Assembly (NCBI GenBank): GCA_015179025.1
Contig: WHUX01000157.1
Location: 62,001-126,000, forward strand
DNA from: Terfezia claveryi
Lineage: Eukaryota; Ascomycota; Pezizomycetes; Pezizales; Pezizaceae
Length of the DNA stretch: 64,000 nt
Direction of reading: 5' to 3'
Shown: positions 1 through 64,000 of the stretch, piece after piece
Numbering within the stretch: position 1 is the stretch's first letter
Layout: each line of letters begins with the position of its first letter
The notes under the pieces: generated by a model
Database searches by the model: none
What the model saw: the letters and a program-made list of their open reading frames with translations, nothing else
Told to the model about the DNA's origin: nothing
Position numbers and translations under genes: made by a program

Positions 1-2844
1 ACTGATGCCAACCCCTACTACGACGCCTTTGTAAGGTGGCAAATGAACAGGCTGAAGGAGTTGGGAAAGATTAAGTTTGGAGAGCGATATACTATCTATT
101 CACCAAAGGATGGACAGCCATGTATGGACCATGATAGGAGTGACGGAGAGGGTGTGGGACCACAAGAGTATACTGGCATCAAGCTAAAAGTCTTGGAGTT
201 TGCGGAGGAGGCAAAAGCCGCCGTGGAGGGAAAGATCCCCGCTGGCGCTAATGTTTACATGGTGGCAGCTACCCTGAGGCCTGAGACCATGTAAGGGAGT
301 TTTTTGACACAATAATTATTTACACAATAATCATAAGATATGCTAATTGTTTCGTTAGGTATGGGCAAACGTGCTGTTTCGTTGGACCAAGGATACAATA
401 TGGAGTATTCCGAGTATCAAAGAATGAGTACTTCATCATCACCGAGCGAGCTGCGCGCAACATGGCCTTCCAGGGTGTCTTCGAGAACCGAGGCGAATAC
501 CCCTCCGTAGCCACCTTGAATGGGCAGTCTCTCATTGGTACCAAGGTCCATGCTCCTCTCTCCATATACACCGAGGGGGTTCGCGTCCTCCCTATGGAAA
601 CCGTCTTGGCCACCAAGGGTACCGGTGTCGTCACCTCCGTTCCATCCGACTCCCCAGACGATTACGCCACCGTCACCGAGCTCGCAAAAAAGGCAGACTA
701 CTACAAGATCAAGAAGCAGTGGGTGGACCTCCCAATTGTGCCAATTATCAGGACTCCATCCTACGGAGATAAGACTGCCGAGTTCCTTGTCAAGCAGCTT
801 AAAATCAACTCTCCCAAGGATACCAAGCAGCTCGCTGAGGCCAAGGAGTTGGCATACAAGGAAGGTTTCTATCTTGGTACCATGATCATCGGAGACTTCA
901 AGGGTGAAGAGGTACAGGCTGCTAAGCCCAAGGTGCGAGGACAACTCATCAAGAAGGGGGAGGCTATTGCCTACAGCGAGCCTGAGGGGCAAGTCATGTC
1001 CCGTTCCGGAGATCCTTGTATCGTTGCTCTTTGCGACCAATGGTACCTTGATTACGGTGAAGCCGAGTGGAGGAAAACCACTGAGGGTCACGTTGCTGAT
1101 ACTCTAAACACTTTCTACCCTGAGACCAAGCACGGCTTCGAGGCAACCCTTTCCTGGTTAAACCAGTGGGCTTGTGCTCGCTCGTATGGTCTCGGATCTA
1201 AACTTCCTTGGGATCCTCAATTCTTAGTCGAGAGTTTGAGTGATTCGACGGTTTATATGGCATACTATACCATCGCTCACTACCTCCACTCTTCCATTGA
1301 TGGCAAGGAGATTGGGCCAGCTGGGGTCAAGGCTGAACAAATGATTGATGAGGTTTGGGACTATATCTTCTGCCGTCGTGAGCTCTCCCCAGACGTCATT
1401 AAGGCATCCGGTATTCCAAAGGAGACCCTCCAAAAGTTCCGACGAGAATTTGAGTACTTCTACCCACTTGACTGCCGTGTCTCTGGAAAGGATCTTATCC
1501 AGAACCATCTTACTTTCTTCCTCTATTCTCACGTTGCTCTTTTCCCACCGCAGTACTGGCCTCGTGGCGTCAGGGCTAACGGACATCTTATGCTCAATGG
1601 TGAGAAGATGAGCAAGTCTACCGGAAACTTTTTGACTCTTGACGAGACTGTGAAGAAGTTTGGTGCTGATGCCAGCAGAATTGCTTTGGCTGATGCCGGT
1701 GACGGAATTGAGGATGCGAACCTAGAGGAGAGCGTTGCCAACGCAGCTATTTTGAGGCTATATAACCTTAAGGAGTGGTGTGAGGAAGTTGTGAAGATGG
1801 GTAACGAAGGTCAGCTCAGGGAGGGTCCTAAAGACAGCTTCTGGGATAGGGTATTCGAGAATGAGATGAATGACTTGGTGCTGAAGACAAGAGTACAATA
1901 TGAACGGTAGGTACATCTGCTTCTCCGTATATGGTTGACCATACTGATGAAGGTGTATTAGGACTATGTTCAAGCTGGCTCTGAAAGAGGGTTTCTATGA
2001 GTTCCAAGCTGCGCGAGACTCGTACCGTGAAGCCTGTACTGCCGCTAATATCGGCATGCACAAGGAGCTGGTGTTACGTTTCATCGAGTGGCAAGCTCTC
2101 ATGATTACCCCTATTGCTCCCCACTGGGCTGAGTACATCTGGCAAGAGCTTTTGGGAAAGGTAATTTACTATGCCCTCTACTTTCTATATTCCCTAACAT
2201 TGCTTTTAGAAAATTTCTATTCAGCGTGCTCTCTACCCTGAACCTACCGCCCCCATCTCTGTTCCTCTCACCGGCGCCCTCGACTACGTCCGCGCAATCT
2301 CCACCAAAATCACTTCCACCGAAGCCGCGCAACTTAAGAAGGTTGGCAAAGGCAAGACGATCTCTTACGACCCCAAGAAGCCCAAGAGACTTAGCATCTA
2401 CGTTGCACTCTCCTACCCTACCTGGCAAGACAAGTACATTGAACTTGTACGCAGGCATTTTGATGCTCTTACAGTCACCATCAACGAGGCAGAGCTTAAG
2501 CCGGTTATTGTTAAGATGGGAGAGATGAAGAAGGCGATGCCGTTTGTGCAGAATTTGAAGCAGAGGCTGGTATTCCAGAAGGAGGATCCCAAGACGGTGT
2601 TTGACAGGAAGTTGGTGTTTGATGAGGTAAAAACTCTTGGGGAGGTTTTACCGGTGCTGAAGAGGTCGACTGGATGTAAGGAGGTGGAGGTTATTGTGGT
2701 GGAGGAGGGGGAAGGAAGGGGAAGAGGGTGCCGGATGAGGGACGGGGAAATTGGGAGGAGGGTGTAGTTGTGGAGGGGTTGAGTGGACCGAGTGAGAGCG
2801 CTACACCTGGGAATCCAGGATTTGCATTTGAGAATGTGGAGTAA
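1..2844 (+). CDS. CDC60: Cytosolic leucyl-tRNA synthetase, 3' part (5' end outside window)
   Basis: Class I synthetase that charges tRNA-Leu in the cytosol; ortholog of yeast CDC60. The window opens inside the gene, so the N-terminus and HIGH motif are missing. Four exons are visible: 1-290, 359-1906, 1962-2160 and 2210-2844, joined by GT-AG introns of 68, 55 and 49 bases, with reading frame kept across each. The CP1 editing domain shows TLRPETMYGQT across the first intron and [16 protein letters not shown] near 620-665. The KMSKS loop is EKMSKSTGN near 1605. The anticodon-binding region follows in exons 3 and 4. The straight frame stops at 2765-2767, but another frame gives a typical fungal C-terminal end ([12 protein letters not shown]) to a TAA at 2842-2844. 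A one-base break in the G-rich run near 2704-2716 explains this. Identity is very secure; the last 45 codons depend on the frame correction. Confidence 0.95.
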
Positions 2845-3176
2845 AAGGGGAAAGGCTAGAGTAAGAAGTTTTTTTAAGAATGGGTTATGGGGGATTACTT
2901 ACTTAATGGTTTGTGGATATATGCCCATGCCTATCTGCAAAAGGGAATCTAAGCGAGAAGTGAATAAAGTTGTGTCGTCATTCTCCTTTAACAGAGCTGT
3001 AGCCGTGGGCCGGTAGACTTACCCTCAACTGCTTGAAGTTTACAATCACGTGGCTGCCAAGATTTAGCAAATCGTTTGCTACCGTCGATATTACTAATAT
3101 TGATTACAGACTGCACCGACACCATCCGTATATCCATGTAACTCCCTGGCAAAACCAATCTCCAATATATACTCAG

Positions 3177-3720
3177 ATGCCAACCGTCCCCCTCCACCCA
3201 CCCTCTTCCCCGACGACCACTCCCCCAGCTAACCCCCTCCCCCCTTCCTCCACACCCCCATGGCACCTTCCTCCTCGAACTCCAAGGCACCCTCCAAATC
3301 GAACAATTCAATTCCACCTCTCAGCCTGATCCCTCCTCTATACCTGAAGGCTACCATACCCAACGCCTCTCCATCGGGATTCTAGCATTCGCACCAGATG
3401 CATTCAAGACGACGCCGAAAATTGCAGCGGAGGGGGGAAAGAGAGGGAAGAATGGGGTGGTGAAGGAGGTTGGGGGGGTGTTGCTGTTTGTGGGGAGGTG
3501 GCAGAAGATGAGGGGGGAGGTGAGGGAGTTGGAAAGGCCGTTGGGAGTATTGAGGAAGAGGGGTGTGGGGGGAGAACGTAAGGTAGGTGGTGCGGATGGG
3601 GATGGGGGTAATGAGGGAGGAAGAGTGTTGGGGGAGGGAGTACAAGGGGAGGAGGTGGAAATTGTGGATGTGATTAGGTGGAAGGTGGTGTTTAGTACGA
3701 GGCCAGAGCCGGTGGGGTAG
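3177..3720 (+). CDS. CTF8: Ctf8, subunit of the alternative clamp loader (frame broken near the 5' end)
   Basis: Ctf8 joins Ctf18 and Dcc1 in the alternative RFC complex that handles PCNA and supports sister chromatid cohesion. From about 3241 the frame encodes HGTFLLELQGT, the hallmark of the family, then YHTQRLSIGILAF, LLFVGRWQKMRGEVRELERP, and the conserved end EIVDVIRWKVVFSTRPEPVG just before the stop at 3718-3720. The natural start MPTVPLHPPSS lies at 3177 in a different frame; the two frames meet in a C-run near 3230-3247. A one-base indel is the simplest reading, because the family normally has this short leader followed directly by the LLELQGT segment. A Gly-rich, low-complexity insert sits between the two conserved halves. 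It is 330 bases downstream of the synthetase on the same strand. Confident in the family, less so in the exact 5' structure. Confidence 0.85.
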
Positions 3721-4495
3721 ATTGGCGGATTGGGGAGGGGAACTGGAGATTGAGGAGGGTGATAATGGGGCGCGGTTGGATGTATGATGGTTATCCTTTG
3801 TCCGTGTTGCGGAGGCAGAGAAACGAGGAGGTAGCGCGAAATACGTTTATGGTCAACGATGTTACCAACTACTCATTCGTCAATGAGTTTCCAGTATCGC
3901 CACAAGCACTCCCTCTTATTGCGCCACTAACTTTCTCAGCTCCGAGGCCATAAAGAGGAAGCTCTGCAAACATGAACCACACACCTGGCGGAATTACATC
4001 AACAAAGTTATTTCACCTCAGTGTTACATTTCGGTCTGTGTACATACCCTGCTCCGACTACCGTGAGATTACCTCTCGGCTGGGGATCCCCACTCGGCTC
4101 GGGATTGGGGTTCACACTGGAGTGTGCTCAGCAAGCCCTCGACCCTGGAAGGCATTGGAGGTTCCAACCTACACAAGTCCAGGAGGGACTAGAAACAAAG
4201 ATAAAAGACATTAAGAAGGGAGCGGGAGTTCAGCAGAAGGCTACAATGCCATTGTATCTATCAGTAGTATCAGTGCTATCGACAAACGAATGAGAATAAA
4301 AGCCTCTTGCAACAAGGTGTCTTATTCACCAGTTTTCCCTTTATTGTGAAATGTCATGGCATGTGAATCCGGCTTGGCGTAATGCTTGGCAGCTAACGCA
4401 AATCCTTATATAACCCTGATCCTCCCACACTTTTTTACTTCTTCCATTCCTTCCATCGGATCCCATCCCATCGCTGGATCCCTCTCTACTCTCCG
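3721..4495. other. Intergenic stretch
   Basis: I see no convincing coding sequence, RNA gene or repeat here. Open frames are short and lack recognisable motifs. It probably holds the CTF8 terminator and the promoter of the gene at 4690. Confidence 0.5.
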
Positions 4496-4664
4496 TCTGT
4501 CGTACTCTCCGTCAGTCTCGTTTCTGTCGTACTCTGCGCCAGTCTCGTTTCTGTCGTACTCTGCGCCAGTCTCGTTTCTGTCTGCTCTCCGCCAGTCTCG
4601 TTTCTGTCGTACTCTCCGCAAGTCTCGTTTCTGTCGTACTCTCCGCAAGTCTCTGCTCTCTCCA
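4496..4664. repeat. 27-base tandem repeat, about six copies
   Basis: The unit reads roughly CTGTCGTACTCTCCGC plus AAGTCTCGTTT, repeated about six times with few changes; one copy is a base or so shorter. The unit is a multiple of three, so both strands stay open and give a nine-residue peptide repeat (NETGAEYDR-like on the minus strand). It ends 26 bases before the start codon of the gene at 4690, so it lies in that gene's promoter or 5' leader. I take it as a non-coding minisatellite. Confidence 0.8.
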
Positions 4665-4689
4665 GTCGTTTATATCCGCTTCCTCTGCA

Positions 4690-5353
4690 ATGCTTAACCA
4701 TCTTCTCAACCGCCTTGGGCGTGTTGGACTCCGCAAGAGATTGTCGCAGCAAAGACGAAGGAATAATACCCAGGTAAGTGCAATACAATGAAGAGTGACT
4801 TACAGGTGACATCTTAACATATATCTGTAGGCATAGAACGCCGGGGCATATCATCATTGGCTGTCCGACAAAACTGAAATTCACTCCAACCTCCGAGGGA
4901 TTCAAGCTGAAATTCACTCCAACTCCCGAATGAATCAACTGTTCTTGATAGGATATGGTTTTTCTGGGGTAGGTAGTGCCTCAGGTTTGTATATACACTC
5001 TACAGTTCCTAATTGATACTTCATAGTTGGCGTCCTTGTGGCAAATAAAGCAGGAGTTAAAGGAGGAGTTCAAGGAGTTGTTCAAGGAGATCAAGAAGGA
5101 TAACGATAACATCAAGGAGGAGTTCAAGGAGATCAAGAAGGCTAACGATAACATCAAGGAGGAGTTCAAGGAGATCAAGGAGGAGATCAAGGAGATCAAG
5201 GAGGAGATCAAGGAGTTCAAGGAGGAGATCAAGGAGTTCAAGGAGGAGATCAAGGAGTTCAAGGAGGAGTTCAAGGAGTTCAAGAAGAATATCGTTGCAA
5301 GCATTGAAGAGATCAAAGCAATGTTAGAGAAAAAGTCCTGGTGGCATCTATGA
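4690..5353 (+). CDS. Small three-exon protein: Arg-rich leader plus long coiled coil
   Basis: Not a family I can name. Exons 4690-4773, 4837-4968 and 5027-5353 join in phase 0 through introns with good GTAAGT/GTAGGT donors and TAG acceptors, giving 180 residues. Exon 1 encodes MLNHLLNRLGRVGLRKRLSQ, rich in Arg and Leu with no acidic residue, which looks like a mitochondrial targeting leader (inference). Exon 2 ends in a hydrophobic stretch (NQLFLIGYGFSG) that continues into exon 3 and could be a membrane segment. Exon 3 is almost entirely Lys/Glu heptads (KEEIKEF repeated), predicting a long charged coiled coil, with a short tail ending KKSWWHL. The heptads are a 21-base tandem DNA repeat, so copy number may vary between strains. 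Without the two introns only the coiled-coil exon is open and would appear to lack a start. Confidence 0.75.
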
Positions 5354-5835
5354 ATGCAAGCATGCCATCTATGGATGTATCTTTCTTTCTCTTCTTTTGT
5401 GAGGGACAGGGTGTCTCTTTTTTTTTTCTCTTTTGTTTTTTCACTTTTTCTCTTTGTCTCTATTAAAGATGGTACACCTAATAATTGTTACAGATGGTGC
5501 ACCTAATAATTACGAATAACTTACCTAACATGGTGGGTTACTTCTCTTATTTCGGTGTTGCAGAAATGAGAGTGGTTGCGCAAGATGAACCGATATCATA
5601 TGCTGGAGAATCTGAATGCAATTCCAAGCGTATAAGAGAGCGATCCTTTATCAGTGACTTCGAAGGTTGACTGCAGATGTTGCGTAATGAAGTCCTGGTC
5701 TGAAGTATATATAACCCACAACTGAGCTGTAGCACGTGACAAGATTTATGGTAAGCTAAACACTATGCAAGATAAGCAGCGAACATCTTGAGTTCCCGAT
5801 GGCTAGATTTGGTCTGGCGAATATACCCAGGGTGT

Positions 5836-5855
5836 CTGTTGTGCCAACCAGACTA
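5836..5855 (+). repeat. Mini-insertion, 20 bases, perfect 9-base flanking repeat
   Basis: A block of CTGTT followed by GTGCCAACCAGACTA lies between two identical copies of CCAGGGTGT (5827-5835 and 5856-5864). It ends in the same GACTA as the other copies of this family in the window. Confidence 0.8.
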
Positions 5856-6829
5856 CCAGGGTGTATTCGAACGATCTAGTCAAAATGGATGGAGACAGAT
5901 TCACTACGAGTCCAAGGAAAAAGAATTTGCATTAAACTTCTTATGATGTCTGATCCTCTACAATTTGGGGTTTTCACCTCTTGCAGTAAAGTTCCAGAAT
6001 TTCTGGCAGCAATGGAGAACCGACTTGAACTTGGAACCTTGGAACCTTGTAGACGACTCCAGTAGCTAGCTGCCAGAGAGAGACAGAGTATGGAGCAGCA
6101 TGGAAAACGACGATACCTGTTAAGTGGCTAAGCGTATCCTAAAGGTGGTGGTGACCTACCAATCCAAAGATAGCACTTCCGAGTCCCTCCTTTGCCGTGG
6201 CCATAGAGTTGGCGTTTCTCAGCACCACAAACTCTAAACACCCCTTGCACCTTTACTTCGTTTTGCAACAAAGATCAGCCCGAGGCAAGCTCCTCACTGT
6301 CATGTATACCTGCTTTTGACAATGCAGATACTTATGTCTAGAATGTGGTGGGTGCACCGGGGCCCTCCCACAACAAGGATCTCACATGGTGGAGAGAGTG
6401 GAGTGGGCTCAGTGATTTAATCAATGTGAAGAGCACGGGAGAATGAATAGGAAGGAGATGCCACACAAAGAGAGAAAGAAGTAAAAGACAGAAAGAATCC
6501 CGGAAGACAATTAAACTTGAAGAGGGATGACGTTTGCTTCGTGGTAATTATTTAAATTGGGATATTGATTCTGATGGATGATGGGCTACATATCTCTACT
6601 GAATGCGCTGATTAATTCGTGGTGAGGCTGTGGGAGCAGGTTCACTATATTGGCTATAGTCTACATCTATATTTGGGATGCTGAAGGGAGGAGTGTGGGG
6701 GGGGGGGGGGCGCGCAATGGAGCGAGAGAAATGGAATAAGTGAAGGAGATGGTTATGGTACTTTAAAGTTGTATGATGTCTGACATAACGTGGAGATATT
6801 CGAGACGGGGTTAATATTGTTACTGTAGC

Positions 6830-6844
6830 TAGTCTGGTTGGCAC
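6830..6844 (-). repeat. Copy of the mini-insertion motif, no clear target duplication
   Basis: TAGTCTGGTTGGCAC, an exact reverse complement of the family core. The left neighbour TACTGTAGC recurs with one change at 6996-7004, which could mark a 166-base member, but that interval does not resemble the other copies beyond the core. Confidence 0.55.
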
Positions 6845-8023
6845 TTATAAAGGAATGTGAAAGGCTAAAATCAGTGCGCTATATAGATCGTGAACCAAGT
6901 TACCGTGAGGTATCCCCCTTGTCTAACCTACGCCTACCTGCTTGTGCTTGTATTTAAATAGAAAACTGATCAGCCACTTGGTGTAACAGTGTCGGTACTG
7001 TAGTAGCAACCAACTATATTTAGGGATGTATGTATGTACTGTAAGTAAGTACATATGTAAATATCTACAGTTATATAGATATGTATATAGCAAAGGCCTT
7101 TTATAATTTTTCAAAATCTCACACATTTAACAGATCAAACTACATATACATCGCCCTATATTTCCAGAGAAACCAGAAAAAACAACTGCTGAGAAAGGGG
7201 GGGGGGGGGGGAGGAAGAGGGGGGGGGGAGAAGTGGGGGGGGGAGGCACGCTGGGTTGGGTTACACATATTGTGGCTGAATGACGCGGTCGCAATCCGAA
7301 GTTTCAACACAGCCCGAATCTATGAAGCCTGCGGGGGAAACGTGGAATGTAGTAAAAAGTATTGTACTGGTGTAGCAGAGGTGCTCTGCTAATGTATTTC
7401 TGGAGTTGACCCTTACTGGTATCCTGTGTACGGGTACATGTTTGTATGTCTCTATGTACAGTTACATACAATACATTTGTAGTACAAAATATCTCCAGAC
7501 GAATCAGATACCTCCTTAATTCCAACTGCCAATGCTAGAATACAATAGTCCCTAGTGCATAAGTTCATAAGGTTAGAATCGATACTACTATTACAATTTG
7601 TATATAACCAGTCCTCACGTGTCAGCCCTAAAGTACCGCAGTACTTGGTGGAGTATATCTCAGTCTATACTTCAGACAGAAAAAAAAGAAGAAAAAAGGC
7701 ATGGGTTGGTGCCTTCTCGACCTCATCGTCCTCTCCCTGCCTCCCCCGCCCCCGACTCCCATCATTAGCTAAAAGCGAGCGTACATGCGTAAGGGTGTGT
7801 CATGAATAACCAAAAAAAAAAAGAAGATTGCCCAATCCAAGCCAATCCAAAGTCCATAAGAAACAAAGTGAGAGCGCACACCTACACGACATAAAATGAC
7901 CAAAGGAAAATCAGGTAGTACTATATGCACAAACTCCCTCCAGATCGAGTCCCGTTCCTGCGCCCCAGCTCCTGCCATAAATTTGCCTGCTTCACCAAAA
8001 ACCATGGTTCACGGGATCTACTC

Positions 8024-8739
8024 TTACTCAACAGGCACGGGTGGCGCCATCCTTGTGGGCATAGGCGGTACATTTCCCCCTGCATTAACAACACTAGGCG
8101 ATCTCTCTACCACCACAAATCCTTCCTTTGCTTCTGAAACAGCTGCTGAGTCGTCTTTCGGCGGTGCTGGTGGCGGGGCATCTGGCATAGGCGGGACTGC
8201 ATCGGAAATGCCTGGTGGTGGTGGTGGTGGTGGGGGAGGTGGTGATTTGGGCATTGGAGGCACACCAGTTGGGCTTCCTGGGAGGGAGAGTCTCTTCTTC
8301 TTTGCCTCGAGAAGCTCCTCTGTCCGCTTTAGACGGGCTTGTAGAGCTTCAAGTTCGGCATTGTGGGATGTCAACGAGAAACGCCTGGAAATTGCGCAGC
8401 TCGAGTCAGTCGGAGAACTGTGGAGGGGAGGTTGGGAAAAGGGGCTGCTGGGAGACGAACTTGTTCTCTACGGAATTCGTGAGCTCATCAAGGGTGTCGT
8501 TGATGAGAAAGATATTGTCTAGCTGGTCGGCGAAATGAGCTGCTAGAACCCTATGGTGAGCGAGCGCGTTAGCACATGTATCTAGAAATGAGGGGGGGTG
8601 AAATGCTGTACATGGCGGGGGGGGTATGGAGGTTTATTGGGATAGGGGTTACCAACGATTGAGGCCTGGCACTCTTGGAAGACTGATTCTTTGGAGATGT
8701 TTCCCCCGCGGAAGTATACGCTGAGCCTGATGCAGACAT
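8024..8739 (-). CDS. Unrecognised coiled-coil protein with proline-rich C-terminus (model unresolved)
   Basis: I cannot name this gene. Reading the minus strand, a start at 8739 gives MSASGSAYTSAGETSPKNQS... up to a GTAACC donor at 8652. The next coding block (about 8410-8560) encodes VLAAHFADQLDNIFLINDTL, and the last block (8024-8405) encodes a helix (HNAELEALQARLKRTEELLE) followed by a Pro-rich segment with a run of ten prolines and repeats of PPMP, ending at TAA. The middle and last blocks are in frames that differ by one base near 8405-8412, and the first intron's phase does not fit cleanly, so at least one indel or an unseen intron is present. Alternating coiled coil and polyproline suggests a cytoskeletal or scaffold role, which is only a guess. 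Confidence 0.5.
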
Positions 8740-8899
8740 GTTTATTTATTTTTCTGGAGTTCGAAATACTCGAATTCTGTTGTTGTTGGGGTTCGGAGGT
8801 GAGCAGACCGCAGAAGATGATGGAGGTAAAATAACTCAGGAGCAGTTTGGTGCTTACACGAAAACAATGGAAATTAAAAATGCAGAGGAGTGAACATAC

Positions 8900-9010
8900 C
8901 TTTATAGCTTGGCTTGCGTCCTGCCTCGACCACGTTTAGCGTTTCTGGACTTCGAAGTGAATTGAGGAGCTGCTTCTGACGTTCACGGACAGTGTCCACG
9001 AGGTAAGTCT
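8900..9010 (-). CDS. Isolated exon-like segment
   Basis: On the minus strand a CCAG acceptor at 9011-9012 opens a clean 36-codon block (TYLVDTVRERQKQLLNSLRS, then PETLNVVEAGRKPSYK) closed by a GTATGT donor at 8899. The residue pattern looks like real protein rather than noise. I could not join it convincingly to the gene at 8024-8739, nor find its first exon; if the donor is ignored it runs on for nine codons to a stop. It may be a small separate gene whose 5' part is near 9100. Confidence 0.35.
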
Positions 9011-12000
9011 CTGGAATGATGAATGAAAAGTGATGTCGAGGTGAGTCGCAGTATGATCAATGACACTTCACGGTCACGGTCTCCTCTTGACTTCTGGCTA
9101 TGTCGCGCAAGTACCTTGGAAAATGCCCCCTACCGCCAAATCCACGCGACTGACCCGATGTATCAATCCAAGCCACTTGTAGCATAAAGCTATGTACTTG
9201 ACACAACGGCTCAGCTGTCCTTCGTTCCTCTCATGGCAACAAAAAGGGGTTCAGAAAAACCATGTCCCTTATCTCAGCGATTGCCCCTCACCAGCACACC
9301 ACAGTTTAGCCCCCAGCTACTTGATCCGTGTAGGAATAACCCGAGGTAAAGTACCTAAGCTAGACTGTGTTTGTGTTAGGATTAGCAACCGTACAGCAAC
9401 CCATCGTGCTAATTTTGACCAAACAAGAAACGACAGGCGGGATCGGCTGTGCGCAATAGGACGAGGATATGGGAAATTTGTCCACCATGGTCAACGTTCT
9501 TGAAATCTCATTTGGTTGAGTCTGGTGACATAAGACTGGATTTTGAAAAATGGATGACCAGAAAGTAGGAAGCGTGACCTGTTCGTGAATAGTCGTGACA
9601 ACGACAATGATTGCAGTCATGAGCGCTCACTCCAATGTCTCTCTCTGTTTTGTGTGCTTCCTTGACGCCCGGTTGATGCCTATGGAGTACCAGTTAACAG
9701 TACTCAGCTCCGGGGAAACTGAGCCCTTGTCGGTTTTTCAAGACATCTCTATCACTAATACTAATGTAGATGTACCGGTATTTCTTAGGCACCTTCCTAG
9801 TCTGGTTCCATGGCCCCCACCATATACTCGTGCCAACCAGACTACATATACTCAACTTCTTCCAACGTAGCATAGAGTCTTCTCCAAACTATAATAATCT
9901 GTTAAGCCACCATGCATATAAAGCTTTGTATCTTCAGTCCCATCAGTACTTGATATAGAAATACTTGCCTGCTTAAAGGACAATGATACTGTCTTATATC
10001 TCTTCATGTAGCTTGTCAAACCGCTTTGGTGATAAAAATGCGACGACAGCTAATACTATTTGTCTCTATAGGTGCCGCATTATTTACCGTATAGCCAACT
10101 TGTCATGTTTAGATGTCGCAGGTTGTGCTGTGTTGCAGCTGTCTCAAACAGTGGTACGGGCTCCTCGCCAGTTTTCCCGGCATTAAATACAAACTTACTG
10201 CATGACATGACCGTCAACCAGGGTCTCGGGATTCGGAGTCATAAATGGATAGGTATATATAAAATACCATGAAAGCGCATACTGGTTTGCCTGGAGTCGT
10301 ATGGAACAGGAATAAGGCGCTATGGTCCTGACGGGACTGGACGTCCTTCTGAGCATCTGGAATCTCCGCACGATTCGGAGTTACCTCAATCACACTAATG
10401 GGGGTTTCCCTAGTGACCGGAGTTTAATGTCAATTAGCTATTGAACGCTTGGTAAGTAAAAGGAAAGGCATAGGAACTATACCAACTATAGTCATGTTGT
10501 TAGGTAGCTCTCTGATCACGTGCAAACAGGGTCCAATATGGATGCCAGATGTCCAAATGGTCTTGTTACCAAATGTTAACTTGCATGCAGCTGAACCTCT
10601 TGATAGAGATATATGGTGACCACTCCTGGGCCTGGTTCGTAGCCATTTATGCCATTGATTAACCTCGATCCCTTCTTTTGTACATCTGAAGGTTGGAACA
10701 AGATCAGACCCTCTACGGAACAAGAGCCATGGTGAGCGTACAATATACTATCGGTATCTTGACCTGGCACCCAGTGATCACGTTTTGTCCTAGCGCTTAC
10801 ACTCTCCAACATGAAAATATCTATCCCCGCTAACAGTTCCTATTACTTTAACAAAGAGGGTCGGATCGAGACTGAAGCCTGTAAAGAATATCAATAGAAA
10901 TGACAAGAAGCTTACCTATATGCACATAGGGCACGTTCTCGCTGTGAACTTGTTCAAGAAAGACGGGAACTGACTGCAGCTGTGCTACAATGATCTGCTC
11001 TGGTCACTTAGCAAGAATGACGCCTGGTGATTACCTAAAGATTCAACCGTCGTCCGAGGGCACGCAAGGGATTTGAGATTATAAGATAATACAGTAGCTC
11101 TAGGGGTCTAGTCCTATGTCTGGTTATGGTAAATGGATAAGGTGGGGCATAGCTAGTCGTCTCTTCGATATCGGTAGGAGTTTGGCCTGGCATATACTGT
11201 ACGTATCGTGCAAATGAAGTATGTAGTGCTCTATGCATATGCATACACACGTTAACGTGGGCCAAAGTTACCGTTTTATGCAGCGATCAGCCCCCAATAT
11301 GCTCCGTACAGGTATATGAAACACAGGTGATGTCATGGTAATTGTAACAAGATTGAGCACATCAAGGGCATTTAGATTGTACAAGGTAGTATGCTCATCA
11401 ATACTTAGTAAATCATTTTTTTTGGTAAATCAGTGCTCGTATTTATTCTATCTGCGTTTGACGAGGGTGTGCATCCACCGAGTCAAACCCTGAGCCGCGC
11501 CAGCCCCGAAAAACATATGTCCTTTCCCCACCTGTCCCCTTTCTCCGAAGAAATTGGGAAAGTATGAAGCGCTGCGGGTCCTCCCATATCTCTTCCCACT
11601 GTCTCCCGTTCCCGTTTCCTACGTCCCTGCACTGCAAGATGTGTGCCGCATTTTGTATAGCTGCACCGCCAGTCATCTGCTTTCACAATCTTAAGTATCC
11701 GAAATTCTTGCGGACCCTTACCCGTTACGCACCAAATCTTCAATCTTCCCTACCTACTCCCCTGCTCACCCTCCTCAAACCAAATTCACTTACCCCCACA
11801 TTTTAAACTTCTTCTTCTACACTCCCTCCACCTGCTCCAACCTTCACTCACCTCTTTAGCCAAACTTCGTAGACCTCCTTTCCCGCGTCACCCCATCCTT
11901 TATCCCTCTCCCTTCTGCACAAACAACGCCAGCTTGACTTTAGCCCCTTCACAGAAGGCTTGCATATGTGCTAGTGTTTTCTTAAGTCATCTATACGATC

Positions 12001-12319
12001 CCTATACCGGATCATTGGCCTCGGTTTCTCGTCAATCCCTCTCAGTAACTCATCTGCCACAGCCTTCCTGCTAGATAGCTGCCTATAGGAAGAGTGAGAT
12101 ACAGCTAGCTATCTAGGCTACATAGACAATCTCGGAACTCTTACACAGTGAGTTGGGATCCGGAGATGGGTTGGGGTAATTGATTGGGCTTAGTAGGTTG
12201 GACTTTAGATCGATGATTTTGGCACTATGTGAGGACATGACTATAACTGGAGAAATTATCTCTATCTGTGGTTCTCTGGCTAGTCCGTGTGTTCAGCAAT
12301 CTGTTCAATTGTCCAATAA
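9011..12319. other. Gene-poor stretch
   Basis: No gene supported; open frames are short, overlapping and without motifs. One clear mini-insertion is present at 9830. Confidence 0.5.
9830..9844 (+). repeat. Mini-insertion, 15 bases, perfect 9-base flanking repeat
   Basis: GTGCCAACCAGACTA sits exactly between two identical CATATACTC copies (9821-9829 and 9845-9853). Removing the insertion and one repeat gives a continuous empty site. Confidence 0.85.
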
Positions 12320-12598
12320 TGTTAGAATGTCGCACATGTCATTCCGCCCATACCTAGCTATAATCTTAAAAGGCTCAACATATATATCCTCCATATGATA
12401 TTCCATGTGAACTCATATGTCTCTATTTGTTCGTCCATGTATATATAGCTTGTGTATTTCCCACTTCACTGTGGATAATTAAGTCACATCTCAGCGGCTC
12501 CATACAAAGCTATCTACTGCTTCTCTCTGTGCACTCAGCCATTCCTTCATTTCTTCCTTCATTGGAATCACGGCTCACGCTGCTCACCTATTCTTATA
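12320..12598 (+). mobile_element. Solo LTR (diverged copy)
   Basis: It aligns end to end with the segment 48823-49116: both begin TGTTAGAA, carry CCATACCTA, a TGTATATATAGCT TATA-box region near the middle, and end CTCACCTATTCT plus TATA or CATA. No internal element follows. The five-base flanks AATAA and AATGG agree in three of five positions, so the target duplication has decayed. Orientation is given by the TATA-like stretch. The family is probably Copia, but that is inference. Confidence 0.7.
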
Positions 12599-15500
12599 AA
12601 TGGGCCGACCCATGGACCAATTGCGCGCAGCATATTCATTAATCTGACGAACACAACAGTAAGATATTTACTCTGTGCTCCAGGTACACATTCATTATGT
12701 CTACTCCTACATTTATTCCCGATACAGTCTAGGAAGCGTTCATGATAGGAGTGCAAATTATCAGGAAATCAGGTACTTAGCCTTCCGTAGAACACTATAA
12801 TATCCAAAGTATGCAAATCTTTGTGTCTTGAGATAGTTTGGCCTCAAGGAAGGAGAGAAAGGATTCATCTCAATCATACTTCTCCCTGTGAAAGCGAGTG
12901 CAATTGCATCAGATGCACCCATATCATGAACGATTCCTAGACTGCTACTACACGTAGAGAAGAATAAAACCTATGCTATAATCAATGAGAAAGTATCAGG
13001 CAATTAATTGGAACCCGATCAATCCCCCGGCGGTGCATGGGCTATTCTGGTATGTCCAACGGCCCTAAAAACATATATCACTGTGGCACTAAACCACATC
13101 AGCAGCGTGTGTTCCTGCTCATGGTAATGCTTGGAGAGTTTTATTTTTTATTTTTTGATTTCTATCGCTCGCTTTATGTGCCGCTACGGGTGTGTGAACG
13201 GTATATATTCGAAGGGCGACGAACGTTGCGTTATTAGTACCGACATCGAGATTGTAGTCATACATATGTTCGGGTGTTCTGGTTTGGCCCGGTAATTCTG
13301 GTCATTGTCCCGGTAGTCTGGCCAGTGCTCCGGTATTCATGTTCCGGTTGTACGAAAGTAGTGTGAGGTGCATGAATTTACGTTTGGGTTGTACAGGAAA
13401 TCTCGCACATTACCCTGACCTCAACCACACCATATTGATATTTGCTTCATTTCGGCGTAGCCACATACGGTACCAGGAGCGATTTAAAGACATACTTAAT
13501 GAAGCAAAATGTTAGGGTTTTATTCCCACGACATCAATGTAGCGAGTTTCTCACCTACTGTAGGACCAAACATCAAGAACGAGATTAGATCATAACAGCT
13601 CAGAACTCCAAAATCAACATTCCCTTACTACTGCTCTCAAGCCACATGAATAGATAGTCACAACACAGGAACAAATATTCCTATAGAATATTCATATGAT
13701 GCTAGAAAGTTTCCAACTCTTTGATACTGAAGTATTGAATATAGTGAAGCCATCAGGTTTTCTAGCTTTGCTCCCTCTGTCTGGTGGGAAGTAACCATGG
13801 AGCCTTTCGGATTACTTCTAGTATGCTTGGGTATAACATGAAGCAGAGATGAAGTTAGCAAATTATTATAAACAAAGCTTACCTCTGTTCGAGATGTGAC
13901 CGCAATTCCCCCCAAAACCTGAATGCCGTGCGATCAGTCTATTTGCTTAACGTGAATGGTAAGTCGGCCCGATCCACGTCGTTAATCCGCCCGAAAGTTC
14001 AACCGGTGTCTTTTTAAAATCTTTGACTGGCTAGCTGGTTGATGAATAGCTACTCGGGAAATCTCGGTATGGGGATTTTTGGCCCGTGAATTTATGGTTT
14101 CGTGGCTAGGTGTGGTATGAGATCACTTCCCACCCGAAACATGGGTATATTCGCAAAAGATTGACTCAAATCAACAACGGCATCTCCATCCACAGAAACC
14201 AGGGGAAGGCTAGAGATCGAGAGTGATGATTGACAATGCACCATTGCTCTTCGCCGGCGGATTTAGTAGTGTGGGTGACAGCAGCCGTAGGATATCTATA
14301 AGATTCATGATCCGATGGAATGTCCTGTTCCTTCTAATATAGTTTCCCCTTCATCTCGCCTTTCAATGGCGCTTGAAATGGTGAACAGTCGCACTGATAT
14401 TCCAAATATTCCCTCCTCTAGCCCAATCCAACCCGACTTGTGTGGAGCATGTATATAAGTAGGTACTAGATGGGTTCATTCATGACCATTCTTTTCAACT
14501 AAAGATTTCGTCAATGGGGGCGATGGTGAATCGCTGTTGGGGATACGGGAGAGAGAGACAGGCCATGTAGAGGCAAAAAGGGAGATGACTTCGGCTGTCC
14601 ATGTTGTTCGGCATAACGGCGACTGGTCCAGACACCGTGGGGCTGGAGCTTGACAGCACTTTGCTGGCCGCGGCAATTAACTTGGAACGGGGACATAATT
14701 AACCGGGATTTGAGGTTAATATTAGGACTGCACTGGGGGTTTTATTAGCCTGTTTGGGGTATTTTATTACGAGTAATTAGACTAGATTAGGAGCGACGGA
14801 GACCTTGCCTATTGAGGTAGTAATTACCATTCGCGGACAGTAGAGGGTCCCAAGTGGACTAGTGGTTTCGCGTTCGCATTCCAGAGCTCGAAATCTCTTC
14901 ATCTTGCTCGGTAACGCCTCGGCCGCGGCCGTTCTTTGGAAAGCCTTCTCTTCGGCACAGCAGGAAATATCCCTCACGCAGCTTAAGGTTTATCACTAGG
15001 TATAGCCCAGTATATATACATCAGCCTTAGTACTCTCGGGAATGCTTCGACTATATATGGATCAGCAAGTAGGTATCCTGTTGCCAGGCTGGCACAGATT
15101 TGCGATGTACAGCTCGGCAGCATGACTGTCAGCTTCGAGACGCATGCTAAGCTTCGTCCAGGGAACGAAATAGGTGCGTCTACCCCGCGCCTACCCGGGG
15201 AGAGCCGGCGTAGTATGTCGGAGTCGCCGCCTCGCCTGTCGCCTTCGTCTCGTATTGACTCAGGTCAACGCCATGCGTCCGGAAAAAATTACAAGCCTGG
15301 GTAGACATACGAGAATGGTACAACGGTGACTTCAGCCTCCTAGCCCTCATTTTCGTATTCCTAATTGTTTCTAATGAATTCTGAAATTACAGCGTCGGGA
15401 ATGTGCATACATAAGGCGTGGTGATCATGCAACAATACCTCTAATGGAAGCTCCCAGAGTGCCTAGAGGCTTTCATCAATTCATAGCTGAAGTGGGCATA

Positions 15501-16806
15501 CGTACTCAAATAAAACCAAAGTGAGACACGCGCTGACTCTTGGTTCTGTGTGTTGCGTTACTCAAAGCCTAGGTTTCCCCGGCAATGGTGTATATTTGGA
15601 GCCAGAGGATCTTATTTCAAGTCACTGTTGTCATCCTCGGCGGACTGACGTTTAACGTATGTCGTCGACTCGACATTGAATTCCCAGCTCGCTGGATTCT
15701 ATGAACCAATACAATAATAGGATTACAATTCGGAACAAGGTAAAGGATAAACCGCGGTACAAACAGCTCATGGTTCCGGAGATTACTTCATGTTGGTCGT
15801 ATAATCCAATATTCCACGCACTCGGCTTAGCTGGGAAATTGTTATCTGTAGATATACCAATCTGCAGCTGCTGAAGGATTCGGATTGAAAACGGTCTTAG
15901 TTTCCTGGAAATTATTGCTTTCGATATACCTACTTCCGATACTTCCAATCTAGACCTCTCCATTTCTTTTTCACCTTCAACTTTTGCTTTTCCCTTCAAC
16001 TTTTGCTTTTCTTCACCTTTCCACAATTTTCAATTGTACAATTGCAATGACTGCTATATCACTTCACGAATTGCAGGACTTGGTAGAGAGTATAATGTTC
16101 TATGAGAGTATACGTGTAGTGTAGTCAGTTTGTACAGTACACACGTCTAGTTCTTGGCCTCGGCTGATCCTCCGTAAGTACCTGTTCCTTTTGTGAATGT
16201 TTATAAGAAGACCTGCCTTGACTGTATGGCGACTTTAGAGATACAGGTAACCGCGCTCGATACACAAGATCCTAGCAGACGTACCTCATATATAGGAAGC
16301 CAGGGATCTATCTATTGGAAGAGGGTCCTTTTTTTCTTGCTCATTCCCGCATTTGCGACTAGTCCTGGTACATCACCGTACGGTACCGAGTAACAGCATT
16401 TACCCGCCTTGCATCACGGAGTGATCTTTCGTTGGAAAGGAATAAAACGGGAGGGGGAGGTATGTACCACAATCCCTTCCGGCTATATTCGAATTCTCTC
16501 TCTCTTGCAAACCCACAGAGGCCCTCAATTTACTCCGCAAAGTCACCCATCACAGTGTATGAGTTTCGCTCTAAAAATATATGGAAATATCTACGATATC
16601 AATTTGTCCTTTACTTCACTAATTATATTGAGAAATGGAGGTGAAGAAAGAAGATACAATGTACGGGAAACAATGACGCAGGGGCAGATCGGAAACAGGT
16701 GTTGCTTGATGAATCGAAGACTGACTTCAGAGTGTTATAGTCAAGATCCAATACTTTGGTCGCCATATCATACATCTTATCTGAATACGAGGTTTCGCCC
16801 TGAAAC
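12599..16806. other. Gene-poor stretch
   Basis: I see no gene. A small imperfect tandem repeat built on CCGGTAxTCTGG occurs near 13270-13350. Short open frames at 15.1-16.8 kb show no recognisable protein. Confidence 0.5.
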
Positions 16807-19193
16807 ATGGGATTCCATACGTCCGATTCTGTTACTCTAGCAGCACCCAAGAGAGAAAGGGCCAGTCGTGTGTCGCTCTCCCTTGTCTCATCAAATCACA
16901 ATACAAAGGCTGGCTTATTCAATGATCCATCCCAGATCCTGCCGCCATTGGAACCACCTCCAAGAATTCCTGTCCGCTCATCCTTGCACCAGAGGGCGTC
17001 CAACTCCCGGATAAATTTAGGTCTTTTTTCATCTAAAAGAAGTAGCAACAATACACTCACGCCAACCCCAGGTTCCCCCTCTTCCACCTCGGCTGTGACA
17101 CATTCATTTCACCGGACATCATGGCTGAGTGGCACTACTTCTTCCGTGTCCCTCCCCCATGGCCAACCGCATGCCGAGGCACTCTCGCTGGCTGGCTGCT
17201 CAGGAGTCTCATTATCAACGGCTGATGGCAGCAGTGGTGGAGCAAGTTCTATACCCGTAGACCCAAAATCGCCTCGTCGAAAGGTAGCGGTATCAGATCC
17301 ATTTATGTTTCCCCTTGTCGCCGCACCCAGTCCAACACATAGTGTGTCCGTATTGTCTCCTGCCTTATTGGAAGTTCCATTTTCACCGAGCAGGGCTGCA
17401 CCATCACCATTATCAGAAGTTGGGAGGACAAATGGGGATAATATCAGTGAAATTCGTGGAGGCGAAAGTACCACGGTGCATGCAATACGTGCACCTCGGG
17501 GAATGGTTGAAAAGGTCAGGGAATCACCACCACCATCAGTGCGTAGCCACAACCGTTGGCCAGCGTCATGGAGTTTATCACGAATTCAGAAGATATTCCA
17601 CAGCCGTCAAAGGGGAGAAGCTTCGTCGTCGGCTTGCGACCCCGCTTCCTCTTCCTTTCCTCGATACTCAACCGTCAGAACTGTTTTAGCGCAGCCAATG
17701 GGGCAAAGACAAGCGTCTCTCATGCCTTCATCTCCTCCACATACTCCGTCAAGACCCCTAACCGTTCGTCGCTCTGTCAGAAATGTTCGCGGGATGTTTG
17801 GAGCAACCTATATATCACCACCGCTACCACAAACGAGCGCACTCTTTCATCATCAAAGCGGTAATAATTCGTTTCCTCCACCGATTCCGGTAATCCGACA
17901 GCGAGATGGAAAAGACTGTGTCAATAATGGAATGCTCACTACCGTAGGTGAACTTGCACAAGGCAGTGATCGAGAAACAGAAAATATGGTACCTGAAACA
18001 GATAAGAAAACATCAGCGATTGCTAATCGTCCAAATCACAAAGGGAAAAGGTTGGGGAGTGCCCAAGGGGCCTCAAGGGAAGCTACAATCTCCACTTCCG
18101 CTGCACCAACTTCCCGGTTGAGTATTCGGCAGAATTCCGTGGTTGGTTACATATATCCGTGCAAGTATTGCACCAGGAATTGGCTTGAGGACTGTTCATG
18201 CCTGGCTACTCAGGGTCTTACAGCCGTTCCTGCTCCCGAAAAGGACCCGGGGACAGAAATAGGCACTAGATCTCCACCCCAGGGTACATATCCACCCTCT
18301 GTGCTTCCATCTCACAATTCACCAATTCCTAGTCGACAAAACTCACGGTTTGGAGAGAGTTTGGAGGCCAGAGGATTGGCGGACACTGATCCAGTGAAAA
18401 CATTGCAAACTCAACCTCGAGTTCCACCTGCTCCATTGCCACAACCACCATATGCATCACGAAGTAACCCATTCTCGAGTATGGGCAATAGACATGGACG
18501 GCGAGGGGCATCAGATGAGTTTGTGAAACAAGGCCAGGGAAAATTTTCTTGGTCAAATATTTCTCTCCCTATAGCTACGCATCGCTCTGTATCGTCATCT
18601 TCTTCCACGCTAGGTCCCCCTCTGACAAGCTCCAAGCGGATACCTCCCCCGGTAAACAAGTACCAGGCAGTACGATCAACACAAACCTCCTCGACGTTCC
18701 CATCACCACCTTCGTCACCAAAAGCACCAAGCTTTGTTCTCTCTCCCGCAGCTAGGGATGTTTTAGGCATTCCATCCTCTACCACTAATGCGCGCAGAAC
18801 TCGAACTGCATCAGGCCAACACCGCGGTGACCATCAGCGTCGATCATCGGCCGCAAGCGGAAGCTCCTCAGCATCACAGCCAGGAGCATCTTTACGTCTT
18901 TGGAGTTCTAGGCCAAGCTCAGGCTCCGATGCACAGGGCATGGTTGTTGTACCGAGCGGGGCTCTAGGATTAGGGAGGGGAAAAGTGAGTTTGAAAAGCG
19001 TGGCTAGTGCTACAGGGGTGGGGCTTGGGCTGGGGAGGTGGAAATAACGGGGGAGGAGGGCATGGACCCGGTTAAGGAGAGAGACCGGATGAGAAGGGGA
19101 TTGGCCGCGTTGGGATTGTTGAATGAGGAGGGGGTTGAAGTGGGGCAGGGATTTGGGGGGGAGACGGAAGTGTACATGCTGAGGGAGCAATGA
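16807..19193 (+). CDS. Large disordered Ser/Pro-rich protein, unrecognised
   Basis: Uninterrupted coding from ATG at 16807 (preceded in frame by TGA at 16801) to TAA at 19045-19047 gives 746 residues. The protein is rich in Ser, Pro, Arg and Gly with many SP/TP and RxxS sites, and no globular domain I can name. A small Cys cluster (YPCKYCTRNWLEDCSC, about residues 450-465) could bind one metal ion. The stop at 19045 lies in G-runs; in another frame the sequence continues about 50 codons (VEITGEEGMDPVKERDRMRR, then a Leu/Glu-rich end YMLREQ) to TGA at 19191-19193, which looks like the true C-terminus after a one-base indel. Such proteins in filamentous fungi are often signalling or polarity scaffolds, but nothing here proves it. 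Confidence 0.7.
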
Positions 19194-20690
19194 GGGTTTA
19201 TCATGATACAGCAGTGGGGAGGAGGGGAAGTGGCAGGGAGGTGAGAAGACAGAGGAGTAATAGTGGGGGGGAAGGCCAAAGGGTGAGTTTTCCGAACCTC
19301 TCGAACCCTGTTTGCCATTGCCTCCGGGACAGGGTAGGACGTAGTGGCTTGGGCGAGGAGTATATCAATGATGAAGAGAAGGGATTTTTGTGGTATGAGA
19401 TAGCTAGGATATTTTATATATGGGGTGGATGGGGATTTTCAGCTCCTAATTAATGGTTTTGTCTTAGGTTTTTTATTATATATATTGGGCTGGTGTCACT
19501 CTGGCGTTTGCGCAGGTTGATAGATTTAGACCTAGCTATGAGTATGTGTATGGATGAATGAACTAGATGATTTAGTTACTATTGGTTTAGTATGCATATG
19601 TTGGATCAATTAGGTAGCTACGGAGACAAAGTAAGGATATCTTCACCGCTTCTGATACCAACTGGATCCTTTTTAGCGTTCCTTCAAACACCCAGGGGCT
19701 AATCCTGACCTAGCGAGTAATGTACGGGTTACCAGCTACAATTAACTTTCAACTCTGAATTCAGGGTAAACATCTCCCTTATCATCAACATCAACGCCGA
19801 TTTCCTGGTAGTAAACGGGGATTAGCCCCTGGGTGTTTACGGCCCACCGCTCTGGTACTGAGAAAAAAAGGAACTATATGCGTGCGACGGGGTGCCAAGC
19901 ACAGGGAATGGGTTTCAGGGAAATGACTTGCGAAGAGCCAAAAATTGAGGGAGAGTAATTGCAGAGGCAACACGTTCGCAAAAACATTATTCCCTGTGCT
20001 AATTTAAATCAGGGTCCACAGCTTTTTAGGCACTTTCACATACATATTGGAATAGAGTTGTTAGAGTGTTAGAGATTTAGAGTGTTAGCTGTTAGAATGT
20101 TTGAGTGTATTCCATTTTTTTTTCTCTTGTACACCTCTGTTTAAGGTTTGAAAAACCTTGGACGTATTATGTATTATGTGGTAACATATAGGATGTAGAC
20201 GAATTTACAGGAAGTTTTATCAAAAAGTGTCTAAATAAAAGCTCAAAGGGGTTTCTTCATTGTCAACTCTTGAATACTAACGATGCCTCTATTGACTCAG
20301 TGACAGATATGTATTATATAAAAACAACTGATGGATCTCCCGCTTTTATACTGAGGAGCAAGAGAATCATTTTCTATTTCAACTGAATCAACCCCACCTG
20401 TGGGATGATCTATATATCAAGGCCCCCCCCCCGCCCGCCTCAGCAAGTCACTCGGTAGTAATTCCCAGTTTTCACAATTTCTATCTCAGCACTCAATTCG
20501 AACCTCGTTACCAGTGCGGTCGACTCGAGTTTTTTCAAGGAAAACATTAACCCATCTCAAAAAGGTTACTATCTAAACCCTCGCTCCATCCTCCTATATT
20601 TGGAGGAACACTGTACATCAACGAGAATTGGTAGAAATCTTTACACACATTATCACCCCAAACCCCAGTGCTCTCTCTCAAAACAACAAA
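19194..20690. other. Gene-poor stretch
   Basis: No gene seen. A string including GGGGCTAATCC near 19697 recurs inverted near 19820, and there are A/T-rich tracts. Confidence 0.45.
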
Positions 20691-20759
20691 CAGGATTTTT
20701 TTGGCTCAATTCTCTCTATATCTAATATAGGAAGATTATGAAGATCTACAGTATAGCAC

Positions 20760-20900
20760 GATACACGCATTAGCAGGTACTCACTCTGTTCCAATCTACC
20801 ATTGCCCGCGTAATTGCTGATATTTCTATTGGCAATACGCAATCTTGTCCAAAAACAGAAATCCCCTTCAAATATGCCAACAAGACTACCTTCAAATACA
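20760..20900 (-). pseudogene. Ty3/Gypsy integrase fragment
   Basis: About 80 bases match the segment 21808-21885 closely (CCATTGCCC, TTTCTATTGGC, GCAATC). Allowing frame changes, the minus strand gives DCVLPIEI and MVDWNR, the motif block downstream of the catalytic core in fungal Gypsy integrases. The rest of the element is not recognisable. Confidence 0.5.
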
Positions 20901-21666
20901 TGTTTATGGAGCACTCTAACCTAATGACCTCCACAAATTACAGAAATATTTCGTGTGCATCTCCAGCAAGCTTCCGACAGTTACTCCATAACACCATGAT
21001 TGTTTTTGAAAATTATAGTTGCGCTTTTGCAAATTTAAGAAACATCACCCGATGTTGTTTGGCTAACTAGTTACGCATTTTAGAGAACAATGTCACTAAA
21101 TAACACCAAAAAAAATGAAAAGGACAAGGTGCGAAATGTTTAACGGAACATAGGGAGAAGCATCTCGCTCCACAAAAGAAAAAAAAAAGAAAAGAAAAAG
21201 AAAAAGGCATTATTATTTGGAACAGACATTTGTAAGCTCCTCAAGTTGAAGAAAAGATGAGGGGTACGCCTTCGATTTTGCCACCACCAGCAAAGGTGAA
21301 CTTTAACAAGATCAGCTCGAGCTATCTCTTATTGCTGTTGACTAAGCTCTACCAGCGGGGCAGATTTTTGTTTTGTTTGGGGGAGGGCCAGAAGATGCAT
21401 CAAGCTCCCGTTGGAATAGTGACGTACGCGAGAAGTATTCCTTTAATCCCACTATCGCACATCTACCTTGTCACCCTTCCTATCATCCTCGAAGGGCTTT
21501 TCATGGTCAATTAAAGAATATTTTTTAAAAGTTTGGCAAATGTTGAATATGAATTGTTGTGCTTTTGCAATTTGCCTGCCAAGACGCCAGAAGTTTGTTC
21601 GTTTGGTCCACTCTTCTTCCTGCATATTGATGAGTACGATAGTCCGTACTGTACCCCGCGTTCACC

Positions 21667-21679
21667 GCCAACCAGACTA
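21667..21679 (+). repeat. Mini-insertion, 13 bases, near-perfect 9-base flanking repeat
   Basis: GCCAACCAGACTA lies between GCGTTCACC (21658-21666) and GCCTTCACC (21680-21688), eight of nine bases matching. Only two bases further on, an inverted, diverged copy (TAGCCTGGTTGGTA, 21690-21703) makes the pair a short imperfect palindrome. Confidence 0.65.
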
Positions 21680-21788
21680 GCCTTCACCCTAGCCTGGTTG
21701 GTATTCTTCCCCTCTATCTATGTATTTATTCTTCCCTCCACAATATCCAAATTTTCTTTTCTGCACTCTAATTGCTTAGCACGGATAG

Positions 21789-22067
21789 CTAACAATGTTC
21801 TCTTGTACCTATACGGTTCCAATCAACCATTGCCCATGTGGTAGCGGTAATTTCTATTGGCGGTATGCAATCCTGCCCAAATACAAGCGTGAATGGTAGG
21901 TAACCGGTTGAAGCTCGGGTTGTGATAATCCTTCTCCGATCTTGAGCCGATAGGTATATCCGAAAATCGTGGAATACGCCAGCCATCAGTATAAAGTTGT
22001 CCGCCCAAAGAACAAACGGGTAAATCTTGGAAAAGGGAGAATTCAGTTCAGTATTAATGTTCACCAC
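21789..22067 (-). pseudogene. Ty3/Gypsy integrase fragment
   Basis: The minus-strand frame encodes KIYPFVLWADN, then TGYLPFTLVFGQDCIPPIE and TTWAMVDWNRI. The order LWAD, TGY.PF.LV.G.D...PIE, VDW is characteristic of the C-terminal half of the integrase core in fungal Gypsy elements. Only this piece is open; no reverse transcriptase or LTR is adjacent, so it is debris. Confidence 0.7.
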
Positions 22068-22335
22068 TGGTTGCTACTAAACTGGAATTACTCGAATTGC
22101 TCTACCTGGCCATGCCTGGAGAACGATGTAAAATGACGAAGGCCAGCTAGTTCAGCCAATGCTTTTAAGAAAAGCTTGGATTTGTTTTGCGTGTTTCATT
22201 TCACAGATCGCTGGTTTCGCCACGCAGGGCCTCAAGCCCTTGAGGAAAGTACAGGACGAGCAGACTGAATACGACAATAATCGTCTAGGTCGATAGCTAT
22301 AGGGTCACAATCTTCAAGTTCAACGAAGACGGTGG

Positions 22336-22660
22336 GTGTAGAACGTAGCAGGCACCTCCGACAGCACTTTCGATAGCTTAGCACACAGAAATTGTTTCCT
22401 GAACAATGAAGTATGTTAGCCAATATGAATTCACCATCAAGATCAAGATTCCACCCACATTGATTTCTTAGAACAGAATAATGATTTTGATAGATATAAA
22501 TATGTGGACTGTTTGAATGCGAAGAGAACGTAGCAGGCACCTCTGACAGTATCTCGGCAACTCAGAGAATGTTTTCCTGAACAATAAAGTATGTTAGCCA
22601 ATATGAATTCACCGTCAAGATTAGGATTCCATTCACATTGATTCCTCAGGGCAGAATAAA
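22336..22660. repeat. Direct duplication, about 130 bases, two copies
   Basis: The segment from ACGTAGCAGGCACCTC near 22342 through AGTATGTTAGCCAATATG to CCACATTGATTTC near 22467 recurs from about 22530 to 22650 with scattered differences (AACAATAAAGTATGTTAGCC and TTCACATTGATTCC). The copies are about 190 bases apart. Confidence 0.75.
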
Positions 22661-23938
22661 GAAGGAGGTTTGGGCAGTCTGCTGTTGGCCTTTTTCGACA
22701 TCGTTTAAGTGGTTTGTTTGTATTCGATTCATCAATCGTTTACTTTGTTTGTAATAAGTCGTTTCGGTCGTTTGTCAATCCGATCGCTTTCATCACAGAA
22801 AGAGAGGAGATGGATGCAAATGACTTTGAGAGAATTGAGTAGCCGGCTGGGTCAAGAAACGAGAAGGTAAATTCAGGTCAACTACTGTGAAAGAATGAGG
22901 AGATAGAATGAAATGGCTTGTCGAGATAGAAGGAAGATATTGTATCGACTCGAGGGACTACAATTTCAACCGGTCGCAGTCACTTTCAATGGACCATGTA
23001 GAAAGCAGGCTGGCCTTGTGACGTTTACCTATAAAAGGTCCAGACTAAAATTCTGGACTAGAAAATATTCCTAACTGGGTAATATTCCTGACTAGGAACT
23101 AGACAACGTAGAATACCAAGTCATGCATAGTCTGATATTGTTATAATATGTCTCGCGCTGAACTACAAGTGTAGTAAACATTGGAAGCTCAATTATATAT
23201 GAGGTGATAATGATGTACAGGAAAGTCGAGCTGGCTCCAGCCAGGAGAAGCCTTACCCGGGACTAGTCTTCTAAATGTAAAGGCTGGTGAGCCGAGCACA
23301 AGGTAGTTATGTTACAAATCATCATCAACTAAGGTATAAGCTAGTCGGTTGGCACTACATCTAGGGTGGCAACTGTTCACGGTCGTGCTAATCTTCTCGA
23401 GTAAGAAATAGTTGACTGATCTCGAGAATGTGTAATAGGCTGCCCACTGCATTCCCTGACCGACGCAGCTATCTTTGTTGACTGACTGGGTAATAAAGGA
23501 TCGATCTACCGTAGAAATTTGATGATAGAGGCAGCAAGGGCCTTCTTACATTGTAATACGTCTTACAAACGAGCGTACAAAGAGAGGCTTATGTGGTGCG
23601 GCCAAGAAGTCTCCGCCATATCTAGCCTGTCCTGGATTTGTTACATCCCCATTAACAGAGGGTCTGGGCACGAGACTACATGGTTTGGCCTTAGGTAGTC
23701 CCCGTTAAGGGGGGGATTAGTAGTCAGGGAAAGAAAGTCCCAAATAGGCGTTTGTTGAGCTGATGATCTCGTGATCCGCTAGTGTCGAGTGGAAGGACAT
23801 AATTCCGTGCAACTTATGTAGTGAGCAGGTTGGTCTATTGCACCACAAGTCAAGGCCACAAAAAAGTATTGATATACTCCGTTCTTACCCAGGTATCTTC
23901 TGTCTTTCCCAACAAGGTTATAAGCCCGTTCTCTTCTA

Positions 23939-24733
23939 CAGATGACTCTCGTTACAAGCATATCGTCGGGACGGGGGAAGGTATGCTTATAACCAATATA
24001 TGCTTATAAGTAGAGAAATTTATTACTAGGTAGGAAAGCCTCCGGAATGACACAATAAATACTGGACATGCATACAAATAACAGAGAGACATCAGGAAGA
24101 GGAGGAGGATGCTCCGGAAGTACCCCAAAAAATCAGTTATCCTGCTGCGCTGCACATGCTGCCGCCTGCGTTCCATCTCAAGAATCTCGATCTGTTTTTT
24201 CTCATGCTTGAGTGCATCTTGGAAGGTATGTAGTGGTAATGACCGGGGATCACCTTGGCGACTGCGTCAGTTCTTTACTTGGGTTTTCGAATTCGAACCA
24301 TCGTTTAATATGTCACTCGGGTTCTGTTTTGCATATGTCTGTATACTCTGAAGTTCCACCTCTGACCATGGCTGACGGTGCGGAACAAGAACTCTGTGCA
24401 GAAGACATAGAAATGTAGTTTATGTTGTATTGAATATTTGTGTGTGTTGTATGTGTTGCGTGTGTTGTGTATGTTGTAAGATACAATAGCGTAAGCGTAT
24501 CTGTGGGGGTTATTTCTAGTCTGGTTGGCACATTTTTATCGATAAACCTCTAGTTATGGTTTAGCGCTTCTCTTGTTACAAGCATATGTATGGTGACTAA
24601 GCAAAAAAAATAAGAATATTCTAGTAACGGAAATATCTACGGAAATATGCTTATTTACTATGTGGAACTGCCGAAGGTATGCTTGTAACCAATATATGCT
24701 TGTATCTGGTATGCTTGTAACGAGAGTCATCTG
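23939..24733. mobile_element. TA-flanked inverted-repeat element (pogo/mariner-like, non-autonomous)
   Basis: The element starts CAGATGACTCTCGTTACAAG and ends with the exact reverse complement; the perfect terminal repeats are 24 bases (23939-23962 and 24710-24733). TA dinucleotides flank both sides (23937-23938, 24734-24735), as for Tc1/mariner insertions. Further copies of TATGCTTATAACC and TATGCTTGTAACC lie inside both ends. A minus-strand frame near 24060-24180 encodes ERRRQHVQRSRITDFLGYF, which resembles a transposase C-terminal tail and matches a tail at 46.2 kb. At 795 bases it cannot encode a transposase. Confidence 0.85.
24517..24531 (-). repeat. Copy of the mini-insertion motif, no target duplication
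   Basis: Exact TAGTCTGGTTGGCAC inside the 23939-24733 element. The neighbouring bases show no 9-base repeat. Confidence 0.5.
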
Positions 24734-24747
24734 TATAACGCGTGGTA

Positions 24748-27197
24748 TGGTGCCGGCAGTCTAGAGGGTACCATTCTTGGCAAAATGGGTAATTCGTCCT
24801 GAGCCTTAGTCATCACGGGTTTATTTTTTTATTTATTTTGTGTGACGTGAATAGATTGCCAACCACACCAAACAATGCCTCCGATCAGTAAAAAGAGAAA
24901 AGTGTATATCGCTTCCACCGTGAAAGCCTGCCAAGCACGTAAAACTCAAAGAGTACCTAATGATTATAGTGATATACAACTTCACATCGACCATGACAGT
25001 GAAGAGGAGGACTCGGAGCTACGAGTTGAGGAGGAACTAGTTATAGAAGGCGATGCTTTGGCACACTTGATGGCTATAGCTAGTAGAGACTTGGACTCAC
25101 TGGCATCGGAAGAACCTAATTTCAAATACCAGCGAGGGGTTCGGCAGTCTCGTAAAGCATTATACCTGGCTCGAAAAAAGCAAGCCGATTTACAGTATGC
25201 AGCTGCTAATACAGTAAAAATTATGGAGTTCTTTACATCAAAAGCCACTGTCAATACCGACCCTATCAACACTGACTCAGTAACTTGCAATCAATTGCAG
25301 TTAGCTATAGATGACCTTAAAGCTCTACTTCATTCAAAACGTGTGCCTATAGGTCAGAATTTCAATCGTCACAACACGGTCCTTTTATTTCTACAGCTTC
25401 AACTTCGGAAACCCCAAGAGAGTCAGAAATCACTATCATTACTTCTTGCGGAGGCTTGTAGTTGTAGTGAAAAAATGGCACGACGGATACGGACTTGGAC
25501 AGATTCCTGGATTTCTTCTCGATATATTAGAGTCGGAATGCGAAGCAACTTCTCTAAAGTTTCAAGCTGGTTAACTGATAAGGGAGTCCTCCTTACTATA
25601 CGGGAGTATATTGCAGCTGTTGGTGAGAAATTAACCTCGCATAGGCTGGCTAAAGCTGTGAATGAGTATCTAAAAGAGGAGAATATTATTGGTGGGGCAG
25701 AGGATTGGAAGCATTCAATTTCTGAGCGGACTGCTCGGATATGGCTAAATACACTTGGATTTCAATAGAAGGATATTCGAAAGGGAGTATATGTGGATGG
25801 CTATGAGCGGGATGATGTTGTTGCATATCGACAAAATATATTCCTTCTATAGATTGAAGAAATACAATCATCATTACAAACGTAGGATGAAGATAGTAAC
25901 ATTATTCCAACATGCTTACCTCTGGGAGAGAAAGAGTAGATCCTTGTTACTCATGATGAATCAATATTCAATACAAATGATGGAAAGCGGCAGATGTGGG
26001 TCAAAGATGATGCATACCCCCTACGAAAGAAAGGACTGGGAAAAGGAATCATGATCTCAAAGTTTATGACTCCGCGTGGTCGACTAGCAGTACCCTCTGA
26101 TATCTATGCTGAAGATCTTCCTCATGGTCAAGCAACTGAATTCCTTGAATATGGCCAGGACAATTGGTGGACAGGAGAGAAAATGGTTGAATATGTGCGC
26201 AATATTGCTATTCCAATTTTTGAAAGAGCATACCCTGGCTGTCAAGCAGTATTCCTATTTGACAATGCCTCTAATCATGCTGCATTTGCTCCAGATACCT
26301 TAGTAGCCACAAATATCAATTTGAGGCCCAGTGGAAAGCAGCCAGTGATGCAGGACGGATTCATACACTCTCAACAATGTCCGCAGCCTATGGTCTTTCC
26401 TGAGAATTACTCAAATCCAGCACTTCGTGGAAAGCCGAAAGGAATAAAGCAAGTACTTCTTGAGAGAGGGCTTTGGCAGAATGGTATGCGCCTTGATTGT
26501 AAGCCAAGGTGTCAAACTCAGGCTAGCGTGGACTGCTGTGCACGACAATGCTTACAAAATCAGCGAGACTTTCAAGAGCAACAGGGATACCTGCAAGAAG
26601 TGATTGAAGCTAAGGGGCATCGAGTGATTTTTTATCCTAAATTTCACTGTGAGTTAAACTTCATTGAATTCTTCTGGGGAGCGGCAAAGAGATATGCTCG
26701 TGAGAATTATGAATATTCTCTCCAAGAGTTACAGGATACTATACCTCATGTACTTGAGTCCGTACCAGAGGTAACTATATGGCAATTTTATTAAAAGTGC
26801 CAATGGATGATGCAGGCATATCGTGATAGTTGCCAATATAGTACTATTTAAAGTTCAAAGATTATGTATACAAAAGCCATCGTAGAACTCATGTACTGAA
26901 TGGAGACTAGTCTAGCCCCCACATCATACATATATTTCCTATTTCGGTCATTTTAGTCTCTCTTGGCCTCTCTTGGCATGGGTAATTTATTGGCTCTCAC
27001 ATACAAAATGGTCTTTTCTTTTTACCTATCAACTCACTCATTTTTTATTTTTATTTTTTTTTACAACGTAATTATTGTTCTCCATAGCCAATACTATCGA
27101 TTTTACGTTAAAAATATTTGAGATCTGTCATGGTGGTGTTGTTGATACGTTAGTGGCACACCCCCTAAAAATGGTACCCTCTAGACTGCCGGCACCA
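24748..27197 (+). mobile_element. Tc1/mariner-type DNA transposon, full length with intact ends
   Basis: A perfect inverted repeat spans 24746-24775 and 27170-27199 (30 bases including the flanking TA). It begins TATGGTGCCGGCAGTCTAGA. Taking TA as the target duplication (24746-24747 and 27198-27199) gives an element of 2450 bases. The single gene inside is a DDE transposase on the plus strand. It lies only about a dozen bases from the right end of the 23939-24733 element. Intact ends with a stop-riddled gene mean it could be moved only by a transposase supplied from elsewhere. Confidence 0.93.
24875..26794 (+). pseudogene. DDE transposase of the Tc1/mariner element, broken by in-frame stops
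   Basis: One reading frame runs the full length from ATG at 24875. The first 297 codons (a basic, acidic-patched N-terminal half ending ISERTARIWLNTLGFQ) stop at TAG 25766-25768. The same frame then continues KDIRKGVYVDGYERDD with three more TAGs before THDESIFNTNDG (first catalytic Asp), FLFDNASNH (second Asp) and CELNFIEFFW (catalytic Glu), the DxxH...NxIExxW pattern of IS630/Tc1/mariner enzymes. It then reaches TAA at 26792-26794, and the frame runs on to about 26890 with plausible residues. No frameshift is needed anywhere. Every stop is a TAG or TAA that a single C-to-T at CpA on one strand or the other could make from CAG, CAA or TGG, the pattern left by repeat-induced point mutation. 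Confidence 0.9.
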
Positions 27198-27450
27198 TAG
27201 TTGCTACGGCTTCCTGCGTTCGTTTCCTGCCTACTCCTGCTTTGCCAACGACGCAATCGATTGCGACTTTTTAGAATCTTCAAGAAGCTGCTGAAGCGTA
27301 CTGGCATGAATATTCCACTGGTAAGTTAGACTGACCGACCCACGTTTTGTGACGGAACATTATATACTAACCAGACACTCTACAGATCTCGATGCGAGTA
27401 GGAAGGTTGTGGGCCAACATTGTTGGCCAAGGTTGCCATGGGTAGGAAGC

Positions 27451-27465
27451 TAGTCTGGTTGGCAC
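27451..27465 (-). repeat. Mini-insertion, 15 bases, perfect 9-base flanking repeat
   Basis: TAGTCTGGTTGGCAC sits between two GTAGGAAGC copies (27442-27450 and 27466-27474). One base further on a second copy, TAGTCTGGTTGGC (27476-27488), follows without its own duplication, and a degraded inverted copy (GTGCAACCAGACT) lies near 27533. Confidence 0.8.
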
Positions 27466-27715
27466 GTAGGAAGCGTAGTCTGGTTGGCGGTCCCTTATCT
27501 ATATCGTACATAGTTTAGCCTGCCCGGATTGTCGTGCAACCAGACTCACGAGTAATGAGTTTTAAAAAAATATAAATAAATAAATCTGTGCAGATCTCGA
27601 GCTGATTGTCAGCCGACAGACGACGTTTCTCAAGACATCCAACTGTGGCTGATATTATGGCAGGATCATTGGCTCCTAACCAACGAGGCGCAGCCCCAGA
27701 TGTCAATGGAACTCC

Positions 27716-27788
27716 TTTTTTTTATTATTTTTTTTTTTAAATATATATCATTACTCCTATTCGGTCTCAGTAAGGGGACCATGAGGAG
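27716..27788 (-). mobile_element. 73-base LINE 3' end with 11-base target duplication
   Basis: On the minus strand the insert reads CTCCTCATGGTCCCCTTACT, then GACCGAATAGGAGTA and an A-rich tail. AATGGAACTCC flanks it on both sides (27705-27715 and 27789-27799). It is a severely 5'-truncated copy of the same 3' end found at 44.3, 45.7 and 50.9 kb, which fits target-primed reverse transcription. Confidence 0.85.
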
Positions 27789-27923
27789 AATGGAACTCCG
27801 AGGCCCTCTGTTAGCCCTTTAAACCTTTTCGTCATGCCCTCGGTCACCCTTCGCGAACTTTTCGACCGACACTACAGAAACGCAATCTCAATCCCCTCCC
27901 ACCCGGATACCTCGATTTAAGGC

Positions 27924-28880
27924 TTGTCTTTATTAACTATTCTTTACAATGAAGGAGGGAGTATCTTGCACTGGGAAGTATCTTCTTCAAGAGCACTGGA
28001 GCAGGCTGCTAGCATAGAACATAATCCAAACGAGCTGATTCTAGTAGTTGAAGTACCAGATACCTCTTACGCTTTGTCCCGATATCTGCGAGGCACATCC
28101 TGCCTATTATCAGGAGTGTTTGTACAAACAATTTGTACACAAGAATTAAGTTGATTGCTACCCGAGCTAAGCAGCTGAAACGAACGTACGGGAGAAAATT
28201 TAAAGGCAGCTGTAGATCGACTGAGGATAAGCAGAGTTGCAAATAAGCAATTCTTTGACCGCAATTGCAGACGAAGAGTTGGAGATCTAGATGAACCGAA
28301 GGGTAATCCTGGGAAGGCCTTGGGTTGGATCGGTGGGAATGGAGGAGGACAATTGGGACGGCGGCAACTGTTACAGGGATGAATAGTGATGAGGTATGGT
28401 TCTGCGCTGTTCCAGTGAATCATAGGAGGACCCAGGATGAAGCCAAGTTCATGCACCTCATGGGAAACGACGAACGTCAATGATGCTCCCGGACAACATT
28501 AATTTGAGGATAATGTCGGGTATGAGAGAGAAAGGTAAGAATGTGGATAAGTATATTGCTAATGCAGATGATTTTTGTCGTGAAGGTATTTTGATAAGCA
28601 GTCTAAGGCGAGTGAGGTAAGGGAGGAAAAGAAATCACAAGAGTTGCGCAAATTCGGACGTTTTATAACAAGAAAGTGGGTAAGATAAAACCTGTGAATA
28701 AGCCCCAAAACTGGGGATTTAGTACTACTTTATAATAGTGTATTTTCAAGCAATGGTCTAGAAATGGATAACCTTAGGAAGTGGTATGGGCAACAAATCT
28801 ATTCATAAACGATTGAATCATATTAGATTCAAATGGAGTTGCAACTTTCAAGCGTTTGATTACGTTTGGGGGGCTTGAAG
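27924..28880 (+). pseudogene. Ty3/Gypsy polyprotein 3' end (integrase C-terminal region), decayed
   Basis: Allowing frame changes and stops, the plus strand gives ENLKAAVDRLRISRVANKQF followed by FDRNCRRR, then KWVR and GDLVLLYNSVFSS near 28700-28750. The order (basic helix with ANK.FDR, then GDLVLLYNS) matches the end of fungal Gypsy integrases after the catalytic core. No LTR is recognisable next to it. Confidence 0.6.
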
Positions 28881-29858
28881 CTCAAAGACCCCCGGGCCCC
28901 CCCGCCTTGGGTGAAAACCCACACTGAGCGCAAGGACCCGAGCAAGTGCACGAATAAAGAAGACCACCCCCTTGCGCAGACATAGTTTGCAGAACACGCC
29001 ATAATCTTATCTATGCCTTGAACATGAGTACGTGGATCAGAGGGTTGGTGAAGATAATCGGTCTGGACGCCCTTTAGCAGGGGGTAGTACTGTACTTTAC
29101 TTAAGCCGTTTCGAGCACCCGAACAGAACCGCAGACTCTGGCCGACAGTGCTTCTATACAGCATCGAAGGTTTATTATCGAATCCGATGACAAGATTATG
29201 GTGCAGAAGATGGTACCTGGGCAATACTAGAAGAACTTGCCTGTGAGGAGAGGCACTGGGAATTTCTTCAGAAATATCATACTAAGCCAGTCTATAAGAG
29301 CATCTTAGTTGATGCTTATGAGACGCATTTTCCTTTATTTTCCGACTGGTTTCAATGAACTGAGGTTTTAATGGTACATAACAATTGCATGAGACACAGA
29401 CCTTTAAGACATGGCCTTTTAATGCGGAATCAAAAGGATTATACTAGTATCGACGGCAGTTGATACTGGTTGGTTCACCACCCGCAGTATGGTTTACCCA
29501 AATTACATCTTGCTTAGTATTGACTATAGTGACTGACTCAGAGTGGGGAGTGGTACCATGTTCAAAAGCATAGTTACCCCGAGAAAGAACAATTCCCTGT
29601 GAAATGTGGGCATCACTCATGGTATGACTGGTGCACCCAGATTACATATCAATCGGTGAGGACGACGGCTCAGAGTGGGGAGTGATGTTACGAGTTCGAG
29701 TAACAAGAGCTCTCTAAATGCGTGTGGAGCGTATTTTCGCAACCGAGTCCCGACGCTGCACTGTAAGCTTGCTCCAGGTAAATGGCCTGATTAACGATTA
29801 GGGCTGCAGGACAGACCTCTATACAGATAGTAGAGGTTCGGGCCGGAACAGTAAGGAG

Positions 29859-30290
29859 TTGTGGAGCCGTTCGCAATACAAGACGCCTACCAAATGTACA
29901 AGGGGTATTGCGCATGCAATAAGCTGCCTTCGAATCGGAATCGTGGTCGATACACTATACGGTTCACCCCTCCCGGACGATCCGAGGATCCGTCTTGCTA
30001 TCAGTTCGGCGAATCGACCCATTATGGGTTGGCATAGTGAGCGCAAGTATGACGAGATCGATCCATATTGTGAGAAGTCAATCGGTAGATATCTTAAGAC
30101 TATCAAGCCGTATCGGGATAATGATTGGGAAGAATTCAAAAGGCAGCTCTTGAAATATTTTAGAAGTAGGGATTCTAAATTAAAGAAGATTACTGTTAAG
30201 GATTGTGTCTGAAATGAAGAAGGTGAATCCAAGTTCAGGGGATTATCATACATTCATTATTGAGTACAGTGAGAGGTTGAGAATCTTTTT
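29859..30290 (+). pseudogene. Gag fragment of a retroelement
   Basis: A plus-strand frame encodes KYDEIDPYCEKSIGRYLKTI then NDWEEFKRQLLKYFRSRDSK to a stop at 30210; another frame carries on with MKKVNPSSGDYHTFIIEYSE. The W..FK..LLK.F pattern followed by a coiled segment fits the capsid region of Gypsy-type gag. No zinc knuckle is seen. Assignment is by pattern only. Confidence 0.5.
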
Positions 30291-30817
30291 TTTGTTTAAT
30301 TTAAAATCCGATTGTATTGTTTGTTTTAAATACATAAATGGCATGCAGCCTTTCGTCTATGGCCTAGCATGACTCCTTTCGGCTGTGGCCTAGCATGACT
30401 CCCTTGCCTTTCCTCATTGATATCGGGCAAGGCGAGGATGAGCTCGCCTGTGCAGATCAAAAGACCAGGAAGTTCAACAGCAACGACGAGGTTATACGAG
30501 CGAGGAATCGTGAAGAGGGGAGATCGTGTATATTCGATAGTAACAACAGAGTTATCTAGAGATCGCTATAGTCCTAATGTTATGGTTCTAGTACTCTACA
30601 GAAAAGAAATCCTTATTCTTTTTCATCCTTTTCCAACTTTGCCCAATTAGTCCCTGGTTTCATACCATGTCCACCCAATTAGCCATTTTGGTGTTCCTGC
30701 ATTTCGGCTTATGCCATGTGAGAGTATTTCACACTCTACCCCCTGAAGATCATCGACGGGCTACATATTGCGGCTGCTCAACAAAAATCCACAAGCATCG
30801 CAGAATCTTTTACATTA

Positions 30818-31370
30818 ATGGGCCCACCTATTTTTCCCGCATCCGCTACTAAGAGTACTGCCAATTTCCGGTCTCGAACACCAGTCAATGGAGTCGTTGC
30901 CCACTTACATGTTGAAAGCCCAGCCTCTAGGGGAGGAAGCACTCCTCGTCCCAGGAATTCACAGACTACCATGCGCAGCAAGTTCGTATCTTCATCTTCT
31001 CATCGCTCTTCTATGTCGTCATTTGCATCTGAGTTGGATGAGAAATTCAGAATTAACGACGAGAACATCTCTCAACAACAACTGCAAAATGATCCCGGTA
31101 TTATCCAAGCAATTACCCAAACTATGATTGGAGAATATTTGTGGAAATACACGAGAACGGCTACCAAGAGTGGACTATCTACAAACAGGCATAGAAGATT
31201 TTCTGGGTACATCCGTACAGAAGGACATTGTATTGGAGAGAACAGGATCCTTCAACTGCCGGAAAACAAGAGCTTAGGGCTAAATCAGTATCAATTGAGT
31301 CTGTTCGTGTAATAACGGATGACAATCCAATGCCTCCTGGACTTCACAAAGGTTGGAGATGTTGCTGGAA
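30818..31370 (+). pseudogene. Num1/ApsA PH-domain fragment, frame-broken
   Basis: Num1 (ApsA in Aspergillus) is a cortical protein whose C-terminal PH domain binds the plasma membrane and anchors dynein for nuclear migration. The frame from 30818 encodes a Ser-rich linker (SHRSSMSSFASELDEKFRI), then IQAITQTMIGEYLWKYTR, the start of that PH domain, and RHRRF. The frame then breaks near 31200, and another frame resumes at 31228 with YWREQDPSTAGKQELRAKSV and VITDDNPMPPGLHK. The sequence diverges after 31365. Both ends lie in retroelement debris (gag pieces at 29.9-30.3 and 31.4-32.1 kb), so this is an isolated C-terminal piece, not a whole gene. It may have been captured or left by rearrangement. 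Confidence 0.75.
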
Positions 31371-31429
31371 AAACGAAGACTTGATGAGTGCAATAGGATT
31401 ACCTTGTTTTTGAGGGCATTTAAGATTCA

Positions 31430-32110
31430 AACTTGGGGTAAGCTTTGCAAAAAGTGTAAGATCGACTGAGACTAACTAGGAGAAATGAGATGTGTTCAAG
31501 CAAGCAGCACTCGATTGGTCAGATGACGAAGGCTTTCAGATGGTTTAACTCTTCCAGAAAGAAGAAGATGAATCAGAGTATGAAGTAGCAGTGCCTCCAG
31601 TCAAGATAGTAAAAAAAGAGAATTGACAGCAAGAAACTAAGAGGGAAACTCTGAAGAAGGGTGCAACCTCTGATCCCATGGATGAGAGAGTTAAACAGCT
31701 GAAGGAGCTGAAACTTCAACATGTCGAGGCTCAATGATAGGCAAGAGAGGAATTATTAAGGCGAGATTTGGAAATTGTGGAACTCAAGAGACTGGCTGCA
31801 TCGTAGGCAGGGGTGCATCGGCGAGACAAATATAAAGCGTTAAAGAAGGCTATCAAGTGAGGGGAGGTACATTATCATGGAAATTCTTAGTAGGATAAAA
31901 GGGAATAGGAGCGGAGATACGAATTCCCTATCCCGTTATGGGAGACGATAGCCAAGTCAACGAATGGCAGGAAGACTGGGTTAGAAAGGCATTGAACACT
32001 AAGGAGTCTAAAAGAAGCAAATAAAGTCAACTTCAAGTGCAATAATGCTTGATGCTCTAGTGCCTAAAGGCATGGTTGCAGAATGTAGGGAAGTAGATAG
32101 TGCGAAGATG
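31430..32110 (+). pseudogene. Stop-riddled gag-like coiled segment
   Basis: The plus strand shows QAALDWSDDEGFQMV, FQKEEDESEYEVAVPPVKIV, then a Lys/Glu-rich stretch (MDERVKQLKELKLQHVEAQ) with many TAG/TGA stops, then YEFPIPLWETIAKS. The style is that of a retroelement gag hinge and coiled coil. I could not find protease or reverse transcriptase after it. Confidence 0.4.
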
Positions 32111-32663
32111 CTGATGTATGGTCAACCGATAGTTTACGGGCATGTTCAAGCTCAGTGTAGTGCCCAAATGGTATACAATCAACAACAACGCTCCAAAATG
32201 AACTATTTTCATAATTAATTTACTTTGTTTATGCTAGTCTGAACCCTCGACTTTCCCTCTCTACAACCTTCTCCTCTCCAGCATTTCAATCACTACGGAG
32301 AGGTCTCCAATAGCTGGAGAAGCTCCAATACCATATAACCATACTACCAATATTCCTCTTTGGACTTCATAGATCGCTTCCATCTGGAGGGTTTGCCGGC
32401 CTCCCCTCGAGGTTGTTTTAACCTCCTAGCAACCATATGCTCACGATAAATCTCTGCCAGACTACTAACCTAGCTGCTCTAGATATTTCCGTTATCTAAT
32501 CCAACGTCTAGCGCATCTAATCTAGGATCTAGCCACCAGACTACTGCCCAACCTAGCACCCAATCCGCTAATTGCACTGGAATTCCAATACCTCACATCA
32601 TGATCACGGTGGTATGCTGGCTTTTCTCGAAGCATTTCAAATTACCAGCGTTAGCAGATCGGT

Positions 32664-32949
32664 TTTTTTTTTTTTTTTTTTTTGGAGTCTGTACGTCTAT
32701 GGAGCCTAAGGCTATGAGACGGCCCCGTTCCGCCCCTTTGAAGGTTTGGTTTCTCACGGGACAACAAGTTGCTTAAACGCCCTGCCTCCCAACCTAAGAA
32801 ATATACCCCTTCCTCCGCCACCACGCTCCTAACCAGCCCGTCCCCTAATAAATAAACTCCTCCGCCGCATACCGTGACTGCTATGGCAACCTTGGTGCAC
32901 GATACCCTTGGCCCCACCGTGACTGCGCACGATACCCTTGGCCCCACCG
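32664..32949 (-). mobile_element. Young retroposon with poly(A) and 14-base target duplication
   Basis: GTTAGCAGATCGGT occurs at 32650-32663 and again at 32950-32963, exactly bounding the insert. Directly after the left copy is an uninterrupted run of about 20 T, the poly(A) tail of a minus-strand insertion. The insert contains a nested duplication of a GGGGCCAAGGGTATCGTGC string. It has no tRNA-type B box and does not match the LINE 3' end seen elsewhere in the window. It could be a SINE of another family or a reverse-transcribed cellular RNA. Confidence 0.88.
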
Positions 32950-33184
32950 GTTAGCAGATCGGTGGTACTGAGGATGCTCTGGAGGAGAGTTTCGAGTTAG
33001 ATTGAGGTGGATCAAGGGGCATAATAGAGCTCTCGGAAGTACTTATTTGGGGAGTTCGTGCCGTAAATTGGGGCCCTCCAGTTTCGCCATTTTGCACATT
33101 CCGCCTTCAGCACCAGTGGCAGTGGTGATAGATGCTAGGTAAAGGTCTACTAATAATTATGGGCCCATTCGTGTAACATTCGGC

Positions 33185-33265
33185 CCAAAGAGGGGGTAGC
33201 TATCGGGGGGATAATAGGGGGCAGCTATCGGGGGATAATGGGGGGTAGCTTTTGGGGGGTGGTCC
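33185..33265. repeat. G-rich short tandem repeat
   Basis: About three copies of a 22-27-base unit containing GGTAGCTATCGGGGG and ATAATGGGG, inside the right part of the inverted-repeat element. Repeated G-tracts could fold as a quadruplex. Confidence 0.65.
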
Positions 33266-33515
33266 TTGAAGGGGGTTATTGGGGGTTCCAGAGCTATTGG
33301 AGACCTGTCCGTAGTGATTGAGAATGCTCTAGAGGGGCAGGTTACAGAGGGGAAGGTCCAGGGTTCAGACTAGCATAAACAAAGTGAATTAGTTAATTCT
33401 GAAAATAGTTCATTTTGGAGCGTTGTTGTTGTTTGTATACCATTTGGTCATATTGGGGGCTGCTGCCCTAGAGGCTGTTTTTACATGAATATGAATACCA
33501 GGGAATGGCCTTCTA

Positions 33516-33590
33516 CAGTTGAACCTAGCTGTAGCGGAACTCGTTACAGCGGAAACCTTGCTATAACGGACGGCCTCGGATGAGTTTTTA
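33516..33590. other. Possible left end of a pogo/Tigger-like element
   Basis: TA followed by CAGTTGAACCTAGCTGTAGC, then TACAGCGGAA and CTATAACGGACGG resembles the repeated CAGT.GAACCTCG.TATAACG terminal design of pogo-type elements. I found no matching right end, so this is probably a stranded terminus. Confidence 0.35.
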
Positions 33591-33975
33591 ATTTCCCACC
33601 TAAATTTCCTCATTATACCGGACTGTTGAAGAGCCGGACCGGAGTGGAGATTTATTGATCTGAAAACATAACTACACACAAATATACCTAGGTAAGCCGA
33701 ATCTACTTAGAAGGCCAAAAATCCCGAAGTTGCTTCTGGACCTTAGTAGTAGCTTGATAGTTGTTTTAAACCCTCCTGGTCCTGGCTCAACCATGCCGGA
33801 AACTTGAATTTGGCGCTGGGAATAAGGGAAAGAGAGTGTCGAAATGGAGAGACCTTGGAAAAATGTAGCAAGAGCTGCGAAATAGCTTCTGAAACAGTCG
33901 GTACCTTTGGAGGCACAGGTTCATCAACTGGTAGAATTTCTGATGTTGCTTTCCAGCCTGAATGGCCATGCTTCC

Positions 33976-34000
33976 TACGAGAGGTTGTGCAACCAGACTA
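33976..34000 (+). repeat. Mini-insertion, 25 bases, imperfect 9-base flanking repeat
   Basis: The block ends GTGCAACCAGACTA and begins TACGAGAGGTT. It lies between CATGCTTCC (33967-33975) and CATGCTTAT (34001-34009), seven of nine matching. Confidence 0.55.
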
Positions 34001-34009
34001 CATGCTTAT

Positions 34010-37000
34010 GCACTTTCCGCTACTCCAGGATCTAGTACAGTTACTTGGTCTGTAACACCTTCAGTTTCGAGAGTTAGCATACTAGCTACTGATAGTAGTT
34101 GCTTGCTGTAAATCCTGAAGATATTTGTGATGCCAACCAATTAACTCACGATTAGGCATTTCCCACTCCCAATGAATATACTAGCCAGCACTACTATCAG
34201 TACTGCAGCAGATGACTAATAACTCTTCTGGGCTCTCTACTTCTCCACAGGTATGCATTTTTCTTTCAAAAGGGATACCTGCCTGTAGCGCTGCAAATTT
34301 GCTTTGCTGGATCCTGGGATGGCAGGGATCTGAATTTGGATAGCTAGGTTTTCAGAACATTAAATTCGAAGAACTTAATATTTTCACCTATCTTTTGGTA
34401 TTCTGTAGGCCTCCCCTTATAAGCTGTCACTAGATACATTTTGGTCTAAAGTACACTCTTGTGGCTTCCTTTTTAAATTTATTCTTATCAAATTATTTTT
34501 TTTGCAAGTTCAGGGAATAAGTCTGAGTTGAGGGTAATAGCTAGCCTGCACATTTAGCATGTATATTGATCTAGATATAACAATTGAATTATTGATTGGA
34601 TACTTATGAAATTTAAACTGTAGCACTTCCATAGGTATATGGACGGAAGTGGAGAAGTCTATGCAATACTTGGAAGCAGACCTCAAGAAGTATGGTGATA
34701 TTTTATTATTAAGTACAATTCATGTTCGTCTCAATGTTAGGCATGGTAATATTTTATTTATTGAGTACAGTTCATGTTCGTTAGCACTGATGTAATTTCA
34801 GCTTCCATGTACCACTACATTTTGCATTCCCGAGCAGGCCTCAGCCCTCTATGAATCGTGTGGCTTCATGGGCAGACCGGCCTATTCGCGAATGAGCTGG
34901 CCCATTTCACAATGCCTAATTTTTTGCAAGGTTAGTGCCTATAGTTTAAGGCATCCTAGCTTCAGCTTGTACCACTAAAGCTATTTTTAATATGAATACA
35001 TACAGGTACTTGATAAAAATCTCCTAGTACTCAAAGTTTTACCTGCTTACTATTAAGCCTACATGGGGGGTTAGGAAGAGGGGGTAGAGAGCATCTAGGA
35101 AGTCATATTGCTAGGAGAGGGTGATGATATTTGGTTGGTTTTTGGCAGGATATTAGGATGGCCATGTTGTAGAGCATAGTTGTTTCCATAGATGTAATTA
35201 AGGTGGAATGACCACTGAACACTATGCTTGACATGATACCATGGGATTCCAAAAACAGTTAGTATGTTTTAAGTGAGTGGAAATTCTATGGTGAGTGGAA
35301 ACCCTGTCGATCATGTTATAGTAGGCTAGGTGGGGGATATATTGAAAGTATAGTCTGCTTGGTTCAGGATGTGAAGTTGAGAGATCAGGAGGATAGGTGC
35401 TCGAGTGACTGGCTTTTCACTTTACTTGGGTGGATCCGTTTCCACAATACAGTCGACTGTCTTACTGCATGATGTGCGTAAGAATACTTTTGATATAAGT
35501 ATGCGGCCCACCTAATATTCGACTAGATACATGACGTGATCCCTCCCAGGCTCCACCTCGATACCCACATAGACTCAGAACCTACCTATTTGCCAACGAC
35601 CCCGAAATTTAGAAATTCACATATGCACTTTTGTAAGTATCCTTAATATCACACTCGATTGTTTTCTATTACTGTTCACATGTGACTTATGGAGTAGTCG
35701 GTATAAAATTAATTCATTATCTTGCTATGAAGTTGTTACCAAAATCTATGATGTATAGTACTACCCGAGGTTTCCCCCACATTAATTGGGAAATACAATA
35801 GTTAATCAGCACAAATACTTATAAGAGCGATAGCACTATAATTGGAGGAAAGCGAAGCACGCCCTGAAGTGTGACTGGAGCAAAATCGCGACCACAATGG
35901 AAGCAAGAATACGGTAGACCCTAAACAGTAGAGGCAGGAGTGTGTTCCCTACCGATAAGACCAGACACTCCCCTTGCACAAGTCAACCTATGCCATTCCG
36001 GCTCTCATTCTGCTTACTCGCATGTACTTCCCTTTCCATCACTTACTAGAAGCTACCCTATGTTAGTAGTAATACCTCGGGCGGGAGTACAAGTACGCAT
36101 GAAGAAGGGGATCACCACTAGAACTCGAATTGGCGGCACAGGCCAGAAACAGGTCTAGAAATTCGTGATGACTCTGAAAGAGGCAGTTGGGACTGTAAAT
36201 ATTACCCAAAGTGGGAATCTCCACTCTCTGCATCTGATTCTGTGGTCGGACACTTGTATAAATTCTTCTCTTGTCCTTGCTTTCCCCTATTCCTTCTCTT
36301 TTCTCTTCCCCGACGTCCTTTTTTATTTCATTTTTTTTTTTTTCAAATTCTCATTACTCCTATTCGGTCCCACTTCCCCCGACCTTCCTTTACACTCACT
36401 TTGACAACTAGCTTCATTCACTCATTCAACTTGTGCAATCTACACATTTATTTAACATGTCCTTCATTATCCTATTAATTCGCACCGTCACCATGATGGG
36501 AACCCTGTTTTACTGGGTCTTCATCATTAGGGCCAATTGCTAGCCTGCTTGGAGTGGCTATCGTGGTCAGCGCAGCTTAGTAGGTGGAGCCATGCAGAGG
36601 TAAGCACAATTTTCTTTGTCCACTGGGGCCCAAGATACTCACTCTGCCCTACATAGGTCCGATGGTATGGAGGGCATCGACCCATGTCCTGCTGTACAAA
36701 AAAAAAAAAACGTACCAGCCTCCGCAAGTATGGTTGTAGGTAAGCTCGTCGATATGCTTGTGCCTGGCCTGGTTGATGTAGGACTAATTAAACAAATTCC
36801 GAATAGGGTAATTTTCGAATCACACCATGAATTATCACTAGTGGTTATCCCTCTCATCACTCGACATTTAAATCCATACCATTCTTTCCTCACAGCGACT
36901 CCCAGCCTTCACCAGCTTCCTACACCTTTGGTCCCTACGTGCCCTGCTACACTAACTACCAACATGTCCTTAACGAATGTAACTCTGGTTCTAGGTGGAT

Positions 37001-38040
37001 AGAGGGCCCAGAATTTTGGTAAGTTGTGGAAACTCCAAACAGCTTGTATCTATCAGTAGGGTTGAGTCTGCGAGAGGGTCTGTGCAACTGATAAATTCGT
37101 TTTTCTAGGGCTCACTCTGGGGATAACAGCAAAGTTGTTGGCATAGTGTGTGGGTTTTGTGGGTTTATGTTCATCGTGGCCGTAGTGGCCATCAAATGGT
37201 TGAGACGATAGTCCTGCACCAGTAGGACTAACCTCCGTTGTCTCTTTGGGGGGAAACGCGAGAGGCTGGGCACCCTACGGCAGTTGGGGGGGAAGGGGTT
37301 AGAATGGCGGGTAGGGGGGGAGGGGCGATGGATCGGGAACCGAAACCGGCGGAAGAAAGATGAGGGCGGGGTTGGGGAGGGGAGGGGAGGAGAGGAGAGG
37401 GGAGGGGACGGGAGGGAAAAATTTCTCACCCCAAAATACTTTTACGCTAATGCATTACCTCGAGTTTTGCTAGGGGAGGGGACTATTGCAGGTGGATTTT
37501 GAGGGCAATCCAAGAGCTGCCACTCGCAAAGATGATGATGTCGGCAGAGGTGGTAACGGAGGCTCCAAAGCCCCTCACTCCTAAGCAGAAATTCGATCGC
37601 TGGTACGTTTCCCTCGAAGGTGCATCTTTATTATGTATGTACTTAAATAATTGGTCAAAAAGACATTGCCCCACCACACACTACAAATATACCCCACCAA
37701 AAACAGCTACCAGGACATCCATTCATGAAAAAGGTCAACGCAGGAACAGTAATAGACAACAAAAACCAGGTTTTAATCCTAGGCAATTAACGATGAATCT
37801 GACTGGGGTATTATGGGCAGAAAATTGGTTCAGAAAACGAAGATGCAGCTCATCAGAGACAAGAAGTATCGGAAGCAACAAAATAAAGTACCTGTGCATA
37901 CCGCAGCGCAAGACCTAGCATTATCAAAGTCGACTAGGATCCAAACAACCTGAGATCCTTCCCCCTGATTACTGGGGACATTAGGTATAGAGCCGAGTTC
38001 CGAGAGGTCAAAATACCAAGGTTTATTGGGCAGCGGAAAT
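34010..38040. other. Long stretch without a supported gene
   Basis: Only short or motif-free frames are present. One near 36616-37002 (128 codons) and one near 37499-37918 (139 codons) are open but unrecognisable. A minus-strand LINE 3' end lies at 36330-36385, and a purine tract of repeated GGGGAGGGG near 37370-37420 could form G-quadruplexes. Confidence 0.45.
36325..36385 (-). mobile_element. Very short LINE 3' end (third minus-strand type copy)
   Basis: Minus strand reads GTGGGACCGAATAGGAGTAA then an A-rich tail with interruptions. CTTCCCCGACGTCC before the T-run and CTTCCCCCGACCTTCC after it could be a decayed target duplication. Same 3' box as at 27.7, 44.3, 45.7 and 50.9 kb. Confidence 0.6.
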
Positions 38041-38251
38041 AGGATCAATCTTGGAGGAAGGCTGGAGGGTATGTTTCACCGATGGCACAGGAGGGCAGGG
38101 GATAGTGGCCAGTGCAGTACACAGCATCGACTGGAAGGGCAGCGTGGACGCCACCTACGGCAGTTTCCTGGGTAATTTGCGTAAAGATTATGAGCTGTCT
38201 AGTACGCGGGAGAATTGTGATGTCTAGGATGTGGGAAATCAAGGTCATGAT

Positions 38252-38358
38252 GTGGGGTGGGAAATGCCGGAAGAGGAAACAGAGGGTAAGGAAGGGGAAA
38301 TGTATATAATGAGAGGTGGTGGACAACCTCCGTAGAAAAGACACCCTACTCTTTGCTG
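38252..38358 (+). repeat. LTR-like direct repeat, left copy
   Basis: GTGGGGTGGGAAATGCCGGA, then GTATATAATGAG, GGTGGTGGACAACCTCCGTA and CTACTCTTTGCTG match the segment at 40648-40797, which carries an extra insert of about 25-30 bases. The GTATATAATG looks like an LTR TATA box. Full LTR borders could not be fixed because the copies have diverged. Confidence 0.65.
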
Positions 38359-38816
38359 AACGATCGTGCCCACAAACTGGCGGTACTAGAAAGAGTCGTT
38401 TCGTCAATGGTTCTCTCATACATGTATTCTTTTCGTCTCAGGACGTTTTGCTACACCTTTCTACAGTCCGTTGCATTCCATCGTTTCGTGAACCCTCTTC
38501 TCACATCCACTTTTTTTTATTTATCATAGTTACTTTGCTCTGTTGCTACTGTGCTTGCTATTCGTCGATGAAGCTGGCTGAAGAGTCTACTCGAGTGTGG
38601 AATAACTTTTACAAGACCCTTGCCTTGAGAGACAGACTTCTCGCTAGGTAGACGTCCTTCCTGGGTGGTGCAAGAAGAAGCTATTCTGGTTCTGGAGGAC
38701 TCCGCGGATCTCCGGTCATCGTGGACAGAACGAGACATTTGGGCTGACTTACATCGGTTGGCTGGAGTAGTATCTGAGAGGAACTGGTCCTTGCAGTCAG
38801 AAAAGAGAAGATCCTG

Positions 38817-40340
38817 GTGCCGTCACGTATAATAAAAAAGAAACCAAAAATGTCTGTCATTGGAGGAGATATCCACCCATTCGAGGGACCTAACGATGGG
38901 AAAGAGAACGATGTGGAATTTTTGGCAGAATGCCACGACGGAAAAGAAGCTCCGTCGGCCAAGACAATGTTGAGATTGTTCAGACGATTCTTGAAAGGTG
39001 ATGCCTATGAATTCCAATGTTCTCTGGAGGAAGACGTATAGTCAGATTGGGATAGATTGAAGGCTGCATTCATGGGTAAGTTTGCTGTTAGCAAGTCCCT
39101 GTCAACGGCTCAACGGATGAACGTTGAGAATCAGTAGATGTCATTGAAACAGGGCTCGAAGCATATCTCGGAGTATATCAGAGAAGCTCAAAATCTGTCG
39201 TTGAAGGTTCCTAAGGAGCTAGATGAATTGCTGGCTATGGCATTCATTAGGGGGATGTCTAGTCAAGGAAAGAAAGAGCGGGTGTCATTTGCAGTCTTGG
39301 GAATCTCTGAGTCGTGTAGAGGGATAAAGTTTGCAAGAGTGATAGAGCTGGTCAAGTCAGCGTACATCAACAATCGATACTGGAGAAGTCAAGTATAACA
39401 GTGGTGACAGCGGCAGCAGCCTCCACAGGCAAGATGGATGAGGTAATTAAGCTATTGAAGAGTCTGCAGGTCAACGTTTCTTGGGGGGAGGCCAGGAAAT
39501 ACTCTGCAATATGGTACAGGTCAGGTATTTGAAAGTCAAGTGATAGTATCGTTTGGGTCAAATGTGAAACAACGACCAGTCAATCCAAATATCACATGCT
39601 ATAACTGCGGAGCTAGAGGGCACTACTCTATATCTTGTACAAATCCATCATTATCTTCTGGGGAACAGAGGGCGATACGAGAACAAGTAACAGCTCAAAC
39701 TGCAAATTACAGAGCTTGGATTGTGGCTGCATCTGCACTGCCCTTGGTGCTAGAGCTGCTGGTGGCAGCAGTAGGGGAGAAAAGAATGAGACCGATGAAC
39801 GAAGGTGGATAGGAAGAAACAGCGAAGCTCGATAGACAATTCAATGAACAGCTCGACGAACAGCCAAATAAACAGCTCGACGAACAACTCAATGAACAGC
39901 AGCTCCACGAACAGCTCGATAAACAGCTCGATAGACAGCTCAATAAACAGCTCGACGGACCGCAATTGCTTGAATGATCTAATATGAGAAACAATACAGA
40001 CCCTATACAACTTGGTGGTTCAAAGCTTCCAGTAGATGACGTGAGGAAGGTGGACGTACTGGAGAAGAGGAAAGCAGGGAATGTCCCTATTGTTCGAGTG
40101 GATTTGATATTGGCACAATTATTTGATGATGGTACAAAACTGCGAAAACAATTGGCACTGTTACTAAGATCTTCTATTCTTGATGCTTGGAAGAAGAAGG
40201 CTATGGCAGTGAGACCTTTGAAGGCACAAGTTGCACCTGTTGTGGCTACTTACACTTCTCCGTTGGTTGATAGGGAATTGATAATCAATCTTATTGGTCC
40301 GAAGGTGGGAAAGAGGAGAAAATGGAATCAAGATGGGTGA
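38817..40340 (+). pseudogene. Gag of a Ty3/Gypsy-type element, with stops
   Basis: Starting near MSVIGGDIHPFEGPNDGKEN (ATG 38850), the plus strand gives a capsid-like region (LRLFRRFLKGDAYEFQ, SDWDRLKAAFMGKFAVSKSL, GSKHISEYIREAQNLSLKVP, FIRGMSSQGKKERV). A stop at 39040 replaces the codon before SDWDRLK (CAG to TAG would do it) and another lies at 39136. A zinc knuckle ITCYNCGARGHYSISC (CX2CX4HX4C) is near 39590-39640. Then comes a Gln/Asn/Asp-rich repeat (39835-39970) and a basic tail to 40340. Protease, reverse transcriptase and integrase are absent between the LTR-like repeats, so the element is gag-only. A polypurine tract (GAAGGGGGGGGGG near 40470) precedes the right repeat. Confidence 0.75.
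39835..39970 (+). repeat. Imperfect 15-base tandem repeat coding Gln-rich peptide
   Basis: The unit AACAGCTCGACGAAC recurs with small changes, giving NEQLDEQ, NKQLDEQ, DKQLDRQ and similar. It lies in the gag frame after the zinc knuckle. Confidence 0.75.
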
Positions 40341-40484
40341 GGCCATTCAAAGTGTTACGATTCAGTGAGTCTGATAATGCGTGGGTTCGGGTGATTCATG
40401 ACACAGTAAACGTTGATATCGGGGATGAGAGCAGGAGACACTTCATTGGGCGCAGGCGGTGTCTCGCTTGAAGGGGGGGGGGAT

Positions 40485-40980
40485 GGGTGTTGCTCAAGGA
40501 GGGGATATTTATGCACGATCGTTTAGCTTTATTTGGTTTTGTGAACGTTCCGCTTATGCTTGTGGTATTGTTGGAGCCGGAGTTGGAGGTCTGGCTTGTT
40601 TGTCTTTCTCCGCACGGGATGTGCGACTTGAGAGTGGGGAATGGTCTGTGGGGTGGGAAATGCCGGAAGAGGAAACAGAGGCTAAGGAAGGGGAAATGTA
40701 TATAATGAGTAGTCTCGATCAGACCTCGTAGAGGATAATGAGAGGTGGTGGACAACCTCCGTAGAAAAGACATCCTACTCTTTGCTGTGCACACAATGGA
40801 TTGTCTTCTCACTGGGATATCTAGTGGCTGGCACGAGACTACTAGTGGTTGGCACGAGACTACTAGTGGTTTGTATATACATAAATCCATACGTACGCCA
40901 TTTTGTCTATCTTATGCCATAGTGACATCAGCGAGTCCTCATCGCTCACATACTTTTATCTCATCATCGCCCATATGCTT
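40485..40980 (+). repeat. LTR-like direct repeat, right copy and flank
   Basis: Begins after the polypurine tract with TGGGTGTTGCTCAAGG; the part 40648-40797 matches 38252-38358. Near 40818-40872 there is a short tandem repeat of CTAGTGGTTGGCACGAGACTA, about 2.5 copies. Confidence 0.55.
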
Positions 40981-41034
40981 GTTGACCTTTAGCAATAAAT
41001 CCCTTAAGTTGTTGGAAGAGTATTTTATTCTTAC

Positions 41035-41280
41035 AATATGGCCACAGGTGGCGGACGGCGAGCTCCAAGCTATGTACCGGTACCTAGTTCTCAACACGGA
41101 CATTTCGGACATGATCACAATCCTGTCCGATTCCGAGGCTGCAGTCCAAACAGTGAAAGTCTTGCGGGGCAAACGGGTGCAAGCGAGGTCTTGCAGTGGA
41201 TACATGCACTGTATCCTCGTAATCGTCATCACTGTCAAGTGGATTTGGAGGTGGACGAAAAACTCCCTTAGAACGTGCCC
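41035..41280 (+). pseudogene. LINE RNase H domain, interrupted by another LINE
   Basis: The plus strand encodes VADGELQAMYRYLVLNTDIS then ITILSDSEAAVQTVKVL, the E...L and SDS.AA catalytic blocks of the RNase H domain found at the end of ORF2 in Tad1-type fungal LINEs. The frame degrades afterwards. It is cut at 41281 by the element 41296-44365; sequence after 44380 may be the continuation. Confidence 0.6.
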
Positions 41281-41375
41281 GAGTCGATGGACCGCCCACG
41301 AGGACGAGCGCTTGGTCGGATCTCAACAACCAGAGCACCTACAGAGAAGAGGATAGCACTACGAGATAGCCCTCG

Positions 41376-42026
41376 TTGTCTATATCAAGAATATCTACAC
41401 AGACCTCGGGGGAACTACTATCGCGACCCTTTCCCCCTCTTCTGAAGCTTTTCGTCTCTTCCTCGCTCTTCTTCTCACCGAAATCTCCCCCTCACGGGCA
41501 TTGGTCCACGATTCCGCGAGAGCACCCACACCAACACAGCCGGCCAATACGGCCAAAGATAACTCCCACACCTGGGTCTCACCCAATCAGAGTCTCACAC
41601 ACAACATCGCTCTCTATCCACGCTACCAAACTGCCTCAGAGAAAGAGGAAAGACAACCCAGGCAAGCTCGACAAGCGTAACCCGCCACTGAAAACCCGAC
41701 TGCCAGTCACCGGACACCCAACCACAGCCACCACCAAAGGATCACACCAGTCACCGTCTTCTCTCCAAGCAGCCTCCCAAGTCCACCCAGACCGTGCGGC
41801 ACAGATAATGAAAGCCACCGTGGCTGACTGCGGTGATTGTGAAAGTGATATCGAGTCAGAGCACAACGAGTCTAATTCCGATGAGGACTCAAAGGTCGAC
41901 GAGCCTACAATACCTATGAAGAGGTCATTGATTCGGGGAATTATTGCTGATTACAAGAAGTTGGAAGGTGAGTATCAGGAGTGGGCGGTGCGATCCTTCT
42001 TAGGAAGCTGCCCCCCCGGTGGCTAG
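41376..42026 (+). CDS. N-terminal open frame of the non-autonomous LINE
   Basis: 216 codons open from ATG at 41376. The first half is Ser/Pro/Thr-rich; the middle is basic (KLPQRKRKDNPGKLDKRN); the end is acidic (ESDIESEHNESNSDEDSKVD) followed by KKLEGEYQEWAVRSF. No domain that I recognise. The basic and acidic patches fit an RNA-binding ORF1 N-terminus, but it could also be untranslated. Confidence 0.4.
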   Translation: MSISRISTQTSGELLSRPFPPLLKLFVSSSLFFSPKSPPHGHWSTIPREHPHQHSRPIRPKITPTPGSHPIRVSHTTSLSIHATKLPQRKRKDNPGKLDKRNPPLKTRLPVTGHPTTATTKGSHQSPSSLQAASQVHPDRAAQIMKATVADCGDCESDIESEHNESNSDEDSKVDEPTIPMKRSLIRGIIADYKKLEGEYQEWAVRSFLGSCPPGG

Positions 42027-43332
42027 CCGGCTGCGGAGTAATTCGTATGCCGGAAGAGAGGAGTAAAGGCCACCGGAGATACTCCTGATAACTAACCGAC
42101 AGCCTACCTACCAGCTACGCCCTGGCCCACTTGGAGCCCCGAAAAGCTCGAAAACCAACGCTGAGGTCGGAGTGGGAGGGGCGGACAACAACTCGGAAAC
42201 TGACATTTCGGTTCTCGGGGGTCCGCCCCAACAAAGTCATGAACCAACTTCCGAGGCGGGAATGGGAGGGAACACTCCAAGTCGTGCAAGTGCTAGGTAG
42301 GCTGACAGGTCACCTCTCGGGCATATATTCGACATATGCTTTGGTTAGTAAGGTGTGGACGGGTGTTGCCTGCCGACGCATCCAAAACGTCTCACAGGTT
42401 TCATCGGGTCACCTTGCGAGACCCTGAGGGCCATGGGTGTCACAGAGATACAGCTTCACAAAGAGTTCGGGTCTGAAACACCATTCTCCATTGTGACAAT
42501 CTCCCGACATACCTTGGTAGCCGGAAAGGAGACTAAAAACTCCCGAGCGGCAGTCACCATCTCGTAGGGGGTTGGTGGGCTCGACAGGACGGTTCTAAAG
42601 CCGGGGTCGGTCCCAGCGAGCCTCATGCTCCATCCTTCGGTGATCAGCCACTCGTGTGAACTCAATATCTAGGTAGTCTTAACTGTTAAGCTCCCCTTCG
42701 AGTCCTGGTGAGGGCCTCGGGAACTCGTCGCAGCGTGCTCACCTCCCTGCAGTGGTGAGAGCAGAAGGTCGCCGTTCCCTATGCAACTCAGGTATGTGCC
42801 ACTCGACTGATAGTCTTAACTGCTACACCCGTCCTTCGAGTCCTGGTGGGGGCCCCTGACAGTCGAAGGCTGTAGAGGGTCGAAATGCACCTGGGGTCGG
42901 GTTAGGGCAGAGACAGCAACTCGTCATAGAGGAAGCACCCCCAGTCGTATATAATAGACCAGCACTCATCGTGGGACTGAGCTAAGGCGATGACTCCCGG
43001 AAGTCGAAATACACCTGGGGGGAGTTAGGGCAGAGAAAGCAACTCACCGATGATGGAGGGGTAGCATAGTCTGCACTGAAGTGAGCGAAGCTTTAGCGAA
43101 GGGGCTTAAGGTGCAAAGGGCGCATTTAATTCTCATCAGGTACGAAAGTATCATTCCTAATATACTGGGTTAACGCTCCAGACAACTATGTGCAAGTGCT
43201 ATTTAGGATGACAGGTCACTCAAAACCTATTTATGATCAAAAGATGAGTCCGAGCATACCTATCCAGGAGGGTAGGGAGATCATGATGAGATTAATACCA
43301 GGGGGGGGAGGGCCCTCCCTGGGAGCTGAATT

Positions 43333-43981
43333 TTGGCTGAGAAGGATTGGTGGAGCAAAGAGAATAGCGATTTGAGGGAGGAGGTGGAGAAGCTTCGGCA
43401 ACAACTCACCGAATCCCCATCACCACCACCAGTATCCAATGCCGCCACTCAGACCACGACCACCAAAAGGAACAGCGTCTCTACCAACACTGATCCTCCA
43501 ACCGACACTCCCCCAGTACGCACATATGCGGAGGCAGCGACCTCAACCACATCAACCACATCAATACGGTCACCACGACCACATGACCCCCCGCCACAAA
43601 AGGACAGGCAAAGGCAGGGCGGACAAAGCACCAACCCCACCACCGAAGCAAAAACCCCGACAAACGGGTAAGGGCAAAGGCAAGGCGGATGTGACACCTC
43701 CCCGTTCCACATCGTCGAACGATCCACCAATGAGAACAGGAGCTGTTGTTTTCCACGCGGCCCCATCCAAGTACAAACCCGGTCTTATGCGCCGCTGGAT
43801 CGAAGAGGATAACAAGGGAGTTCGAACTGTAGGCATCCGCTGGTTGTTGCAAGAGGAAAGAAGGGTCGGCAAACTGGCATCGTTTCTGGTCATCTACTTG
43901 GCAAACTCCATTGACTCCACACGCGGGCTCCGCATGGGCAAGCGAATCTTCCGCACCACGGAATACAACTGGAATATATGA
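43333..43981 (+). CDS. LINE ORF1 protein, C-terminal part (gag-like)
   Basis: Two overlapping frames make up this block. The first (from 43333) encodes a short coiled coil (SDLREEVEKLRQQLTESPSP) and a Ser/Thr/Pro linker with TYAEAATS. The second (ending 43981) gives AVVFHAAPSKYKPGLMRRWI, then RTVGIRWLLQEERRVGKLAS and LRMGKRIFRTTEYNW, typical of the RNA-binding C-terminal domain of ORF1 in Tad1-like fungal LINEs. The two must be joined by a shift of one base near 43620-43680. The stop is followed at once by the element's 3' untranslated region. Confidence 0.65.
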
Positions 43982-44519
43982 GGAGTCTGGGTTTGTTTTC
44001 GGCAGTTTTGATTCCCACCCACGAGAACGCTTCATTCAGAGGCCGTAAGGCATTTTCTAGTCGGCTGTTGAGGATAGGATTTGTTATTTCTACTCGCGCG
44101 TACGTCTGGGGTTTCCGATTTTGTTTTTTCCACCTGCGAGAGGGGTTTTTTCTTCTGGGACTCCAGTTAGGGCTCATCCGGCACTGCTGGTTAATGACAG
44201 CATGGGAGTATCCCATTCATGAGTTGTATTTAGTTTTGCGTGGTTCTGGCAGATTAACTTGCCCTAACCTTGAAACCACCCAGGCTTCTGGGTGGGTCCT
44301 CATGGCCCCCCGATGGGGCCGCATAGGAGTAACAAGTATTTATAAAAAAAAATATAAAAAAAAAAGAGTCGATGGACCGCTTCGGCAGACATTTTAATTC
44401 CTGTGTGGCTCTGAGCGTTTGACCGGTCTCACACCCCTATACATAAGAATAGGTGAGCGGGGAGTCGTAAGTCCAGTGAAGGGATGAAATCTCCCATAAC
44501 GTAGGAAATATATATAATA

Positions 44520-45379
44520 GGGGTATTCAAAGTTTTTTTTTTAGCTGAAAACCTTGTACGTTTTTTACGCCCGAATAAACGGCCAAGCTTTGAATACCCT
44601 ATCAAAAAACCCGAATAAATTGGTAGCACAAATGGGTAATTGAAATCGTTTTCGTCACGTAACCGGTGGTGGCTTTATGCGACCAGGGTCCCAAGACGCT
44701 ATACCACGTTCGGCTAAAGTAAGTGCTATGTAGCGGGGTTTTGGCGAAATCTTGGCACTGCCGTCATGAAGGTGATCAGCGCCAAAGCCCATTCAACAGT
44801 GCAACCCCTTCAGTAGTATCTGGGGAGGGGCTAGTGCAAGCCAGACTACAGAGTATACCATCCAACTTGAATCAAAAAGTGAGTTAAGCCTCCAGAAGGT
44901 CGGCATCACCACCCCCGATCTCCTCTATTAGCCCCTCAAATGCTTCATCTAGGGCCTTAACCATCTCTTCCTGGCCTGCATCGTCAGCTGCTGCCTTTAA
45001 CCCTTCTCGGTACCATGTCACCAACTTCCGTTTGTTACTGACACGAGGCATGAGTCTTTGGCTATAGCTATCAAGGTCGTGTTGACAGGGTTGTGACAAG
45101 AGATCCGTCTTAGTAAATTCATAAGTTCTCATGGGGACCTCTTAGCGTATTCCAAAGTCACGAGACCCTCAGGGATTTTGTGGGCCTTGGCGTGGAGTGA
45201 ATAAATTTCCCAAAGTTTTCCGTTTATTCGGGGTTATTCGGTCGTATATACGGTTTTTCCATGGTCAAACCATGGATAAATGGTTGTGTGGCGATTTTCG
45301 TAAAAACGAAAATCGAGTGTTTTTTCGGTTGCCAAGATATTCGAAATATACGGCGTATAAATTTAACTTTGAATACCCC
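44520..45379. mobile_element. 860-base TA-flanked inverted-repeat element
   Basis: The left end GGGGTATTCAAAGTT (44520-44534) is the exact reverse complement of the right end (45365-45379), and TA dinucleotides flank both (44518-44519 and 45380-45381). A further inverted copy of the end (CTTTGAATACCC) lies inside at about 44594, so the left end can fold back on itself. It contains a minus-strand frame of 82 codons (44884-45132; acidic, with RVSNKRKLVTWYREGLKAA) that I do not recognise, and a diverged mini-insertion at 44820. Probably a non-autonomous mariner-like element. Confidence 0.85.
44820..44848 (+). repeat. Mini-insertion, about 29 bases, diverged
   Basis: Ends GTGCAAGCCAGACTA and has GGGGAGGGG upstream, as longer copies do. 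CAGTAGTAT before and CAGAGTATA after match if one base is skipped. Confidence 0.4.
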
Positions 45380-45524
45380 TAATGTAAGGACGAACATCTG
45401 AAAGGCTCACTCACATGTAAATTGTTAAGTTCATATGTGCGGAATAGCTAGGTGTGGGCTGAAATGACATGCACGACAATTTAACACCTCTCCTCAACAC
45501 GGACATGCTAGACCGAGACCCATA

Positions 45525-45625
45525 ATATGACACTTTGTTTGTTACTTATTACTTTGCGGTATATTGGCGAGGGATGAGGGATGACACTCTGTTTGTTATT
45601 TGTTACTGCGGTATATAGGCGCCAG
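45525..45625. repeat. Tandem duplication of about 50 bases
   Basis: GACACTTTGTTTGTTACTTA with TTTGCGGTATATTGGCG is followed by GACACTCTGTTTGTTATTTG with TTACTGCGGTATATAGGCG. Confidence 0.7.
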
Positions 45626-45735
45626 ACTTGGCAGATTAACTTGCCTTGTCCTGAATCCACGGGCGGCTCCTCGTGGTCCCCTTGCTGGGACCGAATAGGA
45701 GTAAAGGAGTATTTAAATAAAAGTTATAAGCTTAC
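45626..45735 (+). mobile_element. Short LINE 3' end
   Basis: GGCAGATTAACTTGCCTTGT, CCTGAATCCACGGGCGG, CTCCTCGTGGTCCCCTTGCT, GGGACCGAATAGGAGTAAAG and a short A-rich tail match the 3' box of the 41.3-kb LINE and of the 50.9-kb copy. No clear target duplication. Confidence 0.7.
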
Positions 45736-46120
45736 TGCCTCCGGCCCCTCCATACAAAAAACGTTAAGGCATAGATTCACCAATTCGCATATGCATGCCA
45801 TTTTCTTGCTTAGTCACATAAGAAACCACCAAGCAGAGTAAATATCCCAATATTTCTGATAGTCTGTTAGCACCTTGTCTGAGACCTACGTGCAGTATGT
45901 ATAGAGCTCATTGTGTTCTTATGTTGCCTACTGATATGTAGTAGCTGATATAGAATATGTTGACATCTGCGCTTGGCATGGTCCGAGTTAAGAAGTCTTT
46001 TAACTTTTTTTTTTTTTTGTTCCGGTTAAAACATTATTTTAAGAAAATAGAGTAGAGGCAAGAGAGCAGGAACTATGCAGCAGCAAACCCAGGGTTTGTG
46101 GCATACCATTAGGCACTGGT

Positions 46121-46415
46121 TTGAAGGAACTCATCCCGGAAAAACACCTCTTCTATATTCTCTTGCAGACAGAATTACAAGGAGGAGATGTTGCAAAGGA
46201 GAAACGTCGAATTGAGGTTTATTTGTACCAAGAAAAGGCCAAACAAACCCAGCGGAGGATCACAGAGTTCTTACATGAATCCAGTACTCATTTCCGGTCT
46301 CATTTGTCCATTTCATCATGTGTATAATTTTCTCCTGGTATAAGCATATATGTGCGTTTATAAGCATACCTAATTCTCCGGTCCCGAACGTATGCTTATA
46401 ACGGTAATTTTTCTG
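46121..46415 (+). pseudogene. Truncated relative of the 23.9-kb TA element
   Basis: The plus strand encodes EKRRIEVYLYQEKAKQTQRR then ITEFL, resembling the minus-strand tail ERRRQHVQRSRITDFL in the element at 23.9 kb. It is followed by TATAAGCATA, CCGGTCCCGAACGTATGCTT and ATAACGGTAATTTTTCTG plus TA, a diverged right terminus of the same design. The left end is missing. Confidence 0.55.
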
Positions 46416-46419
46416 TATC

Positions 46420-46857
46420 ATGGAGTCATTTGGGTGCTTTGACACTCGATACAAGTATACCTCCGCCGGTCCCACATATATAATTATGACCCGTTCGCTG
46501 GGATACGATCGGGCGAAGGAGACTGAGGTGGCTATTATGTGTGTATCTGGGGCGAGGCGTTGGCGTGTTAGGTTGAATCCTGTGAGGCGTGTTGTCGGTC
46601 TGCCGGTCTTTGATGTGAGCCTTCCCAGTGGTTGGACGGCCAGAGGTGTGAGAGTTATCCTTACTCAGATTGGTTCTCGAAGGGGCAGGCCCACGATACG
46701 GTGCAGTAGAGAAGAATCGCAGGTTATCGTAGGAATTCTGAAGCTTCATGGGTGGGGAAAGGTGTGTAAGGAGGTCTGCAACCGAATTTGGGATGAGAGA
46801 TACCGTAGAGCTCTGTTGAATGAACTTGAGTTGATGCCAGGGGGCTTAGAGTCCTGA
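46420..46857 (+). CDS. Open frame, 145 codons, unrecognised
   Basis: Begins at ATG 46420 and encodes an Arg/Val-rich protein (ARRWRVRLNPVRRVVGLPVF, RGVRVILTQIGSRRGRP, ...ELELMPGG). No family recognised. Its last 90 bases recur at 47100-47193 in a form that is not open, so this may be part of a repeat rather than a gene. Confidence 0.3.
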   Translation: MESFGCFDTRYKYTSAGPTYIIMTRSLGYDRAKETEVAIMCVSGARRWRVRLNPVRRVVGLPVFDVSLPSGWTARGVRVILTQIGSRRGRPTIRCSREESQVIVGILKLHGWGKVCKEVCNRIWDERYRRALLNELELMPGGLES

Positions 46858-47193
46858 AGATATGTACACCCGAAAACGTTCTGTGGTTGGTATGTGTTAT
46901 TCGGGGCATGAATCGGAGGGCCCGGAAGGGTGTGTTGGGTTCGGCACTGAAATGTAATCTGTGGTGTTATTAGAGGGCGAAGGGTGTGGGATTTTGTTTC
47001 GAGGAGGTGGTGTGTATTGACGTGGCGGGACTATGATACAGTGAGGTCCAGAAGTATTGCACGGTATCGTGGGATTTTGAGATTTCAAACCCGGGGGAAA
47101 AGATGTGTAGGGAGGTCCCTGATCTGAATTTGGGGTGAGATAGAGATCAATGAGCTCTATGGAATGAGCTTGAAATGAGGCCTGGGGGCCTAT
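46760..47193. repeat. Direct repeat of about 93 bases, copies 340 bases apart
   Basis: GTGTGTAAGGAGGTCTGCAA through GCTCTGTTGAATGAACTTGA to GCCAGGGGGCTTAGAG (46760-46852) matches GTGTAGGGAGGTCCCTGATC through GCTCTATGGAATGAGCTTGA to GGCCTGGGGGCCTATG (47103-47193) with scattered changes. Confidence 0.65.
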
Positions 47194-47497
47194 GTGACGT
47201 GGAGATACGCTGGAAATAACGATTCTGTATTGGTGGACGTGTGCAAAGAGCTATCAATGTTAGTTTCGTTGTTGATATCGGCTGCAAGCAGCGCAAGCTC
47301 ATATTGATTGCCGCAGGCGGTTGTGAGGTATCAGATGTGTGAATGGGAATCTTTATTGGACCAAAGTTGTAAGAACCATCCAGATCATATTCAGCTCCGA
47401 CTGTAGCTGTAGCTGTACAGTACATCGTTTGTTTTATAGCCCACCAGTAAGGCTGTATTAGTTGCTACATAGCTGAAATATATAGCCCGATGTAGAT

Positions 47498-48060
47498 TTA
47501 CGGTGTTGATTGATCTCCTGCATAGTCAGCATCCGAATAGCTTGCTAGATTTAGAGCGTTTGGGTATATATGATTAAAATGGATGCAGCTGGCAATATTA
47601 GCCGGTATAAAGCAAGGCTGGTAGCTCAGGGATTCTCTCAACAACCCGGTACGGATATCGATGGGGTTTTCGCTCCTATAGTCACATATGACTCCCTCCG
47701 CTTGCTCATTCCCATATCTATATGCCTCAGACTGGCCTATGCTAGACCAGCTCGATATCAAAGGCACATTCCTCTATGGACATTTCAACGAAGAGGTCTA
47801 TATGGCGTTTATCCCCAGGTCATGAACAACCTGATTGTTACGAGTGATATGGAAGATTGACTGGTTTCCTTATACCACTTTGCTACAAAGCGGCAAATTT
47901 TGACCCTAGTTGTCCTAATACATACTAAACACAATATTATAATTGCAATATATGTCGATGATATTGCAATATTTGGTGGCAGTCCACTCAGACAAGAACT
48001 CAAAGAATCACTTATAATCTCAGTGATCTAGGTTCGCTGACTTGGTTATTAGGCATACAA
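47498..48060. pseudogene. Ty1/Copia reverse transcriptase and RNase H debris, rearranged
   Basis: On the plus strand (47570-47860) the frame encodes [20 protein letters not shown] then [20 protein letters not shown], the start of Copia reverse transcriptase. Further on, with frame changes, YVDDIAIFG near 47950 is its catalytic box. On the minus strand, just before it (47498-47572), NLASYSDADYAGDQSTP is the Copia RNase H motif. The two pieces of one polyprotein thus lie head to head in opposite orientation, showing inversion or nested insertion after decay. Confidence 0.8.
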
Positions 48061-48822
48061 ATTGAATGGCATCAGAATTTGGTGACGGTACTGTGCATAG
48101 CCACCGGACCGGCCGATCAACTTGCCCCAGTCCTGAATCCATCCGGATAGGAAAACAAAGAATGAGGGACCCCGGATGGAACAACAGAGTAATTGAAGGC
48201 CTGAATGTACCTGAAGACGGACCGGGTCTTCCAGAGGGCATAGCTGTGTAGGATAAGGAGAGCGGGAGATTCCTTTCTGCGTGTGCGGTAAGACCCAGAA
48301 CGCGGCACCTATAATGGAATGTACGTGGGTTGTGGATGAGAGAGAGCGGAGGCTGCAGCAGGCGGAGGAGGATCAGGAATGGTGCAAGTGGGTGTAGCAA
48401 TTTCTCTAGGGAACGATAGAGGCCAGCATTGAGGCCATCCCTTCCTGGTGTATTTTTTCTCTGCTCCGTAGTGTTCATATTTCTTCCGGAGGGGTATCTA
48501 ATATTATACGTTAGATACGGGGTAGGGAACGGCTCAGGAGTTGGAAAATCCAGCCGTTACCAACCCGGTGATGCGCTCCTTCGTCATAACTAGATACAAG
48601 TACTGATTTATTAAAATTAAGGGGGAGGGTGAAAGACATTTAGAAGTAGGAATAAGTGGTTTATGATAGGGAAAAGAAGTTGGATATTAGCGAGTTACGG
48701 ATTGAGAGAAGTGTATCCAGAAGTGACAAAGATGGGGGAGACCCCCTTCAAGGTTGAATCAACTAGATAGAATACGAGTACTACTAAAGAAAAGGATAAA
48801 ACGAAAGGTGAGGGGGCGCGTG

Positions 48823-49116
48823 TGTTAGAAGGTTGCTCGTGTCATTCCAGCCCATACCTATTAGCTTAACCTTCGCACGGCTCAACCTTCATGTGATCTT
48901 CCATATGAACTCACATATGAACTCACATGTACGTTCATTCATGTATATATAGCTGTGTAATTCCCACCTTACTGGGAGATCTCAGAGGATATCGATCTAT
49001 CTCATAGCTGCTCAATACAAAGCTATTTGCTCATTCACTGTGCTTCTCTACCGCTCTTCCACATTCGTATCTTCCTTCGTTGGACTCACGGCTCTTACCG
49101 CTCACCTATTCTCATA
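48823..49116 (+). mobile_element. Solo LTR with 5-base target duplication
   Basis: Begins TGTTAGAAGG and ends TATTCTCATA. GCGTG flanks both sides exactly (48818-48822 and 49117-49121). A TATA-like TGTATATATAGCT lies in the middle. It matches the diverged copy at 12320-12598. No coding sequence remains, as expected after LTR-LTR recombination. Confidence 0.85.
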
Positions 49117-49121
49117 GCGTG

Positions 49122-50860
49122 TGGAAGGAGAAGGAGAGAGAGAAGTTGAAATTGCGAGGAAAAATCCCCTCCGTCAAAACCGAAGATGAGAATATGAAAG
49201 GCGAAAGTGGGGGATATAGTGTCAATGTGGGTTGTGGTGAATAATGTAGATGGTTTTGTAATGTATAGTAATACTGTGTAGACCGAGTTCAAGTATCAAT
49301 AGTTTAGATAAGATATAAGGGATGAAATAGAAGAATGTGGATTTTGGAGAGGCTAAGAAAGCTGCATGTAGAGTATATGTATATGAGCTGAGCTTATCAT
49401 CTGGTGACTATTAGTATATCTAGCGAAACCAGCTACAACTATGAGAAAGGAGGGGTGGAGGGGAGGCGGGGTCGATGTGGAAGAGTTGAGGGTAACAGGT
49501 GTATTTCTGCTATTCTGAACCCCCACCCAGTGATGCAGTAATTTTCTAGAAAGTTTAAGTATCATTACCAAACCACAGCATGGGTTCAATACAGTTATTT
49601 TTCTTTTTGGGTGAAGGAAATATTCATATTCGCCCATGAACTAGGCAGCGCGTCCCCCCAAAGGCTCCCTGCGCCCCCACATGTGTGTCCAGATACATCC
49701 CCAGGGGAAAAAAAAAAAATAATAATTAAAATAATGACAAAATCGCCTAGTTGAATAGTTATCTTGTAGTAGCCCCATTCCCAAGCAAAAATCATGAAAA
49801 GACCGAGTCCATACCAAAAATTCAGGTCAAATCATCCCTCACATAAGTTATCAACCGTATATGGTAGTCTCATATTACCGACCCAAAGGACAACCTATAG
49901 TTCTCTGTCGTGTCTGCAGTGTCGTAATTCAGGTGGATCGGGTGACAACTGCTCTCAGCGTAGTGGTTCTTTTTTGTCTCTTTAATGGACGTGTATGTAA
50001 TGCGGAAAAAACGACCCTTTTTATCCCAAATTTGTTCTCCACCGAATTCAAAGATATATTCACCCAGTAGTCTGAAATGAGAGTCTTTACCAGCTGGACC
50101 ATCCTGGGGGTACGTACTTTCGACTGCCAATCAACCGCATTTCACACCAGACTCTCTAGTAAGGGTCGGTGCAACGATACTACTCCTAGACTGCTTTTTT
50201 GCCTTTTGATAAGCTAGGAATTGTACCCAGTTAGTGGGAAGGCCATAGCCTGTACCTACAGCCAGTGCTGGGATCAGTCCAATATTGCCCAACTGCGATT
50301 TGAGCCGCCTCCTAGTTCGGTCACACGACCTTCCAACAGGGACTACCTCCCTCTAATCACCATACTTTTCTCCCTACCACCCCCATACCCCATACCCCAT
50401 ACCCCATACTCCTGCAACCCCACCAACCACCTCAATCCATTGATATCGTTCATTCCACTTCCTTGGACCCGAGCAAAGTGACAAAAACCCCATGTTAATG
50501 CTTAGGATTTTGAGATGAGATAATCCCACGACAGGTGACTCGCCTGAATGGGGATTGATTGAAGGTTTCGGGTGAATGGGTGAATGCATGGGATGGCGGA
50601 ATTATATACGGAGAACTGTTGACCTTCAACTCTTGCACTTCCAACCACTCATTCTTAGTTTCTAGGGCGGTCATAGCAGTCTAGAAGTCGTTCAAGATTT
50701 TAAATTGCCCTACATGCATAGTTGTTGTTGGTGCCATCATATTATTTAGTGCTGGTCTCGTCCAGAAAGTATTGATTTACGGACGCTAGGAATGTCGATA
50801 TCGCAGACGCGAGAGTGGGAGGTGGATGAAAATACGAAAGGATTCATGGTGGCTCATTGT
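49122..50860. other. Gene-poor stretch
   Basis: No gene supported. A short CCATACCCCATA microsatellite-like repeat lies near 50380-50410. Confidence 0.45.
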
Positions 50861-50874
50861 ACTTATCCAGCGGA

Positions 50875-51011
50875 CCTGGCAGATACTTGCTTTGTCCTGA
50901 ATCCACCTGGGCTCGCGGGTGGCTCCTCTTGGTCCCAGTCTCGCTATTCTTGGTCCCCTTACTGGGACGAATAGGAGTATTAAATACAACAAAAAAAAAA
51001 AAAAAAAAAAA
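50875..51011 (+). mobile_element. 137-base LINE 3' end with 14-base target duplication
   Basis: ACTTATCCAGCGGA flanks the insert at 50861-50874 and 51012-51025. The insert carries the shared 3' box (GGCAGATACTTGCTTTGTCC, TGAATCCACCTGGG, GGTCCCCTTACTGGGACGA, ATAGGAGTA) and ends in about 21 A. A short internal duplication of TTGGTCCC is present. It is a recent, heavily 5'-truncated insertion. Confidence 0.9.
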
Positions 51012-51145
51012 ACTTATCCAGCGGAAGCAGGTGGAGGGTGTAGGTTGTTGGGTCGGGAGAGAAGAAGAGACAAGAGACTATGTATGTAGAGGGGAAGCAA
51101 GTAGCGAAGTGTCACTGTAAAAAAGAAAAAGATAAAAAGGAATTT

Positions 51146-51241
51146 CGGCTCAGCTGGGAATCGAACCCAGATCACCCGCCCTCTGCCTGGAAATCAGCAG
51201 GACACTACGTAGCAGGAGTCATACCATTAGACCACTGAGTT
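51146..51241 (-). tRNA. tRNA-like gene with probable intron, isotype uncertain
   Basis: On the minus strand there is a perfect B box (GGTTCGATTCC) in a five-pair T arm, an A-box-like D arm (TGGTCTAATGGTATGAC), and an anticodon stem CCTGC/GCGGG separated by about 31 bases, which implies an intron of about 24. The acceptor stem has two mismatches at its end (AACTCAG against CTGAGCC). Keeping U33 gives anticodon ACG (Arg), but another register is possible. Its near twin is at 53747. It may be a pseudogene. Confidence 0.6.
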
Positions 51242-51369
51242 ATCATTATATAGCGGGTACTCCTGTATCGCATTTTGGGCAGATCCTAAATGGAATCATA
51301 TAAGGATAAAGCTCGAAGAAATAGGAGATGCAATAGAGAGAAAAGAAGAAAGTAATACAAGAGAAAACG

Positions 51370-51384
51370 GTGCCAACCAGACTA
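51370..51384 (+). repeat. Mini-insertion, 15 bases, perfect 9-base flanking repeat
   Basis: GTGCCAACCAGACTA lies between GAGAAAACG (51361-51369) and GAGAAAACG (51385-51393). Confidence 0.85.
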
Positions 51385-51874
51385 GAGAAAACGATACAGT
51401 AGCACTTGTGTCCTCCGACTCGGCCCATAACCAATCTAGGCCTGGGCACGAGCCGGCTCGAGCCGAGCCTGGGGGTAGGCTCGAGCCGACTCGTGGTTTT
51501 ACAAAGGAGCTCGAGCCGGCTCGAGCTTTACGAAAGGAGGCTCGAGCCGACTCGAGCCGCCAAGACTCGAGCCGACTCGAGCCGCCAAGACTCGAGCCGG
51601 CTCGCATACGGGCTCGAGCTGGCTCGCGAGAATTGCAAGAGTAAATAGATAACTGCGTACGCTACATATCTGTATAGGTCATGGAAAAAATCAAAGACGC
51701 AGAAATATGGAAGATACAGATATAAACAGACGTGGAAATGGACAGAATCAATTTCAACCTTCATCGTCCACCTAAAGTCGGCTGCGAAATCGGACGATAC
51801 ATAGGACTGCAATATTGTCGTAACCGAGCAAATGGTAGGTTTCAACCATAGCGAGATACAGCGGTGTTCTGACC

Positions 51875-53155
51875 GATACAGCTTTCGTTCCGGTCCAGCA
51901 ATGGCACTAATGACCGGCCCATCTAGCAGTGGGCCCAGCCTATGCAACGACCACAATAATTTCTAGCATAAATATTGCATACAGAACTATCTATGTAAGC
52001 AAGCGAAACAACCTAGCGAAAAAAACAAGCGAAACAACCAAGCGAATATGACATACAAATAAATAAATAAAATACTAAAACAGAGAAATACGAAGGAGAA
52101 AGAGACAGCGGAGAATGCGCAAGTGTAGGCGCAAGTGTAGTGCGTGAAACTACAACGCGGGTATTACGTTCCTCAAAGGCAGCGAGATTAAGACATGCTT
52201 CAGCCTGATCGAGGCCCTTGCCCCGGTGGCAATAGTTGGTGCATTTAGAGCCAGATTTGAAGCACTTGCATCGTTTCGTTTGGCAGGTAGCATTATTGCT
52301 GCAAGCACAATATAGAAGCACCTCTGTTGCTTGAGAGGCCAGAGCAGCAGCGCGGTGGAGGGTGATCACCGATGAATTGCTTATAAGATCCAAAGTTGAG
52401 GCTAGAGAAGGCATGAGTCTTTAAGAATATGAAGATTGATATTAAGGATTAGATACATACCCACAAGCTTAGAAACCCGGTTGAGTTCGCCAGTCGGATA
52501 TAATCGATCCAAGATACCATGCTCTGTCCATAGTTGATATCTACCAGAGTGTGGCTGACGTATAATATGAGCATAGAGTCTAGGATGGTCTAGAGTACTC
52601 CGGTCTTCCCTAGGAATACGCAGTGAAACAACTGTATTGGGCTCAAAGGACTCAATAACAAATCGTTTATTATAACGATTGGCCATTTGATCCCGAGTCT
52701 TTTGGGCAACAGACAGTATTGATTCCTCTGCTTCCGTTAGTACAATAGAAGAAGATGCTGCCTTTGAGGAATGTAATACCCGCACTGTAGTCTCACGCAC
52801 TACACTTGCGCCTACACTTGCGCATTCTCCGCTGTCTCTTTCTCCTTCGTATTTCTCTGTTTTAGTATTTTATTTATTTATTTGTATGTCATATTCGCTT
52901 GGTTGTTTCGCTTGTTTTTTTCGCTAGGTTGTTTCGCTTGTTTTTTTCGCTAGGTTGTTTCGCTTGCTTACATAGATAGTTCTGTATGCAATATTTATGC
53001 TAGAAATTATTGTGGTCGTTGCATAGGCTGGGCCCACTGCTAGATGGGCCGGTCATTAGTGCCATTGCTGGATCGGGGGGCCCATACAGCTATAGCGGCC
53101 CATTAATCTACGGGGCGGCCGATTGCTGGACCGGAACGAAAGCTGTATCGGTAAG
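51875..53155. repeat. Long inverted repeat inside the hAT-ended element
   Basis: ACCGATACAGCTTTCGTTCC through CCATCTAGCAGTGGGCCCAG and TATTTATGCTAGAAATTATT(reversed) to CGCAAGTGTAGGCGCAAGTG on the left matches the right arm in reverse over about 290 bases. The right arm has an extra 60 bases near 53070-53125. The spacer of about 610 bases holds the integrase tail. Confidence 0.8.
52013..52800 (-). pseudogene. Integrase-like protein C-terminal end with Cys-rich tail
   Basis: The minus strand encodes MANRYNKRFVIESFEPNTVV then SLRIPREDRSTLDHPRLYAH and WTEHGILDRLYPTGELNRVS (52402-52740), followed after an intron-like gap by CACSNNATCQTKRCKCFKSG and CTNYCHRGK (52195-52310). This order, a chromo-like integrase tail followed by a CxC-type cysteine cluster, is known from Ginger/KRBA2-type integrases. 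The catalytic core is missing, so this is the 3' remnant of such a gene. The Cys cluster and the 5' end of the piece both run into the flanking inverted repeats. Confidence 0.6.
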
Positions 53156-53574
53156 AACAGCGGTGATTTCATCAATTTGTGCAGTTTCCTCCTCTTGTGT
53201 TGGTAGGCGTGTTTGGTTATGTCGGAAATGGAGCGATTATAGTTGTAAATTTTGAAGGGAGGAAATGAACTCCAGGACTGCCGGAGGAGGTTGTGTTATT
53301 GAGAAAGAAAAAAAAGAGGAAAGGGTGGAACTGCAACGCATTTTGAAGATTTCCACTCACCGGGTACCTTCGGTATTTCGCGGTTACAACGACCTCCGGG
53401 CTCGAGCCTGTGTAACCTTGGGCTCGGCTCGTGCCCAGGCGTAAACCAATCACAATATGTTCATTAGATTTTCTATTTGTACATGCCTGCAAGCGCTGGC
53501 AGACCACTGGAAACACCTATACTGGATTAAACGAGACTAGGTGACTAGATTGTGCTCTGGTGCATACTGGATTG

Positions 53575-53606
53575 CCTCTTTCAAAGGGTTTGTGCCAACC
53601 AGACTA
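53575..53606 (+). repeat. Mini-insertion, 32 bases, imperfect 9-base flanking repeat
   Basis: Ends GGGTTTGTGCCAACCAGACTA minus one base of context. Flanks are ACTGGATTG (53566-53574) and ACTGAGTTG (53607-53615), seven of nine matching. Confidence 0.55.
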
Positions 53607-53746
53607 ACTGAGTTGATGGTCGTGTAGAGACGGTGATAGATAGTCTAGTTAAGGACCTCAAGGTTGAGGTTTAGGCCCTATTGGGAAAGAATAGGGGAAG
53701 AGACAATAGATCCCATGGGTCGCTATGAAAAGCAAAAAAGAAATGT

Positions 53747-53841
53747 TGGCTCAGCTGGGAATCGAACCCAGACCACCTGCCCTCTGCCTAAAGTCAGCAG
53801 GACACTACATAGCAGGAGTCATACCATTAGACTACTGTGCC
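53747..53841 (-). tRNA. tRNA-like gene with probable intron, second copy
   Basis: Same design as 51146-51241: perfect B box, A-box-like D arm, CCTGC/GCAGG anticodon stem and about 24 bases of intron. The acceptor stem here is better (GGCACAG with CTGAGCC, one mismatch) with discriminator A. In the register that keeps U33 the anticodon reads ATG, differing from the first copy. The flanking sequences of the two copies are unrelated. Confidence 0.6.
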
Positions 53842-53875
53842 TTTTTAGGTGAGGAGTGACTGTCGAAAACAATTA

Positions 53876-54058
53876 ATACTACGACAACCTGACTTCCCGA
53901 GCCGTCAAATTCCATCCAGTGCATGACACTCTTACGACAGCCCTCATTTCCCTAGGAGATCTAGCCAAAGCACTCAACATCCCAGTCGACCTATGGCACT
54001 TAGACGCGTTTGAGCAGCTATGCGGTAGGCTCATCCACTATTTGAACGCACATACACC
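53876..54058 (+). pseudogene. Coding-like fragment, unrecognised
   Basis: An open stretch encodes NLTSRAVKFHPVHDTLTTAL, then SLGDLAKALNIPVDLWHLDA and FEQLCGRLIHYLNAHTP. The residue pattern is that of a globular helical protein, but no start is visible and I cannot name it. The frame ends in the 30-base mini-insertion at 54059. Confidence 0.35.
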
Positions 54059-54088
54059 CTGTAGAGGGTGTTTGTGCCAGCGAGACTA
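54059..54088 (+). repeat. Mini-insertion, 30 bases, perfect 9-base flanking repeat
   Basis: ACATACACC flanks it on both sides (54050-54058 and 54089-54097). It begins CTGTAGAGGGTGTTT and ends GTGCCAGCGAGACTA (two changes from the core). It interrupts the coding-like stretch just upstream. Confidence 0.8.
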
Positions 54089-54132
54089 ACATACACCCAC
54101 GTTATACTGAACTCACTATTCCACCTAATCTC

Positions 54133-54167
54133 CCTCTACATACCGAGGGGTTGTGCCAACCAGACTA
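54133..54167 (+). repeat. Mini-insertion, up to 35 bases, imperfect flanking repeat
   Basis: Ends GGGGTTGTGCCAACCAGACTA minus one base of context and begins CCTCTACATACCGAGG. CCTAATCTC (54124-54132) and CTTAATGTC (54168-54176) agree in seven of nine. Confidence 0.5.
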
Positions 54168-54176
54168 CTTAATGTC

Positions 54177-55394
54177 TTAAATCTTGTTGTACAGATTATT
54201 CTTTCCTTGGGAATTCTAGGCTTTCTTATTTTGTAGTCACTTCCGCTCAGAGCTCTTATTATCTAGTTTTTAATTGGTGACAATTCGAGATCTCTGCTCT
54301 CTATTACCCAGATTTTCCATGTATGATCCCTCACTCTGACACTCCTTTTGTAAGGAAGTGGCTTACTCATACCCTATGACTAACCCTCTCCCTCACAAAT
54401 GTATTTCTTATGTATTTTCTTACTCAGCAAGTATCTCAAAACACACAACGTTCTGTGTGCTGTCTGCCTTGCTAATATTTCACATGCTTTCACATGCTTT
54501 CACATATATAAGTCTAAGTTAAGACTTAACCTATTTTGTACTAGATAGTATTTGGAAGTACTATCTAGAGGATCAGATAATGCAGATCTTTATCATATGT
54601 AAGGGTCAGATGATGGTACACTGCCTCAGTACTGCCCCAGCACTGCCCCGTTGGAAACACATATAGTCCCCTGAATTTCCCTTTAGTTGGACAGATAGTT
54701 AGAACTCAGAACATAGTTAGAGTACAATCAATATAGAAGTTCCACTGGTTAATTTCTAAGTGCCTTTGGCACTCCTATACTACTTTACCTATTACAGTAA
54801 TCTTATGCTACTGGTAATAACTTTAATAGTGAGGATAAACAATACACTATTAGTAATCTACTTTGTAGTATACATTACTAGCCTGAGATTATCTGATTAG
54901 ATTAGATCTTTATCTAATCTAATCTGATTGTCCAGTCCCCCATACAACACTTTACATTTTTTTAACCTAAGAACTTGATTCTTACCTAACTAGGAAGGCC
55001 TGATCAACCTTACCTAATCAACAAAGTTTCTACCAACAAGAGTAGAAACTAAAGCCAGTATAAGCCTACAGCACAAAAGCATAGTAGTACAAAGTCTGAC
55101 AGTCAGCAAGTAAGACTATCCTCCAAATAGCAACAATAAGACTATTCAACAAATAGCAACAGTAAAAGCATACAAATAGTAGCAAACAACATAAGAGGGC
55201 AACAATAATTGTATTTAACTGGCAAATACAAAAGAAAACAACAATTACCTAATTTAGTAACTCTGAGACCTGGAAACTGCCTCAGAAGTCCAATAAGGGT
55301 GTGGATTATAGGAACAAGTCCTATCAACATCCAAACTCCAGAGAGTATCCCAGCCCCACTCTCTACCTAGCCTAAAGAAAAACTGGGAATTCTT
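54177..55394. other. AT-rich stretch without recognised genes
   Basis: Base composition is more AT-rich than the host genes. It contains short repeats such as CACATGCTTT twice near 54480 and CAAATAGCAACA twice near 55125-55160. It may be the untranslated or terminal part of the element that holds the genes at 55.4-56.7 kb. Confidence 0.4.
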
Positions 55395-55727
55395 CTAGTA
55401 AGCAGAACAAGGAAAGTTTCTGTACCTCTCCCTCCAAAAAGAACACAAGTACCTAGCAGTCCAACCCCTATCCTTCCACTCAACTTTCTTCCCAGCATTT
55501 AAAGGAAACCCTGCTCCCACAACAATCTCATCAACAAAAGTAACCCTTTTACCCTTCAACCTCCTCTCTCCCTTACCATAGTCAACCTTGGTATCAGAAG
55601 CAACAGAAAGAGGATAAGAAGGTAGTTGATAAGAAGTAGATCCTTCCTCATCAGGATCCACCTTAAAGAAAGCAGGAATAGAAGAAACAGAGTCCAAAGA
55701 ATCAGTGGTATAATATCTGATAGACAT
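55395..55727 (-). CDS. Open frame of 110 codons, unrecognised, divergent from the next gene
   Basis: From ATG at 55727 the minus strand encodes MSIRYYTTDSLDSVSSIPAF, an acidic/Tyr segment, then RRLKGKRVTFVDEIVVGAGF and KKVEWKDRGWTARYLCSFWR to a TAG at 55395. Composition looks protein-like, but I recognise nothing. Its start codon shares the palindrome CATG with the start of the plus-strand gene at 55726. The open frame also runs far upstream of this ATG, opposite that gene, which may be chance. Confidence 0.35.
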   Translation of the reverse strand: MSIRYYTTDSLDSVSSIPAFFKVDPDEEGSTSYQLPSYPLSVASDTKVDYGKGERRLKGKRVTFVDEIVVGAGFPLNAGKKVEWKDRGWTARYLCSFWRERYRNFPCSAY

Positions 55728-56720
55728 GGAGACTCCTAAACAAAAAAGTACTAGTGTAATAGAAGGTGAAGGAAGAGTTAGGAAAGGCAGGAGAAAGGCA
55801 ATGACAAGTGAGGAGCTAGAAGCACTCAAGGCTAAGTTAGTCAATACCCCTAAAAAGAAAGTTCCAGCTGGGAAAGACATTCCAGAAAAAGAAATAGAAA
55901 CAAGGGAAATAGTCATTGGGCCTAATTCATCAATGCCTGAAGTAAGGATTGTAACACCTCCTGCAACAAAAGCCTTTTGGGACAAAAATGAGTCATCATG
56001 GTACCAAAGGATATCACAGGTATTTATATACCTAACAATAAACAACATGTTGTCAAAAAGGAAAAAGGAACTATTAGCTGAAGCAGTAGAAAAGTTCATG
56101 ATTTTCCAACAGAAAGAACAATTTGACAAGTCAGTTCAAATGGACTTTCAACTCTCATCTACCTCAAAGGCAGTATGGCCTTACCCTACTATAACCTATG
56201 TAAAGGAGTTCCATGGCTAGCATTAAACTGGCCTTTCTTGACACAGTATATGCTTATGGGTAACCTTTATGATCTGGAAACTCCAGAAATAGTGCCTCCA
56301 ATAACAGAACCTGTAGAAAGCCATGAGGAAATAGGAAGGAAACTGTTTGGAGCTGGAGGCAAGGGTAAGGGGAAAAGTGTGCAGTATGAGGAAGAGAAAG
56401 ATGAGGATTATGAAACAGATATAGAAGAAATATCTGAAAAAGATATGCCACCACCATCTAAAGATAGGAAAAAGCCAACACATACCAAAAAGGCTAAGAC
56501 TCCTGACAAGAAGTCTAGTAGGAGCTCTAGTGGTATGGCTGGAGGTGGCAGTGAGGACCCAGGATCTGGATCTGAGGGTGATGAGTTAGACAATGGCTCT
56601 GATGATGACAGGAAGAAAAGGTTAACTAGGGAGCCCAGTCCTTACCACTTAGAATGGTCAAAAAAGACTGGTCAAAAGATACCTACACAACAGGTTAGCA
56701 AATCTCTAGTCAAGAATAGT
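55726..56720 (+). CDS. Unrecognised gene with one small intron, probably cut by a hAT insertion
   Basis: Exon 1 (55726-56199) encodes METPKQKSTSVIEGEGRVRK and later KAFWDKNESSWYQRISQVFI and NNMLSKRKKELLAEAVEKFM. A GTAAAG donor at 56200 and CACAG acceptor at 56246 define a 47-base intron that joins the frame in phase 0; without it the frame stops at 56218. Exon 2 begins YMLMGNLYDLETPEIVPPI and passes into a long acidic, Lys- and Ser-rich disordered tail. The frame then runs into GC-rich sequence near 56725 and the TGTCACGGA array, so the native C-terminus is probably lost to the adjoining hAT element. A helical N-terminal half with a charged tail could be a gag-like or chromatin protein; no assignment. 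Confidence 0.5.
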
Positions 56721-56911
56721 GTGTGCATTGGCTCGAGTCGAGGCGAGTTCTACTACTATTTTTCCTACTCGGTACCAACTCGCACTGACACCCATTCTTC
56801 CGAAGCCAACTCGCCGCCAACTCGGCGACTACTCGGTGATCGACCGAGTCCTCGCCAAGAATTAGTCACCCATGTTTCACCTCGGTCTTGGTTTTATGTT
56901 TTCTCCATTAT

Positions 56912-57036
56912 CTGTCACGGATCGCTCCTCCTGTCACGGATCCGTCCTCCTGTCATGGATCCGTCCTCCTGTCACGGATCCGTCCTCCTGTCACGGATTG
57001 CCCCGCCTGTCACGGATTCCTCCTCCTGTCACGGAC
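56912..57036 (+). repeat. TGTCACGGA array, seven copies, 19-base period
   Basis: Seven units of TGTCACGGATCCGTCCTCC, one with CATGG for CACGG. It lies at the left side of the hAT element. Confidence 0.9.
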
Positions 57037-58534
57037 TTAAACTTTTCCTTCCCGCTCAATCCTTACCGCCATTTCTCAACTGCATTCTACTAGTGGCTAA
57101 CCTTCCGTCCATTCCCCCGTCGTTCTCCTGTATAATCTTACCCTGCCTTGCGTGCTAATGTGAATTACATTCGTTGATACCTCATCAATTTCTGCACACT
57201 CTGATTCTCATAAAACGAATCGCTTTAATTCTGCAAACATAGAAACCTAAACTAACCGACAAATTCCCAATACTCATGTCTAAACAAATCTCAATATCTC
57301 AAGATCGAGGTAAAGTAATTCTCCGATCCCGCTTATACTGCCCTCTTACACAAAACCGGCCCTCCCACATACCATCAAAAAGAAAGCAAACTGAATCAAA
57401 AAGTAACTCCCAACAGAAATAGATAAAGAAATGTTGCCCATGAAATCCTCAAAACTCCAGCTGTCCCATATAACAACTAAAATAGTAAACCTAAATGAAG
57501 AAAGTACTCCCAACATAGAAAAGAAATTTTCCCTAGAACCTGCACTAATACTTACCTACCAGTATACCCCACATGCCATCAACACCCCTACCCACTCATA
57601 CTTTGTAGTTCCTACGCTGCGTAGGTCACAGTTTCTTCTGAAACCTGCTTGCCATCGATGGCGTCAGACTTATGGACTGTGATAAATGGCGCTTCCGGGC
57701 GCTTTGATGTAGAGTTGAAGGAGATGGTGTTGCTGCTTGCCCGCACAATAGACTTTGATGGAACGAGTTGGACATGCCTGAGGTAGAATCTTCCGTGAAA
57801 CTATGCGATGGGCTGGCATTCTCGGACGCTAAATCTGCCAGGTCATTTAGGAGGTACTCGTCCATTATCCGGCTCCCAGCTACTTCCGTGTCACAATCTG
57901 TATCTGAATCCGTGTCCGTCTGTCCCTGAACGGTATCTAGGGACTGTGCTACCATACGGCGGAGGAAGTCTGCATCATAGCTGAGGGCTTGTTTCTCCAG
58001 CATTACCTCACCTTCATCCAAATCAGCTATGCCTTCTTCTACATGTGCTGGTCTAATTTGTGCCTCTGGGGTTCCGTATTTCACGTGTACAGCATCCTAC
58101 GTTTTGGTCAACATCAGCGCAGTTATCATCTGGTGACCCATTCTGTTGCGTCGGTATGGCAAAATATCTAGATCACTGCTGAATATTCGCTCTACTGGGA
58201 CAGATGTGAGTGGAATGCTCAATATGTCCCTCACCATTCGTGCCAGCATGGGATATTCATTAGCATGCACCTTCCACTAGGATAGAGGGCATTTCTCATT
58301 CAGTGTTGTTACCGGATTCGCCAGGTATCTCTTGATTTCTGGCACATCCTCTGATTGGCTTGTGGTACGCTCTTGTAGTCGACGCATTATATAGGATTGT
58401 TCTCCATCATCCACTTGTATGTTATGAACCTGGGCTTCCGGCGCGTACTTGGCATAATTATGTTCAAAATAATCTTCGAACTGAACCCTAAGAAGCGAAT
58501 TTGGTAAGAATTATGTTTTTCTGTATATCACGGA

Positions 58535-58592
58535 TGGTCTCCTGTCACGGAAAATGGTGTCATGGAAAATGGTGTCACGGAAAACACATGGG
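58535..58592 (+). repeat. TGTCACGGA array inside a transposase intron
   Basis: Four units: ATCACGGATGG, TGTCACGGAAAATGG, TGTCATGGAAAATGG and TGTCACGGAAAAC. They lie within the intron 58488-58628. Confidence 0.85.
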
Positions 58593-59275
58593 CCAAAATA
58601 GTCATGTGCTGATGGAATTCATACGTACTTGTAATACTCCGTGTATGAAATATAGTCCCCGTTCTGCTGTATACCACTTGGATCTTGGACATTGAGATTT
58701 CCCCAGTCGTTATACAAGGATAATTTCTTAGACGGATCAAGGATGGTTGCAAGGTTGTAGATGAGAGATTGTTTTTCGGTCCTAGAATAATACTTCTTGA
58801 AGATCTGCTGACACGCTTTTGTCGCGGAGAGAAACCCTGGAGCCCAGGTAGGATTAGCTAGAAGTTTGCGTATACGTTTCCCTGTTTTTCTATGTGGTCG
58901 AAGATGTCATTGTAGATAAAGAACGCATTCTGTATGGTCGTATGCTGCCCTGTAGAGATAGCATGAGTGTAATCCGATAAAGGTTTCAGGAAAATAGTAG
59001 CCTCCTGAACTTGGTTCCACTCTTCTTGACTCAACCATAACTCTAGTACTTGCTCTCTGTCGTAGATAGAGCGATCCATTGCTCAATGTAGCACTGGAGC
59101 CTCAATGCTCGAGTAAGCATTTCAAAGGTTGAGTTCCAGCGAGTTTTGACATCCTGGATGAGCCCCATGGCGCACGGGAATCAGTTTGGAGTTCCTTGAA
59201 TTGTGCCAGGCGTTGTGGGCTGGCTACTATAGCCTTACAGAGCTCTCGAACCTAGACAAATGTTAGCAATAGGAT

Positions 59276-59382
59276 TCCGTGACACGTATTAGCCTTTCGT
59301 GACATGTCTCCATTCTGTGACATGTCCGCCATTCCGTGACATGTCTGCCATTCCGTGACATGTCCCCATTCCGTGACATCTT
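59276..59382 (-). repeat. TGTCACGGA array inside another transposase intron
   Basis: On the plus strand six TCCGTGACATG-type units (two with one change) with a period of about 18-19. They fill most of the intron 59252-59409. Confidence 0.85.
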
Positions 59383-60738
59383 TATTGAGCAGCTCAGAAG
59401 ATGACTTACTTTGCAAACAGATCGTGCGAATGTACCTGGAGCATAAATCTGCAGTGCTCTGATTGAAGACTCAATAGCAGGGTGGACGAGGCAGTATCAT
59501 CATTATCTGGGTTCGACCTGAGTTCTTTCATAAACTGGTTGCTTACTAGCGCAATCACATGTGCGAGGCAGGGAAGTCGGTATTGCTGGGGGTCCCATTT
59601 AGCACCGAATACATTGGCTTGTAAATGCTTAGCCAATGCCGCATTGACACTCGCGTTGTCCGAAACGATGGCCAAGACTCGGTTCGAAATGCCATATTCC
59701 CGAATTAAATTCCCTAGCTGATTACCCAAGTGCATAGCATTATGAGCTTCCCCACCTAGTACTGGAATCCAATCGTATGTTGGCACAGCTGCCAATCCTG
59801 GTCTATATAATGGAGTGTTGTGCCCATGAACGCTAACTTGTTCGGAGAAGTCCAACAGTCTGTAGCGAGGTGGAGGAATGTATCTTCCGGAAGGCTTTTT
59901 TGAAGCTTCTGTTGAACTTCAGTGGCATAGTGATGTATGCTCCGGCGAAGTGTTGTCGACAGGGGATATTAATCCCAGATCTAAGAAATTTCAGGAGATG
60001 CTGGAACTGCGATGTTCGATGGTTCGGAAAGGTAAGTTTGCACCAATTACAGTTTTCATGAGTTCATGTTTGAAGCGATCATCACTGAATTGCAATTCGG
60101 GGGATTGTGCAACTGCAGGTGTTGTCTACTTGTAACGTGAGCCTATGCCCAATTATTGCAGGTAGGTACGAATTATATAATTACCTTCCCAAACAGGGTT
60201 GAAATGTCCTGATTCTTTCGCCCACTAGCAGAGCGGCACCTGCCCGAGCTGAGATGAGTTCTCATATGTGTTGTACCATATTAAAGGCACTAGGGTGTTG
60301 CAAGGTACCCTTGCAAGCTAAGCAAAATATGAATGGCTCACCGCTGTGAATCTTAGCCCCTTGTCCGAATTGGGCCCAGTGCGCTGCTGTTCGGAGCTTA
60401 GAATCCCATCGGGGTGGGTTAATATTATTACTTCTTAGATCTTTAGCCAGATTGTCAGGAGCTTGCCTGCCCACTCGGTCGTTTCCTACCATGCATCAAA
60501 TGGCGCAGATTGTTCGGCTTCCCACTGGAAAGCTGTCCCGCCTAATATTCTGGTGAGAGTGAAACCATTGGGCTCGATTGACGTACGGGCACACTTGGAG
60601 ATAGAGACATGTTGGAGTATGGGGCTAGTAGTGCAAGTTCGTCTGGCTATTGTGTTCCTGGGAGTTGGCGATAATAGATTTGGAAGGGCAGTAGGGAAGA
60701 GAGGCCTATTTATTCACATTTTGAGAGCATTTGGGGTA

Positions 60739-60811
60739 TGTCACGGATAACGTGTGCTTGTCACGGATAACGTGTGCTTGTCACGGATAACGTGTGCTTG
60801 TCACGGATTCT
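60739..60811 (+). repeat. TGTCACGGA array upstream of the transposase
   Basis: Four units of TGTCACGGATAACGTGTGCT, period 20, the last cut short. It lies between the transposase start region and the gene at 60953. Confidence 0.9.
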
Positions 60812-60952
60812 ATGGGAGACATTCACAAGGTACCTGCGGCGCTTTCCTTGATAACCCAAACCTATCTATACATAAAATACGTCTGTCAATCATGCCGTAG
60901 CATATCAACAGCGCGCCAAACCCAATTCCAATCCAAGCGCGCGATCGTCCAT

Positions 60953-61774
60953 TCATTCCAAAATGATCCACAATTCATCGTGGACATCATCTGAGTCCTC
61001 TGAGCTGTATGGTGAGAGCTCACTTCTAGGCTCAAAGCATCCATCTGGCTCTGATATATTGTCGGGGATATTGGTCAAATCTAGTTGGAGTATGCTGGAT
61101 CTCAATGGCCAATCGGGGCTGTCTGTGAGTTGCAAAATCTCGAGAGGTCTAGACATAATTAGCCTGCCGCGCTATCTATGTGCAAGGATTAGTAAGATAC
61201 CTTCTTGAAGGCCGAAGCCAGACCTCTTGCCCACAACATAATACTGTTATCCTAGGTGGGGGATGCCATTGTACCGGTATATAGACAGGATGCCGAATGA
61301 TTCTGCTGTCAGGGATCCGGTAGGTCTGGGAGAGTATCTACAATAGGTATGTTAGCACTCCAATGTTTTAACGCAACAATTAACTTACCGATGGGTATCG
61401 ACAATCTTCACATAAACCCCATGCCTCTCCCTCGCCAGTCAGGTAATGGTGGAAAAGGGTAATCCACAACAAATCATACATAGTATAGTCATCTAGGTAA
61501 AAGGGATCCCAAGTCGTCTCTGGACTCCTGTGGATACCAAGGGGAGCAGTAAATCATACCGATCAATCCAAATCCTCTCTAGAAGCTCCATGGCTACCAC
61601 TCGGGATACAATCTTGTTGGGGTCAAATCGGTCCATAACCAACTGTCTAGACTGGTGTGTTACCATTTCCGTTCCACGTAGACTAAGGAACCGTCGTAGC
61701 CCAGCAGTGTCTCTCCACTGCTCCCGGAACTCTTCGAAACCGAGTTGATCTTCTGGATTGTGGTATACTGCCAT
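60953..61774 (-). CDS. Unrecognised three-exon gene inside the hAT region
   Basis: On the minus strand exons 61389-61774, 61201-61337 and 60953-61148 join through introns with GTAAGT and GTATCT donors and TAG acceptors. The product of about 239 residues starts MAVYHNPEDQLGFEEFREQW, has YLDDYTMYDLLWITLFHHYL and GEAWGLCEDCRYPS near the end of exon 1, VYIPVQWHPPPRITVLCCG in exon 2, and an acidic end (SSEDSDDVHDELWIILE). Exon 1 needs one extra base in the C-run near 61536 (plus strand AAGGGG) to stay open. A longer in-frame start at 61801 is possible. It lies on the same strand as the transposase and between two TGTCACGGA arrays, so it may be a second gene of the element. No homologue comes to mind. 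Confidence 0.6.
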
Positions 61775-61784
61775 ATTTGTATAG

Positions 61785-61799
61785 TAGTCTGGTTGGCAC
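61785..61799 (-). repeat. Copy of the mini-insertion motif, no target duplication
   Basis: Exact TAGTCTGGTTGGCAC, followed by AA as in longer members. It lies 11 bases upstream of the start codon at 61774, so it is in that gene's leader or promoter. Confidence 0.55.
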
Positions 61800-62070
61800 A
61801 ATGCCCGTTGTGAAGCTGATATAGTCGGTGAGAATTACAACCCCGATGAACTATATATAAGCAAAACTCCAGATGACAGTTCTGGAAAGAATCCCTAAAT
61901 GGCAATGTCCTCTTTTGGTAGGTTGTCTAGTTACGTCTGATTCTGCCTTAGAATTAGTGGACAAAAGTAGACTACCGTACTCCGCAGGTAATACTAATTG
62001 TATCCGAAGGACCTGGCTCGCATTAGTCGCGGGAAAGACCTGCGTGACCCACCTGGGACACGGCAAAAGA

Positions 62071-62162
62071 TCCGTGACAACACATCCGTGACAAGACATC
62101 CGTGACAAAATAAGCCATCCGTGACAACATAAAATATCCGTGACAAAAAAAATATCTATGAC
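62071..62162 (-). repeat. TGTCACGGA array at the right side of the hAT element
   Basis: On the plus strand five TCCGTGACA units spaced 14-20 bases apart, ending in a diverged TCTATGACC. Orientation is opposite to the left array at 56912, as expected for sub-terminal binding sites facing each other. Confidence 0.85.
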
Positions 62163-63263
62163 CACATAAGTTTAGCACAAGCTACCCCGCCCAAATGGAA
62201 CTACCATCCTGATCCACTCCAGCCTGGTGTCGAACCGCCACCTTCGTCCATAATAGTACCGCATCTATGAAAGCGATGGGTCGATGGCATAATCTACAGC
62301 GATTGACCAGTCAATGGGATGGACTGGTTATTGTCAACCTATGTAGTTGAGGTCAAGGCGCGCACTGATACACTTTGTTGTATACTATAAGAGTTAGTTT
62401 AGCTAGTAGAAGGTAGGCTGGGTGAAGCGTTCTATCTGTCTCATGTGATAACGGTCAATGCATCTTCTCAAAAGCATCATTAATCCTGATATAGTCTAGT
62501 CGTTCACATCCATCGACCCATCAATTGCTCTACTAGCAATAATGTCGTTCATCACTTGCAGAGGTATAGGTAGTCTGCTTGCATGAGCCTCCTTGTGAGG
62601 TACAATGGGTCAAGGGGTCCGGGTCAAGCCAAGCCAGTTCCGAAACAGGTAACACATACTTAGGGATGTCTCAGGGAGTAACCAGAGATGTTTTGGGGCA
62701 GTAGCTTGGGCCAGGGTCTGCTGGGGCCAGATAAATTCCGCGTGTCCCCACCTCCTACCACTCGATTAACTTCCGTCCTCATTATCTGCATCTCCCTAGC
62801 CTTTTGTCATTCCGCATCAAGCCACCTCCTATCCTTTATTACTATACACAAGAAAGTATGCCAGCTAATTCGACTATCAGGCAAAGAGGTGAAATTCCAG
62901 GGTCAAGGTATGACTTCCATACTTTTTTGCTTGCCCCATATGATGTTGCGTACATGTCCCGTGTTATTTGAGTAAGTGCGATAGCCATGTGGGCTTGTCC
63001 CATTTTGCGCGGTTCCACTGAACAGATGACGATAATCGTTATTTTCCTGTTACCTTGAGCGGGTCATGTTTGAAGCCGTGGAAAACACATGTGCCGCAAG
63101 GTCGTGTGGTTCCTCCCGCTGGAAACAGATCTGCGGTGAGGAACAGAAAAAGGACGTATAGCGGTATTGTGTGGTAACTCACACTTGATTTGACACGGCA
63201 TTACCGGCTTGCAGCTAATTCCTTTTCACCCAAACTTCTAGTGATTATCAAACCCGATACCGA
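62163..63263. other. Gene-poor stretch
   Basis: No gene supported. It should contain the right terminus of the hAT element, which I could not identify. Confidence 0.4.
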
Positions 63264-63656
63264 GTGCGAAATCAGTCACGTTGTCCAATGGTAGAGGTGC
63301 CAGCCACCCCTAGTGAAGCCGAAACTGAAGGAGATAATGAGAGGGGGGTTTTGCAGGAACTAGTGGTGGAGATGCAGGAGGACAATCTTGAGCCAGGGGT
63401 TGAAAACAAAGAGAATGAGAAGCCTCTCTTTGTTAGTCCAAGTCCCAGGCAATCCCCATACTCGCCATTTGAACATTCCCAACCTGAACAACCTTCCCCG
63501 TCATTTGACCCCCCCCCGTTATTAACCCAAGAAGGGCAAGGTGGTCTCAAGATCGGTCATCCCGGCGACACCATGTTCACAAACAAAAGCGATGGCAAAG
63601 GCAGCAGGAAGCAGGAGCCATGGAGGAGGTCGCTATGGGGGAAGTCTTACTATTGA
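63264..63656 (+). CDS. Open frame of 130 codons, disordered, unrecognised
   Basis: Starts at ATG 63264 and encodes an acidic N-terminal half (VPATPSEAETEGDNERGVL, LEPGVENKENEK) and a Ser/Pro-rich second half, stopping at TGA 63654-63656. Codon content looks biased towards coding, but there is no domain. It could be an exon of a gene that continues out of the window, a retroelement piece, or chance. Confidence 0.3.
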   Translation: MRNQSRCPMVEVPATPSEAETEGDNERGVLQELVVEMQEDNLEPGVENKENEKPLFVSPSPRQSPYSPFEHSQPEQPSPSFDPPPLLTQEGQGGLKIGHPGDTMFTNKSDGKGSRKQEPWRRSLWGKSYY

Positions 63657-64000
63657 CATTGGGCCAGGCTCTTCTGATTTTCATTTTGGCCCGATATCGT
63701 TCCATGTTAACCAAAATTAAACCACCAATATATTCATGCATAGACTTGACTGCAGGTAAAATTCACAATGATGGGTACACGCATCGTGGTGATGCTAGTC
63801 ACGTGCCCGTGTTCGGTTAATGGCATCCAGGTTGCTTGTAAACAAAGAATGAATTCCTTTATTTGCACGAACAGAGGTTTTTGGTGGTCATCTTCCATTT
63901 ATCTGCAAATTCCAAGGAATCATCAGCGCTTCAATGGTGATTTCTATCTATATAATCTGCAGTGAAGATAACGAAGGGGTATATGTTCCAAAGCCATGTC

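Follow-up and report, generated by a model that had tools for sequence, protein, structure and literature searches.

Short GACTA-ended insertions with nine-base target duplications in the genome of Terfezia claveryi

Many GACTA-ended sequences in the genome of the fungus Terfezia claveryi are separate insertions, as is evident from an excess of 9-base flanking repeats over shuffled sequences and from empty sites in copies of dispersed repeats. The best explanation, to which we give an even chance of being correct, is that they are micro-MITEs, i.e., fold-back palindromes of 23-54 bp moved in trans by a Mutator-type transposase, most of which would have lost one hairpin arm at or soon after insertion.

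Abundance, target duplications, and empty sites

The window (the whole analysed stretch of 64,000 nucleotides, positions 62,001 to 126,000 of contig WHUX01000157.1) contains 14 copies of the core GTGCCAACCAGACTA at up to 2 mismatches, in agreement with the about fourteen counted in the initial annotation; 9 cores are exact, and 17 are found at up to 3 mismatches (shuffled window: mean 1.52, maximum 5). Genome-wide (72.6 Mb, 794 contigs), 2885 exact copies are present, and none of the reversed-sequence control. Given this number in a genome of that size, and the position of the window copies near a leucyl-tRNA synthetase gene, the cores are not organelle-located. Searches with the core family yielded no match in the viral and none in the prokaryote collection.

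The copies in the window are listed in Table 1. The five sites for which perfect 9-base repeats had been claimed (those beginning at 5836, 9830, 27451, 51370, and 54059) are exactly as described.

Table 1. Members of the GACTA family in the window, with their target duplications
Feature	Position	Strand	Target duplication	Remarks
20-bp one-armed insert, CTGTT+core	5836..5855	+	CCAGGGTGT at 5827-5835 and 5856-5864, exact 9/9
Exact core	6830..6844	-	None recognised
15-bp insert	9830..9844	+	CATATACTC, exact 9/9
15-bp insert ATGCCAACAAGACTA	20874..20888	+	CCTTCAAAT, exact 9/9	Unnamed in the initial annotation
13-bp insert GCCAACCAGACTA	21667..21679	+	GCGTTCACC/GCCTTCACC, 8/9
15-bp insert	24517..24531	-	5 bp, ATTTC, in intact copies	Within a copy of a dispersed repeat of ~800 bp; missing from 2/10 aligned copies
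15-bp insert	27451..27465	-	GCTTCCTAC (GTAGGAAGC on +), exact 9/9
Diverged second copy CCGCCAACCAGACTA	27476..27490	-	None recognised	Adjoins the insert at 27451..27465
24-bp insert CTCTACGAGGTCTGATCGAGACTA	40710..40733	-	CTCATTATC/CTCATTATA, 8/9	Variant end type
Two 12-bp inserts GGCACGAGACTA in tandem	40830..40862	+	9/9 and 8/9; three CTAGTGGYT copies around	Insert at 40851-40862, with the exact 9/9 repeat CTAGTGGTT, unnamed in the initial annotation
15-bp insert	51370..51384	+	GAGAAAACG, exact 9/9
Exact core	53592..53606	+	Best 7/9, insert length 32
30-bp insert	54059..54088	+	ACATACACC, exact 9/9	Hairpin at variable end
Exact core	54153..54167	+	Best 7/9, insert length 35
Exact core	61785..61799	-		Passenger in a large multi-copy repeat; recognisable in 5/5 copies looked at, intact in 3

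Concerning the GACTA termini of the window, 7 of 132 adjoin an exact 9-base repeat at an insert length of 8-60 (0.027 expected), and 3 further termini a repeat matching at 8/9 (0.75 expected at 8/9 or better). The same holds beyond the window: in a genome sample of 108 cores, chosen without regard to their flanks and tested at insert lengths of 15-45, the insert ends carry an exact 9-base repeat in 34 cases and an 8/9 match in another 13, compared with 0.60 and 0.89, respectively, when the right flanks of the same cores are shuffled. The excess of 9-base flanking repeats beyond the window, proposed as a check on the central claim of GACTA-ended insertions, is present. Not all cores have such a repeat: the remaining 61 of the sample exhibit no 8/9 or 9/9 match at these insert lengths, and the core at 24517 has a 5-base duplication. 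Among 137 CCAGACTA termini, a sample biased by its origin from regions chosen around cores and from 20 MULE loci, 44 adjoin an exact repeat of at least 9 bases (0.80 expected), with a sharp length peak at 9. In 21 further termini only the first 6-8 bases match (2.5 expected by shuffling); in 8 of these the match picks up again past the first mismatch, as a substitution would leave it, whereas the other 13, which do not resume matching, could represent shorter or trimmed duplications. Exceptions to the 9-bp rule (5 bp and at most 2 bp) were found in two inserts compared with empty copies. The first base of the duplication is C or G in 28 of 36 cases (one palindrome counted twice), and symmetry of the target site is not significant (0.29 vs. 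0.245, p 0.11).

Empty sites are found among copies of a dispersed repeat. One copy contains a private 31-bp insert between two exact GCACATTTC, another a private 8-bp insert flanked likewise, and five other copies possess a single GCACATTTC at the same place; the window's own copy exhibits a mutated GCACATTTC, and two copies are without the older insert of this region. Other inserts have been inherited with their repeats: one of the core family is common to 8/10 repeat copies and another to 5/5, all of them diverged copies. All three private inserts among the aligned repeat copies are one-armed, which suggests that the missing arms were missing early. A site with a two-armed insert in one copy and a one-armed insert in another was not seen.

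Palindromes and one-armed inserts

The family occurs in two forms. Fold-back palindromes (41-54 bp, also 23-30 bp) possess terminal inverted repeats, and their 9-bp duplications lie beyond the GACTA end on either side. The one-armed form, which makes up the majority, is devoid of such a pair of terminal repeats: GACTA is fixed at one end, whereas the other end varies. Its length is mostly 8-16 or 25-36 bp, each of these classes being about half the length of a palindrome class. The size range of 13-35 bases given initially was therefore too narrow, as one-armed inserts extend from 8 to 36 bases and palindromes up to 54; the shortest insert with an exact 9-bp duplication measures 8 bp. The 47 inserts supported by duplications in the genome sample comprise 19 of 15 bp, one of 20 bp, and 27 of 25-36 bp, three of the latter being palindromes (25 and 30 bp).

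Of the 46 close inverted pairs of exact cores in the genome, 20 were examined. Exact 9-bp repeats at the ends are present in 8 of the 10 pairs whose arms pair over at least 17 bases (two of the eight, L051 and L068, represent the same locus in duplicate), and in none of the 10 pairs whose arms pair over 15-16 bases only. The longer inserts have more small hairpins at their variable end than shuffled sequences do: the longest stem upstream of the core, summed over 27 inserts, amounts to 73, compared with 53.0 +/- 3.8 in shuffled sequences, and none of 500 shuffles reached this sum. The outermost pair of the hairpin covaries (T opposite A in 64/73, C opposite G in 25/27), which may merely reflect two founding sequence types.

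Origin of the inserts

The initial annotation had offered three options: tiny copies truncated from a larger element, footprints of a transposon with a 9-base stagger such as a Mutator-like element, or a minimal mobile sequence. The last comes nearest, since the inserts appear to derive directly from fold-back palindromes of 23-54 bp, which agree with them in their ends and in the 9-base duplication. Simple truncation of a long element is less likely, because a search of 313 kb (the window, the loci L009-L028, and 20 MULE loci) and of the sequence upstream of 135 CCAGACTA termini revealed no larger element with such ends. Within the 313 kb, 1838 pairs of the type TAGTC...GACTA were examined at distances of up to 9 kb; 6 of them are flanked by a 9-bp repeat with no more than 1 mismatch, all 16-34 bp long and 4 with an exact repeat (0.007 expected); neither the long element with these ends and 9-base duplications that had been proposed as a check nor an autonomous partner was found. 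Up to 9 kb upstream of the 135 termini, the 9-mer of the right flank recurs 9 times (2.69 expected), three times at a distance of 75-94 bases inside copy clusters; a common interior was not seen among these 9 matches. Likewise, 108 upstream sequences, each 160 bases or less in length, exhibited no sequence common to longer copies, as a 5'-truncated LINE/SINE would possess: long matches exist solely between neighbouring, overlapping sites, and distant sites match over about 17-44 bases, as expected if family members are inverted or nested in one another.

The Mutator-like stagger suggested at the outset is plausible, as two resident MULEs (L029 and L030; 2636 and 2618 bp), the only ones of 20 MULE loci with a resolvable end pair, are flanked by exact 9-bp duplications; their ends, however, begin with CGGACTGACTC, unlike the termini of the GACTA family. 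A transposase gene with TAGTC...GACTA ends was not found among the 20 MULE loci. Two of them (L034 and L045) contain the 12-mer CCAACCAGACTA, but inside the terminal inverted repeat, which in L034 exceeds 600 bp and whose end was not reached. Nor were mini-inserts recovered that end like the MULEs with 9-bp duplications: TCAGTCCG occurs 8 times, four times as a MULE end and never near a 9-bp repeat. KDZ transposases are also present (9 matches).

Concerning the mechanism, a transposase would recognise the TAGTCTGG/CCAGACTA end and make a 9-bp staggered cut in the target. The palindrome would fold, a hairpin nuclease would open its tip, and the unjoined arm would be trimmed to the filled-in target end, such that one arm, the loop, and 0-5 bases would remain between the 9-bp repeats. 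Further movement would be limited to copies that keep both arms. The duplications and empty sites are observed; the enzyme and the loss of the arm are what we infer. A point against the model is that palindromes with arms of 20-25 bp are smaller than most of those investigated for hairpin formation in yeast.

Alternatively, the arm itself might be mobile: a transposase would join a single GACTA-3' end to a target cut with a 9-bp stagger, end joining would seal the far end irrespective of its sequence, and palindromes would be two arms joined together. Such one-ended transposition, which we regard as unlikely but as the strongest competitor, would account for the prevalence of exact cores over their close inverted pairs (2885 vs. 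46), for the one-armed state of all three private inserts in paralogous copies, and for exact 9-bp duplications even around inserts of 8 bp; the length classes, however, fit half-palindromes rather than arbitrary far ends, and the pairs with exact duplications are those pairing beyond the core, which independent joining of arms would not favour. It is likewise doubtful, though slightly less so, that the inserts constitute a new class of nuclear one-ended hairpin transposons, and the smallest mobile DNA known, i.e., thousands of copies of an arm of 8-36 bases with one recognised end, each inserted by itself through a transposase of 9-base stagger.

Less probable still are excision footprints, in which palindromic or longer elements would have inserted and left again while repair copied part of one end into the gap. 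When gap repair is interrupted, parts of the element's ends can stay behind next to a target duplication; both duplications are still there, the 13 termini that match over 6-8 bases only could be trimmed duplications, and one repeat copy (C312) has 4 extra bases at the position of a 20-base insert in another (C190). Nevertheless, 44 of 137 termini retain 9 or more intact bases directly beside the insert, which exceeds what trimming allows, bases of both ends would be expected and are rare outside palindromes, and the long parent element was not found in the 313 kb or upstream of the 135 termini. Target-primed retroposition, in which a tiny RNA always ending in ...GACTA at its 3' side would be truncated to varying degrees at its 5' side, is highly improbable: one fixed and one variable end and internal hairpins agree with it, whereas the near-constant 9-bp duplication and the palindromes with two exact GACTA ends fit staggered joining of both ends better, and the lengths are bimodal, with no longer template sequence in common upstream. 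Untrimmed Tn5 tagmentation adapters in the library or assembly, which would likewise create 9-base duplications owing to the Tn5 stagger, are practically negligible as a source, since the insert sequence differs from the Tn5 mosaic end, the inserts are diverged and their duplications mutated, and inheritance within repeat families (8/10 and 5/5 copies) contradicts it.

If such inserts do transpose, the known size of mobile nuclear DNA falls to tens of bases, even eight, far below that of ordinary transposons. Since ordinary repeat finders would miss inserts of this size, some of the short insertions by which fungal and other genomes differ could be due to transposition. The many junctions, which reveal the surviving arm and the point of tip opening, would constitute a record, made by nature, of the possible processing of a hairpin-shaped transposon, and the insertion of a single transposon end by itself would become a directly testable question. 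If transposition is one-ended, a transposable element would be reducible to one half-site.

Comparison with known systems

In the literature searched for short or hairpin mobile elements, we found no nuclear element of such size. Mitochondrial double-hairpin elements are tiny, consist of two hairpins, and are located in organelles; to our knowledge, no 9-bp duplication has been described for them. One-ended transposition of the Tn3/IS91 type also produces inserts fixed at one end and variable at the other, and for Tn3 the target duplication is constant, but it is bacterial and involves long inserts and a known transposase gene, whereas the GACTA inserts are tiny and stem from a fungal genome.

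The closest known systems are MITEs and the GC clusters of yeast mitochondria. Like MITEs, especially Mutator-like ones, the GACTA palindromes have inverted terminal sequences and are non-coding, and the family's target duplication is of constant length (9 bp) apart from the exceptions given above; we know of no MITE as short as whole palindromes of 23-54 bp, and, unlike in MITEs, most GACTA copies have just one terminal sequence. According to the part of the literature cited here, 9-bp duplications are found in the fungal MULEs Hop and Mutyl (PMC5014426). The GC clusters (GC42, GC18, and GC13 series) are described as very short palindromic mobile DNA flanked by direct repeats, with families that have one fixed 13-nt end in common and a variable remainder, and with an 18-nt unit whose sequence recurs unchanged as one end of a 42-nt unit (PMC4478555). 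The GACTA inserts are hairpin-forming like the GC clusters and the double-hairpin elements, as is seen from the excess of stems over shuffles and from the palindromes. In the same account, GC clusters are mitochondrial and GC-rich, with AG or ACT flanks and a duplication of 2-3 bases, whereas the GACTA inserts reside in a 72.6-Mb genome and have 9-bp duplications and GACTA as their fixed end. For Volvox, very numerous short palindromic repeats forming hairpins of about 50 nt on average are reported from the organelles and the nucleus, the nuclear copies being judged by the authors to be inert transfers from the organelles (PMC2670323). Unlike these repeats as described there, the GACTA inserts exhibit target duplications and empty sites that show insertion within their own genome.

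Abundance of the core and target-site duplications

The 15-base core with its fixed GACTA end occurs nine times exactly in the window, and 17 matches are obtained if up to three mismatches are allowed. An exact 9-base repeat adjoins 7 of the 132 GACTA termini of the window (insert length 8-60; 0.027 expected), and 8 of 9 bases match at three further ones among these 132. The five sites listed with perfect repeats in the initial annotation were all correct on re-checking in the window sequence.

Coordinates of features in the window (C65:62001-126000; genome of 72.6 Mb, 794 contigs)
Position	Feature	Details
462-1910	ORF, leucyl-tRNA synthetase	Pyrenophora protein 66 percent identical (among 120 of 1833 matches listed)
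23937-24737	Copy of a dispersed ~800-bp repeat	many copies or pieces, mostly 76-94 percent identity
24517	15-bp core insert	within the ~800-bp repeat
25994-26794	ORF	weak sub-threshold DDE_3 (Tc1-type) match
40821-40871	Tandem of duplication plus insert	CTAGTGGYT-GGCACGAGACTA x2, then CTAGTGGTT
54349-64000	Multi-copy element(s)	continuing beyond the window
54349-56716	Left part of these	matches a further contig set, mostly 91-97 percent
56717-64000	Right part of these	matches other contigs over up to 7.3 kb, mostly 92-98 percent
61785	Core	inside a second, larger repeat

The genome probably belongs to an ascomycete fungus, since the Pyrenophora protein is the sole match to carry an organism name among the 120 listed for the leucyl-tRNA synthetase ORF. 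Genome-wide, the exact core is present in 1453 + 1432 copies and the reversed core in none. Relatives with the same end but a different inner sequence number 671 (GTGCAACCAGACTA) and 407 copies (TCTGATCGAGACTA), their reversed controls 0 and 4. The three patterns yield 3963 termini, a figure that includes passengers, i.e., cores copied inside another repeat; duplications are demonstrated for part of these termini.

Concerning the duplications, an unselected sample of 108 rows was drawn from the first 100 cores listed, of which 99 were used (56 from contig C1 and 43 of 44 from C2, up to 453,557), together with the nine of the window; one 30-bp palindrome is counted twice. At insert lengths of 15-45, repeats matched at 9/9 in 34 rows, at 8/9 in 13 and at neither in 61; shuffling of the right flanks among the 108 sites gave means of 0.60 (9/9) and 0.89 (8/9). 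Two additional exact duplications exist at insert length 14. Supported inserts measure 15 (19 rows), 20 (1) or 25-36 bases (27, three of these rows being palindromes), and inserts of 8-14 bases surface once only CCAGACTA is demanded. Of the 137 CCAGACTA termini, 44 lie next to an exact repeat 9 or more bases long (0.80 expected), and the repeat lengths peak sharply at exactly 9 bases. The 313,417 bases that contain these termini are a biased set, made up of the window, regions chosen because they surround cores, and 20 loci of Mutator-like elements (MULEs; 3 of the 137 termini). Partial repeats of 6-8 leading bases were found at 21 termini; eight rematch past the difference and 13 never resume, such that duplications shorter than 9 bases are possible for some termini.

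The cores are clustered, 15 neighbour gaps among the 99 C1/C2 cores being at most 200 bases long (1.36 expected under uniform placement); some close neighbours are palindromes, others nested insertions (e.g., L025:4322-4411). The tandem in the window has a counterpart near position 564 of locus L027 (9-mer plus 30-base unit); the former may have arisen by tandem duplication after an insertion, or because one target was used repeatedly.

Empty sites in dispersed repeats

Among ten copies of the ~800-bp repeat aligned around the core insert, eight possess it (C10 with a 4-base deletion). The copies on C415 and C789 lack it; as only 1 base in 241 distinguishes them, these two are counted as one lineage. 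The duplication of the core insert measures only 5 bases (GGGGTTATTTCTTATCG vs GGTTATTTC-insert-ATTTCTTATCG). Private inserts occur in three copies; all three are one-armed (a single GACTA end), and two have a 9-bp duplication. A 31-bp insert (TAGTCTGGTTGGCACAACACCCTCGTAGAGG) in C124 (L111) and an 8-bp insert (GCAGACTA) in C773 (L115) are each flanked by two GCACATTTC, at the same target and in opposite orientation; the third, of 20 bp (TAGTCTCATGCCAAGACCCT, C190), has a duplication of at most 2 bases. With two independent-looking inserts beside the older core insert, the GCACATTTC site is a possible insertion hot spot. Near the site of the 20-bp insert, copy C312 (L113) exhibits four extra bases, possibly an excision remnant.

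The core in the second repeat is recognisable in all five copies examined and thus constitutes an old passenger. Near-identical stretches are found on two contig pairs (L116/L117 on C415 and C789, L051/L068 on C3 and C408); some contigs of the assembly may be duplicated haplotypes, which would allow alleles to be compared.

Insert anatomy and palindromic units

Read in the direction of the fixed end, long one-armed inserts usually consist of up to 5 bases, a 3-5-base loop, the complement, a few linker bases and the core with GACTA (e.g., TCTC-TAC-GAGA GG..., CCTC-TAC-GAGG G..., CTCC-TGT-GGAG GG..., CCTCC-AACA-GGAGG...). Added up over 27 inserts, the longest stem upstream of the core reaches 73 vs 53.0 +/- 3.8 in shuffled sequences (0/500 as high). 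A few inserts, such as those of 27, 35 and 36 bases whose leading sequence is different, show no hairpin. Among the 100 listed of 102 genome-wide matches, T-A forms the outer pair in 64/73 and C-G in 25/27, a pattern that can stem from just two lineages. For most supported rows, the position of the variable end is either at or just beyond the loop (lengths of 25-36 bases) or exactly at the edge of the core (15 bases), which is where the 30-bp palindrome has its middle; in one of 47 supported rows (20 bases) it falls in between. By these positions, one-armed inserts look like half palindromes plus tip.

Inverted pairs of exact cores exist genome-wide at 46 places with a spacing of 0-30 bases and at 18 with 31-60. 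Twenty of the 46 close pairs were fetched, L051 and L068 being one locus on two contigs. Where the arms pair over at least 17 bases from the ends, an exact 9-bp repeat lies outside both ends in 8/10 rows, whereas pairing over 15-16 bases only is accompanied by an exact end repeat in 0/10 (in two of these rows, an exact repeat is displaced by 1-5 bases). The pairs thus include genuine palindromic units of 41-54 bp, with GACTA ends on both sides, as well as pairs that are nested or due to chance. Exact 9-bp repeats also flank smaller palindromes, of 23, 25 and 30 bp.

Possible origin and known relatives

The nearly constant duplication length of 9 bp points to strand joining at two staggered positions. 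As mechanism we favour palindromic micro-MITEs losing one arm: the micro-MITE would fold, be joined to the target and, by opening near the hairpin tip, lose one arm. Such folding and loss would account for why the duplications are intact, the tip is retained and the lengths correspond to half palindromes, and the three one-armed private inserts suggest that the arm is lost early. Mre11-Rad50 with Sae2/CtIP opens hairpins, as established in yeast. One report (PMC8053094) describes nuclease attack at palindromes built of whole genes or Alu/IS50 repeats.

The main rival to arm loss, less probable but plausible, is insertion of the lone arm itself by one-ended transposition. An origin as excision footprints appears unlikely; it is made slightly more probable by the 13 of the 21 partial matches for which trimming or shorter duplications are possible. 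Inheritance of an insert by diverged copies of the ~800-bp repeat argues against a library artefact.

Concerning the source of the mini-inserts, a MULE search gave 21 matches, and twenty loci were fetched. The inverted ends of two elements (L029, L030) are identical across their first 90 and 36 bases, respectively, and flanked by exact 9-bp duplications (TTGTTGAGG, TGCTACCTA) with 2636 and 2618 bp in between, such that an enzyme class of the right stagger is resident. These ends begin with CGGACTGACTC, not TAGTCTGG, which leaves membership of the mini-inserts in those MULEs unsupported; no long element with mini-insert ends was found in the 313 kb examined or upstream of 135 termini. The two ends of L030 diverge after 36 bases, and the terminal repeats of both elements include a perfect hairpin (GGACAGGTA-loop-TACCTGTCC). 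In further MULEs, L034 (with L122) and L045, the 12-mer CCAACCAGACTA is situated inside terminal inverted repeats that are long, in L034 exceeding 600 bp. The remaining matches of the end and duplication search, 8-base and mostly palindromic words, were taken as chance or repeat structure.

In the literature searched, which excludes most subscription journals, no nuclear element of mini-insert size was recognised. Duplications of 9 bp are described for the fungal MULEs Hop and Mutyl (PMC5014426). Volvox possesses comparable palindromes, which are judged to be inert in its nucleus (PMC2670323). Nearest in shape to the mini-inserts are the yeast mitochondrial GC clusters, which, according to PMC4478555, have flanks of AG or ACT and a 13-nt fixed end with 76 sequence types, and include an 18-nt unit whose sequence is that of the end of a 42-nt unit.
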